DNA from: Clostridia bacterium
GTDB taxonomy: Bacteria; Bacillota; Clostridia; Oscillospirales; Acutalibacteraceae
Reading direction: 5' to 3'
Length of the DNA stretch: 64,000 nucleotides
Assembly (NCBI GenBank): GCA_017410195.1
Contig: JAFQRF010000070.1
Coordinates: 1-64,000 of the forward strand
Shown here: in pieces, positions 1-64,000 of the stretch
Position numbering within the stretch: position 1 is the stretch's first letter
Layout: the number at the start of each line of letters is the position of its first letter
Made by a program: the position numbers and the translations under genes
Notes under the pieces: model-generated
Database searches by the model: none
What the model was told of the DNA's origin: nothing
What the model saw: only the letters and a program-made list of their open reading frames with translations

Positions 1-590
1 ATGTCGATGCGGATTTTGGGATCCTGACCGGGCTTGAACTTGAATGCACCGTGGCTTGTGCCGATAGCGATTGCAAGTGAGTCAACGCCTGTTCTTGTTA
101 CGAAGTCGATAACTTCAGCGGGGTTTGTGTATGAAGCGTCTTCAGCTGAAACGTTAACATCGTCTTCGATGCCTGCAAGCTGACCGAGTTCGCCTTCAAC
201 AACAACGCCGTGAGCGTGTGCGTAATCAACAACCTTCTTTGTGAGAGCAACGTTCTCTTCGTAGGGAAGGTGTGAGCCGTCGATCATAACAGATGTGAAG
301 CCGCCGTCAATGCAAGCCTTACATGTTTCGAAATCGGGGCCGTGGTCGAGATGAAGAGCGATGGGGAGACCTGTTGTTTCAACAGCAGCCTCAACGAGCT
401 TAACAAGATAAGTGTGGTTTGCGTAAGCTCTTGCGCCCTTGGAAACCTGAAGGATGAGGGGAGCGTTGAGTGCCTTACCTGCTTCAACAATACCCTGAAT
501 GATTTCCATGTTGTTAACATTGAATGCACCGACAGCGTAGCCGCCCTTGTATGCATCTTCGAACATTTTCTTGGTTGTTACAAGTGCCAT
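1..590 (-). CDS. fba: Class II fructose-bisphosphate aldolase (3'-truncated by window edge)
   Basis: The N-terminal 196 residues of a zinc-dependent class II aldolase, which cleaves fructose 1,6-bisphosphate to DHAP and glyceraldehyde 3-phosphate in glycolysis (cytoplasm). The reading begins MALVTTKKMFEDAYKGGYAV, runs through the zinc-ligand segment LHLDHG, then MIDGSH, VEGELG (with an acidic stretch after it) and IGTSHG, all typical of the family. The start at 590 follows an AGGAGTG ribosome site. The C-terminus lies off the left edge. It has its own promoter and is transcribed leftward, separately from the upstream lipoprotein operon. Confidence 0.93.
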   Translation of the reverse strand, partial: MALVTTKKMFEDAYKGGYAVGAFNVNNMEIIQGIVEAGKALNAPLILQVSKGARAYANHTYLVKLVEAAVETTGLPIALHLDHGPDFETCKACIDGGFTSVMIDGSHLPYEENVALTKKVVDYAHAHGVVVEGELGQLAGIEDDVNVSAEDASYTNPAEVIDFVTRTGVDSLAIAIGTSHGAFKFKPGQDPKIRID

Positions 591-631
591 TTTTATCACT
601 CCTGAAAATTTTATTTATTTTAACCTTATTA

Positions 632-659
632 ATTATATCAAAAATTTAGGGGATGTCAA
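632..659 (-). promoter_or_regulatory. Promoter of the aldolase gene
   Basis: On the minus strand TTGACA (654-659) and TATAAT (632-637) are separated by 16 bases and lie about 40 bases before the aldolase start. Both hexamers are consensus. It sits immediately downstream of the terminator of the preceding operon. Confidence 0.75.
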
Positions 660-660
660 T

Positions 661-694
661 ATAAAAAACGGACACACATATAATGCGTATCCGT
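661..694 (-). terminator. Rho-independent terminator of the SGNH/lipoprotein operon
   Basis: A 12-bp stem with two G-U pairs (arms 668-679 and 683-694, 3-base loop) is followed on the minus strand by a run of T at 661-667. It ends the operon whose last stop codon is at 702. Confidence 0.85.
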
Positions 695-701
695 TAATTT
701 T

Positions 702-1217
702 TTATTCGGGATTAACAAGAGTCTGTATTGCGGAGTCAACATTGCTGTTGTGAAGTGCGTTATCAACAATCACTCTTGCCTCGTGGTAATTGCTTGTGAT
801 GATGAGATAAACATAGTCGCCGAGAACGCAGACGGCATTGCCTTTTGTTTTGGCGTAGTTTTCGGGGGAATAGGATTGAGTGTTGTCCGCAACGCTTTGA
901 AGATAACCGTCAAGTGTTTCGCAGGTTGCGTTCAAATCAGCGCCGTCAGCGAGCTTTATGAGGATGATTGTATCTGCATTGACGGAGGGGTCAGCCGCTT
1001 CGGCAAAAATATATTCCTCAAAATCGGAAAGGTCGAAACCGAAAAGCGTTTCAATAAGCGCATCGGGCATAATCTCCATTTCGGGCATGTTTTCCACGCC
1101 TTCAAGCCCTGTATAGATTTCGGTAAGGGACTGTACTTCTTTTTCTGTTTTTGCGCATGATGCGAAGCAACAAAGGCATATTGCTGCGCAGATGATAACG
1201 GATAATATTTTCTTCAT
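702..1217 (-). CDS. DUF4358-like lipoprotein
   Basis: A 171-residue exported lipoprotein. The N-terminus is MKK followed by a hydrophobic stretch and a lipobox ending FASC, so it is likely lipidated and held on the outer face of the membrane. The rest (AEAADPSVNADTIILIKL, then a regular pattern ending SNVDSAIQTLVN) fits the DUF4358 family, often found beside GDSL/SGNH hydrolases in Firmicutes. I place the start at 1217 rather than the ATG at 1223, because the AAAGGAGA site abuts the earlier ATG and is correctly spaced for the later one. It lies 12 bases downstream of the SGNH gene and is cotranscribed with it. Molecular role unknown. Confidence 0.72.
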   Translation of the reverse strand: MKKILSVIICAAICLCCFASCAKTEKEVQSLTEIYTGLEGVENMPEMEIMPDALIETLFGFDLSDFEEYIFAEAADPSVNADTIILIKLADGADLNATCETLDGYLQSVADNTQSYSPENYAKTKGNAVCVLGDYVYLIITSNYHEARVIVDNALHNSNVDSAIQTLVNPE

Positions 1218-1229
1218 ATACATTCTCCT

Positions 1230-2108
1230 TTATTGTGTTGCACCGAGAGCTTTTGCCCAGACGGCATATGCCGAGTCGGTCTGATGAATGTATTCATCGC
1301 TGCAGTATTCGGCTTTGAGTGCGAATTTTTCATCCTGCAGGGAGGACATTATATCGATATATTCGAGCCTGTCGTATTTCAGACAAAGCAGCTTTAAGTT
1401 GTGGTTGAGATTTGCAAGGTTGAGATTGTTGAGATTTGTTTTCTGTGCCGTTTCAACAAGGAATGTTGTACTGACAACATAAATATTTGCATCGGACAAT
1501 TCTTTGCGGATTGCATTGATCAGCTTGCAGTAGTTTTTGACCGTACCCTCAACACCCGAGCCTGCAATATCGTTGATACCGAGGCAGATATATATATTCT
1601 CGGGATTGATTTCGGAAATTGCATTTATAACCGGGGTTTCCTTGCCCTTATACATCGGATGCTGATAGCCCTTGTCTTTTGCCGTATTTGTACTAAGCGC
1701 ATGACTTATTGAGTATGAGCCTGCCGTGAGGAAAACGGTATCTTTCATAATCCCTTGTTTTGCGCAGTAGCGTGCAAATCCGAGTGAAACGGAATCGCCG
1801 ATAAACACGGACTTTAAAAGATTGGGCTTTTCAACCGTTGAACCCTGAGGTGAGCCTTTTGAATCCTCTGCCGTATAGATAACAAATCTGTCAGGCACTT
1901 CAACGGTCAGGCTTTTCAGCGCATCCGTGGGAGTTGATGCAGGCTTGGTCTGATATTCTGTTGTATTGGCGGCGGTGGCTTTGTTTACCGAAACGGCAAC
2001 TGAAGCATAACCGTCACGGTGGGTATATTCGTAATATCCGATTTTAGCTCCTACCATACCGATGACTATAACCGCAAAAACAAGGGTTATTCTTAAAGCT
2101 ATCTTCAT
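1230..2108 (-). CDS. Membrane-anchored SGNH/GDSL-type hydrolase
   Basis: About 292 residues. An N-terminal hydrophobic anchor (ALRITLVFAVIVIGMVGAK) is followed by a linker and an SGNH fold: block I FIGDSVSLG carries the nucleophile serine, ICLGINDI is the GxND block, and a C-terminal SDEYIHQTDSAY supplies the presumed catalytic histidine. Such proteins are usually extracytoplasmic esterases or acetyltransferase partners acting on cell-surface polymers; the exact substrate cannot be told. ATG at 2108 is preferred over an upstream GTG at 2117. It is the first gene of a two-gene operon with the lipoprotein. Confidence 0.82.
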   Translation of the reverse strand: MKIALRITLVFAVIVIGMVGAKIGYYEYTHRDGYASVAVSVNKATAANTTEYQTKPASTPTDALKSLTVEVPDRFVIYTAEDSKGSPQGSTVEKPNLLKSVFIGDSVSLGFARYCAKQGIMKDTVFLTAGSYSISHALSTNTAKDKGYQHPMYKGKETPVINAISEINPENIYICLGINDIAGSGVEGTVKNYCKLINAIRKELSDANIYVVSTTFLVETAQKTNLNNLNLANLNHNLKLLCLKYDRLEYIDIMSSLQDEKFALKAEYCSDEYIHQTDSAYAVWAKALGATQ

Positions 2109-2160
2109 ATACAACACCCAAAAAACACGGATTTTGTTGAAACCGATGATATACAGCTGA

Positions 2161-2189
2161 ATTATATCATAAGAAATTTAATTTGTCTA
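2161..2189 (-). promoter_or_regulatory. Promoter of the SGNH operon
   Basis: Minus strand TAGACA (2184-2189), 17-base spacer, TATAAT (2161-2166). It is divergent from the methyltransferase promoter. Confidence 0.6.
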
Positions 2190-2208
2190 TAGCATTAATT
2201 TGCCGCTC

Positions 2209-2237
2209 TTTACATTTTATTTGAAAAATGATATAAT
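2209..2237 (+). promoter_or_regulatory. Promoter of the methyltransferase operon
   Basis: TTTACA (2209-2214), 17-base spacer, TATAAT (2232-2237), placing the transcript start about 20 bases before the ATG at 2266. Confidence 0.7.
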
Positions 2238-2265
2238 ATGTATCATTTAATTTCGGGAGAAGGAA

Positions 2266-3009
2266 ATGGACGGATTCAGAAAGGAATATATCGGCGGCGG
2301 TGTGACCGTTTTTGTTTCGCAGGCTCATACCTTCGGTACGGATGCGGTTTTGCTTGCGGATTTTGCCGCCCCGTCAAAAAGAGCTGTTTGCTGCGACCTC
2401 GGCTCGGGCTGCGGAATTATTCCACTTCTCTGGTGCAAAAAAGAAACGGGGAAAATTACCGCTGTTGAGATTCAGCCGCTCGGAGCGGAGCAGATTAATG
2501 CTGCAATCGAATATAATTCTCTTTCGGAACGGCTGACTGCGGTCAATGCCGATTTGAAGGAGCTTAAAGGTGTTGTTCCGTTCGGATGCTTTGATGTTGT
2601 GACGATGAATCCGCCCTATAAAGCAAGCGGAGCGGGAATCGAAAGCCGAAGCGATGCCGATAAAATCGCAAGGCACGAAACGATGTGTTCATTTACGGAT
2701 ATCTGCGAAGCGGCGAAAAAGCTTCTGAATTTCGGAGGCAGACTTTGCATGTGCATAAGACCCGAAAGACTTTGTGAGCTTTTCTTTGAAATGAAATCGG
2801 CAGGAATTGAACCGAAAAGGCTCAGGCTTGTTTCAAAGTGTCCCGGCAAAGCACCGTGGCTTGCTCTTGTTGAGGGCAGAAGAGGCGGAAAAAGCGGAAT
2901 GACCGTTGAACCCGAGCTTTTTGTTCACGGGGATGACGGCGGATATTCCGACGAAATGAAAAAAATTTACGGTGATTATCTTTTGGAAAACAGAGGTGAA
3001 AATTCTTGA
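2266..3009 (+). CDS. TrmN6-like adenine-N6 methyltransferase (tRNA1Val A37 type)
   Basis: 247 residues, a class I SAM-dependent methyltransferase. CCDLGSGCGIIPLL is the SAM-binding glycine loop, and VVTMNPPYKASG carries the NPPY catalytic motif of N6-adenine methyltransferases. The length and the early GGVTVFVSQAHTFGTDAVLL segment match the YfiC/TrmN6 group that modifies A37 of tRNA1Val; the substrate is inferred from family membership. ATG at 2266 has a GGAGAAGGAA site. The stop overlaps the start of rsmI by 4 bases, and this pairing with rsmI is common in Firmicutes. Confidence 0.85.
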   Translation: MDGFRKEYIGGGVTVFVSQAHTFGTDAVLLADFAAPSKRAVCCDLGSGCGIIPLLWCKKETGKITAVEIQPLGAEQINAAIEYNSLSERLTAVNADLKELKGVVPFGCFDVVTMNPPYKASGAGIESRSDADKIARHETMCSFTDICEAAKKLLNFGGRLCMCIRPERLCELFFEMKSAGIEPKRLRLVSKCPGKAPWLALVEGRRGGKSGMTVEPELFVHGDDGGYSDEMKKIYGDYLLENRGENS

Positions 3010-3833
3010 GCGGAACGCTTTTTGTTGTCGGCACGCCGATAGGAAATCTCGGCGATATCTCTCCGAGAGCGCTTGAAGCACTCGGAAACTGCGACTTTAT
3101 AGCGGCAGAGGATACGAGAGTAACGCTCAAGCTTCTCAACCGTTTTGAAATAAAAAAACCGATGGTCAGTTACTTTGAGCATAACCGATTTGAAAGAGGC
3201 CCGATTATTGCGGAAAGACTTCTTTCGGGCGAAAGCTGCGCTCTTGTGACGGATGCCGGCATGCCTGCAATCTCCGACCCCGGTGAGGATTTGGTAAAGC
3301 TCTGCATTGAAAAGGGGATAAAGATTGAATCTGTGCCGGGTCCGTGTGCGTTTGCAACTGCTCTTGCCGTTTCGGGCATGCCATCAAAGCGTTTTACCTT
3401 CGAAGGGTTTCTTCCTATGGAAAAATCCGAAAGGCGTGAGCATGTTGAGTCACTTATCGGCGAGAGGCGGACAATGATATTTTATGAAGCACCGCATAAG
3501 CTTGCACAAACTCTCAAGGACCTTGCGAAGGCTCTGGGTGACAGAGAAATTGCGATAGTCCGTGAGCTTACTAAAATCCACGAGCAGGTGATAAAAACAA
3601 CCCTTTGCGCCGCTGCGGAAAAATATTCGGAAGAAGCGATAAAGGGTGAAATAGTTCTTATTATCAAGGGTGCGGATGCTCCGGAAAAGGTGCAGATGAC
3701 TCTTGAACAGGCGGCTGAATACGCAAAGGAGCTTGTTGCAAAAGGCGAAGGCAAATCCGATGCGGCAAAGCTTGCGGCAAAGGAAAGCGGACTGAAAAAA
3801 GGCGATATTTATAAATTGATTATACAGGAGTAA
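3006..3833 (+). CDS. rsmI: 16S rRNA (cytidine-1402-2'-O)-methyltransferase RsmI
   Basis: 275 residues. The start LFVVGTPIGNLGDISPRALEAL and the AAEDTRVTLKLL segment are hallmarks of RsmI, followed by VTDAGMPAISDPGEDLV and VPGPCAFATALAVSGMP from the tetrapyrrole-methylase fold. It 2'-O-methylates C1402 in the ribosomal P site. It starts at a TTG whose last two bases belong to the TGA of the upstream gene, so translation is probably coupled. The C-terminal helical domain (about 230-275) is present, so the protein looks complete. Confidence 0.95.
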   Translation: MSGTLFVVGTPIGNLGDISPRALEALGNCDFIAAEDTRVTLKLLNRFEIKKPMVSYFEHNRFERGPIIAERLLSGESCALVTDAGMPAISDPGEDLVKLCIEKGIKIESVPGPCAFATALAVSGMPSKRFTFEGFLPMEKSERREHVESLIGERRTMIFYEAPHKLAQTLKDLAKALGDREIAIVRELTKIHEQVIKTTLCAAAEKYSEEAIKGEIVLIIKGADAPEKVQMTLEQAAEYAKELVAKGEGKSDAAKLAAKESGLKKGDIYKLIIQE

Positions 3834-3837
3834 AACG

Positions 3838-4446
3838 ATGCTTGAATATTTTCTTGAAAGACCATATCTCATAGCGATTATGGCGGCGCTTATTGTACTC
3901 ACTCTTTTTGTCTGCGTCAAAGCGGCTCAGGCAAGTGCAAGGAGAGGAAAGACCAATGAGGCATTAATAAAAAAACTAAAAGAAGAAAATGAACTCCGTA
4001 ATGAATTTGCGGTGCTTACCGAATCTCTGATAAAAAAATCGGATTCGGTACGACTTTTCAAGGGTGTTGCGCTTAATCTTCAAAAAAGGATTTCCGATGC
4101 TTCGGATATGGAAGCCGAATTTGCAAAGCTCAGCGAAGAACAGAAGATGATTTATGCACTCTCGTTTGTTGTTGAAGACGGCGGCGAAAAGCTCAGCAAA
4201 TTTTTCAGAATTAACGGCAAGCCCGTAACCGATACCGCACTTGATGCATTCAAAAGGCTTTTCGGGGGCAGAGCATGCGAAATTTTTGAGAGTGAGTATA
4301 ACTCGTTTGACCCCGACAATGAAAGCGCATCCGTTATTCCCGATGAAATTGAAAAGCTCGACAATGAATTTGCTTCGGTTGCGGATATGAACCTCTGTGA
4401 AGCCGGCGGCAGGCTTATTGCAGAAAATATTGAAAAGTTTATGTGA
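3838..4446 (+). CDS. Membrane-anchored coiled-coil protein of unknown function
   Basis: 202 residues, not recognised as a named family. One transmembrane helix near the N-terminus (YLIAIMAALIVLTLFVCV, residues about 10-28) is followed by a basic then heptad-like stretch (KKLKEENELRNEFAVLTESLIKKS), so the bulk is probably cytoplasmic and partly coiled coil. The C-terminal half is acidic. It starts 4 bases after rsmI and is the last gene before rubrerythrin, so it belongs to the same transcription unit. Confidence 0.7.
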   Translation: MLEYFLERPYLIAIMAALIVLTLFVCVKAAQASARRGKTNEALIKKLKEENELRNEFAVLTESLIKKSDSVRLFKGVALNLQKRISDASDMEAEFAKLSEEQKMIYALSFVVEDGGEKLSKFFRINGKPVTDTALDAFKRLFGGRACEIFESEYNSFDPDNESASVIPDEIEKLDNEFASVADMNLCEAGGRLIAENIEKFM

Positions 4447-4491
4447 ATATAATACCTCTTGTTACACAAAATGTAGCGGGAGGTAATTTTT

Positions 4492-5031
4492 ATGGAATTT
4501 AAAGGCAGCAGAACCGAAGCAAATCTCATGGCGGCATTTGCCGGTGAATCACAGGCAAGGAACAAATACACTTATTATGCCGCAAAAGCAAAAAAAGACG
4601 GCTATGAACAGATTGCGGATATTTTTCTGAAAACCGCTGATAACGAAAAAGAGCATGCGGAAATCTGGTTCAAAAAGCTGCATGACGGTTCAATTCCCGA
4701 AACCGCTGCAAATCTTCTCGATGCAGCTGCAGGCGAAAATTATGAATGGACCGAAATGTATAAAGAATTCGAAAATGTCGCCAAGGAAGAGGGCTTTGCC
4801 GAAATTGCGGCGCTTTTCAGACTTGTCGGCGCAATTGAAAAGGAGCATGAAGAAAGGTTCCGTGCGCTCAGCCGGAATCTCGAAAAAGGCATTGTATTTG
4901 CAAGAAGCGGCGAAACGGTATGGCTGTGCCGTAACTGCGGTCATCTTCACGTCGGCACGGAAGCACCTGCGATATGCCCCGTATGTACCCATCCGAGAGC
5001 ATATTTTGAAATAAGAGAGAAAAACTATTAA
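4492..5031 (+). CDS. rbr: Rubrerythrin
   Basis: 179 residues. The N-terminal ferritin-like diiron domain has paired Glu motifs ([39 protein letters not shown]) and the C-terminal rubredoxin knuckle has WLCRNCGH and AICPVCTHP, the two CxxC pairs that bind one iron. Rubrerythrin reduces hydrogen peroxide in anaerobes and acts in the cytoplasm. The start has a GGGAGG site. It probably reads through from the preceding operon, as the 45-base gap shows no clear promoter. Confidence 0.96.
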
Positions 5032-5142
5032 TTTTATGCCCCGAACGGGGTTACATAGTATTGTCAAATTCACCAAAAACAAGGCTCAAATTCGGTAAAA
5101 AAAACAAATTTACGAAATTATGAAAAAATGTCGGATTTTGTG

Positions 5143-5171
5143 TTGACTTATCAAAAAAATCGCCATATAAT
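5143..5171 (+). promoter_or_regulatory. Promoter of the ABC transporter/DUF1854 operon
   Basis: TTGACT and TATAAT separated by 17 bases, about 35 bases before the ATG at 5207. Positions may be off by one base. Confidence 0.7.
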
Positions 5172-5206
5172 GCAGACAAAATCACCTTTAAGTGAGGAGG
5201 GATTTT

Positions 5207-7468
5207 ATGATTCCCAAGGATTTACTTATCAACAAACCTGCGAGTCCCGCTATCAAAAAAGTTGCCGAAAAGCAGTTCGGAAAAGACGATGCACCGCTCT
5301 TTGCGGTTATCGGTGATCTTGATATCGACAGCAACTACGGCGAGGGCGGTGTTTATGTTGCCAAGGACCGTATTGTCGCAGTCGGTGAAAACTTCGACGG
5401 CGGATTTCTGAGCCTCGATTTTGCCGATATTGCCGAAATTGCGGTCAAAAGAATGTACGGCAATGCCGTGCTGAAGGCAAAGACGAAGGGCGGTTCTTCA
5501 ATCGACCTGATGCGATTTACCTTTGCAATGGCGGATATCTGTGATGCGGCGGCAGACTTTGTTTCAAAAGTCAACGAGGGAGAGAGTGTTGAAAGCCGTT
5601 TTGCGGCGGTTGAGGTATCGTTTAAAAATCTCCGTTCATTTTGCCCGAAATGCGGAAGAAAGCTCCCGTCACCGAATGCGGACTGCCTTAACTGTCAAGG
5701 TAAGGGTAAGATGGCGGCAACGATGCTTCGCTACATAAAGCCTTACACAGGCAAGCTGATTTTTTGTATTTTCCTTTCGGTCGTGACAACCGTTGCGGCT
5801 CTCGTTCCGCCTTACGTAACAAGCCTTATGGTTGACTCTGTTATTCCGGGCGGAGATAAAAAGATGCTGGTTGCGGTTATTGCATTCCTGCTGTTTGTTT
5901 ATCTCATGCAGTACGGAATCGGTGCATTGCGTTCATATCACTTGAGAATTGCGGGCGACGGCATTATCGCCGACCTCAAGAAAGAAATCTACGCAAAAGC
6001 GCAGTATCTTCCCATGAAGTTTTACGATAAAACCTCAACCGGTTCGGTTATCAACCGTGTTAATTCCGATACAACCGTACTCCAGCAGTTTATGCTGAGA
6101 ATAACTCAGGAAGCGGTTGTTCAGCTTTTCACGATGATAGGCATTATCGTTATCATGATGTGCATGAACTGGCGATTGACTCTTCTTTCGCTTATCCCTG
6201 TTCCGATTGTTGTGCTTTGCAGCCGCTATTTCGGCAAGAAAATCGGACCTCTTTACCGCCGTATCTGGCGAAGAGGTGTTTCGATTTCGAGTATTCTTTC
6301 GGATACAATTCCTGCAGTCAGAATCGTAAAGTCATTTTCGAGCGAAGACAAGGCGGCCAAGCGTTTTGCGCGCCACGTTGACGACTGGCTTTATGAGGAT
6401 AAAAAAGCAGGCAAGGTCGCTGCGATATTCCCGAATGTCATAACCTTCCTCATTACCTGCGGCTCGGTTATCATCTGGTTTGTCGGCGGCAATATGGTTA
6501 TCGATACCCCCGAAAGACTTTCGCTCGGTGTTCTTGTTTCGTTTATTTCTTATACGAGCATGTTCTATAATCCCGTCAACTTCTTTGCAAATCTCAGCGA
6601 CTCTTATCAGAACGCACTTGCATCAACGGAAAAGATTATGGATATCATCAATGCCGAACCCGAACACGATTTCGGCAAAGCCAAGACCCTCGATCACATC
6701 AGCGGTAAGATTGAGTTCCGCAACGTCAACTTCTCTTTTGACCGTTCAAAGAAAGTTCTCAACGACGTCAACTTTGTTATCGAACCCGGCGATGTTGTCG
6801 GTATCGTCGGCACAACCGGTTCAGGTAAATCAACCCTTATAAATCTTCTTATGCGTTTCTATGATGACTATGAGGGTGAAATTTTTATTGACGATGTCAA
6901 TATTCGTGATATCGATATGGCATATTACCGCTCGCAGATAGGTTATGTTCAGCAGGAGCCTATGATGTTCCGTGACACGATATTCAACAATATCGCTTAT
7001 TCGCTTCCGTCAGCGCATCCCGAGCAGGTACTCAATGCGGCGGATGTCGCAAACGCTCACGGCTTCATTTCAAGGCTTCCCGATGCATACGACACGATGC
7101 TCGGCGAAAGAGGCGTCGGTCTTTCCGGCGGTGAAAAGCAGCGCCTTTCAATTGCAAGAGCCGTTCTCAAAAACCCCGGCATCCTTATTTTTGACGAAGC
7201 AACTTCAGCTGTTGACTCCGAAACAGAAAAGCTCATTCAGGATGCTATCAACAATCTCATAAGAGGCAGAACAACTCTTATGATTGCCCACAGACTTTCA
7301 ACTCTGCGCAAGGCTAACAAGATTATAGTTGTCGATAAGGGCAACATTATCGAATTCGGCTCGCCCGACGAGCTTATGGCGATGAAAGGCAAATACTATA
7401 AGCTCATCAAGATTCAGTCAATGAGCGAGCAGGTTGCCGCCGAAAAAGCAGCAGAGAATTTTGAGTAA
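5207..7468 (+). CDS. ABC exporter (membrane plus ATPase) with an N-terminal regulatory domain and zinc ribbon
   Basis: 753 residues, longer than a normal half-transporter (about 580). Residues 1-140 form an extra cytoplasmic domain with no motif I recognise. Residues about 146-163 hold two CxxC pairs (C146/C149, C160/C163), a likely zinc ribbon. A six-helix exporter domain follows (about 175-460), then the ATPase: Walker A GTTGSGKST at about 535, Q-loop YVQQEP, signature LSGGEKQR, Walker B ILIFDEATSA, H-loop AHRLS. ATG at 5207 is set by GAGGAGG. The DUF1854 gene is 12 bases downstream. In NCBI family names, as I recall, such ABC/DUF1854 pairs are labelled cyanophycin-associated in proteobacteria; no cyanophycin gene is present here, so the cargo is unknown. 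Confidence 0.88.
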   Translation: MIPKDLLINKPASPAIKKVAEKQFGKDDAPLFAVIGDLDIDSNYGEGGVYVAKDRIVAVGENFDGGFLSLDFADIAEIAVKRMYGNAVLKAKTKGGSSIDLMRFTFAMADICDAAADFVSKVNEGESVESRFAAVEVSFKNLRSFCPKCGRKLPSPNADCLNCQGKGKMAATMLRYIKPYTGKLIFCIFLSVVTTVAALVPPYVTSLMVDSVIPGGDKKMLVAVIAFLLFVYLMQYGIGALRSYHLRIAGDGIIADLKKEIYAKAQYLPMKFYDKTSTGSVINRVNSDTTVLQQFMLRITQEAVVQLFTMIGIIVIMMCMNWRLTLLSLIPVPIVVLCSRYFGKKIGPLYRRIWRRGVSISSILSDTIPAVRIVKSFSSEDKAAKRFARHVDDWLYEDKKAGKVAAIFPNVITFLITCGSVIIWFVGGNMVIDTPERLSLGVLVSFISYTSMFYNPVNFFANLSDSYQNALASTEKIMDIINAEPEHDFGKAKTLDHISGKIEFRNVNFSFDRSKKVLNDVNFVIEPGDVVGIVGTTGSGKSTLINLLMRFYDDYEGEIFIDDVNIRDIDMAYYRSQIGYVQQEPMMFRDTIFNNIAYSLPSAHPEQVLNAADVANAHGFISRLPDAYDTMLGERGVGLSGGEKQRLSIARAVLKNPGILIFDEATSAVDSETEKLIQDAINNLIRGRTTLMIAHRLSTLRKANKIIVVDKGNIIEFGSPDELMAMKGKYYKLIKIQSMSEQVAAEKAAENFE

Positions 7469-7480
7469 GGAGGAGCTTAT

Positions 7481-7969
7481 ATGTCAAGACATTTTATTGA
7501 CGGCAGCGAAATCCGCATAACCGTCAAAGACAAAATCTTCTGTGACGTTGAGTTCTTCACGGGAGAAAAATTTACGGACCTTGAGCCGAGAAGGCTCTTT
7601 CCTGTCAGTGGTCTGAGTGAATACATAACCTTCCTCGACAGCGAGGGAGAAGAAAAATTTATTCTGCGCAAGCTCGATAATATGGAGCCGTCGCAGAAAG
7701 AGCTTCTGCTCGGATGTCTTGAGGAATATTACAGAATTCCCAAGATAACAAGGCTCATAAGCCGAAGCGAAAAGCACAGAATCTGGCTCTGGAATGTTGA
7801 AACCGACAGAGGAAATTACACCTTTGAGATTATCAATCACATTCAGTCCATGAAGATGTTCTATGATAAGCGCATACTAATCAAAGACGGTAACGACAAT
7901 CGCTATGAAATCCCGAATATATATGAGCTTGATAAGCGCAGCCAGAAGCTCATACTTCCAGATATGTAA
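7481..7969 (+). CDS. DUF1854 family protein, partner of the ABC exporter
   Basis: 162 residues. The features DLEPRRLFPVSGLSEYITFLD, LEEYYRIPKITRL, FEIINHIQSMKM and ILIKDGNDNRYEIPN match the DUF1854 family as I know it, a small soluble protein nearly always next to an ABC exporter. It has no signal peptide and so is cytoplasmic. It is in an operon with the exporter and DarA. Its role is unknown; its genomic fidelity suggests a dedicated accessory subunit. Confidence 0.78.
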   Translation: MSRHFIDGSEIRITVKDKIFCDVEFFTGEKFTDLEPRRLFPVSGLSEYITFLDSEGEEKFILRKLDNMEPSQKELLLGCLEEYYRIPKITRLISRSEKHRIWLWNVETDRGNYTFEIINHIQSMKMFYDKRILIKDGNDNRYEIPNIYELDKRSQKLILPDM

Positions 7970-8003
7970 TACATAACCTTAAAATTGAAAGGAAAATAAT
8001 GAT

Positions 8004-8330
8004 ATGAAACTTATTCTTGCCATAGTAAATAACGACGACAGTGCGGTTGTTTCCGCAACTCTCACAAGAGAAAACTACAGCGTAACAAAGCTTTCAACAA
8101 CGGGCGGTTTCCTTATGATAGGCAATACTACCCTGCTTATCGGTGCCGAGGATGACCGTGTTGCAAGAGCAAAGGAAATTATCAACGAATATTCAAGAAC
8201 AAGAAGTAAGGTTGCAATGACAACCGATTCACTCGGCAGAGGATTGCAGAAAAACAGCCTTGAAGAAGAAATAACTGTCGGCGGCGCAACGGTGTTTGTG
8301 CTTGATGTTGAAAGCGTGGATAAATATTAA
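8004..8330 (+). CDS. darA: Cyclic-di-AMP receptor, PII-like (DarA/PstA)
   Basis: 108 residues with the MKLILAIVNNDDSAVVSATL opening, the TTGGFLMIGNTTLLIG segment and a C-terminal VGGATVFVLDVE, all typical of the trimeric PII-like c-di-AMP receptors of Firmicutes. It binds c-di-AMP in the cytoplasm; its effector is not established generally. It lies 34 bases after the DUF1854 gene and just before a secreted phosphoesterase. Confidence 0.93.
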   Translation: MKLILAIVNNDDSAVVSATLTRENYSVTKLSTTGGFLMIGNTTLLIGAEDDRVARAKEIINEYSRTRSKVAMTTDSLGRGLQKNSLEEEITVGGATVFVLDVESVDKY

Positions 8331-8340
8331 GGAGAATAAA

Positions 8341-9528
8341 ATGAAAAAATTAGCAAGTATTTTATTTGCCGTTTCACTTGTATTTTCGTTTTGTGTTTTT
8401 GCAAATGCAGATGATAATGAGCTGAAATTCGGCGCTGACGGCAAATTCACAGTGCTTCAGATAAGCGACCCGCAGGATGACCATTATCCCGCATACGATA
8501 TGGTCAATTTCGTAAAGCTTGCAATCGAGCAGACAAATCCTGATCTTATTGTGTTCACAGGCGATATCGTTGAGGACAATCGTGCCGGTGATATCGGTAT
8601 TGACGGTCAGAGCTTCAGAGAAGGCGTTGTGGCTGACGGCGACTACTATCAGACGCTTATGAACGTGACAAAGGCATGCGAAGCTGTTTTTGCCGAAGCG
8701 GAGGAAAGAGGAATTCCCTTTGCTGTTTGTCAGGGAAACAACGACTATAAGAGCGGTGTCACAAACGAAGACTGGCTCAAAATCTATAACAGCTACGAAA
8801 GCAGCCTCACCGTTGACGAAAGCGATGATGAAGGCGGCAGAATCGACTTCAACCTTGAAATCAAGGGCAGCGACGGAAAAACAGCATTCAATATCTGGAT
8901 GATGGATACAGGTACAGGCTCCGTCACCGAGGAACAGCTCGAATGGTATAAATCCGAAAGTGCGGCACTCAAGGCAGAAAACGGCGGTCAGCCCGTTCCT
9001 TCAATTCTCTTTCAGCATATTCCCACAAGCGATCCTGGCTTCCTTTTTGAGGAGTGCAAGATAACCGACGAAGGCGCAAGACTTGTTGACGGAAAGATTC
9101 TCCGCCTTAACAAAGAAATTGCAAACGGTTATAACGCAAGCGCATTCACAATTCCCGAGGACACAAGTTCGGATTTTAAAGCATGGAAGGAATGCGGCGA
9201 CATTCTCGGTGCATATTTCGGTCATTGGCACACAGAAGGATTCACAGGTACTTATGACGGAATTGAGCTTGGCATGACCTACGGCTGCGAATTCGCGAAG
9301 ACAGGTCCCTACGGAATCAGGGTTTTCACAATGTATGAAAACGATGTTGAGAATTTTGACAATGAAATTTACACCTACGAGGGCGGTGTTAGAACGGGCG
9401 ATGCTCGTTTTGAGCTTCAGACCGATGAACCCTATGCGGTTTATGACAATGAAATTGAAGCGTTTTTTGCAGGAATAAAGAATATTGCGGAGCTTCTCAT
9501 GCTTCAGATTAAAAACATTTTTGCATAA
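8341..9528 (+). CDS. Secreted metallophosphoesterase (calcineurin-like)
   Basis: 395 residues with a signal peptide (KKLASILFAVSLVFSFCVFANAD). The dimetal motifs are in order: DPQDDH (with D in place of the usual DxH), FTGDIVEDN, CQGNNDY (GND rather than GNH), FQHIP and FGHWHTEGF. The enzyme should hydrolyse a phosphoester or pyrophosphate outside the cell; the substrate is unknown. ATG at 8341 is chosen because it has AAGGAG spaced correctly and exposes the signal peptide. The core resembles the phosphoesterase at 23463-24596, which also begins with a FxADGKF motif. Confidence 0.87.
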   Translation: MKKLASILFAVSLVFSFCVFANADDNELKFGADGKFTVLQISDPQDDHYPAYDMVNFVKLAIEQTNPDLIVFTGDIVEDNRAGDIGIDGQSFREGVVADGDYYQTLMNVTKACEAVFAEAEERGIPFAVCQGNNDYKSGVTNEDWLKIYNSYESSLTVDESDDEGGRIDFNLEIKGSDGKTAFNIWMMDTGTGSVTEEQLEWYKSESAALKAENGGQPVPSILFQHIPTSDPGFLFEECKITDEGARLVDGKILRLNKEIANGYNASAFTIPEDTSSDFKAWKECGDILGAYFGHWHTEGFTGTYDGIELGMTYGCEFAKTGPYGIRVFTMYENDVENFDNEIYTYEGGVRTGDARFELQTDEPYAVYDNEIEAFFAGIKNIAELLMLQIKNIFA

Positions 9529-9531
9529 AAA

Positions 9532-9560
9532 TTGACAAATTTGTTTGATTTTGCTATAAT
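9532..9560 (+). promoter_or_regulatory. Promoter of the CAP-domain gene
   Basis: Perfect TTGACA (9532-9537), 17-base spacer, perfect TATAAT (9555-9560). Confidence 0.85.
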
Positions 9561-9612
9561 GCTTATTAATAAAATTTTTACGGACAATTTGCCCGGGAGA
9601 GGATGAATTCTT

Positions 9613-10638
9613 ATGGATTCTGTTATCAAATTCTTTTCAGCGATGATTCTTTCTTTTGTAGTATTTATCAATTCAATCGGCAGCTTTTTAGGTATCGGTG
9701 ATTTAATCCCTACCGAACCCGAGGTTTCCACAACTGCGGTTATTGAGGAAAGCACAACAGAAACCGTTGAAATAACAACAACGAAACCTTCCGAAGAAAC
9801 CACGACTGAACATGTTGTAACCACAACTCTTGCGCCGCAGAATCCTGTTGAGAAAGAAGCGCAGCGTGTCGTTGTTAACGGAAGATATGTATGCTTCGGC
9901 TGGAGTGAGCAGGAAATTACCGATACTCTCGGTGCTGCAACCGAAACTGTCTGCGAAATGAAAAAAGACGGCAAAAGCATAACAAGCCTTGTTTATGCAT
10001 CTGACTACAGCGAGCTTGCTGTTTTTCAGCTTGTTGACGGCGTATTCTCGGGTTTCTATACAATTGATAACGATGCAATTGTTACAGACGGCACAAACGA
10101 ATATTCAATCGCTTCATCCGGTGCAGTTTCACAGTCAAAGCTCAGCATAAAGGAGTATAAGGACTCACATCAGGATAATATCGTTTACGCAATTTATGTT
10201 TCGTATAACGGTTTTTCATTTAAGTCCAAGGATCTCACAAATCAAGACGGTCAGGCAACGCTTAATTTCCATGTTGTTAACGGCTTAAGAGCTATTCATG
10301 GCTCACCTGCACTTGAATATTGCGATGTTGCCGAAACTGCAATCCGTCTTTTCAGTGAGGATATGGCGGCGAGAGGATTCTATGATCATGTGTCGCCCGA
10401 GGGAGAAACGGTTGCGGACAGACTTCATGCTCAGGGAATTAATTTCAAAGCATGTGCGGAAAATATACTGAAAGCGTCAAGCGGCAATACCTTTGCTTAT
10501 GCAGATGCATGGTATAATTCTCATGACGGTCACCGCGAAGGCATGCTCAGCACGGACTATGATTTTGTTGGAATTGCTTTTGTTATTGCGGATGACGGAA
10601 GCACTTACGGCGGTCAGAATTTCTACAGAAATTTTTGA
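9613..10638 (+). CDS. Secreted CAP/SCP-domain protein
   Basis: 341 residues. An N-terminal hydrophobic segment (about 5-25) acts as signal or anchor, followed by a Thr/Glu-rich linker (about 38-75). The middle part (VNGRYVCFGWSEQEITDTLG onwards) resembles the CAP-associated N-terminal domain, and the C-terminal 125 residues are a CAP domain: LRAIHGSPALEY, MAARGFYDHVSPEG, CAENIL, HRE and the terminal GGQNFYRNF. These proteins are common in Firmicutes cell envelopes; activity unproven. A strong promoter precedes it and a bidirectional terminator follows. Confidence 0.88.
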   Translation: MDSVIKFFSAMILSFVVFINSIGSFLGIGDLIPTEPEVSTTAVIEESTTETVEITTTKPSEETTTEHVVTTTLAPQNPVEKEAQRVVVNGRYVCFGWSEQEITDTLGAATETVCEMKKDGKSITSLVYASDYSELAVFQLVDGVFSGFYTIDNDAIVTDGTNEYSIASSGAVSQSKLSIKEYKDSHQDNIVYAIYVSYNGFSFKSKDLTNQDGQATLNFHVVNGLRAIHGSPALEYCDVAETAIRLFSEDMAARGFYDHVSPEGETVADRLHAQGINFKACAENILKASSGNTFAYADAWYNSHDGHREGMLSTDYDFVGIAFVIADDGSTYGGQNFYRNF

Positions 10639-10652
10639 TTTTAAGAAATAAA

Positions 10653-10685
10653 ACACGGAGCGGTTCTTTTTGAGCCGCTCCGTGT
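10653..10685. terminator. Bidirectional terminator between convergent genes
   Basis: An 11-bp GC-rich perfect stem (10653-10663 with 10675-10685). On the minus strand it is followed by TTTTATTT, on the plus strand by CATTTGTTT. It serves the CAP gene and the XRE/TraX operon. Confidence 0.85.
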
Positions 10686-10692
10686 CATTTGT

Positions 10693-11037
10693 TTAGCTGT
10701 TTTTATGTTGTTTTATTATCATTCCGATTATCGAACCGACGAATGAGGGAATCAGCGTGAAGCAGAGGATAAGAACAACCTCAAACGAGCCGAAAACGAA
10801 AAAAGGCATAAAATTCTGCGCTGCAAACATAATTAATGTAAAGGGAATTACATAAATAATATTTTCGTGCGCAAGATATGCGGATAGAATAAGCGTTGTT
10901 AAGGGAAAGAGAAAATAACTTGTTATAAGTCCGAAACCCATTTCGTCTCCGCCGTTCATATTGAGTCCCCATACGAGAAAAATCACAAATTCAAGCGCGG
11001 TTACGGCAACGGAAACAATAAGTCGTTTGTGTTTCAT
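10693..11037 (-). CDS. Small integral membrane protein, unknown
   Basis: 114 residues, four predicted transmembrane helices (for example VAVTALEFVIFLVWGLN, ITSYFLFPLTTLILSAYLA, IIYVIPFTLIMFAAQNF, VVLILCFTLIPSFVGSIIGM). No motif recognised. It is the last gene of the XRE-DUF2157/GDYXXLXY/TraX operon, 12 bases after traX-like. Confidence 0.65.
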   Translation of the reverse strand: MKHKRLIVSVAVTALEFVIFLVWGLNMNGGDEMGFGLITSYFLFPLTTLILSAYLAHENIIYVIPFTLIMFAAQNFMPFFVFGSFEVVLILCFTLIPSFVGSIIGMIIKQHKNS

Positions 11038-11049
11038 ATTACCAACTCC

Positions 11050-11829
11050 TTAAAGGTAGGTTACGGCAAGGTAAATCAGAATCATATGTACGGGATAGAA
11101 TGCGTAAAAGCCATACTGCATAATTTTGCTTGATTTTCCTTTTTTGCCGCCGTAAAGCCAGATGGGAATGAGCGCAAAAACTGCGAAGCCCTGAGTTGCG
11201 ACATAATGTGTTTCACCGAAAATTTCAAGAGGAATCTGCTGACCTTCAAAGAGAATAAGATTCATCAGAAGCATTGCAACAAGCTGTGCAAGCCATGCAA
11301 ACGGGAAGTTTCTGAAAAGGTAGAACATAACAACCGTCAGGAATCCCCAGAATCCGTAGTCAACAAAGCCTATGAAGGAGGCGATTCCGAGAAGAATAAG
11401 CAGAAGAACGGTTTTGACTATTGTTTTTGCATTCGGATTTTTCTTCGCTTTGTCAATCAGCATTATTGCAAGCAGTCCGAAAAGCAGGGTGAACATAACG
11501 TTCTGGTGGTAGGGATAAAACCAGCTTCCGCCGTAGAAAAGGTTGAACGGTATCTCGGAAACAATCGCAAATCCGAGCAGACGGAAAATGTACTTTTTGA
11601 GATTTGAGGTATGAATGAATCCCTCGGAAATCATAAATGCAAATATGGGGAAGGTCATTCTGCCCACATATGTCATCCAATCGTTGCCCGGCACAACCTT
11701 TGCCCAAAGATGGTCGCAAATCATAAATGCCATTGCAAGGATGCGGAGCATATTCGATGTCAGTCCGCCGAAGGGAATTTTGTTAAGCGGTGTCCTTGTC
11801 GGGAGTTTTTTTATAAATTCGCTATTCAT
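11050..11829 (-). CDS. TraX family membrane protein
   Basis: About 259 residues, polytopic. The pattern LRILAMAFMICDHLWAK, YVGRMTFPIFAFMISEGFIHT and the C-terminal QYGFYAFYPVHMILIYL is that of TraX proteins, which share the acyltransferase-3 architecture and N-acetylate pilin on F plasmids. Chromosomal Firmicutes copies have no conjugation genes beside them, as here, and may act as envelope acyltransferases. Start at the second ATG (11829), because AAAGGAGA abuts the first (11835). The gap to the upstream gene is 2 bases. Confidence 0.85.
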   Translation of the reverse strand: MNSEFIKKLPTRTPLNKIPFGGLTSNMLRILAMAFMICDHLWAKVVPGNDWMTYVGRMTFPIFAFMISEGFIHTSNLKKYIFRLLGFAIVSEIPFNLFYGGSWFYPYHQNVMFTLLFGLLAIMLIDKAKKNPNAKTIVKTVLLLILLGIASFIGFVDYGFWGFLTVVMFYLFRNFPFAWLAQLVAMLLMNLILFEGQQIPLEIFGETHYVATQGFAVFALIPIWLYGGKKGKSSKIMQYGFYAFYPVHMILIYLAVTYL

Positions 11830-11831
11830 TT

Positions 11832-12392
11832 TCATTCTCCTTTCAGATTCCTGATGTATTCCTCGGCTTCAATGCCGTCAATATAAAATTCGTTGGCAAT
11901 TGCCTTGCCTTTATAAACCGAAAGGCTGACGGTTACCTCATGACCGTCAAGCAAGTTTATTTCGCCTTCCCATAAGGAATCCATAATAATCTCTTGAGTT
12001 TCGGTACTTATCAGGTCGAGCTTTATATCCTTTGAATAGTAATAAGAAACAGTTTCAACCGCAAAGCCGTCTACGTCGAGATAGTCTTTATCTTCGGGCT
12101 TTTTACCGGATAATTCCGAAATATAAGCAAGCGAGTTTTCATCGGTGTCGATTATTGCATACACGTTTTTAATGCCGGAGAAGTCATTATCATTAAAACC
12201 GTATTTCAGCTTACAGGTTATATTGACATATTCCGAAAAATCGCCCGTCAGATAAGCATTCTGAGTTGCGAAGGTGTATTCGGTGCCGTATTTGCGGACT
12301 ATATAATCAGTTATGGGATTGATAATCGCAAGAGCAACGGCAATGATAAGCTGGACTGATAAAAGGATAATAACGGGCTTTGATTTACGCAT
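11832..12392 (-). CDS. GDYXXLXY-like membrane-anchored protein
   Basis: 186 residues. One N-terminal transmembrane helix (VIILLSVQLIIAVALAIINP) precedes an extracytoplasmic region with LTGDFSEYVNITCKLKY, which resembles the GDYXXLXY motif of proteins usually found with DUF2157 membrane proteins. That is the gene just upstream here, whose end it overlaps by 8 bases (translational coupling). Start MRKSK at 12392 is set by AAAGGAGG; the longer open frame upstream is only shadow. Function unknown. Confidence 0.65.
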   Translation of the reverse strand: MRKSKPVIILLSVQLIIAVALAIINPITDYIVRKYGTEYTFATQNAYLTGDFSEYVNITCKLKYGFNDNDFSGIKNVYAIIDTDENSLAYISELSGKKPEDKDYLDVDGFAVETVSYYYSKDIKLDLISTETQEIIMDSLWEGEINLLDGHEVTVSLSVYKGKAIANEFYIDGIEAEEYIRNLKGE

Positions 12393-13827
12393 TTTTCTCC
12401 GCCTCCTTTGCCTTGAATGCCTTGGACATTCTGTAGTTGAGGAAAAGCAGGATTGCGCCCATAACAATGCAGGCGATGCCGCTGTAAATGATTTCAAATT
12501 TGCCGGCGAAAATCGTGATATAAACAAGTACGCAGAGCATTATCAATCCGAAATTGACTGTCAGAAGCTTTGCTTTTCTTATGCCTGAAACGATTATTGC
12601 AATGCTTGCGGCAAGCGAAAACAGAGTGATGATAATGTTGATTGCAATATTGCATTTATCATCGAAGAATTCTGCAGTCGTGGCGCTGACAGTGCACAGA
12701 GCGGCTGTCAGAGATGAAAAAACAACAAATACCGTTTTTTCGGGATGATTTTTAAAGCTTTTTTTGCCGATAATAATGCCTGCAGCAATGATTATTGCGG
12801 CTGCAAACGGAGCAATTCCCGGAAACCGAAGCTCAGGATTGTCTGTATAAAAACGGTAACCTCTGATGAAATCCGTGCTTTCAACGCACATTGCGCACAT
12901 TATCGCAGATATGGCAGGCACGCAGATATATCTGAACGGATATGCGGGGTTATCTTCTTTGTCTGCGGCATAAAGTGCGGTCAGAATGCCGATGATCATA
13001 CAGAATACTATGGGAGCTTCACCTGCATCCGATGTTCTTTCCGAAAAGATGAGCAATATAGCCGAAGCGGAAATAATCACAAGCCAGGTTGAATATTTAC
13101 GCCTGTAGTCGTCACGGGGCTGTCTGATGACAAAAACAAGTCCTGCGGCGAAGAGAATAAGTCCCGTGATTGCTGAGAAAAATGTTATATTATACGCTTC
13201 TTCCATAATGAAAAAGGTTGTTATTCCGAAATAAACCGTGAGCGGAAAAACGGAATTCATTATGAATGCAACCGGAAGTGTCAGAATTGCAAGACCGATT
13301 GTTGACGTGTAAAAATCGATGTCAACGCTGAACATTGCAACAACAAGGCAGAGCGTTGCAACAAGACCCGCAACCCACGCTACGGATGAGCCTTCGCTCC
13401 AACCGATGCTGTTTCGCTTTTTCACATATGACCACGCAGCAACCGTGCCGCCGACGATGAGAGGAAGAAAGCTCAGCAGAGCAAGAAAGATATCGGGGAG
13501 CATATCCCAGAAATAAACAATGATGATGATAAGACCGGTTGCGGTCAGAAGTGAGCCGAGAGTTGCAAAAACAATGTTCATTGTCTTTCTTCTGTCGGGT
13601 TTGGGTGCTTCGAGACCGATATTTCTTTTTTCGCCGTAAATGATTTCTTCAATCCCCGTACCGAATGCTTCCGCAAGAAGCTCGAGCATATCAATTCCGG
13701 GCTGAGTGCGATCGTTCTCCCAACTGGAAACGGTTTGTCGGGTGACATTTATTTTTTCTGCAAGCTCGCCTTGAGTCATTGATTTTTCGGCTCGAAGCTT
13801 TTTGATGTTTTTTGAAACCCTAGCCAT
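12385..13827 (-). CDS. XRE-type regulator fused to a DUF2157-like multi-helix membrane domain
   Basis: 480 residues. Residues 1-65 form a helix-turn-helix of the XRE/Cro type (LRAEKSMTQGELAEKINVTRQTVSSWENDRTQPGIDMLELLAEAFG). The remainder is about twelve hydrophobic helices with WSEGSSVAWVAGLVATL and later segments resembling DUF2157. A DNA-binding domain tethered to a large membrane domain suggests a one-component membrane sensor. Start has AAGGAGGTGA. It heads the operon with the GDYXXLXY-like, TraX and small membrane genes, and an imperfect palindrome TACAATGTGTTGCA at 13882-13895 upstream could be an autoregulatory site (weak). Confidence 0.8.
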   Translation of the reverse strand: MARVSKNIKKLRAEKSMTQGELAEKINVTRQTVSSWENDRTQPGIDMLELLAEAFGTGIEEIIYGEKRNIGLEAPKPDRRKTMNIVFATLGSLLTATGLIIIIVYFWDMLPDIFLALLSFLPLIVGGTVAAWSYVKKRNSIGWSEGSSVAWVAGLVATLCLVVAMFSVDIDFYTSTIGLAILTLPVAFIMNSVFPLTVYFGITTFFIMEEAYNITFFSAITGLILFAAGLVFVIRQPRDDYRRKYSTWLVIISASAILLIFSERTSDAGEAPIVFCMIIGILTALYAADKEDNPAYPFRYICVPAISAIMCAMCVESTDFIRGYRFYTDNPELRFPGIAPFAAAIIIAAGIIIGKKSFKNHPEKTVFVVFSSLTAALCTVSATTAEFFDDKCNIAINIIITLFSLAASIAIIVSGIRKAKLLTVNFGLIMLCVLVYITIFAGKFEIIYSGIACIVMGAILLFLNYRMSKAFKAKEAEKNA

Positions 13828-13915
13828 AGGCAGGTCACCTCCTTGGCTTTATTCTTACATGTTTATCCGAAAAAGTCACGCTACAATGTGTTGCATTAAG
13901 GTTTTTTTGCAAAAA

Positions 13916-15271
13916 TTATCTGGTAACCGTCTTTACCCAGTTGAATCTGTTGACCTTTACAACCGCAACGGCGCATTTGAGAACCTGGTCTGCTTTAAGG
14001 CAGGCGAAGGTGACCCATACGGGAAATTCAAAAACAAACGCACTCAATGCGCTCAGCGGAAGGACAATCAGCCACATAAAGATGATGTCGTTTTTGAGTA
14101 CAAACGAGGTTTCGCCTCCGCCCGAAACAATTCCGCAAAGGCAGGGGGCTTCATATGCCGTGCCGATAACAGTAACGCAGAGTACCCATATAAACTGATT
14201 TGTTATTTCAAGCGTTTCGGGTGAAGCGTTGTAAAATCCGACAATAAGATTTTTTACTGTAAGAAGAATTGCACTTGATGCAACGCCTATAGCAAGGAAG
14301 ATAAGCTGAAGATTTTTACTTCGGCGTTTTATTATATCCATACCCATGTTTTCACCGACTGTTTTGCCGATAAGCACGCAGGCGGCGTTGCCCGAAGCGT
14401 AACAGATAACCGTTGCTACCTGAAAAAGTGTTGTTGCAATGCTGTTTGCGGCAATTGCGCTTTCAACAAGTCTGCCGATGATTGCGCCCTGAATGCTCAT
14501 TGCAATTCCCCACGAAACGCTGCTCATCATCAGCGGTAAGCCTGTTTTGAAATAGTCTTTGACCATTGCTTTATCTGTGATGAACAAATCTCGGATTCGA
14601 AGCTTGAGTTTTTTATCAACGGCGAGAATATAAATAACGGTAACCGCAAGCTCAATTGCTCTTGAAACGAGGGTTGCTGCCGCCGCACCTCTTATTCCCA
14701 TTTCAGGCGCACCGAATTTGCCGTAAATAAGAACATAGTTAAGAAAAATATTGAGTGCAAATGATGAAAGTGAAACATAAAATCCTATTTTGACTGTTTC
14801 AACGCTTCTGAGAATCGCAAGAAGAATTGTTGATAAGGTATACATTAAATATGTATGCTTTATGATGTCAAGATAGAGTACCGCCTGCTCAATGACGGCT
14901 TCTTTATCCGTGAAAAGGCGGATGAGTGTTTCGGGTGCGATTGCGGCAAAGGCAAAAATCAGCATTGTGAAAATAATTCCGAGCCACATTGCGACCGACG
15001 ATACCTTGTGAATGGGTTTTGTTTCTTTCTGACCCCAATATTGCGAGGCAATAACCGTCATGCCCGATGCGATGCCCGATGCCGCCATGTTGAGGAAAAA
15101 CTGAATGTTGTTGCAAATTCCGACACCGCTGAGTGCAGTTTCACTGTATGCGCCCATCATAACCGAGTCGGCAAGATTGACACCGAAAACAATCAGGTTT
15201 TGCAGTGCAAGGGTCAGTGTCATGGTAAAAAATGCTTTGTAGAATCCGCTGTCCGATAGCTTCTTTTTCAT
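13916..15271 (-). CDS. MATE family efflux transporter
   Basis: 451 residues, about 12 transmembrane helices. The first helices LALQNLIVFGVNLADSVMMGAYSETALSGVGICN and GMTVIASQYWGQKE are classic MATE signatures, with the second half repeating the pattern (SMSIQGAIIGRLVESAIAANSIATTLFQV). It exports cationic drugs or metabolites using Na+ or H+ gradients. Monocistronic, with its own promoter. Confidence 0.93.
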   Translation of the reverse strand: MKKKLSDSGFYKAFFTMTLTLALQNLIVFGVNLADSVMMGAYSETALSGVGICNNIQFFLNMAASGIASGMTVIASQYWGQKETKPIHKVSSVAMWLGIIFTMLIFAFAAIAPETLIRLFTDKEAVIEQAVLYLDIIKHTYLMYTLSTILLAILRSVETVKIGFYVSLSSFALNIFLNYVLIYGKFGAPEMGIRGAAAATLVSRAIELAVTVIYILAVDKKLKLRIRDLFITDKAMVKDYFKTGLPLMMSSVSWGIAMSIQGAIIGRLVESAIAANSIATTLFQVATVICYASGNAACVLIGKTVGENMGMDIIKRRSKNLQLIFLAIGVASSAILLTVKNLIVGFYNASPETLEITNQFIWVLCVTVIGTAYEAPCLCGIVSGGGETSFVLKNDIIFMWLIVLPLSALSAFVFEFPVWVTFACLKADQVLKCAVAVVKVNRFNWVKTVTR

Positions 15272-15304
15272 TTTTGTTCTCCTTGTTTTGCATGGTTACA
15301 ATTT

Positions 15305-15333
15305 AGTATATCATCGAAAAAAGCTGTTTTCAA
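15305..15333 (-). promoter_or_regulatory. Promoter of the MATE gene
   Basis: Minus strand TTGAAA (15328-15333), 17-base spacer, TATACT (15305-15310). Confidence 0.65.
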
Positions 15334-15466
15334 TCATACATTTATAAAAAGTTATATGAATCTTAAGAAAACCATAAGAAATTTATTCTTATTTAGAAAA
15401 ATAGCAAAAAGGACAGATGTTATACTATCGGCAGGGACAAAAGAATTTTTAAGGACGGTATATTTA

Positions 15467-16033
15467 ATGAACGTTTATGATTTTGACAATACGATTTACA
15501 GAGGCGAATCGGGCGTTGATCTTTTTCTCGGCTATCTCAAAAAATACCCGAAGCTTCTTAAGATGTTTCCCATGGCAGTAAAGTGCATTTATAAATACAA
15601 GACCGGCAAAATGTCGCTTGACGAGGTTATGGACAAGTATGCAGGCGTTGTTGAGAATTTTGCTCAGTCAATTGAAGATATCGAAGGTGACGTTGTTGAT
15701 TTCTGGGATAAAAACAGCAGCAAGATAAAGTCGTTTTATCTCAGACAGAGACAGGATGATGATATTATAATCTCAGCATGCCTTGATGTGGTGCTTGAAG
15801 AAATCTGCCGCAGACTTAATATCAAAAATTTTGTCGGCTCAAAAACAGATCTTGAAAGCAGAAAACTTGTTGATTTTTGTTTCCGTGAAAACAAGGTCAA
15901 GGCTTTCAAGGAAAAATTCCCCGATGCTGAAATTGATAATTTTTACACGGATTCGCTCAATGACCAGCCCATGATTGACCTTGCTCGCAATGCATATCTC
16001 GTCAAGGGCGACAGACTGATAAAGATAAAATAG
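15467..16033 (+). CDS. HAD-superfamily phosphatase (SerB-like, HAD-IB)
   Basis: 188 residues beginning MNVYDFDNTIYRGESGVD, where DFDNT is HAD motif I with the nucleophile Asp. IISACLD is motif II, a Lys before FKEKFPDA is motif III, and YTDSLNDQPMI is motif IV. The small all-helical cap fits a phosphoserine-phosphatase-like enzyme with unknown substrate. Start 15467 is chosen because motif I must be near the N-terminus and AAGGACGG precedes it; the longer open frame from 15356 is unlikely to be used. A terminator follows. Confidence 0.85.
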   Translation: MNVYDFDNTIYRGESGVDLFLGYLKKYPKLLKMFPMAVKCIYKYKTGKMSLDEVMDKYAGVVENFAQSIEDIEGDVVDFWDKNSSKIKSFYLRQRQDDDIIISACLDVVLEEICRRLNIKNFVGSKTDLESRKLVDFCFRENKVKAFKEKFPDAEIDNFYTDSLNDQPMIDLARNAYLVKGDRLIKIK

Positions 16034-16047
16034 TGAATAACATTAAG

Positions 16048-16087
16048 ACAGACTGTACCGAAATTTTCGGTAACGGTCTGTTTTTTT
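16048..16087 (+). terminator. Rho-independent terminator of the HAD gene
   Basis: A long hairpin with outer arms ACAGAC/GGTCTGT and inner ACCGAAA/TTTCGGT, followed by seven T (16081-16087). Confidence 0.85.
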
Positions 16088-16099
16088 GTTGCAAACGCT

Positions 16100-16146
16100 G
16101 ATGTCAAGTGAAAAAGCTTGACATCGGTTCTGCTTTTGTGTATAAT
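16100..16146 (+). promoter_or_regulatory. Consensus promoter overlapped by a perfect inverted repeat
   Basis: TTGACA at 16118-16123, 17-base spacer, TATAAT at 16141-16146: a full consensus promoter. A perfect 9-base inverted repeat, GATGTCAAG (16100-16108) and CTTGACATC (16117-16125), separated by 8 bases, overlaps the -35 box, as an operator for a dimeric repressor would. Confidence 0.72.
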
Positions 16147-16152
16147 GGCGAC

Positions 16153-16229
16153 TTGTGTGGCGTTCAGAAACACTTAGCGTAACGAAAATTATCCGACAAA
16201 AACACGGTTAGGATTATGTTTGCCACGCC
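16153..16229 (+). promoter_or_regulatory. Structured 5' leader of the NlpC/P60 gene, possible riboswitch
   Basis: The leader from the predicted transcript start to the ribosome site is closed by a 7-bp helix: GTGTGGC (16155-16161) with GCCACGC (16222-16228). Inside are a CGTT/AACG pairing (16161-16184) and a second hairpin around ATCCGAC/GTTAGGAT (16191-16213). The closing helix ends directly before the GGAGG site, so it could gate initiation. I cannot match it to a known riboswitch class; many clostridial wall hydrolases are under c-di-AMP riboswitches, but this leader lacks that motif and is too short. Confidence 0.4.
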
Positions 16230-16241
16230 ATGGAGGTAAAA

Positions 16242-16859
16242 ATGAAAAAAACACAGAAGATAATCGCATTTATAACAGCAGCGGTAATTATGCTCGGTTC
16301 ATTCGCTTTCGCAGCACTCGGCGCAGAACCCGTTAAGGGCAGCGAGGTTGCGGCTTTTGCAAGCAGTTTTGAAGGCTGCGGCTATCAGTACGCAAGCAAG
16401 GGTCCCAACAAGTTTGACTGTTCAGGCTTTATTTATTATGTTCTCGGCAATTTCGGCATCAAAGCAGGCAACAGCACAGCAGATTACAACACAAAAGAAA
16501 AAGCAAAGAACTACGGCACTGTTATTGACAATATTGAAGATGCGCTGCCCGGTGACATCATCGTTTGGGGCAGTCACGTTGCTGTTTATCTCGGCGAAGG
16601 CAAAAATATTTCGGCGCTCAACTCAAATACGGGTGTTTGCATAAGAGATGTTGCGGATTTCCGTGATAAGCACGGTGTTAAGAATCCTTCCCACTTTTTC
16701 ATAAGACCTTATGAATACGTTGAGGAAACGGAGGAAACCGTTACCGAAGCAGAAACTCAGCCCGAACGCATCTCTCTCAAAGACAGAATCAAGGAGAGAA
16801 GAGAAGCAAGACGTGAGTTCGTCAGAAATATGTGGGAACCCGTTATTTCAAAATTCTGA
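16242..16859 (+). CDS. Secreted NlpC/P60 peptidoglycan endopeptidase
   Basis: 206 residues with a signal peptide (KKTQKIIAFITAAVIMLGSFAFAALGA). The NlpC/P60 domain spans about 25-150: KFDCSGFIYYVLG holds the catalytic Cys, and GSHVAVYLGEGK holds the catalytic His. A basic, Arg/Lys-rich C-terminal tail follows an acidic TE-rich linker. It should cut stem peptides in the cell wall. Start 16242 follows GGAGG with good spacing. The gene has a consensus promoter, an operator-like repeat and a structured leader, so it is probably tightly regulated. Confidence 0.92.
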   Translation: MKKTQKIIAFITAAVIMLGSFAFAALGAEPVKGSEVAAFASSFEGCGYQYASKGPNKFDCSGFIYYVLGNFGIKAGNSTADYNTKEKAKNYGTVIDNIEDALPGDIIVWGSHVAVYLGEGKNISALNSNTGVCIRDVADFRDKHGVKNPSHFFIRPYEYVEETEETVTEAETQPERISLKDRIKERREARREFVRNMWEPVISKF

Positions 16860-16867
16860 TAAAATCA

Positions 16868-16900
16868 AAGACCTGTGTGGCGATAAACCACACAGGTCTT
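16868..16900. terminator. Bidirectional terminator between the P60 and glycosidase genes
   Basis: A perfect 13-bp stem AAGACCTGTGTGG/CCACACAGGTCTT with a 7-base loop, followed by ATTGTTTTT on the plus strand. It serves both convergent units. Confidence 0.88.
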
Positions 16901-16907
16901 ATTGTTT

Positions 16908-19259
16908 TTATAACTCGATTTTAACTGTTTTGATTTCCCACGGGCGGAATTTGAGCATGCCGTTTGAATCTGCAAGCTTGTTTCCGAGAAGATCGGTTTC
17001 TGCCGTAACCTTTCCGAAAGCAGGGCTGAAATCAGCCTTGACAGTATCGTCGGAATAGTTGCAGAAACGGGCAAGCATATAGCAGCCTTCGGGATAAAGA
17101 GTTGTCATAACAACCTTTTTGCAGTCGGAGAACGAAGCAAACTCAAGGTCTGTCAAATCTCCGTCACCCTGTTCAAGAGCAACCGCAACGGGAGGATATG
17201 CATAAGCAATCGCTTCGGAATGGATATCGTTTACATCGTCGAGTCCGAGACAAATTGCGAATTCATCGTCATAAACGCCGTCGAGCATTTTTGTTCCGCA
17301 AAGGTATTCTTCGGCATAAACAAGCGGAATTGAAACTCTGTTACCCTTGACATCCGAACCCATACAGCCCTTGTTGAACACAGCTACGCTGTTGTTTTCA
17401 TCTTTAAGGCAAATCCAGTAAATGCCGTTGAGATATGTTGAATTGTTGAACGATTCTTCATGAGTGACCTTTTCATCGATGATGATGCGGTCTTTTTCAT
17501 ACCAGTAATCCTCGGTAACTCTGATGTCACCGCTCCACTCGGAGATTGAATAGGGCAGATCACGGAACATTTTTCGGTTTTTATCCATACAAAGGTCAAG
17601 ATTGAAGCAAAGCTTGCCCTCGTGCTTGTGGCCGTTGACGGTGATCGACTTTTCAAGACCCGCCTTATCGCCGATGATACCGATGCGTTCATTGTGAACC
17701 TCAAAGCGTGTCTTGCAGTCGATTCGGGACAAATCCTTTCCACCAAAACGCATTTCAAAGCTGAAAGGCACAGAACCGATTTTGCCTTCGTAGGTTGCAA
17801 CCGCGCCGCAAGAATTGAGTTCAACATTCCACTTGCCGACCGAAGAGCAGTCGGTGCCATCGATATGCGCAGTAAATACAGCGCTTTTGCCGTTGTCAAT
17901 TGCTTTTTTGCCGTCACGGTATGAAATATATTCAATACCGTTATCGCCAAACTTTATATTATAAGCTGCAGTTTCAAGAATTCCCGTTTCGGGATTCCAG
18001 CTGAATTTGTCTTCATTTCCGCATTCTGAGTCGGAAGAAATAACCTTTGCCGAGTAAGCGGGAAGGTTTGCGTAAGCATATTTGTCCTCACCGATTTTGA
18101 TTACATCCGAAACAGGGAAGGAATGTGTGTTTATTGCAAGAACGGAGTTTTCATCCCTGCAGCCGAAATGCGATGCGATGTTTTTGAGAGATTCATTCTT
18201 GACATATTCCGATTCTTTGAGGGATGCGGGAATAAATCTTCTTGCAAGATCAAGCAGACCGCAGATTGTAACGTCGTGGTGCTGCGCCGCAAGGGCATAC
18301 TTCCAAGCTTCGTCAAGGTTATCCTGATATGATTTTCCGCCGAGCATTACGGAAAGAGCGTTTAGCTTTTCAGCCTGTACGGCTTCAACCTCAGCCTGAC
18401 GAACGCCGTTGAAAATTTCATTTCCGCAGTAACCCCACGGCATCTGAACATGGAAGTCGTTATCATCGGTCACAAGCTCGTCTTTCGGTTCACCGTAGAG
18501 AGCGGGAATATCCTCAAGGAGGACATATTCGTAGTTATCTTTTGTTTCGATGTATGCGGTAACATCCTCGATCGGCTGAGTCAAGTCGTCATATCTTGAA
18601 GCGAGAAGGGGAGAATACTTTTCAAACATCTTCTCAAAGTCTTCAAGAGAAATATCCGTATCCTGAGGCCAGCGCGAAAGAATCCAGTTATCAACCGTGC
18701 AGCAGTTATAGCCTCTGCCTTGCTTATCATAGGTGGGAACTGCGGGAATGGCGGTTTTATCCTTGCCTATCCAGTTGCCCCATGCGGAGTCAAAGGTTCT
18801 CGGATAGCCGTAGCCCATAACGTGAGAGCGCATAATCGCCGCATCATGCCCCGTAAGCTTCAGAAGCTGAGGAGTCTGATTGTTGAGAGCATACTCGGAA
18901 ATGCAGTATACATTCGGAGTTTTACCGAAATATTTTTTGTTGGTTCTTATTGCGTAAATAAGCTGACGTGCGTTTGATTCTTCCGAAATCGTAAGCGAAA
19001 GCGGCTGACCGTAGGTGGTTGCGCCGAGTCCCACTCTGTCCGGATATTTTTCGAGCAGCTCGGTAATCATCTCAACAACCTCAGGGCCACATCTTGAAAA
19101 TTCATCGAATGTAAAGGATTCGTAATCAAGACCTATTCTGAGCTTGGGATATTTTTCCATCCACTCAAAGATTTTTTTCAGGCGGGGCTTGACTTCGTCC
19201 TTCCAGAGAACATAGCCGCCGTGGTCATAGGTTAAAATGTGAAGCTTTTTCTTTTTCAT
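16908..19259 (-). CDS. Divergent GH38-like glycosidase
   Basis: 783 residues. The N-terminal part follows the glycoside hydrolase 38 (alpha-mannosidase) plan: an opening strand with YDHGGY, RIGLDYESFTFDEF, a stretch matching the nucleophile region (VYCISEYALNNQTPQLL), then QHHDVTICG. The classical HxDxxW and the nucleophile Asp are altered (YDHGG; SEY), so activity or specificity may differ from known mannosidases. The C-terminal half looks like beta-sandwich domains. There is no signal peptide, so it is cytoplasmic. Its start is 9 bases after trkH, making it the last gene of a long minus-strand unit. Confidence 0.68.
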   Translation of the reverse strand: MKKKKLHILTYDHGGYVLWKDEVKPRLKKIFEWMEKYPKLRIGLDYESFTFDEFSRCGPEVVEMITELLEKYPDRVGLGATTYGQPLSLTISEESNARQLIYAIRTNKKYFGKTPNVYCISEYALNNQTPQLLKLTGHDAAIMRSHVMGYGYPRTFDSAWGNWIGKDKTAIPAVPTYDKQGRGYNCCTVDNWILSRWPQDTDISLEDFEKMFEKYSPLLASRYDDLTQPIEDVTAYIETKDNYEYVLLEDIPALYGEPKDELVTDDNDFHVQMPWGYCGNEIFNGVRQAEVEAVQAEKLNALSVMLGGKSYQDNLDEAWKYALAAQHHDVTICGLLDLARRFIPASLKESEYVKNESLKNIASHFGCRDENSVLAINTHSFPVSDVIKIGEDKYAYANLPAYSAKVISSDSECGNEDKFSWNPETGILETAAYNIKFGDNGIEYISYRDGKKAIDNGKSAVFTAHIDGTDCSSVGKWNVELNSCGAVATYEGKIGSVPFSFEMRFGGKDLSRIDCKTRFEVHNERIGIIGDKAGLEKSITVNGHKHEGKLCFNLDLCMDKNRKMFRDLPYSISEWSGDIRVTEDYWYEKDRIIIDEKVTHEESFNNSTYLNGIYWICLKDENNSVAVFNKGCMGSDVKGNRVSIPLVYAEEYLCGTKMLDGVYDDEFAICLGLDDVNDIHSEAIAYAYPPVAVALEQGDGDLTDLEFASFSDCKKVVMTTLYPEGCYMLARFCNYSDDTVKADFSPAFGKVTAETDLLGNKLADSNGMLKFRPWEIKTVKIEL

Positions 19260-19268
19260 AATATCACC

Positions 19269-20717
19269 TTATGAATATTTTCTTGACCATGCGTAGGGGG
19301 AGAATATCATCAGCATGGGTATAAGTTCAAGTCTGCCCGCAAGCATGTCGAAGCAAAGAACAAGCTTGCTCAGTACGGAAAAATCCGCAAAATTACCGTA
19401 AGGACCGACTGCGCCGAGACCCGGTCCGATGTTGCCTATGCAGGCGATAACTGCGGTTGATGTGGTTGTAAAATCTCTGCCGTCGATTGCAACAACAAAC
19501 ATTGATGCTGCCGCAATGAGGATATAGGTCGCAAAGAAAACGGAAACACTTTTAACAACGGGTTCTTCGACCGTGCGTCTGTCAACCTTAACGGTTTCAA
19601 TGCTTCGGGGATTGATTGCCTTTTTGATGTCGCGCAAGCCGCTTTTAATAAGGATGATGAGGCGAGAAACCTTGATTCCGCCGCCCGTTGAGCCTGCGCA
19701 TGCACCGATAAACATAAGGAAAACCATAACAAACTTGGCTATCATCGGCCATGTATCAAAATTGGTTGTTGAAAATCCCGTGGTGGTTATGATTGATGCA
19801 ACCTGAAAGAACGAATAACGGAAGGAATCCGCAACGCCGTGCTTGGTTGAAATAAGGCTTACCGCAATAACAATAACCGATGCAGCAACGATGCCGATAT
19901 ACCAGCGAAGTTCTTCGCTCTTGAGCGCCTGTCTCCCTTGCTTTATGAGAATCATATAGTAAAGGTTGAAGTTTACACCGAAAATAAGCATAAAAACTGC
20001 AATAACAATTTCCGCATAAATGCTGTTATAGCCTTCAATGCTGTTGCTGAGAATGCCGAAGCCGCCCGTGCCTGCCGTTGCAAACGAGTTTACGATACAA
20101 TCGAACAGCGGCATTCCGCCTGCAAACAGCATAACAATTTCAATTGCGGTCAGTACGCAGTAAATTCCGTAAAGAATTCTTGCGGATGCCCGAAGCTTTG
20201 AAACAAGCTTTCCGACCGTCGGACCGGGAACCTCCGCACGCATGACGTGCATGGATGAATTTTCAGTTTTCGGCATGATTGCGATAACAAAAACAAGAAT
20301 GCCCATACCGCCTATCCAATGAGTGAAGCTTCTCCAGAAAAGAAGGCTTTTCGGCAGGGCTTCGATATCGTTAATGATTGTTGCGCCGGTTGTTGTAAAC
20401 CCCGAAACGGTTTCGAAAAATGCATCCGTGAAGCTCGGAATATAACCGCTGAAATAAAACGGCAATGCGCCGAAAAGCGACATAAGAATCCATGAAAGGG
20501 CAACAATGACGTAGCCCTCCTTGGCGTAAATGGTTGCTTTTTTCGGCTTTTTTCTTGTGCAAAGCATGCCGGTCAATGCCAGTGCGGCAATGGTCAGCGC
20601 AAAAGAAATAAGAGTATCTTCGCCGTAAATCAAGGCACCGATTGCGGGAAACACGAGCAAAAGTGCCTCGACAATCAAAATTTTACCTATATTATTAAAA
20701 ATCGTTGGATAATTCAT
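19269..20717 (-). CDS. trkH: TrkH family potassium uptake channel subunit
   Basis: 482 residues, integral membrane. The four K+ filter loops are visible: FTTTGATII, FATAGTGGFGI, ITTTGFSTTNF and a last ACIGNIGPGLG. GSTGGGIKVSRLI is a TrkH signature. It forms the translocating subunit with TrkA (next gene upstream, 16 bases). The start MNYPTIF at 20717 has GGAGGAG; the longer frame upstream is not needed. Confidence 0.95.
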   Translation of the reverse strand: MNYPTIFNNIGKILIVEALLLVFPAIGALIYGEDTLISFALTIAALALTGMLCTRKKPKKATIYAKEGYVIVALSWILMSLFGALPFYFSGYIPSFTDAFFETVSGFTTTGATIINDIEALPKSLLFWRSFTHWIGGMGILVFVIAIMPKTENSSMHVMRAEVPGPTVGKLVSKLRASARILYGIYCVLTAIEIVMLFAGGMPLFDCIVNSFATAGTGGFGILSNSIEGYNSIYAEIVIAVFMLIFGVNFNLYYMILIKQGRQALKSEELRWYIGIVAASVIVIAVSLISTKHGVADSFRYSFFQVASIITTTGFSTTNFDTWPMIAKFVMVFLMFIGACAGSTGGGIKVSRLIILIKSGLRDIKKAINPRSIETVKVDRRTVEEPVVKSVSVFFATYILIAAASMFVVAIDGRDFTTTSTAVIACIGNIGPGLGAVGPYGNFADFSVLSKLVLCFDMLAGRLELIPMLMIFSPYAWSRKYS

Positions 20718-20733
20718 ATTCTCCTCCGCAGCA

Positions 20734-22089
20734 TCAGACAAAAATGTCGTGAATATCCTCAAGAATTCTGCCTGCGGTAACAACAATAATGCTGTCATTT
20801 GCTTTCATTACATCATCGCCGCCGGGGAAAATGATTTTTCCGTTGCGGATAATGCAGCCGATGATGAGATTAGGCAGGAACTGAAGATCCTTGAAGGGAA
20901 TATTTTCGTATCCCGCATTTTCGGGAACAATGAATTCAACCGCTTCAACCTTGCCGCCGACGAGCTTATAAAGGGTCTGAATCTGTGAATTGCCTGCGGA
21001 GTTGTGGAGCGCTCTTACATAGCGGGTAACAAGATTACCGGCAACAATCTGCGGCGAAACAACGGTTTCAAGACCGATATCGTTGAGAATCGAATATGAG
21101 TGTCGGTTGACCTTGGTTATAACCTTGTTGATACCCTTGGATTCGGCATACATCGAAACAATGATGTTTTCTTCATCGATGCCCGTGAGAGAGATAAGCG
21201 CATCCTGGTATTCAAGACCCTGCTCGTCAAGCAAATCCTGGTCCGTGCCGTCGCCGTGGATAACGGTTATGTCGGGCAGCATGTCGCTTAGCTGATAGCA
21301 TCTGTCAAGATTCTGCTCGATAAGCTTTATGTTTCTGCCCGTATCTGAAAGCTGCTTTGCAAGGTAATATGCAATTCTGCCGCCGCCGATTATCATAACA
21401 TTTTTGATTTTCTGTTTGTAAACGCCCGTTTGTTTCATAAAGTGCGAAAGCTCGGAGCGGGTTCCGGTTATGCTGATTGTATCGTCGCAGCGAATAACAA
21501 AGTTACCGGAAGGAATAAACACCTCATCGTCACGCTGAACGGCGCAGACAATAACCTTTGCTTTGCATTTTTTGCGGATTTCGTGAATCGGCATGTCGCA
21601 AAGCATGTTATCCGAATGGATGCGTATTCTTGCGATTTCAATTTTTCCTCTTGCAAATGAATCAAGATTTGCAGCAGAGGGGAAACGGATGATTCTTGAA
21701 ATTTCGTTTGCCGTTTCGTATTCGGGATTGACAATCATGCTCAGACCAAGCTCGTTGCGCAAAAACTGCATCTGAGCAGCATAGTCCGGGTTGCGGACTC
21801 TGGCGATAGTGTTTTCCGTACCCATTCTGTTTGCAATAAGGCAGCATAGGATGTTCATTTCGTCCGAGGCGGTTGCGGCGATGATGAGCTTCGCCTTCGA
21901 TGCACCTGCTTCTTCAAGAGTTTCAACGGTTGCGCCGTTACCGCAAACACCCATAACGTCATATACGTCAACTGCATTGGTGAGCTTATCGCCGTTGGTG
22001 TCAACAACGGTAACGCTGTGGCCTTCGTTGACAAGCTGCTTTGTCATTGTCATGCCGAGCTTGCCCAGACCTACAATAATAATATGCAT
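20734..22089 (-). CDS. trkA: TrkA, peripheral NAD-binding potassium uptake regulator
   Basis: 451 residues with two RCK units: Rossmann motifs IIVGLGKLGMTMTKQL at the N-terminus and IIGGGRIAYYLAKQL at about 230, each followed by a TrkA-C domain. It binds nucleotide and gates TrkH on the cytoplasmic side. It is cotranscribed with trkH. Confidence 0.96.
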   Translation of the reverse strand: MHIIIVGLGKLGMTMTKQLVNEGHSVTVVDTNGDKLTNAVDVYDVMGVCGNGATVETLEEAGASKAKLIIAATASDEMNILCCLIANRMGTENTIARVRNPDYAAQMQFLRNELGLSMIVNPEYETANEISRIIRFPSAANLDSFARGKIEIARIRIHSDNMLCDMPIHEIRKKCKAKVIVCAVQRDDEVFIPSGNFVIRCDDTISITGTRSELSHFMKQTGVYKQKIKNVMIIGGGRIAYYLAKQLSDTGRNIKLIEQNLDRCYQLSDMLPDITVIHGDGTDQDLLDEQGLEYQDALISLTGIDEENIIVSMYAESKGINKVITKVNRHSYSILNDIGLETVVSPQIVAGNLVTRYVRALHNSAGNSQIQTLYKLVGGKVEAVEFIVPENAGYENIPFKDLQFLPNLIIGCIIRNGKIIFPGGDDVMKANDSIIVVTAGRILEDIHDIFV

Positions 22090-22126
22090 TTTTACTGTTC
22101 CTTCTTTAACATATATTATTTATATT

Positions 22127-23458
22127 TTATTTATTTGCCTGCTGTTTTTTGAATTCCTTTGTAAGGAAGAAAAGAGGAATGAATATCAGAGCGCCGATTG
22201 CTGCCGCAGCAAGATAAATATGAGGTGCGGGGATATCAACCGAAACGCCGTATTCGTTGAGATACTGTGCGTTTGCAAATGCGGAGGTTATTTTTGCGGC
22301 AACCTTGGGACCGATTGTCATGGGAAGAAGAACGGAGAAAATCATTCTGATTCCCTGAAGCTGACCTGCTTTGTCCTCCGGAGTAAAGTCGCGGATAGCC
22401 GCTCCGAGCATAATCATGAGAAGTCCGTAGCCGACCAATGCAATAACAGCCGAAAGAGCAAACCAAATGATATTCTTATCGGCAAAATAGACAAGTACAA
22501 GACCTATGATGAAGAAAAGAGCCGAGGGGAAAAGGAAGGGTGCCTTTCCTTTTTTGTCGCTGAGAATGATGATTGAAACAAGTGCTGCAATTCCTCCGCC
22601 GATAACTGCAACCGCAAGAATTGCGACGGGAACGGTGATTTTGAGGGTTGACATGTCGATATAGTGGTCAACATAAATGAAAAGATAGGGGAAGAATACC
22701 TGGCTTGCAACTGAAAAAATTCCCATGCAGAGAAGTGAAATATAAAGACTCTTGTTGTTTTTGATAACAGAGGGTTTGAAGCCGTAGGTGAGTGTTTCAC
22801 CAAAGCTCGCAGTAGTCTTAACGCCTGTTCTTGATTCCTTTATTGAGAAAATGCCTATAATGCCGCAGATTGTAACGATAAGGCCGAGACCGATAAAGCA
22901 TGAGGGATAGCCGAATTTAACGGAAAGAGTTCCGAAAGCGGCTGTGACGGCAACCATTGCGATAACGGGGAGAAGAGCAAGGAGAGATTCTGTTTTTGCT
23001 CTGTTTGAGCTTGTTGTAATATCTGTAATCCATGCGTTGAATGCGGCGTCATTACTTGTTGAACCCATGAAGGTCATAATGCAGTCCATGATAATTACGA
23101 GGATAACCGTTGTTGTGACTGCTGCGGCAGGGGTTGTTCCCATGACCTTTGCAACGTTTTCGGGAGAGATGACGGCAAATGCCATAACCGTGAAGCCCCA
23201 TACTATGTAGCCTGCGCATATGAAGATTTTGCGCTTGTTGATTTTATCGCTCAGACTGCCCATGAAAAGGGTTGTGAGAACGGCGACGACTGAGCTTGCC
23301 GTTACCATGTTGGAAATATCGTCGGGAGTTCCGCCGACTTCATTGAAAAGGTAAAGATTGAAAAAGTTGTTTTCAACTGCCCATGCAACCTGACCCATGA
23401 ATCCGAAAAGGATGATGTTCAAAATAAGCGAGGGACTGAGTTTTTTTGATTTTTCCAT
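22127..23458 (-). CDS. Major facilitator superfamily transporter
   Basis: 443 residues, 12 hydrophobic helices. The loop between helices 2 and 3 is MGSLSDKINKRK, the MFS motif A. NFFNLYLFNEVGGTPDDISNM and GSTSNDAAFNAWITDIT resemble the sugar/cation GPH-like carriers; the substrate is unknown. The start MEKSKK at 23458 has GGAGG and lies 4 bases after the phosphoesterase stop, so the three-gene set YfcC-phosphoesterase-MFS is tightly packed. Confidence 0.88.
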   Translation of the reverse strand: MEKSKKLSPSLILNIILFGFMGQVAWAVENNFFNLYLFNEVGGTPDDISNMVTASSVVAVLTTLFMGSLSDKINKRKIFICAGYIVWGFTVMAFAVISPENVAKVMGTTPAAAVTTTVILVIIMDCIMTFMGSTSNDAAFNAWITDITTSSNRAKTESLLALLPVIAMVAVTAAFGTLSVKFGYPSCFIGLGLIVTICGIIGIFSIKESRTGVKTTASFGETLTYGFKPSVIKNNKSLYISLLCMGIFSVASQVFFPYLFIYVDHYIDMSTLKITVPVAILAVAVIGGGIAALVSIIILSDKKGKAPFLFPSALFFIIGLVLVYFADKNIIWFALSAVIALVGYGLLMIMLGAAIRDFTPEDKAGQLQGIRMIFSVLLPMTIGPKVAAKITSAFANAQYLNEYGVSVDIPAPHIYLAAAAIGALIFIPLFFLTKEFKKQQANK

Positions 23459-23462
23459 GATA

Positions 23463-24596
23463 TTAACCTCCGAACACTTCAATTAATTTTTTTATTATCA
23501 GTCCGAGAACTGCAGCGCCGCCGATGCCTGCTGCGGTATACCCGAGAATATGGAGCCAGAAGCTCTGTCTGTCGGATAATGTTCTGAAAATCGGACCGAG
23601 ACTTTCACTTTTAAGACCGAACTGCTTGAAACGCTTGAGCTGATGTTCGAATTTTTCGGGATTTTTTTCGTCAATGGTAACAAGTCTTACGCAGCTTCTG
23701 CAGCCGTCGGTATATGCTCTGAAGCCTGCGGTTTTATGCTGCGCCATGAATATTCCGTCATAAAAGCCCGAAAAATCGTTGAGATGGTCGTGGCCGAAGA
23801 ACGCTCCGAGGATTCCGCCGACCTTTTTCCAGCTTGCGAACTGACCGCTGTTGACATCCGGCGAGCAGGGTCCTTCGCCGACATAGTCTTTTGTACCTTT
23901 TTTGCCGACGTAGAAGGTGTCCTTCTTTGTGTTATAGCCTCTGACAGCAACGGGAAGCTCCCAAAAATGAGCCTTGCGAAGAAGCTCATATTCCTCGGGA
24001 ACGGGTGTGTGCTGAAAGACAAATGAAGGCATAGGCTTGCCGCTGTTCATCTCTTTGAGCTTTTCACATTCTTTTTCAAACCATTCAATCTGGTCGGGGT
24101 GAACATAGTCGTAATGCGAAACGCTTCTGTCCTCAAAACAGTTGTTTGAGTCGATGAACCAAAGACAGAAGACAGGCTTTTCTCCGTCTGAGGAATAAAT
24201 CAGCTCTTTGAAGTTTGCGTTACCCGTAACTTCGGCAGGAGCATCGTTTCTCATAATGATACCGAGTTCTTTATAAACATCAACAATCTCGTCCTCGTGA
24301 CCGTGGTCATGCTCATGGTTGCCGAGTATTGCAGCAACGGGGATATTTCTTCGGGTTATCGGTTCAACAACATCGCTGAGCATTTTTTTGAAAAAAACGG
24401 GATTTTCGGGATAAATGTTTGTATTGCAGTTATCTCCGAGAAGAACGCAAAGATCGGGCTTGAACTCGTCAAGCGCAGCGTTCATCAGCTTGTGCATATC
24501 CTTGAATTTCGGATTTGTCTGATAGTCGGTGTGTTCGTGAATATCGCCGAAAAGCAGGATTTTAAACTTGCCGTCGGCATTGAATTTAAGTTTCAT
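23463..24596 (-). CDS. Metallophosphoesterase with C-terminal membrane anchor
   Basis: 378 residues. The calcineurin-like motifs are FGDIHEH, LLGDNCN, ILGNHEHDHGHED, FQHTPV and FGHDHLNDF, all metal ligands present. A C-terminal hydrophobic helix (LHILGYTAAGIGGAAVLGLIIKKL, about 350-373) suggests tail anchoring. No signal peptide, so the catalytic domain is probably cytoplasmic. Start MKLKFNADGKF at 24596 follows a weak GGTGAT site. It is related to the secreted enzyme at 8341-9528. Confidence 0.87.
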   Translation of the reverse strand: MKLKFNADGKFKILLFGDIHEHTDYQTNPKFKDMHKLMNAALDEFKPDLCVLLGDNCNTNIYPENPVFFKKMLSDVVEPITRRNIPVAAILGNHEHDHGHEDEIVDVYKELGIIMRNDAPAEVTGNANFKELIYSSDGEKPVFCLWFIDSNNCFEDRSVSHYDYVHPDQIEWFEKECEKLKEMNSGKPMPSFVFQHTPVPEEYELLRKAHFWELPVAVRGYNTKKDTFYVGKKGTKDYVGEGPCSPDVNSGQFASWKKVGGILGAFFGHDHLNDFSGFYDGIFMAQHKTAGFRAYTDGCRSCVRLVTIDEKNPEKFEHQLKRFKQFGLKSESLGPIFRTLSDRQSFWLHILGYTAAGIGGAAVLGLIIKKLIEVFGG

Positions 24597-24607
24597 TTTT
24601 ATCACCT

Positions 24608-26059
24608 TTAAGAATAATTGATTGCAACGGCAATAAACATCAGCACAACGGAAAGAATTCCTTCGAGAGCAAAAAGCTTCCATGAGAATTTCAGCCATTT
24701 TCCGTATGAAATATTGACAAGTCCGATCGCAACTATCATAATTCCGCTTGTCGGATAAAGCAGATTTGTGAAGCCGTCACCGAGGCAGAATGCAAGAGTA
24801 ACGCTCTGACGGGTGACGTTGACCATATCTGCAAGCGGAAGAACAATCGGCATGATCAGAAATGCTTTTGCCGTACCGCTTCCGACGAAGAATTCGAGAA
24901 CAACGATGAATGCAAAAAGCATCAGTATCGCCGCAAACGGGCTGAGTCCGTCAATCAGATTATAAACGAAATTAAGAATTGTGGGTATTATATTGCCTTG
25001 GTCAAGGATATATGTTATTGAAAGAATTATCAGAATAATCGGGAATATCGGTGCGATTGTTTTAACGCCCTCGCCGAAGTTCTTGAGAAGATTTTTACCG
25101 TTAAGCCCTGAAAAATGACCTGCAAGCATGCCGCCGACGGTGAAGAGAATTGCCATTCCGGGGAGGGAAATTCCGCCCTCAGCGCCGAGAACAAAATCAA
25201 GAATGATGCACACAACCACTCCTGCGAGGCAGAAAAGAAAGGCTTTTGCGGCTTTTTTGATTTTTGCATCGGAAAGAACGGCGATGCTGTCATCAAGGTT
25301 ATATTTTTCCCGGAGAGGGATGTCGGTTTCATAGCAGAGAGATTTCTGCGGTTTTTTTTCAATTTTTTTTGCATATACGGTAAGGAATCCCGCAAGCACG
25401 GCGTAAACCGTAACAAAAACAATTATTCTGTAGCCTAAACCCGAAAAAACGGGGATATCCGCCATTCTCTGAACGGTTGCAACGTTGAACGGGTTAAAGG
25501 TTGCGGCGGTGAATCCGAAAGCAACCGCAATGAGGCTCATTCCGAGTCCGACAAATGAGTCCCAACCGAGTGCAAGTGAAATTGCAACCGCAATCGGGAC
25601 AAGAGTTACCGATTCTTCAAGAATTCCTGCCGTTGAGCTTAAAAGCATGCAGACGAGAATCATGGCATTGAGCAGAAGATATTTTTTGCTGCCGAATTTC
25701 TGAATTATGGTTGCCATTATGTATTTGAGAACGCTGCATTTATCAAGAATCAGAAATGTTCCGCCGATGAGGGTTATCATCAATATTATTCCGACGCCCG
25801 TAAGTGCTGTATCCGTTGAAAAAACAAGAATCGGAGCAAGGATAATTTTCCATATCGGCAGCTTGTCGTCAATCTGAGTGTAGGTGCCGTTAATAATCGT
25901 TCCGTCGGGATTGGTTTCATAAACACCTCTCGGCAAAACCTGAGTCAGCACTCCGGCAAAAGCCATTATCGCCGCAAGGAGAATGCATATCAGAACAACC
26001 GTCTTTTTGTTGATTGATATGCCCGATTGTTTTGTTTCGGTATTAGACAATACTATCAC
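24608..26059 (-). CDS. YfcC/DcuC-type C4-dicarboxylate or amino-acid carrier
   Basis: 483 residues, about 12 helices, in the ArsB/NhaD ion-transporter clan. ILEESVTLVPIAVAISLALGWD and FTAATFNPFNVATVQRMADIP are typical of YfcC proteins, as is the C-terminal FCLGDGFTNLLYPTSG. It probably moves a small anionic metabolite. The start is a GTG at 26059 after AGGAT; an in-frame TTG shortly downstream is a possible alternative. First gene of the minus-strand unit continuing to the GH38-like gene. Confidence 0.87.
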   Translation of the reverse strand: MIVLSNTETKQSGISINKKTVVLICILLAAIMAFAGVLTQVLPRGVYETNPDGTIINGTYTQIDDKLPIWKIILAPILVFSTDTALTGVGIILMITLIGGTFLILDKCSVLKYIMATIIQKFGSKKYLLLNAMILVCMLLSSTAGILEESVTLVPIAVAISLALGWDSFVGLGMSLIAVAFGFTAATFNPFNVATVQRMADIPVFSGLGYRIIVFVTVYAVLAGFLTVYAKKIEKKPQKSLCYETDIPLREKYNLDDSIAVLSDAKIKKAAKAFLFCLAGVVVCIILDFVLGAEGGISLPGMAILFTVGGMLAGHFSGLNGKNLLKNFGEGVKTIAPIFPIILIILSITYILDQGNIIPTILNFVYNLIDGLSPFAAILMLFAFIVVLEFFVGSGTAKAFLIMPIVLPLADMVNVTRQSVTLAFCLGDGFTNLLYPTSGIMIVAIGLVNISYGKWLKFSWKLFALEGILSVVLMFIAVAINYS

Positions 26060-26074
26060 ATCCTAACTGCGGCT

Positions 26075-26104
26075 ATTGTAACACATATCAATATGTATTT
26101 GCAA
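26075..26104 (-). promoter_or_regulatory. Promoter of the yfcC-led unit, with a palindrome in the spacer
   Basis: Minus strand TTGCAA (26099-26104), 18-base spacer, TACAAT (26075-26080). A palindrome ACATAT-CA-ATATGT (26083-26096) fills the spacer and could bind a regulator. Confidence 0.5.
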
Positions 26105-26148
26105 TATTATAGATATAAAAATAATGAATAAAATTACAAGAATTTGTA

Positions 26149-26177
26149 TTGAGTATTGGAAAAAGTTGTGGTAGAAT
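26149..26177 (+). promoter_or_regulatory. Promoter of the alpha/beta hydrolase gene
   Basis: TTGAGT (26149-26154), 17-base spacer, TAGAAT (26172-26177). It lies inside the longest open frame, showing that translation must start downstream of the earliest in-frame ATG. Confidence 0.6.
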
Positions 26178-26209
26178 ATGTTATAAGTAATTTGAAAGGA
26201 ATGATTTCA

Positions 26210-27760
26210 TTGAAAAAAATTATTTCCGTTATTCTTTCGGTCGCAATGATTATCTGTGTTCTTGCTCCTGCGGCAACGGCTGCAAGCGGCAAATGCAACT
26301 GCGGTGTTAATCCGACAATCTATGTCGGTCCTCTCGGCAGCACGGATATCTATGAAAATCCCGATGCGGAGGACGAAAGAACTCTTTTCAGACCCACAAC
26401 CGAAGCAATTATCAAGCTTGTCGTGAAGCTTCTTCCCGCAATTGCGGTTTCGAGCGTAACATTTAACCTCAACTATCTCGGCGATGCTCTTATCGAGGGT
26501 GTTAACGATGCTTTCGGTGCGATGGCTCTTGACGGCGACGGCAATTCCGCACCCAACGTTGCGGTTAAGCCCGAATACCCCACAGACCCCGAACACGGCG
26601 TTAACATGAGCTATTATTTCAGCTATGACTGGCGTCTTGACCCCGTTTATAATGCAGGCATTCTTAACGAATATGTTCAGCAGGTAAAAGAGCTTACCGG
26701 TCACGATGTCGTTAATTTCCGTGCATCGTCAATGGGCGGCGTTGTTACTCTTGCTTATTTCAACGAGTATGGCTATGATGATGTTGATGCATGCATTTTC
26801 CAGTGCTGTCCTCTTCTCGGTACAGACGTTGCAGGCGATCTTCTGAGCAGGAAGGTTGCTCTTGATGCAGACAGACTCCTTGCCTATGCAACCGACGGCT
26901 ATCCTCCCTTTGATGCGGAAAGCACTCTTCTCTGGTGCCTTTTCAACGGACTTTATTACAGCGGACTTGTTGATGCCGTTCTTTTCCTCGGCGATATAGT
27001 TCTCGAAAATCTTGAAACGAGAGTTTTTGACGAATGTCTGACTCCCGTTTTCGGAACCTTCCTCGGTCTTTGGTCCTTTGTTCCTCATGAAAGCTATGAG
27101 AATGCAAAGAAGATTAATCTTGACCCCGAAACCCAGGCAGGGCTTATCAAAAAAGCTGATTATTACCACTATAATATCCAGCAGAGAGCTGATGAAATCC
27201 TTAAGGGCGCGCAGAAGAACGGTGTTCGTATTATGATTGTCGCGGGCTATAACATTCAGAGAACTCCTCTTGTTGAAGCCATGGAAAACAACAGCGATGC
27301 AACTGTTGATACAAAATATGCATCCGCAGGCGCAACCGTTGCACCTCTTGACGGCACACTCGGTGAAAACTATGTTCAGTGCAACAAGAAGTGCGGTCAT
27401 AACCATGTTTCGCCCGACAACGTTATCGATGCATCAACCTGCATTCTTCCCGAGCATACCTGGTTCATCAAGGATATGCTTCATTCAAACTGCCATGACG
27501 GCATAATGGAAATGTATAACTGGTTTGCATATACCGATGAATACTATGACGTATGGTCAAACCCTGCATACACACAGTTCCTTCAGAATGATAAGCCCAA
27601 CCTCAGAGTAATTGCAATGGGCAACTTTGCCGAAGGCGATAAAGCTCCCGAGTATGAGGAGGGTGATGCTTTCTACAACAAGTTTGAAAAATATGTTATG
27701 CCTGTCACGGACGGAATGTTCTCATTCCTTGACAAGTGCAGAGATTTTATAGGACTTTAA
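26210..27760 (+). CDS. Secreted alpha/beta hydrolase, lipase-like
   Basis: 516 residues. The signal peptide is KKIISVILSVAMIICVLAPAATAAS. The nucleophile elbow is FRASSMGGVVTLAYF (S in A-S-S-M-G rather than G-x-S-x-G), preceded by YFSYDWRLDP, a strand typical of lecithin-cholesterol-acyltransferase-like lipases; candidate acid and base residues lie in the C-terminal half near CHDG or HNHVSPDN. Six or more cysteines suggest a folded extracellular enzyme. TTG at 26210 is preferred: the ATG at 26201 abuts the AAAGGA site and the promoter lies upstream. The yhcH-like gene follows after 21 bases. Confidence 0.78.
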   Translation: MKKIISVILSVAMIICVLAPAATAASGKCNCGVNPTIYVGPLGSTDIYENPDAEDERTLFRPTTEAIIKLVVKLLPAIAVSSVTFNLNYLGDALIEGVNDAFGAMALDGDGNSAPNVAVKPEYPTDPEHGVNMSYYFSYDWRLDPVYNAGILNEYVQQVKELTGHDVVNFRASSMGGVVTLAYFNEYGYDDVDACIFQCCPLLGTDVAGDLLSRKVALDADRLLAYATDGYPPFDAESTLLWCLFNGLYYSGLVDAVLFLGDIVLENLETRVFDECLTPVFGTFLGLWSFVPHESYENAKKINLDPETQAGLIKKADYYHYNIQQRADEILKGAQKNGVRIMIVAGYNIQRTPLVEAMENNSDATVDTKYASAGATVAPLDGTLGENYVQCNKKCGHNHVSPDNVIDASTCILPEHTWFIKDMLHSNCHDGIMEMYNWFAYTDEYYDVWSNPAYTQFLQNDKPNLRVIAMGNFAEGDKAPEYEEGDAFYNKFEKYVMPVTDGMFSFLDKCRDFIGL

Positions 27761-27781
27761 TTTAGCAGGAGGTAAAACAAT

Positions 27782-28225
27782 ATGATATTTGATACCGATA
27801 AAAACCTCAGACTTTATGCCGGATTTAATTCTGCGTTTGAGGTAATCGCAAAGTTCATCGAAGAAAACGATATGAAATCCATGGAATGCGGCAGCTATGA
27901 GGTTGCTGAGGGAATCAAGGTCGGTATTGACGAATACGAACCCGGTGCAGGCGGTGATTTTGAGGCACACAGAGAGTATAACGACCTGCAGTATGCAATC
28001 TGCGGCGAAGAAACAATTGAAGTACTTCCTCTTGAATTTGTAAAGGATTCAACGGGTTATAAGCCTGATATCGAATTCTTTACTTCACAGACTGCGGCAG
28101 CAACCAAAGTTGCTCTCACCGAAGGCACATTTGCATTCCTTGCGCCGCAGGATGCACACAAGCCCGGCATTAAATCGGGAACGGATAAAATTAAAAAGGC
28201 CGTTTTCAAAATAAAAATTGACTGA
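27782..28225 (+). CDS. YhcH/YjgK/YiaL family protein
   Basis: 147 residues. The FEAHREYNDLQYAICGEETIEV and FAFLAPQDAHKPGI segments, with conserved His and Glu, are the metal-binding cupin core of the YhcH/YjgK/YiaL (EbgC-like) family, linked in other bacteria to sialic acid or beta-galactoside metabolism. Cytoplasmic. Set by a GCAGGAGG site. It is probably cotranscribed with the hydrolase upstream. Confidence 0.9.
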   Translation: MIFDTDKNLRLYAGFNSAFEVIAKFIEENDMKSMECGSYEVAEGIKVGIDEYEPGAGGDFEAHREYNDLQYAICGEETIEVLPLEFVKDSTGYKPDIEFFTSQTAAATKVALTEGTFAFLAPQDAHKPGIKSGTDKIKKAVFKIKID

Positions 28226-28260
28226 GATAAACGTGACGGAGCATAAACATTTTTTGTAGT

Positions 28261-28355
28261 GGCGATTCACGAATCGCCCGCAATAATATGATGTTTATTT
28301 GACGTTTTTTTGCCTTTGACGTATACCCGATACGCCTGCAGGCAAGAAAAACGCC
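28261..28355. repeat. Two palindromic elements in an intergenic gap
   Basis: A short perfect hairpin GGCGATT-CACG-AATCGCC (28261-28278) is followed by a longer imperfect palindrome (28301-28355) with outer arms GACGTTTTTTTGCC/GGCAAGAAAAACGCC and inner arms GACGTAT/ATACGCC. They encode nothing obvious and look like interspersed REP- or MITE-like elements. A genome-wide copy count would be needed to confirm. Confidence 0.45.
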
Positions 28356-28410
28356 ATCTGCCATCATTTCTCAACAGCCACTTTTCATTTTGTGAAAATA
28401 TAATTTCCTG

Positions 28411-28440
28411 CATCACCTGCTCAGAAACAAGCAGGTGATG
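28411..28440 (-). terminator. Possible terminator overlapping the end of the DUF975-like gene
   Basis: A perfect 10-bp stem CATCACCTGC/GCAGGTGATG with a 10-base loop, including the stop codon at 28413-28415. No clear T-run follows, so termination strength is uncertain. Confidence 0.4.
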
Positions 28441-29138
28441 CTTTGCTTATAGTAGGGGATGACGTAAAATGACGGAAAAACAAGCATGCACAGCAAGAAC
28501 CATGGCGCAAATCCGAGCTTAAAAAACAGTATATCGGCGCATTTCCCTTTGGTTCGTTTAATGCTCTCTGTTATTGCTTCTGAAACGGTGAAATCTTTGT
28601 AGCAGGCGAGATAAAACATGGATTTTGAATATCTTTGTGTGAACAGAAGATAAAATCCGAAGCCTGCGAGAGCAAGAATAAGCATTCCCGAAAGAAAAAT
28701 AAAAGCCGCACGCAGACTGACCGCTTTTCGGATATTGTGATAAATAAAAATTGCGGATGCAGTAACGGGAATTACTTCAAAAACTGCAAGCCAAAAAAGC
28801 TTTAAAAAAAACAGACATACACTCATTTCGCACGCCTTGAGTACACCTGAAATCCCCATGTCAATCCTTCGGGACGGATTTATTCCCCTTGCAAGTAAAA
28901 GATGTTTTATTTGCAGCAGAAGCCGAAGCGGAGCAATCAGCGCAATTGCCGAAACCAATGATAACGCAGGGAATATAACCGAAAAATATCTGTTGAACCT
29001 TACCGGCAAAAGATTGACTGCCGAATTGCAGACCGAGAAAAAAATCAGCAGCAGCATGATGGCAGTAATTGCGGGAATTATTTTCAATTGTGAACCCGTA
29101 AGGGCAGCTTTTGCGGAAAGCTTTATTCGTGCATTCAT
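28413..29138 (-). CDS. DUF975-like integral membrane protein
   Basis: 241 residues, five or six helices. The C-terminal pattern AITESIKRTKGKCADILFFKLGFAPWFLLCM...VIPYYKQSI resembles DUF975 membrane proteins of Firmicutes. Function unknown. It starts at an ATG at 29138 with no strong ribosome site, after the terminator of the SdpI gene, and stands alone. Confidence 0.6.
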   Translation of the reverse strand: MNARIKLSAKAALTGSQLKIIPAITAIMLLLIFFSVCNSAVNLLPVRFNRYFSVIFPALSLVSAIALIAPLRLLLQIKHLLLARGINPSRRIDMGISGVLKACEMSVCLFFLKLFWLAVFEVIPVTASAIFIYHNIRKAVSLRAAFIFLSGMLILALAGFGFYLLFTQRYSKSMFYLACYKDFTVSEAITESIKRTKGKCADILFFKLGFAPWFLLCMLVFPSFYVIPYYKQSITCLFLSR

Positions 29139-29154
29139 CGTATCACCAAAATAA

Positions 29155-29185
29155 AATAGTCGGAAAGATTTTCTTCCCGACTATT
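29155..29185 (-). terminator. Terminator of the SdpR/SdpI operon
   Basis: A 9-bp stem AATAGTCGG/CCGACTATT plus AAAG/CTTC pairing, followed on the minus strand by TTTATTTT. Confidence 0.75.
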
Positions 29186-29194
29186 TTTTGCGTT

Positions 29195-29836
29195 TTATGA
29201 GTTTTTATTCTTTTTTCTGTGGAACAGATATGAGAGAACGAAAGGAACAATGACCATAATTGCCGTTATAACAAAGAAAATCCACATTTGTTTGAAAACA
29301 GCAGTAAGAAGAATGACAATTCCGCCCGCAACCCAGATTTTGCCTGAAACTCTGTGAGTGTAATTCCAGTTTTCTTCGTCGTTCAGTGTCCAGGGAATCT
29401 TGATTCCGATAGTATAATTCTGCTTGCATTTCGGAAGATAGTTTCCGATAACAATAAACATTGCACCGCAAAGAAGCAGCATCACAAGAGAAACATCAAG
29501 AGATATTCCCATAGCGTGAGTGTAGATTACGCTTGAAACAATCAGTGAAATCACGGGGCAAACCCAAAGAACAAGTGTCAGCATTTTATCGCTGTGATTT
29601 TTCTGCTTGGGGTCTGCATTCGTTCCGATAGTGCAAATCCAATGCAAAACTGCAAGGATAACGGGCAGCCCGAAAACGCCGAAAGCCTTGCTGCTGAAGC
29701 CGTCTGCAGCGCCGTCAGCATTAAAATGGGTTGCGATTTGGTCGGGCAGCTTATCCCAGAGAATAAGCCCTGCCAATATCGGCAGAAGAGTCACAATTGT
29801 TGTGATAATCAGAGTTTTCAGATTCTTTTTAATCAT
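29195..29836 (-). CDS. SdpI family membrane protein (immunity/signal protein type)
   Basis: 213 residues, six helices. LPDQIATHFNADGAADGFSSKAFGVFGLPV is the DUF1648 signature and the C-terminal half carries the SdpI segment GNYLPKCKQNYTIGIKIPWTLNDEENWNYTHR. In Bacillus, SdpI protects against the SdpC toxin and sequesters SdpR. No SdpC-like gene is present here. It overlaps the regulator gene by 8 bases. Confidence 0.92.
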   Translation of the reverse strand: MIKKNLKTLIITTIVTLLPILAGLILWDKLPDQIATHFNADGAADGFSSKAFGVFGLPVILAVLHWICTIGTNADPKQKNHSDKMLTLVLWVCPVISLIVSSVIYTHAMGISLDVSLVMLLLCGAMFIVIGNYLPKCKQNYTIGIKIPWTLNDEENWNYTHRVSGKIWVAGGIVILLTAVFKQMWIFFVITAIMVIVPFVLSYLFHRKKNKNS

Positions 29837-30104
29837 TTAAAGCATCTCCTTTCAAATCTGAAATCCAGAGCATAATTTCCTCAAGCACGGATGCGTTGAG
29901 GGTGTAGTTGATGAATTTTCCGTCACGCTCGTCACGGATAAGGTCGGCTTCTTTCAGCACGGAAAGATGGCGGGATATTGCGGCGAAGCTGATATCGAAT
30001 TTGTCGGAGATTTCGCCTGCAGAAAGCGTTCCTTCTTTAAGAAGATTGAGAATTTCACGCCTCGTCGGGTCGGAAAGAGCCTTGAGCGTATTTTGTATAC
30101 TCAA
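29829..30104 (-). CDS. ArsR/SdpR-type autorepressor
   Basis: 91 residues, winged helix. LKALSDPTRREILNLLKEGTLSAGEISDKFDISFAAISRHLSVLKEADLI is a classic ArsR domain; there is no metal-binding Cys motif, as in SdpR. The TTG at 30104 is preferred: the AGGGGTGA site is 5 bases upstream and would overlap a start at the ATG at 30119. It shares an operon with sdpI and probably represses its own promoter. Confidence 0.9.
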   Translation of the reverse strand: MSIQNTLKALSDPTRREILNLLKEGTLSAGEISDKFDISFAAISRHLSVLKEADLIRDERDGKFINYTLNASVLEEIMLWISDLKGDALND

Positions 30105-30117
30105 AAAATCACCCCTC

Positions 30118-30175
30118 ATTTAACGTTTAACTTAATTGTTAAATGAATTATAGCACATGAATTCCGGTTTGTCAA
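30118..30175 (-). promoter_or_regulatory. Promoter and palindromic operator of the SdpR/SdpI operon
   Basis: Minus strand TTGACA (30170-30175), 17-base spacer, TATAAT (30147-30152), full consensus. Right after the -10, an inverted repeat ATTTAAC (30118-30124) and GTTAAAT (30138-30144) covers the transcription start, a good place for an ArsR-type repressor. Confidence 0.75.
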
Positions 30176-30204
30176 GATGTATTCTTTTGAAAATCATACA
30201 AACA

Positions 30205-30233
30205 TTGACACGCTTTTTCAGATATGATAAACT
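30205..30233 (+). promoter_or_regulatory. Promoter of the GH30-like gene
   Basis: TTGACA (30205-30210), 17-base spacer, TAAACT (30228-30233). Confidence 0.6.
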
Positions 30234-30262
30234 GAAATTATAATAATCGGGGAGAGGATTTC

Positions 30263-31672
30263 ATGTTTAAAACATACCTTTGCATTATTCTTGCTGCTTT
30301 GCAGACATTTATTTTTTCAATGGAATCCATAGGAAAAACGCAAACGATCGGAGTGAACAGATTCGTGGAGCATCAGGTTTTTGAATCATTCGGAACAAGC
30401 TCGGCATGGTGGTCGCAGACCATTGATACCGAAGAAAGAGCAAGAGAAATCGCACGCCTGCTTTATGACGATGAAACGGGTCTGGGGCTTGATGTTTACC
30501 GCTATAATATCGGTGCGGGCGAAAAGGATAATCCGAATTCAAGAATCGGTGACCCGAGCAGAAGAACGGAAAGCTTTTATATTCTTAACGAAGAAACCGG
30601 AGAATATGAATACGATTTTACCCGTGATGCGAATGCAAGAAGAATGCTTGATTATGCAGTTGAATACGGTGCATCGCAGGTTATTCTGTTCTGCAACAGT
30701 CCACATTTTTCAATGACTGCAAACGGGCATGCTTCCGGCGGATACGAAACCTATGTTTCAAACCATCCCAAAGAGAAATATGCCGAATTTGTTGATTATG
30801 TTCTCACGATTGCCGATTGGTTTGTTGAGCAGGGGTATCCCGTCACGGCAATTTCGCCTATAAACGAGCCTCAATGGGATTGGGGTGGTCCGTGGACCCG
30901 TCAGGAATGCTGCCACTATTCGGCAGACGAGGCGATAGAGCTTTATGAGATGTTTGCAGTTGAGATGCAGAAACGCAATTCGCCTTATAAGCTCAGCGGA
31001 ACGGAAACAGGTGAGCTTTCGCCCGGATATTACGAATATGTCGATAAATTTTTTGCAAGTCCGGTTCTCAATGAATTCTGTGATTCGCTGAGCGGTCACA
31101 GCTATTGGCTCGATAACAATATTTCTGTTAAAAATCAGTTCGGCGAGAAGATGGCGAGGGAATATCCCGATAAAAAATTTGAGATGAGTGAATGGTGTGA
31201 GCTGCCGCTTAAAATTGATTCAACAACAATCGACAGCGGTCTTTACATGGCTAACATTATTGCTCAGGATTTGAACTGTATGAATGCCGTTTCATGGCAG
31301 AGCTGGACCGCTGTTAACGGCGATGGTCTTATGGAAATCAAAGACGGAGAGCTTGTGATTTACAACAGATATTACGCATACAAGCAGTTTTCGAATTTCA
31401 TAAAGGCGGGCATGAAAAGAATTGATGTTCTTGACAGCCTTGAAGAAGAAAGTAAAATCGTTTCAACCGCATTCGGAAGCGAAGATGAAACGGTAATTGT
31501 GCTTATCAACAACGAGGAAACTGAGATTGAATTCAGACTTGCAGGGCTTTTTTCGAAAATGAATATATATCTGACCGATATGGAGCATAATTGCGAAGAA
31601 ATTTATTCGGGAAGATTTGCAAAGAAAAATGTTCTCCCTGCAAGAAGTATAACGACAATTATTCTTAAATAA
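30263..31672 (+). CDS. Secreted GH30-like glycoside hydrolase
   Basis: 469 residues with an N-terminal signal-like helix (LCIILAALQTFIFSMES). The clan A (beta/alpha)8 fold is indicated by FESFGTSSAWWSQT, YRYNIGAGEKDN, SPHFSMT, AISPINEPQWDW (acid/base Glu in NEP) and KFEMSEWCEL (nucleophile Glu). Closest family by these motifs is GH30, in particular the endo-beta-1,6-galactanase-like branch. A short C-terminal beta domain follows (about 395-469). It stands alone between a promoter and a terminator. Confidence 0.87.
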   Translation: MFKTYLCIILAALQTFIFSMESIGKTQTIGVNRFVEHQVFESFGTSSAWWSQTIDTEERAREIARLLYDDETGLGLDVYRYNIGAGEKDNPNSRIGDPSRRTESFYILNEETGEYEYDFTRDANARRMLDYAVEYGASQVILFCNSPHFSMTANGHASGGYETYVSNHPKEKYAEFVDYVLTIADWFVEQGYPVTAISPINEPQWDWGGPWTRQECCHYSADEAIELYEMFAVEMQKRNSPYKLSGTETGELSPGYYEYVDKFFASPVLNEFCDSLSGHSYWLDNNISVKNQFGEKMAREYPDKKFEMSEWCELPLKIDSTTIDSGLYMANIIAQDLNCMNAVSWQSWTAVNGDGLMEIKDGELVIYNRYYAYKQFSNFIKAGMKRIDVLDSLEEESKIVSTAFGSEDETVIVLINNEETEIEFRLAGLFSKMNIYLTDMEHNCEEIYSGRFAKKNVLPARSITTIILK

Positions 31673-31676
31673 AAGA

Positions 31677-31713
31677 TACCGCCCGTGTCAGGATAATCCG
31701 ACACGGGTGGTAT
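31677..31713. terminator. Bidirectional terminator between the GH30-like and lipoprotein genes
   Basis: A stem of about 14 bp, ATACCGCCCGTGTC/GACACGGGTGGTAT with one G-U pair, loop of 10, then TTGATTTG on the plus strand. Confidence 0.8.
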
Positions 31714-31725
31714 TGATTTGAACTG

Positions 31726-32616
31726 TTAATGATTCTGCTCCATATAAATGGATGCATCGTTTGTATATGTAATATCGAGTGTTTTGAGATTGATGTTATA
31801 AATCATAAATACGCCGTAAGTGCCTTCTGCGGTTTCTTTTATGAGGTCGCCTGTCATGACGGTAAGACCGTCAAGCGTGTTTGTTGCAAGAACACCTTTA
31901 TATCCGCTTCCTTCAATATCATAGAAATATTTTTCAAATTCAACCTGCTCAACACCGACAAATCCGTTTGAAAATCTGAATTCCCAATGCCAGGCGGGAA
32001 GCGCAAGGCTGCCTTCGTATTCGGCCGTTATCTGGTCTCCGTTCCCGTCGTGTCCGCAGAAAGAACCGATGCTTTTGCAGTATCCGTTGAATTTCGGAAA
32101 AACTTTTTCGAGAGCCTGAGGAAAATTATCAACGCAGTCCGCTACATCAATCTGAAAAATGTATTCACCCTCATCAGTTTCCGTTGAGTCACTGATTGCG
32201 ATGAATTTTTCGCCGTTCTGCCAATAACCGTGAAAACCGTCGGAATAATAGTTTCCGTTTTCGATTTTTTTTACGTCGCCTTTGTAGCCAAGTGCAGATA
32301 ATTCATTAGTGAATGTATAGAACTCAGGCTCGGGACAGACGAAAGTAAGTCTTACAAAATCTGAAGTATAGGCAAAAGCGGATTTTGTTCCTTCACCTCG
32401 TACAATTGAAAAATCGTGTGTTCCTTTTGGCGGAGAAGGAAATTTTTCAGGCAAAAGGTCGGTTTTCCATTCGGTAATTGTGTTGTATCTTGTTGTCTGA
32501 ACCGAAATATTCTCATTGTTTTCCGCATCGGAAGCTGTACCTGATGATGTATTGCCGGAGCAGGCAGAAAGAAACATCAAAATCAAAACAAGAATTAAAG
32601 CAGATAGCTTTTTCAT
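31726..32616 (-). CDS. Lipoprotein of unknown function
   Basis: 296 residues. The signal is KKLSALILVLILMFLSACS with the lipid-modified Cys after LSA. The mature part is rich in aromatic and acidic residues (EPEFYTFTNELSALGYKGD; YYSDGFHGYWQNGEKFIAIS) and has a C-terminal beta-rich look. No family recognised. Start 32616 follows GGAGG. It stands alone, with a small palindrome upstream. Confidence 0.68.
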   Translation of the reverse strand: MKKLSALILVLILMFLSACSGNTSSGTASDAENNENISVQTTRYNTITEWKTDLLPEKFPSPPKGTHDFSIVRGEGTKSAFAYTSDFVRLTFVCPEPEFYTFTNELSALGYKGDVKKIENGNYYSDGFHGYWQNGEKFIAISDSTETDEGEYIFQIDVADCVDNFPQALEKVFPKFNGYCKSIGSFCGHDGNGDQITAEYEGSLALPAWHWEFRFSNGFVGVEQVEFEKYFYDIEGSGYKGVLATNTLDGLTVMTGDLIKETAEGTYGVFMIYNINLKTLDITYTNDASIYMEQNH

Positions 32617-32665
32617 TTTACATCCTCCCAAAAACAAGGTTTACTCATTCACCTTAACATAAATT

Positions 32666-32680
32666 GTTGAAAATTTCAAC
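32666..32680. promoter_or_regulatory. Palindrome between divergent genes
   Basis: GTTGAAA-A-TTTCAAC, perfect 7-base arms, between the lipoprotein start and the pseudouridine synthase promoter. A possible operator; nothing else supports it. Confidence 0.3.
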
Positions 32681-32704
32681 TGTTATGAAAACAATATAAA
32701 TTTA

Positions 32705-32734
32705 TTGCATCTTATAGCGGATATATGTTATACT
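32705..32734 (+). promoter_or_regulatory. Probable promoter of the pseudouridine synthase gene
   Basis: TTGCAT (32705-32710), 18-base spacer, TATACT (32729-32734). Confidence 0.45.
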
Positions 32735-32763
32735 TTAATTCAATGAACTACAGGAGAAAAAAC

Positions 32764-33633
32764 ATGCCGAGAATTATTGACTATACCGTAACTCCCGAGT
32801 ATGACGGCAGAAAAACCGTGCATTTTCTCAGAGGCGGCTGCGGATTTTCCGCAAGAGTGATGAAAAGGGTGAAATACAGCCTTATCTGCAACGGTAAACC
32901 GCTTCGCACAATAGATATTGTCAGGGCAGGTGATGTTATCACAGTTACTCTTCCCGATGACGATGCTTTGCCCGAAGCGCTTCACGCAGAAATAAATATT
33001 GTTTATGAAGATGACGATATTCTTGTTGTCAACAAATCGCCGTTTATGGCGATGCATCCGACTCACAACCACCAGGGCGATACGCTTGCGAATGCGGTCA
33101 CTGCTTATCTTTCCGAAAAGGGAAAAAACGCCGCATTCAGAGCCGTCGGAAGGCTTGATAAAGGCACTTCGGGGCTTGTTGTCTGTGCGCTTAACAAGCT
33201 TTCCGCAAGCAAGCTTGCGGGTGGTGTTCAAAAGGAATATTATGCACTTGTCAAGGGTGAACTCAGAGGTGAGGGAAGGGTTGATGTTCCGATTTACAGA
33301 CCCGACCCTATGAAAACTCTGCGTGCCTGTTCTTATGAAAACGGCGTTGAACCGGCAGTCACAAACTGGAGAGCAGAAAAGAATTTTGACGGTGCAACGC
33401 TTCTGAGCCTGCGTCTTGAAACGGGCAGAACGCATCAGATAAGGGTTCACATGGCTTATTCGGGTCATCCGCTTGCGGGTGATGATATGTACGGTGATTT
33501 CATGACCGAAATCGGACATCAGCTTCTTCATTGCAGAAAATGTTGGCTTGAGCATCCCGTAACGGGTGAAAACATGGAATTTGAAGCGGATTTTTATGAG
33601 GATTTCAGCCATGTATTGGGAACTTTTGAATAA
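32764..33633 (+). CDS. RluA family pseudouridine synthase
   Basis: 289 residues. An S4-like N-terminal part (FSARVMKRVKYSLICNGKPLRTIDIVRAGDVITVTLP) precedes the catalytic domain with GRLDKGTSGLVV (catalytic Asp), ETGRTHQIRVHMAYSGHPLAGDDMYG and QLLHCRKCWLEHPVTGE. It isomerises uridine to pseudouridine in rRNA or tRNA; the target site cannot be told. Start 32764 has CAGGAG; the longer frame from 32725 overlaps the promoter. Confidence 0.95.
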   Translation: MPRIIDYTVTPEYDGRKTVHFLRGGCGFSARVMKRVKYSLICNGKPLRTIDIVRAGDVITVTLPDDDALPEALHAEINIVYEDDDILVVNKSPFMAMHPTHNHQGDTLANAVTAYLSEKGKNAAFRAVGRLDKGTSGLVVCALNKLSASKLAGGVQKEYYALVKGELRGEGRVDVPIYRPDPMKTLRACSYENGVEPAVTNWRAEKNFDGATLLSLRLETGRTHQIRVHMAYSGHPLAGDDMYGDFMTEIGHQLLHCRKCWLEHPVTGENMEFEADFYEDFSHVLGTFE

Positions 33634-33647
33634 ATATACATTTTTAC

Positions 33648-33676
33648 TTTACTTTTTCCATTTATAATGATATAAT
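33648..33676 (+). promoter_or_regulatory. Promoter of the amino-acid ABC importer
   Basis: TTTACT (33648-33653), 17-base spacer, TATAAT (33671-33676). Confidence 0.65.
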
Positions 33677-33707
33677 AGCTCTATCATAAATTACGGAGGT
33701 AATTCCA

Positions 33708-34574
33708 ATGAAAAAATTTGTTAAGATTTTTGCGGTTGTTATGGTTATCGTTCTTACCGCAACCATGTTCTTCGGCTGCGGCGGTAACGAAGGCACAGCA
33801 GACACAAAGGCAGTCAAGGTTATTGACATTGACCTCACTCAGGAAGAATATGCATTCGGTGTTGACAAAACTCAGCCCGAGCTTCTTGCATCGGTAAACA
33901 GCTTTATTGCGGAAATCAAAGCAAACGGTACATTCGACGAAATCTGCAACAAGTATTTCGGCGACGGTACTCCCACAGCTGTTAAGTCTGCTGCTCTTGA
34001 CCCCTCAAAGGATCAGCTTGTTGTTGCAACAAACGCAGCTTTTGAGCCTTTTGAGTACACAATCGGTGAAGATTACTACGGCATCGATATGGAAATTGCC
34101 GCTCTTCTTGCAGAAAAGCTCGGCAAGGAGCTTGTAATCAGCAATATGGACTTTGACTCGGTTTGCCTTTCAGTAGGTCAGCAGAAGTGCGACATTGCAA
34201 TGGCAGGTCTTACAATCAAGCCCGACAGAGAAGAATATGTTAACTTCACAGATTCATACTATGAAGCATCACAGAAGCTCATCGTTAAGGGTGATGACAC
34301 AACATTCGATGCTTGCACAGATGCAGCTGCAGTTGAAGCAATCCTCAATACATACGATGCATCAACAAAAATCGGCGTTCAGAACGGCACAACAGGTCAG
34401 TTCTACGTTGAAGGCGACGAAGATTGGGGCTTCACAGGCTTCGCAGCAACCTGCGTAGGCTATAAGAACGGCTCACTTGCAGTTCAGGATCTTATCAACG
34501 GCGGTGTTAACTATGTTATCATCGACTCCGCTCCCGCTGCATGCATCACAGAAGCAATTAACGCAGTTCAGTAA
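33708..34574 (+). CDS. Amino-acid ABC transporter binding lipoprotein, apparently circularly permuted
   Basis: 288 residues with a lipoprotein signal ending FFGCGG. The core from about residue 100 (DQLVVATNAAFEPFEYTIGEDYYGIDMEIAALLAEKLG...) is the family-3 solute-binding fold for polar amino acids. The usual C-terminal module (EEYAFGVDKTQPELLASVNSFIAEIKANGTFDEICNKYFG) sits instead at residues about 40-85, before the core, and the protein ends shortly after YVIIDSAPAACITEAINAV, where that module normally follows. The order of the fold is thus rotated. The importer permease and ATPase follow in an operon. Confidence 0.9.
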   Translation: MKKFVKIFAVVMVIVLTATMFFGCGGNEGTADTKAVKVIDIDLTQEEYAFGVDKTQPELLASVNSFIAEIKANGTFDEICNKYFGDGTPTAVKSAALDPSKDQLVVATNAAFEPFEYTIGEDYYGIDMEIAALLAEKLGKELVISNMDFDSVCLSVGQQKCDIAMAGLTIKPDREEYVNFTDSYYEASQKLIVKGDDTTFDACTDAAAVEAILNTYDASTKIGVQNGTTGQFYVEGDEDWGFTGFAATCVGYKNGSLAVQDLINGGVNYVIIDSAPAACITEAINAVQ

Positions 34575-34591
34575 TCATTAAAATACTATGT

Positions 34592-34617
34592 TTAACCCCA
34601 CCTTCGGGTGGGGTTAA
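34592..34617 (+). other. Intercistronic hairpin after the binding-protein gene
   Basis: A perfect 11-bp stem TTAACCCCACC/GGTGGGGTTAA closed by a TTCG tetraloop, not followed by a T-run. It probably stabilises the upstream transcript so that binding protein outnumbers permease. Confidence 0.7.
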
Positions 34618-34641
34618 CGTATCAAAAAAGGAATTCTGCTT

Positions 34642-35349
34642 ATGAATTTTGAAGCAAAAATAAATAAATTTCTGGAAATTCTTATCGACTATAAGGGGTA
34701 TGTCAAGGTTATCGAAGGCCTTGAGAATACGTTGAAGATAGCAATTCTCGGTCTTGTTATCGGCATTGTTATCGGTACCCTGATTGCAACGATAAGGGTT
34801 ATCCCGAAATATAAAACTCTTCCGAAAGTTCTCAACTCAATCTGCACATTTTATGTAGGCTTTTTCAGAGGAACACCGATGGTTGTTCAGCTTTTGCTGT
34901 TTTATTACGTTGCGCTTCCTCTTATGGGAATAAATCTACCCTCGGTCAGTGTTGCAATTGCGGTTTTCGGACTCAACAGCGGTGCTTACATATCCGAAAT
35001 CATGCGAAGCGGTATTCAGTCTGTTGATTACGGTCAGACCGAAGGCGGCCGTTCCGTCGGTCTGAGCTTTTCAACAACGATGATGAAGATTGTTATCCCT
35101 CAGGCGGTCAAGAATATTCTTCCCACCCTCGGAAACGAGTTCATCGTTCTTATCAAGGAAACATCAATCGTTTCGTTTATCGGTGCGGCAGACCTTTATG
35201 TTGCGTTCAACTATATCGGTTCAAACAGCTATGAATTCATGGTGCCTTACCTTGCAATGGCAGTCATTTATATAGTAATTGTCTGCCTCATTACCCTGCT
35301 TATCAAATTTATGGAAAGGAGCCTGAAGAAGAGTGATAGACGTAATTGA
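34642..35349 (+). CDS. Polar amino-acid ABC transporter permease
   Basis: 235 residues, HisM/GlnP type. [36 protein letters not shown] and the EAA loop [34 protein letters not shown] are family signatures. It likely forms a homodimer in the membrane. The stop overlaps the ATPase start by 17 bases. Confidence 0.94.
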
Positions 35350-36127
35350 CCTTAAAAAAAGCTTTGGCAAAAACGAAGTTCTCAAAGGTATTGATATCAA
35401 AATCAACAAGGGAGACGTTGTTGTTGTCATCGGCCCTTCGGGTTCCGGAAAATCGACTTTTCTCCGATGCCTTAACTGTATGGAAGACCCGACGGGCGGT
35501 CAGATTATTTTCAACGGTGTTGACATCGCAGACCCCAAGGTAAACATCAACATCCACCGCCGCCGCATAGGCATGGTTTTTCAGCATTTCAACCTTTTTA
35601 ATAACAAAACGGTTATTCAGAACATCATGCTTTCGCCCGTGCATTGCGCTCTTTCCGACAGGAGAAAGGCGATAATTCATAATGTTTTTTCAAAGAAGAA
35701 GGAACCCGTAAGGTCAAAGGATGAAATCAAAAAGACCGAAAAGGAAAATGCAATGAAGCTTCTTGCGAGAATCGGTCTTGAAGATAAGGCGGATGTTTAT
35801 CCGTCAACGCTTTCGGGCGGTCAGAAGCAGAGAGTTGCAATTGTCCGTTCGCTTGCGATGAACCCCGATGTTATTCTTTTTGACGAGCCTACCTCAGCGC
35901 TTGACCCCGAAATGGTCGGAGAAGTTCTTGAGGTTATGAAAGAGCTTGCAAAGTCGGGTATGACAATGGTTATCGTTACCCACGAAATGGGCTTTGCAAA
36001 GGAAGTCGGTTCAAGAATCGTGTTTATCGATGAGGGCGTTATCAAGGAAGAAAACAATCCCAAGGAATTCTTCAACAATCCTCAGGACCCCAGACTCAAG
36101 GATTTCCTTTCAAAAGTACTTATATGA
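35333..36127 (+). CDS. Polar amino-acid ABC transporter ATP-binding protein with an insertion
   Basis: 264 residues. Walker [11 protein letters not shown]-loop VFQHFNLF, signature LSGGQKQR, Walker [14 protein letters not shown] and H-loop VTHEMGF are all intact. Between the Q-loop and the signature there is a lysine-rich stretch ([23 protein letters not shown]) longer than in ordinary GlnQ proteins. It starts at GTG 35333 inside the permease gene, so the two are translationally coupled. Confidence 0.94.
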
Positions 36128-36132
36128 CTCTG

Positions 36133-36163
36133 AAAACGCCTTGTCTTGACAAGGCGTTTTTTT
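36133..36163 (+). terminator. Terminator of the ABC importer operon
   Basis: A perfect 13-bp stem AAAACGCCTTGTC/GACAAGGCGTTTT with a two-base loop, running into seven T. Confidence 0.9.
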
Positions 36164-36199
36164 AATGCTAATATTAAAAATTGAAAGGCGGTGAACCGA

Positions 36200-37426
36200 T
36201 TGAAAACAAAGGCAATTAACTTTATTTCAAAATTCAAATATGAGCTTGCGGTATTTATTCTTCTGAGCATTCAGGCGTGTCTGGATACGAATATTTTCAG
36301 GGGGATGAATCCGGGTTACTACGGCTATTACCTTGCCGATTTTTCTATGGGTAAAACCTCAAGACTTCTTATCGGTTCCTTTGTAAACCTTCTTACGGAC
36401 CATCCGACTGTTGAGTGGATAAACTGCTTTGCCACCGTTGTTTTGGTGCTGATGCATTTGTTCATTGCTGCTTTAATCGGCAAGGTCATAAAGTCAACGG
36501 ATGCGGAGCTGAGACCGTGTGCAATCGTTTTTTCTTTGTTTTCCGTTTCGGGAGTATTCGGTCTTTACACTTTTTCGGAATTTTTCGGACTGCTTGATAT
36601 TTACATGTTCCTTTTTACGGTTACGGCAGTCGTTATAGCAAGAAACGGACTTTTTAAATGGTTGATACCGCTTTTGTGTGCCGGCGGAGTGCTGATAAAC
36701 TATGTTTACACAATAGCATATTTCCCACTTATTGCCGCTGTCCTGCTTTATCTTATTTTTACGCAGGAAAAGAAAGCTGGAAATATTGTTTTGTTTTCCT
36801 TAACATGTATTATAACGGTTCTGCTGATGTTTTACTGTGCTTTTATCGGCAAGGAAACGGCGGTCTATCCGTTCGAAGAAATGCAGACTATGATGGAGAA
36901 AAAACTCGGCGAGCCGCTCAGTTATGACCAGATTCATTATTATGACTATTATCTGTACGGCAACCATCAGAATGAAGCACGTTTCGGTGTTGAGATGGGG
37001 GATATGTCGCCTGCGGAATTTATTGCAGCCCTTTTGTGGTATCTTTCTGTAGAGGGGTATAACTTCAGAGGAATTATATCCGTTGCGGCAGGGGTTATGC
37101 CTGTTTTTGCCGTTTTCTGGATAATCTGGTTCAGGTGCATCAAAAATTCTGAAACAAAGCCGAGAAAATTTGTTTATCTTTGTTTTATGCTTGTTCCGAT
37201 GTTTACAGCGGCTTGCTGCATTCTTTCAACCGATATGACGAGATGGGCGGCAGCGGGAATTATTGTTCAGTTCGGTCTGGGGATTTTCATGTTTGCCGTT
37301 AAGGATAAGCCTTTTGAAAAAACCATGCTTGAGGTTAAGAAATTGCTCAAGGGCAAAGCTTTTATTGTCGGAATAATTTATTTTATTTATGAATCATCAA
37401 TAACTTTATACGGTATTACAGGATAA
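36200..37426 (+). CDS. Polytopic membrane protein, unknown
   Basis: About 408 residues with roughly nine or ten transmembrane helices and one soluble loop (about 205-270, FEEMQTMMEKKLGEPLSYDQIHYYDYYLYG). Motifs such as NPGYYGYYLADFSMGKTSRLLIG near the N-terminus and STDMTRWAAAGI near the C-terminus recall polymer or glycosyl-transfer membrane proteins, but I do not recognise the family. TTG at 36200 is preferred over GTG 36191 because of GGCGGTGA spacing. No promoter of its own is evident, though a terminator precedes it. Confidence 0.65.
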   Translation: MKTKAINFISKFKYELAVFILLSIQACLDTNIFRGMNPGYYGYYLADFSMGKTSRLLIGSFVNLLTDHPTVEWINCFATVVLVLMHLFIAALIGKVIKSTDAELRPCAIVFSLFSVSGVFGLYTFSEFFGLLDIYMFLFTVTAVVIARNGLFKWLIPLLCAGGVLINYVYTIAYFPLIAAVLLYLIFTQEKKAGNIVLFSLTCIITVLLMFYCAFIGKETAVYPFEEMQTMMEKKLGEPLSYDQIHYYDYYLYGNHQNEARFGVEMGDMSPAEFIAALLWYLSVEGYNFRGIISVAAGVMPVFAVFWIIWFRCIKNSETKPRKFVYLCFMLVPMFTAACCILSTDMTRWAAAGIIVQFGLGIFMFAVKDKPFEKTMLEVKKLLKGKAFIVGIIYFIYESSITLYGITG

Positions 37427-37430
37427 AAAT

Positions 37431-37467
37431 AAGGCTGTTCTGCGATTGTGCAGGACAGCCGTTTTTT
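37431..37467. terminator. Bidirectional terminator
   Basis: Stem AAGGCTGTTCTGC/GCAGGACAGCC with one G-T pair, then GTTTTTTA on the plus strand. It overlaps the stop of the convergent epimerase gene. Confidence 0.82.
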
Positions 37468-38401
37468 ATATGTTTGAATATTGATTGTTTTTGACAATCT
37501 GATATGTTTTTGCGAGTTCTCTTATGCCGTCATCAAGCGAATAAATAGGTTTCCAGCCGAGCGATTCGAGCTTTTCGTTTGATACAATATAGTTTCTTTT
37601 GTCGGGGTCTTCACCGACGGGGGCTTCGATATAGACGAACCTCGGCAGAATGAGCTTGATTTTTTCGCAAAGCTCAATTTTTGAAAGATTGGAGTCGGAA
37701 AGTCCGCAGTTATGAGTGCCGCCTTCCATTTTTTCAAAGTTCTCAATCGCAAACCAGAATGCATTCGCAGCATCTCTGACATGGAGATAATTCCTCTTAA
37801 AGCTGCCTTCGAAAACAACAAGAGTTCTGTCGAATACAGCTCTGTAAACAAAATCATTGACGAGCAGATCGGTTCTCATTCTCGGGGATGCGCCGAAAAG
37901 AGTTGCAAATCTGAATGCGGTTGTTCCGCTTTCGCTCAGAACTGCCGCTTCTGCTTCAACCTTGCTTTTGCCGTAAATGGATATGGGTTTTATAGGTGAT
38001 TTTTCGGTGCAGTAGCTTTCACCCTCACCGAGACCGTAGCCGCTGTTTGTGCAGGGAAAAATAATTCGCTGACCTTTTTCTCTCAGTCGAAGAATCATCT
38101 TTATTGCATCGAGGTTGATTGAATATGCGGAGCATGCCTCTTTGTCGCAGATGGGGAAGCCTGCAAGCGCTGCAAGGGGAATGATGTAATCCTTGCCTTT
38201 CATGGCTTCTCTGACTGCGTTTTCGTTGCGCGCGTCGGCATTTATTATCTCGAAATTCGGGTCTGCACAGCATTCAAGCAATGAATTCTGATTATAGAAA
38301 AAATTATCAAGCACCGTAACGCGGCATCCCTTTGAAAGAAGAAGAGGAACAAGCACCGAGCCTATGTAGCCTGCGCCGCCGGTAACGAGAATATTGAGCA
38401 T
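37466..38401 (-). CDS. NAD-dependent sugar epimerase/dehydratase (extended SDR)
   Basis: 311 residues. ILVTGGAGYIGSVLVPLLL is the NAD-binding Rossmann start, ADARNENAV the adenine pocket, PCTNSGYG the catalytic Thr/Ser region, SIYGKSK the YxxxK dyad, and KRNYLHVRDAANAFWFAIENF the substrate domain. It is a nucleotide-sugar 4-epimerase or similar; the exact sugar cannot be told. Start ATG 38401 uses GGAAGTGA. It is divergent from the first radical SAM gene and probably belongs to the same biosynthetic locus. Confidence 0.88.
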   Translation of the reverse strand: MLNILVTGGAGYIGSVLVPLLLSKGCRVTVLDNFFYNQNSLLECCADPNFEIINADARNENAVREAMKGKDYIIPLAALAGFPICDKEACSAYSINLDAIKMILRLREKGQRIIFPCTNSGYGLGEGESYCTEKSPIKPISIYGKSKVEAEAAVLSESGTTAFRFATLFGASPRMRTDLLVNDFVYRAVFDRTLVVFEGSFKRNYLHVRDAANAFWFAIENFEKMEGGTHNCGLSDSNLSKIELCEKIKLILPRFVYIEAPVGEDPDKRNYIVSNEKLESLGWKPIYSLDDGIRELAKTYQIVKNNQYSNI

Positions 38402-38434
38402 TTTTGTCACTTCCGTTATTTTGATATATGTTAC

Positions 38435-38463
38435 ATTCTATCACTTTGCTTTCCTTTAGTCAA
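38435..38463 (-). promoter_or_regulatory. Promoter of the epimerase gene
   Basis: Minus strand TTGACT (38458-38463), 17-base spacer, TAGAAT (38435-38440). Confidence 0.65.
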
Positions 38464-38511
38464 TGACGGTAATGATTTTTCTCGGTAAATCCTTCATATG
38501 GTCTGCTTTTG

Positions 38512-38540
38512 TTGACATTATTTTTTTGAAGTGCTATAAT
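38512..38540 (+). promoter_or_regulatory. Promoter of the first radical SAM operon
   Basis: Perfect TTGACA (38512-38517), 17-base spacer, perfect TATAAT (38535-38540). Divergent from the epimerase promoter, about 50 bases apart. Confidence 0.85.
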
Positions 38541-38572
38541 TATAAAATATTATTATAATAAGGAGAACAGCG

Positions 38573-40372
38573 GTGAAAAACATATATTTTGTTCAGGCAA
38601 ATAATGTTTACGGTAACGACCGAAGGTCCGTTTATATACCCTACGCTTCGGGATGCATCGCTGCTTATGCCTTTGAAGATGAAACGGTAAAATCCGAGTG
38701 CAGCTTCGGCGGATTTGTTTATACGCACGAGCCGATTGCACAAGCCGTTGATAGGCTGAAAGACCCGTTTATTGTTGCGTTTTCGTGTTCAGTATGGAAC
38801 TATGAATATAACAAGGCTCTTGCAAGGGAGCTGAAAAAGGCTTATCCGTCGGTTGTTGTTATTTTCGGAGGACACAATGTTCTGCGTGATTTCGGAACTT
38901 TTGACGAATGCCCCGAGGCAGATGTGCTGATTTACCGTGAAGGTGAGGAAGCGTTCAGAAAGCTCGTTCTTTGCCTTCTCAGAGGAGAGACCTTTGAAAA
39001 CGTTGAGAATATTGCATACAAAAAAGACGGCAAGTATTTTAAAACTCCTGAAAAAAGCTTTTGCATGAGTGAATATCCGTCGCCCTATCTTAACGGAATA
39101 TTTGACGGAATAGCAGACGGGAACACCAATTTTTCCGCTATCCTCGAAACAAACCGGGGCTGCCCGTTCAAATGCTCCTTCTGCGATTGGGGAACTCTCG
39201 GCAGCAGGGTAAGACTTTTTCCTATGGAAAGAATAAAGGCTGAGATTGACTGGATTGCCGCTCACGGGATAGAGTATGTATATTGCGCCGACGGAAATTT
39301 CGGACTTTTTGACCGTGATGAGGAGATTGCGGAATACATAATTTCTTCCAAAAAAGCAACGGGATATCCGAAAAATTTCCGTGTGTGCTTCACCAAAAAC
39401 CGAACGGATTTCGTCAAAAAAATCTGCATGAGATTCAATGAGTACGGTCTTGACAAGGCGCAGACACTTTCTTTCCAGAGTCTTTCGCCTGTTGTTCTTG
39501 AAAATATCGGCAGAAAAAATATCTCCCTTGACCATTTCAGAGAGCTTATGAATGAATACAGCCGATGCGGAATATCAACTTCATCGGAGCTTATTCTGGG
39601 CTTGCCGGGTGAAACAAAAGAGAGCTTTACGCAGGGTATATGCGATTTGCTCGAATACGGTCAGCATAAGGCAATTCAGGTTTATACCTGTGACCTTCTG
39701 CCGAATTCGGATATGGGTTCGCCCGATTATGTTAAACGTTTCGGCATTGAAACGGTTAAAACTCCGTTTTTTCAGGCGCATTGCAGCGTGCATGAAAAGC
39801 ATGAGATTCAGGAATACAATTCAACGGTCATAAAAACGAATTCCATGAGTGTTGAAGATTGGATTTACTGTGTTGTTTTTGCATGCATCGTTCAGGCGTT
39901 TCATAATATAGGATTTTTCAGAGCGGTTGCGATGTTTCTCAGGCACGAAAAAGGAATTAGCTACCATGAGCTTTATTCCGCGATAACTGAATTTTCTCAA
40001 AATAAAGAAAACTCTGCGTGCAACGAAGTATATTCCGTTATTGAGGGGCTTGCAAGAGGAATGTCGGAGGGTAAAAATGCTTGGGCGGCTGCCTGCGATT
40101 CATTGGGTGACATCCGCTGGCAATTTGATGAAATATGTTTTCTCAAGAGCCTTGAGAAAGCGGATGAAATATATGATGAGCTTGAAAAGCTTGTTTACGA
40201 AAAATTCGGCAAGGATGATAAGACAAAGGCGGCGGTTGAATATCAGCGCAGGATTCTTAAAAGAGTCGGCAGCGGCGGAGAAATAAAAATAAGCTCCGAT
40301 TACGATTTTTACGGTTACATGGAAAATATCTATGAAGGCAGATATGAGCCGCTGAAAAAGGAAAGACGGTAA
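38573..40372 (+). CDS. B12-binding-domain radical SAM protein, family A member 1 (C-terminus frameshifted)
   Basis: 599 residues. Residues 1-165 form a cobalamin-binding-like Rossmann domain (VYIPYASGCIAAYAF, PFIVAFSCSVWNYEYNKALA, VVVIFGGHN, REGEEAF) without a DxHxxG motif, as in class B enzymes. The radical SAM cluster is RGCPFKCSFCDW (C197, C201, C204), followed by LSFQSLSPVVLENIGRKNIS and ELILGLPGE. A C-terminal helical domain follows (about 400-599). GTG start at 38573 with AGGAG. Compared with five paralogues, the last 45 or so residues are missing because a stop intervenes; they continue in another frame. Confidence 0.9.
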   Translation: MKNIYFVQANNVYGNDRRSVYIPYASGCIAAYAFEDETVKSECSFGGFVYTHEPIAQAVDRLKDPFIVAFSCSVWNYEYNKALARELKKAYPSVVVIFGGHNVLRDFGTFDECPEADVLIYREGEEAFRKLVLCLLRGETFENVENIAYKKDGKYFKTPEKSFCMSEYPSPYLNGIFDGIADGNTNFSAILETNRGCPFKCSFCDWGTLGSRVRLFPMERIKAEIDWIAAHGIEYVYCADGNFGLFDRDEEIAEYIISSKKATGYPKNFRVCFTKNRTDFVKKICMRFNEYGLDKAQTLSFQSLSPVVLENIGRKNISLDHFRELMNEYSRCGISTSSELILGLPGETKESFTQGICDLLEYGQHKAIQVYTCDLLPNSDMGSPDYVKRFGIETVKTPFFQAHCSVHEKHEIQEYNSTVIKTNSMSVEDWIYCVVFACIVQAFHNIGFFRAVAMFLRHEKGISYHELYSAITEFSQNKENSACNEVYSVIEGLARGMSEGKNAWAAACDSLGDIRWQFDEICFLKSLEKADEIYDELEKLVYEKFGKDDKTKAAVEYQRRILKRVGSGGEIKISSDYDFYGYMENIYEGRYEPLKKERR

Positions 40373-40512
40373 TTACCGTTGAAGATAAAGAAAAATGTGA
40401 TTCGCTTTATGATTACGCCTGCCGTATTGTGTGGTACGGCAGGAATCAGGCGGCGGCACTATATTCATCGGATTGCCGTTCACCGAGAAAAATAACTACA
40501 GGAGAGTGTTAA
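40366..40512 (+). pseudogene. Out-of-frame C-terminal tail of family A member 1
   Basis: Reading one base back from 40366 gives 48 codons before TAA at 40510-40512, including SLYDYACRIVWYGR, the counterpart of ADYAREIIWFGKR and the similar ends of the other family A proteins. Position and content show that the preceding gene lost frame (one inserted or deleted base, or a -1 shift) near GAAAGACGG. No canonical slippery heptamer is in frame. The next gene starts 2 bases after this stop, as expected if the tail once ended the gene. Confidence 0.8.
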
Positions 40513-40513
40513 T

Positions 40514-41449
40514 ATGTCAAAAACTCTGTCAGAATCAAAAAATAAAATAATAATGCTTGTTTTCCTTGCATTGGTTGTTTTGGGAAAAAGCGTGGTTGCG
40601 ATGTTTTCAAAGGGACGCCCGAGTGTCGGGGCGCTGATTTTCGGCGTTTTGATGTGCCTTTTATCCGTTGCACTGTTATTTTTCGATTTTCCGATGACAA
40701 AGGAAGCTCTTTTTGAAGGAAAAAATATATTCCGCATTATTGCTGCACTTGTTATCTTTATCGGAGCGTTTTCGGTATTTTATGTCAACCTTGCATTCAA
40801 TATGATTATGACAATTATACCGATTGCTGTATTCTGCTCGTCAGATACAAAATTTATTCCGATAAGTGTTGTTGCCTGTCTTTCGATTTTCTTAAGATAT
40901 GATCCGTTTGCTTTTACGGTTATTCCCGCTGCAATTTTTGTTACATTAATTCTTGTTGCACCTAAATTAAAAGAGGCAAAGATATGGGAAAAGCTTGTTT
41001 TTGCAGCGGCAATAATCAGCTATGTTATTGCTTTTGGCAATGTCGTTTATGAGCTGCGCTTTAATTTCAGCATGTCAACATTTATTGCTTCTCCCACAAA
41101 AACGATACCTCTTATGCTTATTGCGGCGTTCTGTATTGTCTGTGCTGTGATGTCGGTTAAAGCGGATAAACCTTCAAAGCATAAGAAGAAAACGAAAAAG
41201 AGCGATTACGAATCGAAGGTAAAAAAGCCCGAGTATCTTGCTGCATTTACTTATGCGGCTGCTGCCGTTTATTGCTTTGCAACGGCAATGCTTGAAGGAA
41301 AATATGCAATGTGCAGTATTGTTGCGCTTCTTCTGTCTTTGTTTATGGTTTGCAGAAACGAAACTCAGGTTCAGCTTGTTTCCGATAAGGTTGCAAAGGC
41401 GGCAGGAGGTTTTGTTGATAAAATTTCGGATGAATCAAAAGCAGAATAA
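40514..41449 (+). CDS. Polytopic membrane protein, unknown, within the radical SAM operon
   Basis: 311 residues, about eight to ten helices, with a lysine-rich cytoplasmic loop (KADKPSKHKKKTKKSDYESKVKKP, about 214-240). No family recognised. ATG 40514 with GGAGAG, directly after the tail of the first radical SAM gene. It could be a transporter or an assembly factor for the product; no motif supports a choice. Confidence 0.68.
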   Translation: MSKTLSESKNKIIMLVFLALVVLGKSVVAMFSKGRPSVGALIFGVLMCLLSVALLFFDFPMTKEALFEGKNIFRIIAALVIFIGAFSVFYVNLAFNMIMTIIPIAVFCSSDTKFIPISVVACLSIFLRYDPFAFTVIPAAIFVTLILVAPKLKEAKIWEKLVFAAAIISYVIAFGNVVYELRFNFSMSTFIASPTKTIPLMLIAAFCIVCAVMSVKADKPSKHKKKTKKSDYESKVKKPEYLAAFTYAAAAVYCFATAMLEGKYAMCSIVALLLSLFMVCRNETQVQLVSDKVAKAAGGFVDKISDESKAE

Positions 41450-41473
41450 CTGTTTGAAAGGATGTGTTTGCTG

Positions 41474-43387
41474 ATGAAAAGAAACGTATATTTCATTCAG
41501 GTTGACGTTTCGTCTGGCAAGGATTCGAGGGTTGTTTATCTGCCCTATACTGCCGGTGTTATCATCGCAAACGCATGGAAAAGAGAAAAGGTTGCCGCAA
41601 CTTATGAATTCAAGGATTTTATTTTTATAAGAAAAACGGTTGAAGACGTTGCGGAAGAAATGGAAAATCCTTCGGTTGTCGGTTTTTCAAACTATTGCTG
41701 GAATACCGAATATAACCTTGCGCTTGCAAGCGAAATAAAGAAACGATACCCCGACTGTATAACCGTTTTCGGAGGTCACAATATTCCTCAGAATACGGAT
41801 TTCCTTGAAAAATATCCGCAGATTGATTATCTCTGCTTCGGTGAGGGTGAGGTTACCTTCGGCGCATTGCTTGAAGCGTTTGACAGCGGAAACGCAGAGA
41901 ACGTTCCGAATATTGCATACAGAAAAAACGGCGAAGTTTTTATGAGTGAAACGAAGTCAATCTGCATGCCCGATTATGCATCGCCTTATCTTGACGGATG
42001 GTTTGACCCGATTCTTGAAAAATATCCGCATATCGAATTTAATACCATCCTTGAAACAAGCAGAGGATGCCCGAACCATTGCGCATATTGCGACTGGGGT
42101 CCGCTGATGGAAAAAATCAGATTCTTCTCACTTGAGAAGGTGCTTGCGGAGATTGAATGGATTGGCAGAAACAAGATAAGATTTGTCTGGGGCGCCGATG
42201 CAAATTTCGGCATTGGTAAAAACGATTTGACGATTGCCGACGCACTTGTTGCCGCAAAAGAGAAATACGGCTATCCCGAGAGAGTAAGAATAAATTATTC
42301 AAAGGGCAATTCGGAGCGTGTGCGTGAGATAGTGCGCCGATTTAACAGAAAAGGAATTGACCGTGAGGGTGCGACGATATCGCTTCAGAGTCTTTCGCCC
42401 GTTGTTCTCGAAAATATCGGCAGGAAGAATATGTCGCTTGAGAAATTCCGTGAGCATTTCAGCGTGTATCACGAGGAAGGGCTTCAGGTTTATTCCGAGC
42501 TTATTCTCGGCTTGCCGGGTGAAACCTATGACAGCTTTGTCGACGGAATATGCAAGCTTTTTGAAATAGGTCAGCACTTCATTTTTGAGGTCTACCACTG
42601 CATTGTTCTTCCGAATTCCGAACTCGGTCAGAAGGAATACATAAAAAAGCACGGCATCAAAACATCGAGGAGTGAGATAGTTCGTTTCCACTGCGCTACA
42701 GATGCTTATTATATCCCTGAAAAGATTGATATAATTACCGAAACGGCAGCCATGCCGTGTGCAGATTGGCAAAGTAGCTCGCTTTTTGCAGGCTTCACGC
42801 AGGCAATGCATGCCTGCGGACTTCTTCGTTGCTTTGCGGTTTATGCTTTCCATGAACTCGGCAAGGGCTACAGAAGCTTTTACGAAGGTCTTATGGAGTA
42901 TATTGAATCGGGCAACGCTCCGTTTACAAATGAGCTTTATCAGACGGTAAAGGATTCCTTTACAAAGCTTGCCGAGGGTGTGAATCCCAGATTTTTTGTG
43001 CCGTTTGCCGGCAATCTCGTTTGGGACCATTATGAATATATGTTTATCAGCATCAGCAGAGATTACGAAAAATTCTATTCGGAAATGATGCCCTATCTTC
43101 GCAGCGTAATTGACGACGAAAATATTCTTTCGCAGCTTCTCAAATATCAGAAAGCGGTCCTGAGAAGACCTGATGAAGAAACATGTGAATGCGAAACGGA
43201 ATATGATTTCTATGATTATTTCAGAAACATTTATGTCAACAAATATACCGCTTTGAAAAAGGGAAAATTCAAAACCGTGTTTACCGATTCAAACCCCGTC
43301 GGAAATTGGGAGGATTTCGGAAAGTTTGTTGTCTGGTACGGTAAAATGGGCAGTAAGTCCTATAAAGATACCATTGAAGTGAGTTGA
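41474..43387 (+). CDS. B12-binding-domain radical SAM protein, family A member 2
   Basis: 637 residues, full-length family A. B12-like domain: VYLPYTAGVIIANAW, PSVVGFSNYCWNTEYNLALA, ITVFGGHNIPQN, FGEGEVTF. Cluster RGCPNHCAYCDWG (C199, C203, C206). Then ATISLQSLSPVVLENIGRKNMS, ELILGLPGETYDSF, the C-terminal domain, and the tail WEDFGKFVVWYGKMG. Start ATG 41474 is chosen because the ATG at 41462 abuts AAAGG. It is followed 4 bases later by family B member 1. Confidence 0.92.
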   Translation: MKRNVYFIQVDVSSGKDSRVVYLPYTAGVIIANAWKREKVAATYEFKDFIFIRKTVEDVAEEMENPSVVGFSNYCWNTEYNLALASEIKKRYPDCITVFGGHNIPQNTDFLEKYPQIDYLCFGEGEVTFGALLEAFDSGNAENVPNIAYRKNGEVFMSETKSICMPDYASPYLDGWFDPILEKYPHIEFNTILETSRGCPNHCAYCDWGPLMEKIRFFSLEKVLAEIEWIGRNKIRFVWGADANFGIGKNDLTIADALVAAKEKYGYPERVRINYSKGNSERVREIVRRFNRKGIDREGATISLQSLSPVVLENIGRKNMSLEKFREHFSVYHEEGLQVYSELILGLPGETYDSFVDGICKLFEIGQHFIFEVYHCIVLPNSELGQKEYIKKHGIKTSRSEIVRFHCATDAYYIPEKIDIITETAAMPCADWQSSSLFAGFTQAMHACGLLRCFAVYAFHELGKGYRSFYEGLMEYIESGNAPFTNELYQTVKDSFTKLAEGVNPRFFVPFAGNLVWDHYEYMFISISRDYEKFYSEMMPYLRSVIDDENILSQLLKYQKAVLRRPDEETCECETEYDFYDYFRNIYVNKYTALKKGKFKTVFTDSNPVGNWEDFGKFVVWYGKMGSKSYKDTIEVS

Positions 43388-43391
43388 AAAA

Positions 43392-44879
43392 ATGAGGATA
43401 CTTCTTATAAATCCCGCAACCGTCGGATACTCGAGGTCTGTCACGACGCCTCTCGGACTTTTGTCGATTGCAAGCAGTCTTCAGTCAAAAGGTCATAAAG
43501 TCAGGCTTTACGACAGAACGGTTGAAAAGGTGAAGGCGGAGAAAGTTTTTGACGAATTCAGACCGGAGCTTGTCGGCGTTTCTCTTGTTTCGTTCAAGTC
43601 GGTTTACGATGCGCTCGAGATGTCAGAATATGCAAAGAAGCTTTCGCTTCCTGTTGTCTGGGGAGGGCCGCTTGCATCCGAAATCCCTGAAACCGTTCTA
43701 AAAAAGGGTTGCATTGATCTTGTTTCAATCGGCGAAGGCGAAGCAACCTGGATTGAGCTTGCAGAGAAATTTTTAAACGGCGAGAGAAATTTTGAATCTG
43801 TTGCCGGCATTGCGTTCAGAAACGAAGAAGGAAAAACGGTTATAACCGAAGCTAGGAATTTTGTCGATTTGGGTGAGCTTCCGCCGATTGACTGGTCACT
43901 TGTTGACGTGCCGAAATATTTTCAGTCATCGTATGAATGCGAAAAGATGCTCTATCTCTACTGTGCAAAGGGATGTCCTCACAGCTGCACATTCTGCTAT
44001 AACAAGGATTTCCATCGCTGCACTTACCGTAAGCGTCCGCTTGAACATGTACTTGATGAAATCGGATATCTTGTTAAAAACCACGGTATGGACGGCGTTT
44101 ATTTTGCCGATGAGATGTGGGGCAGAAACCGCAGCGAAATGAGAATGATTTGTGACAGTCTGCGAAGTCTTGACCTTGAATTTGTCTGGGGCTGCCAGAC
44201 GAGAATCGGTGTTTTCACCGAAGAGGATTTTAAATATATGTATGATTCGGGTTGCCGCTGGGTATTCTTCGGGGTTGAAAGCGGCTCCGAAAATATGCTT
44301 CAAAAAATGAACAAGCGCATACCCTATGATAAAATTGAAGAAACTTTCAGCAATTGCCGTAAGGCAGGGATAATTGCAATCGGCTCATTCATAGTAGGAT
44401 TTCCCGGCGAAACGGTTGACGATGTTGCAAAGACAGTTAATCTGATTGAAAAAATTGAAACTCCGCTTGTTAATCTCAATTATTTTGCACTCGTTCCCGG
44501 CTCGGATATCTATTACAAGCTGATAGAAGAAGGAAGATACCATGAAATAACAGATTTGAGCGAGGTTGCTGATATCAGACCCATCGAAAGAAATGAATAT
44601 CGCTTTACCGATGTGCCGGAAATTGACCTCAAGGTCATACGCTCGTGGTATATGTGGCGAAGCTTTTCGGCAAAAAGCCTTTCTGAGGACACAAAAGATT
44701 TTTCATTTGCGAAAAAAGTTGCTACCGATGCGATAAAACAGTTAAAAAGGAGCAAGCTCAAGGATTTTATAATTTCAATGTTCCTTTCGGGTACGGAATT
44801 CCTTTCGATTGTTTATTATTCCCATTTCTATCCGTCCGTAAAGAAAAAATACGGAATAGGTAAAAAGTATGATAAATAA
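43392..44879 (+). CDS. B12-binding-domain radical SAM protein, family B member 1
   Basis: 495 residues. The N-terminal domain opens MRILLINPATVGYSRSVTTPLG and contains VVWGGPLASEIPE and SIGEGEATW. Cluster KGCPHSCTFCYN (C195, C199, C202). Next come YFADEMWG, FFGVESGSENMLQKMNKRI and FIVGFPGETVDD. This is the BchE/HpnJ-like architecture of B12-dependent methylases and cyclases. The C-terminal 90 residues (MWRSFSAKSLSEDTKDFSFAKK...) match the two family B genes at 61-64 kb. Last gene of the plus-strand operon. Confidence 0.92.
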   Translation: MRILLINPATVGYSRSVTTPLGLLSIASSLQSKGHKVRLYDRTVEKVKAEKVFDEFRPELVGVSLVSFKSVYDALEMSEYAKKLSLPVVWGGPLASEIPETVLKKGCIDLVSIGEGEATWIELAEKFLNGERNFESVAGIAFRNEEGKTVITEARNFVDLGELPPIDWSLVDVPKYFQSSYECEKMLYLYCAKGCPHSCTFCYNKDFHRCTYRKRPLEHVLDEIGYLVKNHGMDGVYFADEMWGRNRSEMRMICDSLRSLDLEFVWGCQTRIGVFTEEDFKYMYDSGCRWVFFGVESGSENMLQKMNKRIPYDKIEETFSNCRKAGIIAIGSFIVGFPGETVDDVAKTVNLIEKIETPLVNLNYFALVPGSDIYYKLIEEGRYHEITDLSEVADIRPIERNEYRFTDVPEIDLKVIRSWYMWRSFSAKSLSEDTKDFSFAKKVATDAIKQLKRSKLKDFIISMFLSGTEFLSIVYYSHFYPSVKKKYGIGKKYDK

Positions 44880-44885
44880 TAATAA

Positions 44886-44927
44886 CGGACAGTTTCAATC
44901 AATAAGATGAAACTGTCCGCTTACTTT
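44886..44927. terminator. Bidirectional terminator between the two converging radical SAM operons
   Basis: A 12-bp stem CGGACAGTTTCA/TGAAACTGTCCG with a 10-base loop, then CTTACTTTTT on the plus strand. Confidence 0.82.
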
Positions 44928-44965
44928 TTAGTTCTGCATTCTGCGTTCTGAACTCTGCGTTTACA

Positions 44966-46801
44966 TTATGTTCCGTTAAAATTATGTTTTTTATACTTCA
45001 ATTTATAATTGTATACCCATTCCGCACCGTATTTGGAAAGGTAAAGAAGAATGTGGTCGGTATCTGTGAAGCTGAGTGACCAAAGAGCATCGGCAGTCTG
45101 ACGGAGGAATTCTGCCTGGAAGGTCATTCTGTCTTTCTTTATATTTTTTGTCGGATTGCCGTTTATGACATAGTTGCAGGAAATGTGGAAATCGCCGTTG
45201 TCAACGATGTCCTTGATACCCGCATCATCCGTTTCCTTTATAAGAAGTGCATTCTTCTTTAATGCAAAATTTGATGGTGTGCAGCTGTTGACAAGGTCAC
45301 GGTTGCGAATGGTGTTTTTTGTCGCTTCCGCTTCTTCTGGGGTTTCGCTCGGATAGCCTAACATAAAGGTACACATATTCCACAGACCGACTGATTTCGC
45401 ATCCTCAAGCAGAGTTTTGCGATAGCTGCAGTCGATACCTTTGTTGATGAGCTTCATAATTCTTTCCGATTCAGCCTCATATCCCCACGCAAAGAAGCGT
45501 GCGCCTGCATTATAGAGATTTTGGAGAACTTCTTTAGTAAAGCCCTTTTCCATTCGGGCGAAGGAATAGAAGTTGATTTTAAGTCCTCTGCGAATAACTT
45601 CAAGAGCAAATTGATTGTAATATTTGGGAGGAACGGCTTCATCGGCGATGATGAAATGACGGAAACCGTATTTTTCAACGAGTGACTGGATTTCGTCAAC
45701 GGCGTGATTTACGCTCTTTATGTCAAAGCATTGCTGACCTGTGTAGAAATCGCAGAAGGTGCATTTTGCCCAGTAGCAGCTTTTTGAAAGCTGAACGGGT
45801 AAAACAATATCTGCCGAGAAATATTTGCCGAAATCGTAGCCGTCAAAGCAGGGCGGTGCGAGAGCATCCATATCAAGAAGCGGAGCGGTTTCGGTTTCTC
45901 TGATTTCGCCGTTTTTGTCTTTGTAGATAAGCGAATATACTTTATCGATGGGGATTTCTCCGTTGATTGCTTTTGCAAGGGTTACGGCTGCGATTTCGCC
46001 GTCACCGATCTGAACGGAGTCGCAGAATATTTCAAAGAATTCGGGAAATTTTTTGAGTGATTCACGGATTTTATAGATATAGTTACCGCCGAGGGTAATG
46101 TGGGCATTTGTTCTTTCTTTAAGGTATTTTGCAAGAGTAAGACCGGGTATTACCTGACTCAAATCAAAGATGCTGATACCGATGAGCGAATATTCCGCAA
46201 AATCCTCGGTTTTTATCTTTTCATTGAAATAATCAACAAACATGTTGAGGTTTGAATCGCTGCATTGAAGCTTTATGTCCTCGTAGTCGTAGCCGTAAAC
46301 GGGATTTGCAATGAAATTATCGAGCATTATCCTGCTCGGCATAAAGGGGAGAGAGATGATTCTGAGAGCATCCATGAGAGTGTCCTTTGCTTCGAAAAGC
46401 TGCTCGGGGTCATAGAAGCGCTCTTTATCCTTCATAACCGAAACCGCATCTTCTATTCTCTCGGCAATATCTTCCGCATTAATTTCATTTTGTGAAAAGA
46501 ATTCGGAGCATGCAATGAAACGAAGAAGCTTTGTCTGAAGCTCACGGGGATATTCATTGAATTTTTCCTCGCAATAGCCGTTTGCCTTCACTTCGGGCGC
46601 AAAGCTTTCGAAGAATTCTTTTGCTTCTTTTACAGCGGAGAGAACGTTCTTCTTTTTGAGAATATCGTTGAAAAATTCGATATTCAGATCCCTTGCGGCG
46701 GCATGCATGCCGTTCTTTTTGAATTGACCTATAAGCTGCGCCGCTGAAAGATAGGGGTTCATCGGGTACCATTGCGGCGGCAGAATAAAAAGTGTTTTCA
46801 T
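44966..46801 (-). CDS. B12-binding-domain radical SAM protein, family C member 1
   Basis: 611 residues. The N-terminus LFILPPQWYPMNPYLSAAQL starts a cobalamin-binding-like fold interrupted by about 150 helical residues (55-205), which resumes at LIGISIFDLSQVIPGLTLAK, ITLGGNYIYKI and VQIGDGEIAAV. The cluster is SKSCYWAKCTFCDFYTGQQC: Cys 342, 347 and 350 give CX4CX2C, not the usual CX3CX2C, with a further Cys nearby. Then IIADEAVPPKYY, FAWGYEAESERI and MLGYPSETPEE. Its start overlaps the end of the glycosyltransferase gene by 4 bases; it is the last gene of the minus-strand operon. Confidence 0.9.
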   Translation of the reverse strand: MKTLFILPPQWYPMNPYLSAAQLIGQFKKNGMHAAARDLNIEFFNDILKKKNVLSAVKEAKEFFESFAPEVKANGYCEEKFNEYPRELQTKLLRFIACSEFFSQNEINAEDIAERIEDAVSVMKDKERFYDPEQLFEAKDTLMDALRIISLPFMPSRIMLDNFIANPVYGYDYEDIKLQCSDSNLNMFVDYFNEKIKTEDFAEYSLIGISIFDLSQVIPGLTLAKYLKERTNAHITLGGNYIYKIRESLKKFPEFFEIFCDSVQIGDGEIAAVTLAKAINGEIPIDKVYSLIYKDKNGEIRETETAPLLDMDALAPPCFDGYDFGKYFSADIVLPVQLSKSCYWAKCTFCDFYTGQQCFDIKSVNHAVDEIQSLVEKYGFRHFIIADEAVPPKYYNQFALEVIRRGLKINFYSFARMEKGFTKEVLQNLYNAGARFFAWGYEAESERIMKLINKGIDCSYRKTLLEDAKSVGLWNMCTFMLGYPSETPEEAEATKNTIRNRDLVNSCTPSNFALKKNALLIKETDDAGIKDIVDNGDFHISCNYVINGNPTKNIKKDRMTFQAEFLRQTADALWSLSFTDTDHILLYLSKYGAEWVYNYKLKYKKHNFNGT

Positions 46802-47544
46802 TTATTTTCCTCCGGAAGGATAATGTCCTTTTTCGGCATGAATCTTATGTGAAGCGCCACGCCGAGGTAAGATGCGATTTGTTTTGCGGAGTTGCTGGAT
46901 TTGCCGTCCTTTCTCGGGTAACAGTTGGTCGGATATTCCTTGAACTTATAGCCGAGACGGATGGGTTTTAGGACCATTTCAAGCAGGAACGCAAAGTCCG
47001 TGCGCTCAAAACGGATTGATTTGTAAAGCGCTGAGGGGGCAATCTGAACGGGAATTGTGAAATCCGTGAGGTTGCGCATATAGAGAACAGCCAGAAATTT
47101 CTGCGCAAAAAAATTGATGAATTTCTTGAGCCTGCCGTAGTCGTAGAACTTGCAGCCCTTCATCCAACGGGAAGCAGAATGAATGATATCAGGCTCTTTT
47201 TTTGCATTTTCTATCATTTCGGGGATGATGCTCAGGTCGAGCGCCATATCCGATGCAATCAGCAGGCTGTGCGAACCACGTGCGGCATCAATCGTATCGT
47301 TAACGCTTGCCATTCCCGGCCGGGTTTGTTTCATAATGACAATCGGAACATCGGTTTCGATTTTGCGGATTTCGTCAAGCACCTTATAGCAGTCGGGCGT
47401 TGTTCTCTCCTCGGAATAGCAGAGAATAATTTCCGCTAAATCATCATGGTTGCAGATTTCGAGAAGGGTATCAACGGTCTGCCTGAGAGTGTAAGTTTCC
47501 GTGACGGCACCTGCCATTATTGAAACATTTCTGAATTCTGACAT
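46798..47544 (-). CDS. Family 2 glycosyltransferase
   Basis: 248 residues. The GT-A fold is shown by VSIMAGAVTETYTLRQTVDTLLEI, ILCYSEERTTPDCYKVLDEI, QTRPGMASVNDTIDAARG and the metal-site-like ASDMALD. There is no clear membrane helix, although the stretch FFAQKFLAVLYMRNLTDF may associate with the membrane, as in dolichyl-phosphate mannose synthase-like enzymes. It presumably transfers the sugar activated by the heptose module of this operon (inference). It abuts family A member 3 with no gap. Confidence 0.87.
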   Translation of the reverse strand: MSEFRNVSIMAGAVTETYTLRQTVDTLLEICNHDDLAEIILCYSEERTTPDCYKVLDEIRKIETDVPIVIMKQTRPGMASVNDTIDAARGSHSLLIASDMALDLSIIPEMIENAKKEPDIIHSASRWMKGCKFYDYGRLKKFINFFAQKFLAVLYMRNLTDFTIPVQIAPSALYKSIRFERTDFAFLLEMVLKPIRLGYKFKEYPTNCYPRKDGKSSNSAKQIASYLGVALHIRFMPKKDIILPEENK

Positions 47545-49470
47545 TTAAATATCCTCGCTTGATATTTCGGGATTGAAGGTGATTCCGTTCTGACCGAACC
47601 AGGTAGCTTCAAGTGCATAGTCCTTCCAGTTGGTCGGGGTTGAAGCGTTATTGACAGAAACACGGTTTTTCTTTTCCGTAAGCGAAATGTTTTCATCGGC
47701 AAGAACAGCAGTGAAATATTCGTGCCAGTTCTTGCTGAATTCAACGCTGAAATTGTTGCGGTTAGGCAGCTTTAATGCCGTTTTCTGATATTCGATGAGT
47801 TCGTCGGCATCGTTTTCGCTTACACCGTACGAAACAAGGAGAGGTCTTATTTCTTCATAATAAGCATCGAGTCTGTAGATTGTATCGAGGTGAGGAACCT
47901 TTTTCGGAACCCATGTGATGTTGCCGTAAATTTCGTTGGCGTAGAGCTTTATCGGCTTTGCGTCGGCAATTGCCTTAAAAAATGAATAAAGCTTTTCATA
48001 AACCGAGTAACCGATGGAGTCCTTGTTTGCTTTGGCGTGACTGATTATTGCATTATAAAAATCTTCATATGGAATGCCAAACTCATAGTAAAGATAAATT
48101 GCGATGAATTTGAGAATTCCGCAATGGTGGTAGGATTCTTCAAAGCATGTGAAGATGTTGCAGGCAATCCAGTCCTCGGTCGGCAGGGTGTTTGTGCCGA
48201 TTATATAATGAGTTTTTTCGCGGATTTCTTCATCGAATTCGCTGTGCGCCGTGAGAGCATCTATTTCAACGGTTTTGATACCGTGCTTCTTCATATATTC
48301 GGGTTCAGCCATGGGGGAGTTCGGGAGAATTTCGCAGTTATAGACGGTTATCAGCCTGTGCTGACCTGCGGCAAGAAGAGTTCCGATTCCTTTGCAGAAG
48401 CTTTCGTATGTTTCTCCGGGAAGACCCGCAAGAAGCTCGGAATAGGTGATGACTCCTTCTTTTTTATACATCGAGAGAAGCTGACTGAATTTTTCCATGC
48501 TGATGTTTTTCCTGCCGATGTTTTCAAGCACGGTCGGATCGAGGCTCTGGAATGAAATTGTTGCACCTTCTTTGCTCAGACCGTATTTGTCGAGCTTTCT
48601 GCTGATTTCAAAAACAACCTGCGGATTATGCTTTGCATAGTTGATGCGAAGCCTTTCGGGGCAGCCCGTTTTTTCTTTCACATTAATAAGATAATCGACT
48701 ATCTCAATATCCCTCTTGAACTGACCGAAGTTTGAATCCGCACCCCAGATGAATTTAACATTATGCGCTGCCAGCCAGTCAATTTCCGCATATACTCTTT
48801 CAATCGGAAAAAGCCTGATTTTTGAACCGTTGCAGCCCCAGTCGCAATAGGTGCAGGAATTCGGGCAGCCTCTCGATGTTTCGAGAATCGCATCAAGCTG
48901 CATATCAGGATTTTCTTCAAAAATGCTGTCGAAAAGTCCCGTGAGGTAGGGCGAAGGATAATCTGTTTTATCAAGAATTTCAACGGGTGTTTTAGTGAAA
49001 GTGCCGTCGTAATTTCTGAATGAAAGATTGTTGATTGAAGCAAAATCGGGGTTATCTTTGAGAAGCTCAAGAAGAAGCGAACGGAAGGCTTCTTCGCCCT
49101 CTGCGTGAATGAGAAAATCGATAAACGGATACTTTTCAAGAAATGAGTTATCGGGCGGTACGTTGTGACCGCCGAAAAGAATCACGCATTCGGGATGTTT
49201 TGCCTTGATTTTCTTTGCAAGTGCAAGGTTATACTGCGTATTCCAGATATAGTTTGAGAACCCCACGAATGCAGGGGTTTCCATGCTTTCAACGGCTTTT
49301 TCCGTGTTTTCACGGGTAAAGACAAAGCGTTTGAAATCGTAATTTTCTTTTATGGTTTCGTCAGTAAACGCATAGGCAACAAGAAGCCCGACCGCATACG
49401 GAAGATACGCAGCCTTGAAGGAGTTGCCTGAATACACGTTGGATGCCTGAACCATGTAGATGTTTTTCAT
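47545..49470 (-). CDS. B12-binding-domain radical SAM protein, family A member 3
   Basis: 641 residues. B12-like domain with AAYLPYAVGLLVAYAF, PAFVGFSNYIWNTQYNLALA, VILFGGHNVPPD and HAEGEEAF. Cluster RGCPNSCTYCDW (first Cys 202). ATISFQSLDPTVLENIGRKNIS and ELLAGLPGETYESF follow, then the C-terminal domain and the end segment WKDYALEATWFGQNG. It is most like member 2 in its ATISxQSL motif. Operon order: after family C member 2 (17 bases), before the glycosyltransferase. Confidence 0.92.
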   Translation of the reverse strand: MKNIYMVQASNVYSGNSFKAAYLPYAVGLLVAYAFTDETIKENYDFKRFVFTRENTEKAVESMETPAFVGFSNYIWNTQYNLALAKKIKAKHPECVILFGGHNVPPDNSFLEKYPFIDFLIHAEGEEAFRSLLLELLKDNPDFASINNLSFRNYDGTFTKTPVEILDKTDYPSPYLTGLFDSIFEENPDMQLDAILETSRGCPNSCTYCDWGCNGSKIRLFPIERVYAEIDWLAAHNVKFIWGADSNFGQFKRDIEIVDYLINVKEKTGCPERLRINYAKHNPQVVFEISRKLDKYGLSKEGATISFQSLDPTVLENIGRKNISMEKFSQLLSMYKKEGVITYSELLAGLPGETYESFCKGIGTLLAAGQHRLITVYNCEILPNSPMAEPEYMKKHGIKTVEIDALTAHSEFDEEIREKTHYIIGTNTLPTEDWIACNIFTCFEESYHHCGILKFIAIYLYYEFGIPYEDFYNAIISHAKANKDSIGYSVYEKLYSFFKAIADAKPIKLYANEIYGNITWVPKKVPHLDTIYRLDAYYEEIRPLLVSYGVSENDADELIEYQKTALKLPNRNNFSVEFSKNWHEYFTAVLADENISLTEKKNRVSVNNASTPTNWKDYALEATWFGQNGITFNPEISSEDI

Positions 49471-49487
49471 TTTATTTTCACCTTAAA

Positions 49488-51326
49488 TTATCTGAATTGC
49501 AGACAGATGTTGTTTTTTGAACGGTATCCCGTGACATAGTCGCAGGTATATTTTGAAAGGTAAAGCAGAAGGTGGTCAAAATCCGAATAGTTGACCGGCC
49601 AGAGGCAATGCTTGTAGGTTTCAATGTAGTTTGTGTGGAAATCGCGCCTTATAGTACGCCTTTCGGACTGCGGAACGCCATCGATTTTATCTTTAAGAAC
49701 AGTATAGAATTCGCCGGTGGTTTCAAAGCCTAAAAGACCGTTTTTGCCGATGAAGTTCATAAGAATAGCGTTCTTTTTGAGCGAGAAGTTTGATGGAGTG
49801 CAGCTGTTGACAATATCTCTGTGATCATACATAACAGCTATCGTTTCGTTGATTTCCTCACGGGTTTCGGTGGGATAGCCCATAATAAAAAGAATGTTGT
49901 TCCAGATTCCCGCTTCTCTTGCGTCGGTGAGAATTCTTATGCGTTCCGAAAGATCGATTCCTTTGTTCATCATTTTCATGACTCTTTCGGATTTCGCCTC
50001 ATACCCCCAAAGACCTGCCCTCATTCCGGCACGGTAAAGATTTCTGAAGATTTCTTTGGTGAAGCCTTTTTCAAGGCGTACGAATGAATAGAAATATATT
50101 TCAAGATTATTATCGATAATTGCATTTGCAAGCTCATTATAATATTTCGGCGGTATCGCTTCATCAATGAAAATGAAGTGGTTTACGCCGTATCTGTTTA
50201 TAAAATACTTTATTTCATCGATAACGTCGGGGATTTTCTTTGTATCGTAGCACTGTTGACCGTAATAATAGTCGCAGAAGGTGCATTTACCCCAGTAGCA
50301 GCCCTTTGAAAGCTGGATGGGAAGAACAGGTTCGGGTGAAAAGTAGCGTGAAAAATCATAGGAATCAAAGTCTGCATATGCAACTTCTCTGAAATCAAGC
50401 TCACGCGCAGGAGCGTTGCAGACTGCCTTGCCTTCGCTGAGATAAACAAGATTTGCAACGTCTGCCTTTTCTCTTTTGCTTTCGATGAATTCCGCAAGAT
50501 GAATGATTGAAAGCTCACCGTCGCCGACGGAAAGATAATCGCAGTATTCGCCGAAAATTTCGGGATGTTTCATAAAGTCCGCTTTGTTCTGCGTAATGTA
50601 GTTACCGCCGATTGAAACCGGAATATCCGTTGCTGATTTGAGAAGTCTTGAAAGCGTGAATGCAGGAATAAGCTGACTTAAATCCGGCACGGAAATGCAG
50701 ATGAGGTCATATTCATTTTGTTTTTCTTTGATTTCACTTGCCTTTTCTTCAAAAAATTCAATGAACATATTGAGAGACGGGTCCTTGCACTGAGAATCGA
50801 TATTGACCCAGTCATATTTCAAAAGAGGATTTCCGAAATAATTATCGGAGATCATTTCATTCGGTGCAAACGGCAGGGAAGCGATTTTCAGCGCTTCCTG
50901 AACAATCTTTTTTGCCTCAAAGAGGATTTCAGGATTATAGAAATCGTCCTTGCTTTTAAGAACACGAACGGCATCCTCGCATTTTCCAACTGTTTCTTCA
51001 GGAATATATTCTCCGCCGAGAATATCGGCGATGCGCTTGTATTTCATCAGCATTGTCTGCTCTTCGACCGTATACGAACCGAAATTTCTGACCGCATCGG
51101 GATAATCGCGCGCGACAACTTCACCCAGAGTCCGGAAAAGCTCTTTTGCTTCGCCGAGTCTGCGTGCAAGGTTTTCTTTGGTAAGAATACGATTGAAAAA
51201 TTCAATATTTAAATCCTTTATCTCGGTTTCATAGCCGTGTTTTTTCAGCTGAGCCGAAAGAAGCGGCAGAGCGAGATAGGGAGCGTTGGGTGTCCACTGA
51301 GGCGGAAAGAGTAACAATGCTTTCAT
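49488..51326 (-). CDS. B12-binding-domain radical SAM protein, family C member 2
   Basis: 612 residues, sister of family C member 1. Opening LLLFPPQWTPNAPYLALPLL, large helical insertion in the B12 domain, then LICISVPDLSQLIPAFTLSR, VSIGGNYIT and LSVGDGELSI. Cluster SKGCYWGKCTFCDYYYGQQC with Cys 343, 348, 351, again CX4CX2C. FIDEAIPPKYY, GLWGYEAKSERVMKMMNKGID and IMGYPTETREE follow. ATG at 51326 after AGGA; the earlier start at 51344 is less likely. Confidence 0.9.
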   Translation of the reverse strand: MKALLLFPPQWTPNAPYLALPLLSAQLKKHGYETEIKDLNIEFFNRILTKENLARRLGEAKELFRTLGEVVARDYPDAVRNFGSYTVEEQTMLMKYKRIADILGGEYIPEETVGKCEDAVRVLKSKDDFYNPEILFEAKKIVQEALKIASLPFAPNEMISDNYFGNPLLKYDWVNIDSQCKDPSLNMFIEFFEEKASEIKEKQNEYDLICISVPDLSQLIPAFTLSRLLKSATDIPVSIGGNYITQNKADFMKHPEIFGEYCDYLSVGDGELSIIHLAEFIESKREKADVANLVYLSEGKAVCNAPARELDFREVAYADFDSYDFSRYFSPEPVLPIQLSKGCYWGKCTFCDYYYGQQCYDTKKIPDVIDEIKYFINRYGVNHFIFIDEAIPPKYYNELANAIIDNNLEIYFYSFVRLEKGFTKEIFRNLYRAGMRAGLWGYEAKSERVMKMMNKGIDLSERIRILTDAREAGIWNNILFIMGYPTETREEINETIAVMYDHRDIVNSCTPSNFSLKKNAILMNFIGKNGLLGFETTGEFYTVLKDKIDGVPQSERRTIRRDFHTNYIETYKHCLWPVNYSDFDHLLLYLSKYTCDYVTGYRSKNNICLQFR

Positions 51327-51344
51327 TTTATCAGTCCTAAGCAA

Positions 51345-53270
51345 TTATAAATATTTGACTTCAACTTTTTCTCTTGAATTGGTGCAGAGGGTTGCGCTTC
51401 TGCGCTTGCCGAACCAGATTATTTCACGGGCATAGTCTGCCCATGTGTCGATTTTCTTTTCAAGAGTTATGTCAAGACGGGTCTTCTTCTTTTCGAGAGG
51501 GGCGTATCTGTCATCATAAATATTTTCAAAATACGAATAGAAATCGTAGTCTGACTCAACGGCGAGAGTTTCCGTGTTCGGCAGTCGGAGAATATTTTTC
51601 TGATAAGCAAGAAGCTCCTTGCAGATTCTTTCGTCAATGCCGAGCGAATTTATAAAACCGTCGATATCATTCCAGAGTGAATCACGGTTATAGATAAGGT
51701 CAAGGAAAATTCCTTCTTCAAAGTACCAGCCGACCTTGCTGAAGATATCCTTCTGATAGCACCAGTCGGAAACCTCGGTATGTTCGGTTTTCCAGCGGAT
51801 TTCCTCAAAAAGCTTATAGATGTATTTTGAGCTGTCGCTGAAAATATAATCGAGCAATCGGTTATAGAAATCGAAATAGCTCATGCCAAGCTCGTGCCTT
51901 GCATAGATTGCAAAACATCTGAGCAGACCGAGATGGTGGAAGCTCTGAAGGCAGACTGAGAACATATTTGCCTTGACCCACATATCCTTGCTCATTTCGT
52001 TGGTTTCAACAACAACGTTGTAGTATTCCTGAACGCCGTTGAAGTTTGCGGGATAGTGGATGCCGTGGAGTGGCTGACGCTCCCAGCGGATGCCGTATTT
52101 CTCTTTGAATTCCTTGCTTGCAATCGGTGCGTTGCAGTAGACCTGGCAGGTGTAAACCGTCATTGAGTTGTGCTGACCGTTTTCAAGCAGACGGCAAAGA
52201 CCTTCGCAGAAGGTTTCGTATGATTCACCCGGCAAGCCGAGAATGAGTTCGGTATAGGTCGGGATTTTTTCTTCGGCGTATTTTGCCGTAAGGTCGGAAT
52301 AATGCTCAAGAGTGAGATTCTTTCTGCCGATATTTTCGAGAGTTTGCGGGTCAAGCGACTGATAGGCGAGGGTTACGCCCTTGTCGATACCGCTGTGATT
52401 GAGAATTTTTCCGATTTCAAAAACGGTATCATCGCTGTTCTTTGCGTAGCAGGGCTTGAAAACCTGAGGATAGCCGTTTTTATTTTTTGCTTCGAGTACG
52501 TGATTTGCAATTTCAATATCACGCTCAACGATGCCGAAGTTCGCATCGGCACAGTAGCAGTAGGTGATTTTATGCTCCGACATCCAGTCGATATCGGCAA
52601 AAATTCTTTCCATTGGGAAAAGCCTGATTTTCTTTGTGAAGCACCAGTCACAGAATGCGCACGAATACGGGCATCCTCTGTTGGTTTCAAGGGTTGCGTG
52701 AAAATTGACCTTGGGGTATTCCTCAAGCATACGGTCAAAAAGACCTGCCGCATAGGGTGAGGGATAGTTGGTTATATCGTAAATTCTCTTTTTTTCAGTT
52801 GTGACAAAGCCGTCACCGTTTCTGTAAGATATATCGGGAATCTGTGAAAAATCATCACCGTTTCTGATTGCTTTGAGCATAAGAGCAAAAGGCTCTTCGC
52901 CTTCGGAATGCATGAGTACGTCAATGAACGGGTATTTTTCGAGAAGGCTTGTGTCGTCGGGTACATTGTGACCGCCGAAGACGATGAGGCATTCGGGATA
53001 TTTCTCTTTTATCATCTCTGCGAGCTTAAGATTATATTCCATGTTCCAGATATAACATGAGAAACCGACAACCGCAGGGTCTTTTATTTTCTCAAAAGAC
53101 TCCTCGAGTTTCAGTCGCATATAAAGAATATCCGCAAGCTCAAAATTCTCGCTGATTTCTTTGTCGCTCCAGGCATATGCGGCAAGGCAGCCCGCCGCAT
53201 ATGGCAGATATGCGATATAATCATTGTAGGTAACATTGACCTGAGCTAGGTAAACCTTCTTGGTGTTCAT
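51345..53270 (-). CDS. B12-binding-domain radical SAM protein, family A member 4
   Basis: 641 residues. IAYLPYAAGCLAAYAW, PAVVGFSCYIWNMEYNLKLA, LIVFGGHNVPDD and HSEGEEPF in the B12-like domain; cluster RGCPYSCAFCDW (first Cys 200); TLAYQSLDPQTLENIGRKNLT and ELILGLPGESYETF; C-terminal tail WADYAREIIWFGKRRSATL. It pairs most closely with member 6 (both have AYQ and a shared YYDFY... segment). Start at ATG 53270, one base after the stop of member 5, so translation is coupled. Confidence 0.92.
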   Translation of the reverse strand: MNTKKVYLAQVNVTYNDYIAYLPYAAGCLAAYAWSDKEISENFELADILYMRLKLEESFEKIKDPAVVGFSCYIWNMEYNLKLAEMIKEKYPECLIVFGGHNVPDDTSLLEKYPFIDVLMHSEGEEPFALMLKAIRNGDDFSQIPDISYRNGDGFVTTEKKRIYDITNYPSPYAAGLFDRMLEEYPKVNFHATLETNRGCPYSCAFCDWCFTKKIRLFPMERIFADIDWMSEHKITYCYCADANFGIVERDIEIANHVLEAKNKNGYPQVFKPCYAKNSDDTVFEIGKILNHSGIDKGVTLAYQSLDPQTLENIGRKNLTLEHYSDLTAKYAEEKIPTYTELILGLPGESYETFCEGLCRLLENGQHNSMTVYTCQVYCNAPIASKEFKEKYGIRWERQPLHGIHYPANFNGVQEYYNVVVETNEMSKDMWVKANMFSVCLQSFHHLGLLRCFAIYARHELGMSYFDFYNRLLDYIFSDSSKYIYKLFEEIRWKTEHTEVSDWCYQKDIFSKVGWYFEEGIFLDLIYNRDSLWNDIDGFINSLGIDERICKELLAYQKNILRLPNTETLAVESDYDFYSYFENIYDDRYAPLEKKKTRLDITLEKKIDTWADYAREIIWFGKRRSATLCTNSREKVEVKYL

Positions 53271-53271
53271 T

Positions 53272-55188
53272 TTATGAATTACTCCGTTTCGAAACTTTGA
53301 TGTATGTGCTGTTGCTGTCTTTTTTGCCGTACCAGGCAACTATTCTTGCAAAATCCGACCATGACTCAAAGGGTTTTGCATCGACGGAAACAGTATTCAC
53401 GGTCTTTTCAAGCGGAATGTGTTTTCCGTCAAGGGCATTAAGAAAATAGCTTGTGAAATCATAATTCAATTCAAGCTCTTTGTGACTGTCGAAGGGGCGC
53501 TTCGGCATTTCTCTCTGGAATTTGAGAAGCTCGTCAAAGATATCCTTTTCGATGCCGAATCCCGAAAGAAAATCTGCAATTTCGTCGTAGAATCTGTCGA
53601 GTTCATAGACGGTGCAGAGATATGCGTATTCTTCAAAGGTCCAGAGTACCTTGCCGAATCTTTCGTCTGCACAGCTTAAAGTACCCGTTTCGGCAAGCAC
53701 CTCATCAAGGTGTTTTTCAATAATGGCAAAAGCTCTGCCTGCAACCGTTTCGGGATTTGACATAATGTGGTTAAGAAAGGATGAATAGAAATTCTTATAG
53801 GAACACAAACCTTCCTGAAAAAGATAGATTGAAAAAAACTGAAGCAGCCCCATGTGATGATAGCATTGCACCGCAAATGAAATGAGGTTCATTTTTTTCC
53901 AGTCATCGTTTGTCATTGAATATGTGGACGTGACAATGCTTGACCATTCGGGAACGTTGTCGTTTTCCTCAGGCTCTCTGTGAGGCTGGTTGAGAGGAAT
54001 ATGCGAAAGACCGATTTTGTGGCGCTTAACATATTCTTCCGTACCCATAACCGAGCAGGGAAGCCATTCGCAGTTGTGAATATATAAAGAGTTATGCTGA
54101 CCGAGGGTCAGAAGCTTGTCTATGCCGTTAACAAAGCTTTCAACCGTTTCGCCCGGCAGACCGAGAATCAGCTCCGTATAGGTTGCGACACCTGCGTTGT
54201 TATAAAGCTCCATAAGCTCCGAGTAATATTCAATGCTGATGTTTTCTCTGCCGATGTTTTTCAGAACATCCTTATCCATTGACTGGAACGAAAGGGTGAT
54301 GCCCTTGTTAAGACGGCTTTTTTCGAGTTTAAGCCCGATGTTGAACACGGTCTGAGTGCTGTTTTTTGCGTATGATGTCTGAAAGCCTACAGGTAGCCCT
54401 GTCTGCTGTTTTATTTCAACAATTTTGTCGGTTATTTCTTCGTCACGTTTAAACATTCCGAAGTTTGAGTCCGCAGCGCCGAGACCGTGAATGCGGTTAT
54501 CTTTCATCCACTCGATTTCGCCGTAGATTCTTTCAATCGGGAATTTACGGATTTTGGATTTCATGCAGCTCCAGTCGCAGTATGCGCAGGAGTTGGGGCA
54601 GCCTCTCGAAGTTTCAATCAGTGCCATGAATTCCTTATCGGGGTTTTCTTTGAGAATTTTATCAAAATATCCGTTCAGATAGGGCGACGGAAAATCGCAT
54701 TCGGTGGATATCATTTCGGGATTTGTGAGTATTCCGTCAGCCGTTCTCATTGAGATTCCGGGAATATCTTTGGCTGCATCAAGACCGATTAATGAACGCA
54801 GAAGCCTGCGGAAAATAACCTCGCCTTCTCCATGGAGAAGATAGTCAATCTGAGGGCATTCTTCGAGCATACCGCCGCCGGGTGCAACGTGGTGACCGCC
54901 GAAGATAACCACGCAGTCGGGATATTTTTCTTTTATTCGTCTTGCAACTTCTTTATTGAAATTGCAGTTCCATATATAGGTCGAAAAAGCAGCTACCGCA
55001 GGGTCACTGATTTTTTCAAGAACCGAGTCAGCAGGCTCACGCAGGAAAAAGATATCCTCAAGGCAGAAATTCTCCGCAACATCCTTATCCGCAAAGGCAT
55101 AAGCGCAAAGCTGACCTGCGGTGTAAGGAATATGGGCAGTCTTGCCGTAAGAATAATTCACTTGAAAAAAATAGAGCTTCTTTTTCAA
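53272..55188 (-). CDS. B12-binding-domain radical SAM protein, family A member 5
   Basis: 638 residues, TTG start. AHIPYTAGQLCAYAF, PAVAAFSTYIWNCNFNKEVA, VVIFGGHHVAPG and HGEGEVIF in the B12-like domain; cluster RGCPNSCAYCDW (first Cys 197); ITLSFQSMDKDVLKNIGRENIS and ELILGLPGETVESF; tail WSDFARIVAWYGKKDS. It follows a 98-base gap with a hairpin after member 6, the only sizeable gap in the operon. Confidence 0.9.
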   Translation of the reverse strand: MKKKLYFFQVNYSYGKTAHIPYTAGQLCAYAFADKDVAENFCLEDIFFLREPADSVLEKISDPAVAAFSTYIWNCNFNKEVARRIKEKYPDCVVIFGGHHVAPGGGMLEECPQIDYLLHGEGEVIFRRLLRSLIGLDAAKDIPGISMRTADGILTNPEMISTECDFPSPYLNGYFDKILKENPDKEFMALIETSRGCPNSCAYCDWSCMKSKIRKFPIERIYGEIEWMKDNRIHGLGAADSNFGMFKRDEEITDKIVEIKQQTGLPVGFQTSYAKNSTQTVFNIGLKLEKSRLNKGITLSFQSMDKDVLKNIGRENISIEYYSELMELYNNAGVATYTELILGLPGETVESFVNGIDKLLTLGQHNSLYIHNCEWLPCSVMGTEEYVKRHKIGLSHIPLNQPHREPEENDNVPEWSSIVTSTYSMTNDDWKKMNLISFAVQCYHHMGLLQFFSIYLFQEGLCSYKNFYSSFLNHIMSNPETVAGRAFAIIEKHLDEVLAETGTLSCADERFGKVLWTFEEYAYLCTVYELDRFYDEIADFLSGFGIEKDIFDELLKFQREMPKRPFDSHKELELNYDFTSYFLNALDGKHIPLEKTVNTVSVDAKPFESWSDFARIVAWYGKKDSNSTYIKVSKRSNS

Positions 55189-55243
55189 ATAATCACGAGC
55201 CTTTCGTTAAAGTGCAAAATAAAGGGAGCAACACAATATAATC

Positions 55244-55300
55244 GGGTGTGGGCAACGCCCACCCTTAATTCTTCATTTTTAATTTTTCATTCTTCATTAA
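55244..55300 (-). repeat. Hairpin and AT-rich interspersed sequence inside the operon
   Basis: GGGTGTGGGC-AAC-GCCCACCC (55244-55264) forms a strong hairpin, followed on the plus strand by TTAATTCTTCATTTTTAATT-type AT-rich sequence that runs into the 3' end of member 6 (stop at 55287). It could attenuate transcription or be a mobile-repeat remnant that trimmed the end of that gene. Confidence 0.45.
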
Positions 55301-57185
55301 AAATATTATGGAGTGTTGCGCCTTTGCGCCTGCCGTACCAGACGGTTTCCCTTGCAAAGGTCGGCCAGTCCGAATAATTCTTTGCGGCGGTGAAGGTGAT
55401 TTGTGTTTTCTTTTCGGCAAGCATGGGCTTTTCTTCGGCACCTATGCTGCGGAAATATGAAAGAAAATCATAGTCGGCTTCAAAATCCTTTTTGCTTTCA
55501 AAAGGACGTTTGACTGCGGCAAACTGGAATTCCAGAAGCTGAGAATAAATTTTTTCGTCTTTGAACAAAGGCTTCACAAATTCATCGGCAAGCCTTTTCA
55601 GTTCATCAAAATCATAAAGGAATTCAAGGAAAAGCCCTTCCTCGAAGAACCATGTTACATTTCCGAAAACAGGATTGCTGTGATTCCATTCGCCTTCGAG
55701 TGAGCCGTCAAGCTTTTTCTTTATTTCTCTGAAAAGTCTGCCTGCCGTTCCGATGTCATTGAGGCAGAAATTAAGCAGAGAGGTGTAGAAATCATAATAG
55801 TCAACGCCGAGTTCATAATATGCGTAAATTGCGATATATCGGAAAAGTCCCAGGCTGTGGAAGCACTGCAGACAGATTGAGAACAGATTTGCATAAACCC
55901 ACGCATCTCTCGGAAGAGTGCTTGTTGAACGGACAAGATATGAATATTCGGGAACGGTGTCTTTTTTGCCCGTTGCGGAGTGGATATGGTTGAACCGTAC
56001 CTTCATCGGCTCAATTTCAAATTTTTTCATGTATTCGGGATTGCACATGGGTGCGTTCGGCAGCAGCTCGCAGTAATAAACGCTGATTGAATTGTGCTGA
56101 CCTGCTCTGAGAAGCTTGCACATTCCCTGACAGAAGCTTTCTGCCGTTTCGCCCGGCAGACCGAGAATAAGCTCGGAATAGGTGGGGATATTTGCTTTTG
56201 TGTAGTTTGCCATAAGACCCGAAAAATGCTCCATGGTGAGATTTTTTCGGTTAATATTTTTAAGCGCATCATCACAGAGGGTCTGGTATGCCATGGTTGC
56301 GCCCTTGTCAAGACCTCTGGAGTTAAGATTTTTTGAGATTTTGAAAACTCTTTCAGCGCTGTTCTTTTCGTAACAAGGTCTGAAAACCTTCGGGAATCCC
56401 GTTTTTTTGTTGAGTTCAACAATGTATTCCGCAATTTCTTCGTCACGCTCAAACATACCGAAGTTTGAATCGGCACAGAAGCAGTATTCAATTTTATGCT
56501 CCGAGAGCCATTTGATTTCGCCCTTGACTTTTTCAATCGGGAAAAGACGGAGCTTTTTATGGTTGCTCCAGTCGCAGTATGCGCAGTTGTAGGGGCAGCC
56601 GCGGTTTGTTTCGATGATTGTGTCAAACATTGTGTCGGGGTTCTTTTCGATAATCGAATCAAAAACCCCCGTGAGGTACGGTGAAGGATAATCTTCAACC
56701 GATTCAGGGCAATGGGGAGCGGTAAGAATATTGCATCCGTCCACATCTCTGAATGCAATGCCGTTGCATTCGCTCAGGTCATCGTCATTTTTAAGCGCTC
56801 TGAGAAGATTTGCCGTAACCTCTTCACCCTCGCCGAGAGTGAGAATATCAATATAATCATGCTTCAGGAATTCCATTCTGTCCGAAACGCTGTGACCGCC
56901 GAAAACGGTTATGCATCCGGGATATTTTTCTTTGACTGCTTTTGCAAGAGCCTTGTTGAATTCAACATTCCAGACATAGGTTGAAAATGCAACAATATAA
57001 GGCGATTCCATTCCGCTGACGATTTTATCGGTATCATCACGGCGGAAGATAATCTCCTTGAAATTGTATTCGGATGCGATATCGGATTGGCTTTTGCAGT
57101 ACGCAACGATTGTTCCTGTTGCATAGGGGAGATAAACTGATTTGTCAAATGCAAAACCGACCTGAACAAAATAAATGTTTTTCAA
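55287..57185 (-). CDS. B12-binding-domain radical SAM protein, family A member 6
   Basis: 632 residues. VYLPYATGTIVAYC, PYIVAFSTYVWNVEFNKALA, ITVFGGHSVSDR and LGEGEEVT in the B12-like domain; cluster RGCPYNCAYCDW (first Cys 197); ATMAYQTLCDDALKNINRKNLT and ELILGLPGETAESF; tail WPTFARETVWYGRRKGATL, the fullest form of the family ending. TTG start at 57185 with AGGTG spaced 9 bases. Immediately downstream of the HddC-GmhB gene (3 bases). Confidence 0.92.
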   Translation of the reverse strand: MKNIYFVQVGFAFDKSVYLPYATGTIVAYCKSQSDIASEYNFKEIIFRRDDTDKIVSGMESPYIVAFSTYVWNVEFNKALAKAVKEKYPGCITVFGGHSVSDRMEFLKHDYIDILTLGEGEEVTANLLRALKNDDDLSECNGIAFRDVDGCNILTAPHCPESVEDYPSPYLTGVFDSIIEKNPDTMFDTIIETNRGCPYNCAYCDWSNHKKLRLFPIEKVKGEIKWLSEHKIEYCFCADSNFGMFERDEEIAEYIVELNKKTGFPKVFRPCYEKNSAERVFKISKNLNSRGLDKGATMAYQTLCDDALKNINRKNLTMEHFSGLMANYTKANIPTYSELILGLPGETAESFCQGMCKLLRAGQHNSISVYYCELLPNAPMCNPEYMKKFEIEPMKVRFNHIHSATGKKDTVPEYSYLVRSTSTLPRDAWVYANLFSICLQCFHSLGLFRYIAIYAYYELGVDYYDFYTSLLNFCLNDIGTAGRLFREIKKKLDGSLEGEWNHSNPVFGNVTWFFEEGLFLEFLYDFDELKRLADEFVKPLFKDEKIYSQLLEFQFAAVKRPFESKKDFEADYDFLSYFRSIGAEEKPMLAEKKTQITFTAAKNYSDWPTFARETVWYGRRKGATLHNIFNEE

Positions 57186-57188
57186 GAT

Positions 57189-58430
57189 TTATAACACCTG
57201 CTCCAAATCAAAAAGGGTTTGGTAATGTGCCGATGCAATATCGGCGGCATCCGACTCGTCAGAGCCGATAAGTATGTTTTTGCTCGTGCCTGCATTAATT
57301 CCTGCGAGCAAATCCGAACGGCGGTTGCCGACGGTGAGCGAATTTTCTGTATCAATTTCAATTCCGATTTGAGAAAAATCGGAAACAGCTTTCAAAATAA
57401 GACCCGGCTTGGGCTTTCTGCATGAGCATTCCGTTCTGTATTCCTCAATCGCAGCTTCGGGGTGGTGAGGACAATAATAATATCCGTCTGCAATGACGGA
57501 ATGCTTTTCGCAAAGGAGAGAATCGATATATCCGTGAAGAATATCAACATCTTCTGTCTTATAAAGACTTTTTGCGATACCTGCTTGGTTTGTGACGATT
57601 ATGACAAGATATCCCTTTTTTTTAAGCCCGGCGATCGCTTTATCGGCATCGGGGAGAAATTTAAAGTCCTCGGTGCGGTAAAGATGACCCGAATCGTGGT
57701 TAATTGTTCCGTCGCGGTCAAGAAAAACTGCTTTGCGTGTTCTTTTTGAAACAAGAAATTCTTTCTCCGCTTCGGCCTTGTGATAATTTTCGGGAATGCC
57801 GATATCGATAAAATATCCGTTGCTCTCAAGTACGCCAACGGAGCAGTATCCGCCTTCAAGAACAAGCTTTTCAAATGAGAACTTTTCTTCCGTCACGCCG
57901 TCAAGAACGTTTTTGTTGATAAAATAAATTCCGCCGTTGATGAGGCCTGAGGATTTAACGCCTTTTTCACGGAAGCCGACGAGTCTGCCGTTGTCTGTCG
58001 TAAGAAATCCCGAATGCTCTGCCCACGGAACTTCTCTTGCAGCGAGTGTAATCGGGCATCCCGCTTTTTCGTGAAGCTTCTGCATTTCGAAAAGGTCAAC
58101 ATCAAAAAAAGAATCTCCGTTGAGCGCAACGGCATAATCGCCACAGCACATACCGAGAGCTTTTTTTATTGCACCGCCCGTGCCGAGAGGGGAATCCTCC
58201 CTGCAGTAGTCGATAACCATTCCCCGATAGGTTCTTCCGATTGTGTTTTCGATGCATTCGGCAAGATATCCCGTTGAAATGATTACTCTGTGAATACCGT
58301 TTGTATAGAGATAATCAAGAAGATAGTGCAGGAACGGTTTGCCGCCTATCGGAGCAAGAGGCTTCGGAAGATTATCAATGCATGTTTTAAGACGTGTGCC
58401 GAAGCCGCCTGCGAGAACAATTGCTTCCAT
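57189..58430 (-). CDS. Bifunctional heptose-1-phosphate nucleotidyltransferase / heptose bisphosphate phosphatase (HddC-GmhB fusion)
   Basis: 413 residues in two parts. Residues 1-225 are a nucleotidyltransferase: VLAGGFGTRLK, NLPKPLAPIGGKPFL, DSPLGTGGAI, LNGDSFFDVD. Residues 230-413 are a GmhB-type HAD phosphatase: FLDRDGTINHD, VTNQAGIAK, zinc ligands in YYCPHHPEA and ECSCRKPKPG. In place of the common VGDRxxD there is VGNRRSD (one Asp replaced by Asn). Known pathway: GmhB removes the 7-phosphate from D-glycero-alpha-D-manno-heptose 1,7-bisphosphate and HddC makes the GDP-heptose. The ATG shares a base with the cupin TGA. Confidence 0.9.
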   Translation of the reverse strand: MEAIVLAGGFGTRLKTCIDNLPKPLAPIGGKPFLHYLLDYLYTNGIHRVIISTGYLAECIENTIGRTYRGMVIDYCREDSPLGTGGAIKKALGMCCGDYAVALNGDSFFDVDLFEMQKLHEKAGCPITLAAREVPWAEHSGFLTTDNGRLVGFREKGVKSSGLINGGIYFINKNVLDGVTEEKFSFEKLVLEGGYCSVGVLESNGYFIDIGIPENYHKAEAEKEFLVSKRTRKAVFLDRDGTINHDSGHLYRTEDFKFLPDADKAIAGLKKKGYLVIIVTNQAGIAKSLYKTEDVDILHGYIDSLLCEKHSVIADGYYYCPHHPEAAIEEYRTECSCRKPKPGLILKAVSDFSQIGIEIDTENSLTVGNRRSDLLAGINAGTSKNILIGSDESDAADIASAHYQTLFDLEQVL

Positions 58431-58795
58431 CAGGCATCTTCCTCCGCAATGATATCTTTTGTGCCGTCGGGCAGTTCAACGCCGTTATCATAAAACGCAA
58501 CAAGAACGGAATCTTCATGATAGTCAAAAGTGTGGATGACATTCGGCTCTATAACAAACATATCACCTTTTTTGAAGTCGAAGAATTCTATTTTATCGCC
58601 GAGCTTTGCTTCAACGGTGAAGGAGCCTTCAACAACGTAGAAGCCTTCACGGTTAAGCTTGTGAAAATGTCTGCCTCTTTCAACGCCTGCTTTTGAAGTG
58701 CAGACATTAATCTGCTTATACCCCTCATGCACAAGCTGAATCAGGCTTCCTCGCTCGTCTTCAAAAACAAAATCGGGTTTTATTATCGTTATCAT
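58430..58795 (-). CDS. Small cupin, WxcM/FdtA-like sugar isomerase or regulator
   Basis: 121 residues. The single cupin fold contains GRHFHKLNREGFYVVEGSFTV and IEPNVIHTFDYHEDSVLVAF, with His and Glu ligand positions. It resembles 3,4-ketoisomerase-like or dTDP-sugar-epimerase-like cupins of glycan clusters. Placed between the heptose kinase and nucleotidyltransferase genes (TGA overlaps the next ATG), so it likely acts on the same sugar; the reaction is unknown. Confidence 0.8.
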   Translation of the reverse strand: MITIIKPDFVFEDERGSLIQLVHEGYKQINVCTSKAGVERGRHFHKLNREGFYVVEGSFTVEAKLGDKIEFFDFKKGDMFVIEPNVIHTFDYHEDSVLVAFYDNGVELPDGTKDIIAEEDA

Positions 58796-58806
58796 TTCTC
58801 GCTCCG

Positions 58807-59784
58807 TCAGTTGTTAACAATTATTTTTGTGCCTTCGTTTTCAAACCTGAACTTGATTTCAAGCATTCCTGAAAGAGAGCTTCTGACGCTTTCGTGCTTT
58901 TCTTCGGGAACATAGAAAAGAAGGCATCCGCCGCCGCCCGCACCGAGAAGCTTGCCTCCGAGTGCGCCTGCGGTCATGGCTTTCCGATATATTTCGTCTA
59001 TGTAATCTGTAGATATTTTGTTGCTGATGCTTCTTTTGAGAAGCCATGTTTCATTGAGCAGTCTGCCGAAATCGTCGAGCGATGCAGACGGGTTGATGAG
59101 AATATCTTCCGCAACATCGACCATTTTCAGCATTTCGAGAAGTTCGGCTGTCTTTTGGTTCATGGCAACCTTTGTGGATTTTTGAATCTCAAATGAAAAA
59201 CGTGAAAGTCCTGTAAAAAACATCAGCAGGTTGCCGTTCAGTTTTTGTTTTCTCTCTTCGGAAATACCGAGAGGGGTGACCGTATAGCTGTCTGCGTTAA
59301 AATCAATACGGTTGAAGCCGCCGAATGCCGCCGCTATCTGGTCCTGAATCCCACCGTCTTCTTTGCAAAGCGTACGTTCGAGATAAATCGCATCGTCTGC
59401 AAGCTCACGCTTGGTTTTGGTTACGCCCTGCATTGTGTAAAAAGCGTTGAGCAGACCGACCGAGAATGAACTGCTTGTGCCGAGTCCTGTTTTTGAGGGA
59501 ATATCAGCATCGTAGTTCAGCGCAATTCTTTCCAGACCGAGCCATTCCATTGCGTTGCGGATTGCAGGGTGCTTTATTTCTTCAACGGAATTGACTTTTT
59601 CGATTTGTGCGTATGCAAGATAGGTTTTGTAATCGAAAAGAGGCGGAAGCTCACGCACATTGACGTGACAGTATTTATCAAAGGTTGTTGAGATGACTGC
59701 GCCCGAATGCTCGCGGTAAAATTCGGGGAAATCCGTTCCGCCGCCGAAAAATGACATTCTGACAGGCGTCTGCGAAATAATCAT
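58807..59784 (-). CDS. hddA: GHMP kinase, D-glycero-alpha-D-manno-heptose 7-phosphate kinase type (HddA)
   Basis: 325 residues. TPVRMSFFGGGTDFPEFYREHSG, SKTGLGTSSSFSVGLLNAFY (ATP loop) and AGALGGKLLGAGGGGCLLFYV are the three GHMP motifs. The TPVRMSFFGGGTD opening is the HddA-type signature. It would phosphorylate heptose 7-phosphate at C1, giving the bisphosphate for the phosphatase two genes on. First gene of the about 15-kb minus-strand operon, behind a good promoter and GAAGGAG site. Confidence 0.9.
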   Translation of the reverse strand: MIISQTPVRMSFFGGGTDFPEFYREHSGAVISTTFDKYCHVNVRELPPLFDYKTYLAYAQIEKVNSVEEIKHPAIRNAMEWLGLERIALNYDADIPSKTGLGTSSSFSVGLLNAFYTMQGVTKTKRELADDAIYLERTLCKEDGGIQDQIAAAFGGFNRIDFNADSYTVTPLGISEERKQKLNGNLLMFFTGLSRFSFEIQKSTKVAMNQKTAELLEMLKMVDVAEDILINPSASLDDFGRLLNETWLLKRSISNKISTDYIDEIYRKAMTAGALGGKLLGAGGGGCLLFYVPEEKHESVRSSLSGMLEIKFRFENEGTKIIVNN

Positions 59785-59815
59785 TCAAACACTCCTTCAA
59801 ATCAGACTACCGAAC

Positions 59816-59844
59816 ATTATAACATATATAATATATTAAATCAA
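59816..59844 (-). promoter_or_regulatory. Promoter of the heptose/radical SAM operon
   Basis: Minus strand TTGATT (59839-59844), 17-base spacer, TATAAT (59816-59821), in a very AT-rich gap. No other strong promoter was seen before the last gene at 44966. Confidence 0.7.
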
Positions 59845-59852
59845 CTGTTTTA

Positions 59853-60800
59853 TTAATAAACAATATTAATGGGTTTTCCGTTGAGAAATGCTTCAACGTT
59901 TTCTCTGCAGATTTTCATAAGGCGCTCCCTTGTTTCGAAACCTGCCCATGCAATATGGGGAGTTATGAAGCAATTTTCAAGTCCGAAAAGAGGGTTGTCG
60001 GATTTGGGCGGTTCAACCGAAAGAACGTCAAGACCCGCACCTGCAATTTTGCCGTTTTTCAGTGCATCCGATAGGGCGGCTTCATCAACAACCTGACCTC
60101 TGGAAGTATTGATAAATATAGCGTTCGGCTTCATTTTTGAAAGAAAATCCGCATTAACCATTCCTTCTGTAAGAGGAGTCAGAGGACAGTGAACGGAAAC
60201 AAAATCGCTCCTCGAAAGAAGCTCATCTTTTTCGCAGAATTCAACGCCTTCAAACGGTGCTGGATGGTTGGTCGATGCGACTACCTTCATGCCGAATGCA
60301 AGGGCAATTTTCGCAACAGCCTTGCCGATTTTTCCGAATCCGATGATTCCGAGAGTCTTTCCGCAAAGCTCCGTGAGGGGTGTTTTCCAATAGCAGAAAT
60401 CCTTGCAGGATGACCATTCTCCCGAGTGTACGGATTCGCTGTGAATGCCGACGGCGTTGGTCATTTCAAGTATCAACGCAAAAACAAGCTGAGCCACCGC
60501 CGATGTGCTGTAAGACGGAATGTTGCAGACGGGAATGCCTTTTTCTTTACAGAATTCCCAGTCAACTATGTTATATCCCGTGCTGAGAAGGCCGATATAT
60601 CTGAGGTTTGTGAGTGTTTCGAGAAGCTCTTTTCTCAGCGGAGTTTTGTTGGTTATAACGATGTCACAGCCCTTTGTTCTTTCGGCAATCAGCTCTGCGG
60701 GAGTGCGGTCATAAATTGTGCATTCTCCAAGCTTTTCAAGCCATTCCCAGGAAAGATCTCCGGGATTTTCCGTGTATCCGTCAAGAACGGTAATTTTCAT
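59853..60800 (-). CDS. D-2-hydroxyacid dehydrogenase (glycerate/hydroxypyruvate type)
   Basis: 315 residues. LGIIGFGKIGKAVAKIALAFGMKV is the NAD-binding loop; INTSRGQVVDEAAL has the catalytic Arg region, the Glu lies in LDVLSVEPP, and the His in ITPHIAW. Similar to hydroxypyruvate reductases. It reduces a 2-oxoacid with NADH. Start 60800 is set by GGAGG. Its position between the radical SAM units hints at supply of a hydroxyacid unit, but it could be independent. Confidence 0.92.
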   Translation of the reverse strand: MKITVLDGYTENPGDLSWEWLEKLGECTIYDRTPAELIAERTKGCDIVITNKTPLRKELLETLTNLRYIGLLSTGYNIVDWEFCKEKGIPVCNIPSYSTSAVAQLVFALILEMTNAVGIHSESVHSGEWSSCKDFCYWKTPLTELCGKTLGIIGFGKIGKAVAKIALAFGMKVVASTNHPAPFEGVEFCEKDELLSRSDFVSVHCPLTPLTEGMVNADFLSKMKPNAIFINTSRGQVVDEAALSDALKNGKIAGAGLDVLSVEPPKSDNPLFGLENCFITPHIAWAGFETRERLMKICRENVEAFLNGKPINIVY

Positions 60801-60882
60801 ATGATTTTCCTCCGTCATTTTCATGGGATATATTATAACACGTTTTTTATAAAAAGGTACTACTGTTTATAAATTATTTTTA

Positions 60883-60911
60883 TTGACTTTATTTTAATTT
60901 TGGTATAAAAT
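60883..60911 (+). promoter_or_regulatory. Promoter of the second plus-strand radical SAM operon
   Basis: TTGACT (60883-60888), 17-base spacer, TAAAAT (60906-60911); a TATAAA at 60904 gives a shorter spacer. Confidence 0.55.
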
Positions 60912-60961
60912 TTAAAGTTGGAAAAGTATCGGAAAATTCATACGGCAACAGGAGAAAAATA

Positions 60962-62437
60962 ATGAAAGTTTTGCTTATAAACCCAGCCCCCGAACATTAT
61001 ACGAGAGCCCGATGCGCACCGCTCGGCGTTTTATCAATAGCAAGCTACCTCGAAGTCAAGGGTCACGATGTTAAGGTCCTCAACAGAGCCATAAAATCAA
61101 CCGATATCAACGAGGAGCTTGATGAGTTCAAGCCCGATTTTGTGGGCTGTTCGCTTCTCACGGTTATGTCGGTTAAAGACTGCGTTGTTGTTTCCGAAGC
61201 GGCGAAAAAACGCGGAATCTGCGTTGTATGGGGCGGTCCCTATGTTTCCGCTATTCCCGAGATGACTCTTGAACTCGGCTGCATTGACATGATATCAATG
61301 GGCGAGGGTGAAGAGACCTGGCTTGAGCTTTGTGAAACCAAGGCAAAAGGCGGAGATATATATTCAATCAAGGGCCTTGCATATATGAAGGACGGCAAAT
61401 TCGTCATGACTCCCGAAAGAGAGTTTACCGACCTTTCAACTCTGCCGACGCTCAATTTTGATTTGGTTGATGCGAAGAAAACGCTTTATAAAAACTACGA
61501 TTACGACGGCATAATGGGCATGTATGTTTCAAAGGGCTGCAACGGAAGATGCACCTTCTGCTATAACCATGCTTTTCATAAGAGCTGCCGCCGCTCACGC
61601 CCGCTTGAGCATTTCATTTATGAAGCAAAGTTTGTCAAAGAAAAGTACGGTGCAAAGGCGTTTGCACTTGCAGATGAACTTTTCGGATATAACAAACAGA
61701 CCCTTCATGAATTCTGCGATGCGCTTGATGAAGCGAATCTCGGCATGAACTGGGGCGGAATGACAAAAATCGGTCTTTTCGACAGAGAGGATTTTCAGCG
61801 TATGTATGATTCGGGCTGCAGATGGCTCGAATTCGGCGTTGAAAGCGGTTCGCAGACGACTCTTGCACGCATGAAAAAGGGTCTGAAGCTCAGCCGTGTT
61901 GAAGAGGATTTGAAAATCTGCAAGGAAATCGGAATTATAACCCTTTGCTATTTTATTGTCGGTTATCCCGACGAAACGGAAGAAGAACTGAGAGAAACCT
62001 GTGAGCTTGTTGAAAAAATCGGATATTCAAGATTTGTAAGCTCCTATTTCAGCCCTCTGCCCGGCTCGGAGATTTATGATACCCTTGTTGCCGAAGGCAG
62101 GTTAACTCCGCCTAAATCAATGAAAGAGTGCATGAAAACAAAGATTTTCTATTCTCCCAAGCCCAATCTTTCAAAGGTCAGCACTCTTGACCTCAAAGTT
62201 GTGCGTTCATATATGCTTTGGAAGAGCTTTACGGAAAAGAAATTTGATGAAAACGGAAAGATTAATTATGCAACCGCAAGAAAGGATATCATGGATGTTC
62301 TCAGAAGCCTTAAGGGTCACGGCTTTAAGGCGGGCGTTGAGCAGTTTGTGATGAGCGGATATGAATTCCTTGATATCTTCTTCTATGCGAATTTCTTCCC
62401 GAAAATACGCAAAAAATATAACATAGGCAGGAAATAA
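60962..62437 (+). CDS. B12-binding-domain radical SAM protein, family B member 2
   Basis: 491 residues. VLLINPAPEHYTRARCAPLGVLSI, VVWGGPYVSAIPE and SMGEGEETW in the B12-like domain; cluster KGCNGRCTFCYN (C193, C197, C200); FALADELFGYNKQTL, WLEFGVESGSQTTLARM and FIVGYPDETEEEL. The C-terminal part has IFYSPKPNLSKVSTLDLKVVRSY, shared nearly word for word with member 3. ATG 60962 with CAGGAG. Two bases separate it from member 3. Confidence 0.92.
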   Translation: MKVLLINPAPEHYTRARCAPLGVLSIASYLEVKGHDVKVLNRAIKSTDINEELDEFKPDFVGCSLLTVMSVKDCVVVSEAAKKRGICVVWGGPYVSAIPEMTLELGCIDMISMGEGEETWLELCETKAKGGDIYSIKGLAYMKDGKFVMTPEREFTDLSTLPTLNFDLVDAKKTLYKNYDYDGIMGMYVSKGCNGRCTFCYNHAFHKSCRRSRPLEHFIYEAKFVKEKYGAKAFALADELFGYNKQTLHEFCDALDEANLGMNWGGMTKIGLFDREDFQRMYDSGCRWLEFGVESGSQTTLARMKKGLKLSRVEEDLKICKEIGIITLCYFIVGYPDETEEELRETCELVEKIGYSRFVSSYFSPLPGSEIYDTLVAEGRLTPPKSMKECMKTKIFYSPKPNLSKVSTLDLKVVRSYMLWKSFTEKKFDENGKINYATARKDIMDVLRSLKGHGFKAGVEQFVMSGYEFLDIFFYANFFPKIRKKYNIGRK

Positions 62438-62439
62438 CA

Positions 62440-63915
62440 ATGAGGATTCTGTTTGTCAATCCGTCAATGGAGCGTTATACCCGTCAGATAAGTGCGCCTA
62501 TAGGTCTTGTTTCAATTGCAACCTATCTGAAAGCCAACGGACATACGGTGAAAATAATTGACAGAACAATAAAAACAACAAATATCCGCAAGGAAATTGA
62601 GAGCTTTGCGCCCGATATCGTCGGCATTTCCGTTATCTCAACAAAATCCTTTGGTGATTCGGAAAAAATTTCGCTGACAGCAAAAAAATACGGTGCAAAG
62701 GTTGTCTGGGGAGGAATATTCGCATCACTTGACCCCGAGTTTATATTTAAGAATATAGATATTGACTTCGTTTCAATCGGCGAGGGTGAAGAAACCTGGC
62801 TTGAACTTGCAAATAGCCTTGAGTCGGGCGGCGACCCGAAAAAAATCGCAGGTCTTGCATATAAGGAAAACGGCAAGGTTGTTTATACTCCGGAAAGAGA
62901 GTTTACCGACCTTTCAATCCTTCCCCGAATGGATTTCAGTCTTATCGATGTCGATAAATATCTCGGCCCGATGTACGGCTGCAAAAAAACGGCGCTGCTT
63001 TACATTTCAAAGGGCTGCTACGGGCAGTGTACCTTCTGTTTCAACTCGAAATTCCACCGCAGCTGCCACAGAGAAAGACCGCTTGAAGTGTTCTTCGAAG
63101 AAGTAAAATATCTTATGGATAATCATGGGGTGGACTGCATTTATTTTGCTGATGAGCTTTTCGGGAAAAACAAGGCACATCTCAGATATCTTTGCGAAGC
63201 GTTTATCGAATCGGGGCTTGGCTTTAAATGGGTTGCTCAGACGAGAGCAGGTTATTTTGATCTTGAAGACTATAAGCTTATGAGGAAGGCAGGGTGTATC
63301 GCTGTTGATTTCGGCATTGAAACAGGTTCGCCTTCGATGCTTAAAGCAATCAAAAAGAACATCCCGTACGACAAAATAAAGCAGACCTTTGAGCTTTGCA
63401 GGGAAGCGGAGATCATAACCCTTGCAAACTTTATAATCGGGTTCCCCGACGAAACAGAGGAGCAGCTGAAAGATACGATAAAAATGGCAACGGATATTCC
63501 CGCAACTCAGAGAACGTTTTTCTTTTTCATGCCCGGACCGGGAAGTGAGCTTTACGAAAAGCTTGTTGCAAGCGGAAAATATGTTCCTCCCAAGACCTTC
63601 AGGGAATATACAAACGTGCAGTTTTACTATTCACCCAAACCCAATTTCTCAAAAATTCCGTCAAAGGAGCTTAAAGCAGTCAGAGCTTATTTTCTCTGGA
63701 AGGGGTTTTCAAGAAAGTATTTTTCTCAGACGGCAAGAACCTACGATATCGCAAAAAAAGATATTGTTGATGTTCTCAAGCAGTTCAAGGGTCATGATTT
63801 GCGCTTTGCAATTCAGCTGATTCTGATATCGGCATATGAATTTCTCGATATCTTCTGCTATGCGCATTTCTGCCCGTCGGTGATTAAAAAGTATAATTTG
63901 AATATTGATGAATAA
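62440..63915 (+). CDS. B12-binding-domain radical SAM protein, family B member 3
   Basis: 491 residues, tandem paralogue of member 2 with identical length. ILFVNPSMERYTRQISAPIG, VVWGGIFASLDPE and SIGEGEETW; cluster KGCYGQCTFCFN (C193, C197, C200); FADELFGKNKAHLRYL, DFGIETGSPSMLKAIKKNI and FIIGFPDETEEQL; C-terminal FYYSPKPNFSKIPSKELKAVRAY. Probably a tandem duplication followed by divergence of the active-site loop. Confidence 0.92.
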   Translation: MRILFVNPSMERYTRQISAPIGLVSIATYLKANGHTVKIIDRTIKTTNIRKEIESFAPDIVGISVISTKSFGDSEKISLTAKKYGAKVVWGGIFASLDPEFIFKNIDIDFVSIGEGEETWLELANSLESGGDPKKIAGLAYKENGKVVYTPEREFTDLSILPRMDFSLIDVDKYLGPMYGCKKTALLYISKGCYGQCTFCFNSKFHRSCHRERPLEVFFEEVKYLMDNHGVDCIYFADELFGKNKAHLRYLCEAFIESGLGFKWVAQTRAGYFDLEDYKLMRKAGCIAVDFGIETGSPSMLKAIKKNIPYDKIKQTFELCREAEIITLANFIIGFPDETEEQLKDTIKMATDIPATQRTFFFFMPGPGSELYEKLVASGKYVPPKTFREYTNVQFYYSPKPNFSKIPSKELKAVRAYFLWKGFSRKYFSQTARTYDIAKKDIVDVLKQFKGHDLRFAIQLILISAYEFLDIFCYAHFCPSVIKKYNLNIDE

Positions 63916-63942
63916 ATTAACGAAAGAACAGCGGTGAGCTTT

Positions 63943-64000
63943 TTGAAAAAAAGAAAAAAGCAAAAAAAACTTCTGCTTTTCGGCGGATTAATATTGATTC
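63943..64000 (+). CDS. Start of a lysine-rich membrane protein (truncated by window edge)
   Basis: From TTG 63943 the reading is a run of Lys/Arg (KKRKKQKK) followed by LLLFGGLILI, the start of a hydrophobic helix, after a GCGGTGAG ribosome site. It is the third gene of this operon. Only 19 residues are visible; GTG at 63934 is an alternative start. Confidence 0.5.
   Translation, partial: MKKRKKQKKLLLFGGLILI

Follow-up and report, generated by a model that had tools for sequence, protein, structure and literature searches.

A clostridial array of eleven radical-SAM genes among sugar-activation genes, with a possible role in making a C-methylated surface sugar

What could a bacterium build with eleven radical-SAM enzymes encoded together among genes for sugar activation and transfer? 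This question is raised by positions 38573–63915 of the window (the whole stretch of DNA analysed, 64,000 nucleotides). A sequence-only reading had described there eleven full-size radical-SAM genes in three paralogous families, all with a B12 domain, accompanied by sugar-nucleotide and glycosyltransferase genes. By Pfam and NCBIfam scans, eleven full-length radical-SAM genes and the three families were found within these coordinates; the split was six A, two B and three C, in place of the six, three and two first given. The nearest relatives of the source bacterium, among the searches made, came from ruminant guts.

Three radical-SAM families

Family A is TokK/CysS-like. It is encoded on the forward strand at 38573–40372 (A1) and 41462–43387 (A2), and on the reverse strand at 47545–49470 (A3), 51345–53339 (A4, whose real start, judging by the alignment, is probably near 53270), 53272–55188 (A5) and 55287–57185 (A6). 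A sigma-70-type promoter-like site, a consensus match only (12/12, with TG ahead of the second hexamer), was located at 38512–38540 on the forward strand. The A profile matched TokK with 480 bits over positions 20–587 of 640 and CysS with 267 bits. The CX3CX2C motif was present in the six window copies, in 119 of 120 clostridial A ORFs and in 34/34 others; in the single miss (L071) the scan began at residue 150 and the slice shown starts within the motif. W75 of A1 aligned with W76 of TokK and was invariant across the six copies, and in TokK and CysS this Trp is described as sitting beneath the cobalt (PMC12846815, PMC9692996). The Trp pattern was matched by 126 of 154 A ORFs; 12 of the 28 misses were inspected, and 11 of them had the Trp next to a neighbour disallowed by the pattern, while one slice did not include the site. 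PF02310 was over its cut-off in four of the six copies, the other two scoring 31.5 and 31.7 against 32.1. Family A is predicted from these features to have an N-terminal cobalamin-binding domain with a Trp under the Co, and for this family the claim of a B12 domain stood.

Near full-length homology, the cysteine motif and the Trp under cobalt are all shared with the KedN5-type methylases TokK and CysS. A1, the only A copy scanned with NCBIfam, obtained 266.6 bits with NF033712 (KedN5 subfamily), below the cut-off of 700, and the window copies were 37–41% identical to A1. Characterised clusters with TokK/CysS-type enzymes are known to have one to three of them; the array described here has six A copies, beside five other radical-SAM genes and the genes for sugar activation and transfer. 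A seventh A gene, elsewhere in the genome, lies downstream of a GT2 gene and a ManC-like nucleotidyltransferase gene.

Family B, on the reverse strand at 44966–46801 (B1) and 49488–51344 (B2), agreed less well with the first description. In place of the canonical CX3CX2C, all 18 full-length members had CX4CX2C, as did 120/120 B homologues among the matches listed, of 608, and the B12 domain was below the Pfam cut-off in both window copies. The structural model of B2 showed a Rossmann-type cobalamin domain and a fold like that of cobalamin-binding radical-SAM enzymes, with OxsB, TsrM, AprD4 and MgmA as fold neighbours. With these it would share the cobalamin-type N-terminal fold and the radical-SAM domain; it differs in the cysteine spacing, in a long helical stretch (about residues 45–207) separating the first strands from the remainder of the cobalamin-type domain, and in its NCBIfam scores. 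Both copies were below the cut-off of every NCBIfam model matched, TIGR03975 (RiPP C-methyltransferase) giving 104 and 124 bits against 281.85.

Family C, with predicted B12-binding radical-SAM members, is encoded on the forward strand at 43392–44879 (C1), 60962–62437 (C2) and 62440–63915 (C3), and its sequence neighbours were MgmA, AprD4 and BchE. The BchE model TIGR02026 (cut-off 481 bits) was not reached by C1 (142 bits) or C3 (179 bits). AprD4, which is not known to need cobalamin, is a close match of both B and C, so use of cobalamin may be absent from these two families. The enzyme class of the locus genes is strongly supported; the substrate and the number and sites of methylation are what we infer.

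Conservation and distribution of the array

Each window A copy grouped with orthologues of other genomes (SH-aLRT 100 per group), and in both trees the closest protein to every copy came from another genome, which rejected a recent tandem amplification. One related locus (L001) had one orthologue per window A in two shared blocks, A6-A5-A4-A3-GT2 and epimerase-A1-A2, the second being inverted relative to the first between the two genomes. Another (L031) kept the order and relative orientation of 11 genes from the kinase to C1, its C1 being 93% identical. The dN/dS values were 0.03–0.12 in all 13 pairs, taken from the radical-SAM, GT2, heptose and cupin genes with C2 and C3 left out. A product that is repeatedly modified, as had been proposed, is likely. 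The six A copies are ancient lineages, each conserved on its own and kept under purifying selection, which fits distinct roles. It was also postulated that each enzyme acts at its own carbon; TokK and CysS are each described as methylating iteratively (PMC12846815), so one enzyme need not equal one carbon.

The identical 11-gene order on the L031 contig speaks against an assembly artefact or chimaera for 43–60 kb. The C2/C3 end is less secure because these two genes had no close orthologue in the compared set. An extension of the locus past 63915 was rejected by the content of the ten downstream ORFs scanned, where M42 peptidases, a VTT protein and a kinase of galactokinase type were among the products, and the block likely ends there. 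Control by a cobalamin riboswitch was considered too: none was found in the window or in this draft genome, and 18 of the 22 genomes searched had a match at E ≤ 0.001, 15 of them over the family cut-off.

The sequence-only reading knew of no characterised locus like this one; the array is not without counterparts, however. By the genome-neighbourhood comparison that it had suggested, comparable arrays and partner genes were found in other Clostridia, with up to 14 such genes in one genome region. Nor are these unrelated housekeeping genes, considering the Pfam matches, the TokK/CysS homology and the trees. A was found, own genome included, in 11 of 120 genomes of a genus-spread family draw and in 2 of 394 in an order-wide search with at most three candidates per genome and a stricter threshold; its distribution is patchy. 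For genomes in which scoring was confined to ten candidates, the copy number is a minimum. Actinobacterial relatives of A also exist, with five in tandem at L070. Identical C sequences occurred in L002/L090, L024/L094 and L035/L082, so the genome-contig loci and the loci of the family genomes are not independent samples. Two proteins of L030 had no Pfam match.

Sugar activation, transfer and membrane genes

The sugar genes announced beforehand were present: a kinase, a nucleotidyltransferase-phosphatase fusion, an epimerase and a GT2. The HddA-like GHMP kinase (58807–59784, reverse strand; PF00288, PF08544) scored 139 bits with NF049969 (HddA), below the cut-off of 600. The fusion of an HddC-like nucleotidyltransferase and a GmhB-like heptose-bisphosphate phosphatase (57189–58430, reverse strand) was recognised with NCBIfam; its HddC domain gave 187 bits with NF049965, below the cut-off of 300, and its GmhB domain exceeded TIGR00213 (150.4 against 149.6) and fell below NF006506 (140.5 of 178) and NF050049 (116.4 of 250). 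By comparison with the GDP-D-glycero-D-manno-heptose pathway (GmhA-HddA-GmhB-HddC), the kinase, GmhB and nucleotidyltransferase are in common; here, however, HddC and GmhB are fused, HddA and HddC scores are below cut-offs, and no GmhA was found in the locus. A GmhA candidate elsewhere in the genome (C30) had 90 bits, below the cut-off, and none of the 32 genomes searched had a candidate above it. In G073 a GmhA-like gene is found 1.4 kb off the A cluster, and in G066 and G036 one adjoins the kinase/HddC genes; such genes are present in A-negative genomes too.

Besides the source genome, 7 of 10 A-positive family genomes had both the kinase and a full HddC-GmhB fusion, against 2 of 109 A-negative ones (p = 7e-8). 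The A-positive genomes lacking the pair were G048, G060 and G098, and the A-negative ones having it were G036 and G066. Kinase or HddC was present in 10 of 47 clostridial loci, for which the fetched stretch was at most about 22 kb and often shorter; among those of at least 15 kb, three of 28 (L008, L011, L042) were without any partner gene. A further 29 loci came mostly from other phyla; within the stretch fetched, ten of these had a homologue of the kinase or of HddC, at weak scores (70 and 88 bits) in two cases, and the single A genes of L055 and L060 lie within nucleotide-sugar operons. An SDR sugar-nucleotide epimerase/dehydratase (37466–38410, reverse strand; PF01370 104 bits, PF16363 85 bits) had homologues in 9/47 clostridial loci and in L060. 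A small cupin-like protein (58430–58795, reverse strand), possibly a sugar isomerase or epimerase, recurred in 10/47; its NCBIfam cupin-type matches were all far below cut-off.

The GT2 gene (46798–47544, reverse strand) is predicted to encode a DPMS/ArnC/GtrB-like polyprenyl-phosphate glycosyltransferase. Its profile matched DPMS (5mlz, 53 bits) best in the PDB, followed by ArnC and sll0501; PF00535 was found at E ≤ 0.01 in 12/12 members, with 23.0 bits for the window copy against a cut-off of 23.3, and the gene was present in 30 of 47 clostridial loci. The multi-pass membrane protein mem36 (36191–37426, forward strand) may have a GT-C-like fold by structure comparison, with a Z within the range reachable by unrelated helical proteins and a Foldseek result that was not significant; translocon and GPI-transamidase chains were among the structures compared. 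We read mem36 as a probable GT-C glycosyltransferase. The GT2 matches and this GT-C-like fold would recall the transfer of lipid-linked sugars by DPMS/ArnC/GtrB and GT-C enzymes. We know of no case in which a modified heptose is the sugar so transferred.

A second membrane protein, mem40 (40514–41449, forward strand), had no Pfam match, and a phmmer search of 76 loci at E ≤ 1e-10 gave it no homologue; it matched the protein at the corresponding place in L001 weakly (37 bits over 72 columns). The D-2-hydroxyacid dehydrogenase (59853–60824, reverse strand; PF02826 202 bits) was rejected as a core part, since the same search of the 76 loci gave no homologue, and it probably lies outside the conserved system. 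A 10/12 promoter-like match (59844–59816) was found between it and the kinase.

The proposed product and its alternatives

Taking these genes together, we lean towards a locus that makes a lipid-linked heptose-type sugar, which would be repeatedly C-methylated and become part of a surface glycan. The starting point would be heptose 7-phosphate supplied from elsewhere in the genome. After phosphorylation by the GHMP kinase, the GmhB domain would remove a phosphate and the HddC domain would convert the product to a GDP-heptose. Reshaping of the ring would then fall to the epimerase and the cupin-like protein, the six A enzymes could each take a different position or follow one another on successive intermediates, and B and C might contribute more radical chemistry in the form of methylation or deoxygenation. 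The sugar would be passed to polyprenyl phosphate by the DPMS-like GT2, and mem36 would probably move it on to the glycan on the outside. Several results weigh against this reading: the HddA and HddC scores below cut-off, the lack of a GmhA gene in the locus, the imperfect pairing of A with the kinase/HddC genes, the loci without partner genes, the missing riboswitch, the mem36 comparison and the possibility that B and C do without cobalamin. A precedent for methylating a sugar carbon with a radical-SAM enzyme is GenK, the gentamicin C-6' methylase (PMC4039129). MoeK5 of moenomycin is a further example; each of these antibiotic pathways is known with a single sugar-methylating enzyme, whereas the window has a multi-paralogue array.

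The array could instead make a diffusible, antibiotic-like natural product that the sugar genes merely decorate. TokK and CysS, the nearest characterised kin of A, have precursors of antibiotics as substrates (of carbapenam or cystobactamid type; PMC12846815), and the actinobacterial relatives point the same way. Pfam or NCBIfam scans of 19 genes of the locus, however, brought up no NRPS or PKS (small ORFs, as RiPP precursors, were listed for 58300–61000), the recurring partners are the GT2, the GT-C-like protein and nucleotide-sugar genes, and gene content varies between relatives as it does in surface-glycan loci. We regard this explanation as rather unlikely.

It is very unlikely that the enzymes modify a lipid carrier or membrane lipid rather than the sugar: C1 and C3 scored 121 and 129 bits with a ladder-lipid B12 model that has its cut-off at 360, but the scans of the locus genes, to which mem40 gave no match, brought up none for lipid synthesis, and the A genes of other phyla adjoin nucleotide-sugar genes. 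Similarly improbable is that the A copies are redundant, serving dose or phase variation of one common reaction. The tandem layout and the identities to A1 would agree with it, yet there are no recent duplicates, L001 keeps one-to-one orthologues of all six, and each copy is separately constrained.

Within the surface-sugar reading a broader proposal is possible, which we put forward tentatively. Gut Clostridia might have an unrecognised class of surface-glycan locus, each with an array of between 4 and 14 cobalamin-type radical-SAM enzymes. Starting from a polar heptose, these would make a sugar that is hydrophobic, branched and densely C-methylated; the coat would be B12-dependent, and its methyl pattern would be set by the A, B and C orthologues held by each strain. 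In the portions of the literature that our search returned, no such locus or heavily C-methylated surface sugar was described. If the surface-sugar reading is right, bacteria of animal guts would make wholesale use, for their surface sugars, of a reaction met chiefly in rare antibiotics, the C-methylation of unactivated carbons, and their surface chemistry would hinge on vitamin B12. The locus is a natural set of at least six TokK-like paralogues with conserved separate identities, suited to the study of methylation site and number, and it also offers, in B, a radical-SAM family with an unusual cysteine spacing.

Radical SAM genes of the locus and the TokK/CysS kinship of family A

Eleven full-length radical SAM ORFs are encoded in 38573-63915 of the window, and Pfam Radical_SAM was over the cut-off in each; the total claimed in the sequence-only reading was correct. 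By alignment, six of them form the TokK/CysS-like family A (38573 and 41462 on the forward strand; 47545, 51345, 53272, and 55287 on the reverse), two form family B (44966 and 49488, both reverse), and three form the BchE/AprD4-like family C (43392, 60962, and 62440, all forward); the earlier grouping had A right and the counts of B and C interchanged. An N-terminal cobalamin-domain-like fold had been attributed to all eleven proteins. Four of the A proteins and the three C proteins scored above the cut-off of the B12-binding domain PF02310; two A fell short by less than 1 bit and neither B reached the cut-off in the Pfam scan. The cysteine motif of B (44966-46801, 49488-51344) is CX4CX2C, not CX3CX2C, as it is in 120/120 B homologues listed, out of 608. 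With the A profile, the whole 2.36-Mb draft genome gave seven full-length A proteins, six of them within this locus.

The profile built from the six A sequences matched, in the PDB, TokK with 480 bits (positions 20-587 of 640) and CysS with 267 bits. W76 of TokK was aligned to W75 of A1, and this tryptophan is invariant across the six A of the window. The corresponding tryptophan lies beneath the cobalt in TokK and CysS, both of which methylate iteratively (PMC12846815, PMC9692996). CX3CX2C was intact in 119/120 clostridial A ORFs, the single miss being a slicing artefact, and in 34/34 other A ORFs. Since A1, the only A scanned with NCBIfam, scored 266.6 and missed the KedN5 cut-off of 700, we call A kin of the KedN5 group, not demonstrated members of that subfamily. 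The assignment of the enzyme class is very probably right.

Two features lie upstream: before A1 (38512-38540), a promoter-like site that matches the sigma-70 consensus perfectly and has TG preceding the second hexamer, and, at 30263-31672, a glycosidase of the GH30_2 type whose start is hydrophobic. Small ORFs, as possible precursor peptides, were listed in 58300-61000 only.

Conservation and distribution

The system is real, conserved, and patchily spread. The best 80 of at least 560 confirmed genome-contig stretches gave 76 loci, 47 clostridial (by title and tree) and 29 others; a gut site or faeces was named in 22 of the 47 clostridial titles. A locus from water buffalo colon (L031) kept the window's order and relative orientation for eleven genes: kinase (HddA-like), cupin, HddC-GmhB fusion, A6, A5, A4, B2, A3, GT2, B1, and C1. 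Each window A clustered with orthologues of other genomes at SH-aLRT 100 (IQ-TREE, 41 rows), and a 143-row FastTree was concordant on these groupings. All six have one orthologue each in locus L001, which keeps the blocks A6-A5-A4-A3-GT2 and epimerase-A1-A2, the second inverted relative to the first; a search of its 21.8 kb found no B. Against L031 or another locus (L013), dN/dS was 0.03-0.12 in 13/13 measured pairs of radical SAM, GT2, heptose, and cupin genes (C2, C3, and the epimerase not among them), and 0.33 with a high dS (1.9) for the membrane protein mem36, a probable GT-C glycosyltransferase. C2 and C3 had no close orthologues in the locus set and are thus less conserved parts of the locus. 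A run of four C genes on one strand was seen in L035 (5836-11964).

Eleven of 120 same-family genomes were A-positive, own included, across genera, as were 2/394 in an order-wide draw, own included, under a stricter threshold with fewer candidates scored. Positive family genomes carried 1 to 10 A copies, and for those in which scoring stopped at ten candidates the copy number is a minimum. One region (G102:C83; L082, L083) holds 7 A and 7 C, 14 radical SAM genes, exceeding the window. An actinomycete draft genome has five weak A relatives in tandem (L070 2600-16043; 282-302 bits).

Association with sugar genes and the predicted pathway

With the window's genome left out, 7/10 A-positive vs 2/109 A-negative family genomes carried the kinase as well as the complete HddC-GmhB fusion (Fisher p=7e-8); with it counted, both occur in an identical set of ten genomes. 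In G073, a GmhA-like gene was located 1.4 kb away from the A cluster; G066 and G036 each have one adjoining their kinase/HddC pair. Among the 47 clostridial loci of the best-80 set, many of them partial, GT2 was found in 30, mem36 in 17, cupin in 10, kinase in 9, epimerase in 9, and HddC in 8 (kinase or HddC in 10). Of the 29 other loci, 10 had homologues of the kinase or HddC, of which two were weak.

Taking into account family, conservation, distribution, and sugar genes, we infer a pathway from a GDP-heptose-type precursor to a C-methylated, lipid-linked sugar. The precursor would be reshaped, and the A enzymes would add methyl groups to its carbons using methylcobalamin radical chemistry; B and C would contribute further radical steps. 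GT2 would then load the sugar onto polyprenyl phosphate and the GT-C-like protein would transfer it to an outer glycan. A sugar substrate is likely, and the heptose identity and step order are less supported than this; the product of the locus is a prediction. Against this mechanism, however, the HddA and HddC models score under their cut-offs, GmhA is absent from the locus, the A-positive genomes G048, G060, and G098 have no kinase/HddC-GmhB pair, three long loci carry none of the partner genes, and no cobalamin riboswitch was matched in this draft genome, with a match in 18/22 genomes. The nearest sugar precedent found is GenK of gentamicin (PMC4039129). The enzyme kinds are known; no description of such a locus was found by title or abstract start among the papers listed in the literature searches, which mostly left subscription papers uncovered.

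A single A lies amid nucleotidyltransferase or kinase, epimerase, and a transketolase-type pair in L055 (Nitrospinota), which also has RmlC, and in L060 (Saganbacteria). The split transketolase/E1-type pairs (L060 6996-8971 and 11992-14000; L055 5163-6971) stand within these one-A nucleotide-sugar operons and perhaps make two-carbon branches on sugars. The seventh A of the genome (L099 6278-8155; G000:C14) has GT2 and a ManC-like nucleotidyltransferase upstream, and downstream a 641-aa protein without a Pfam match.
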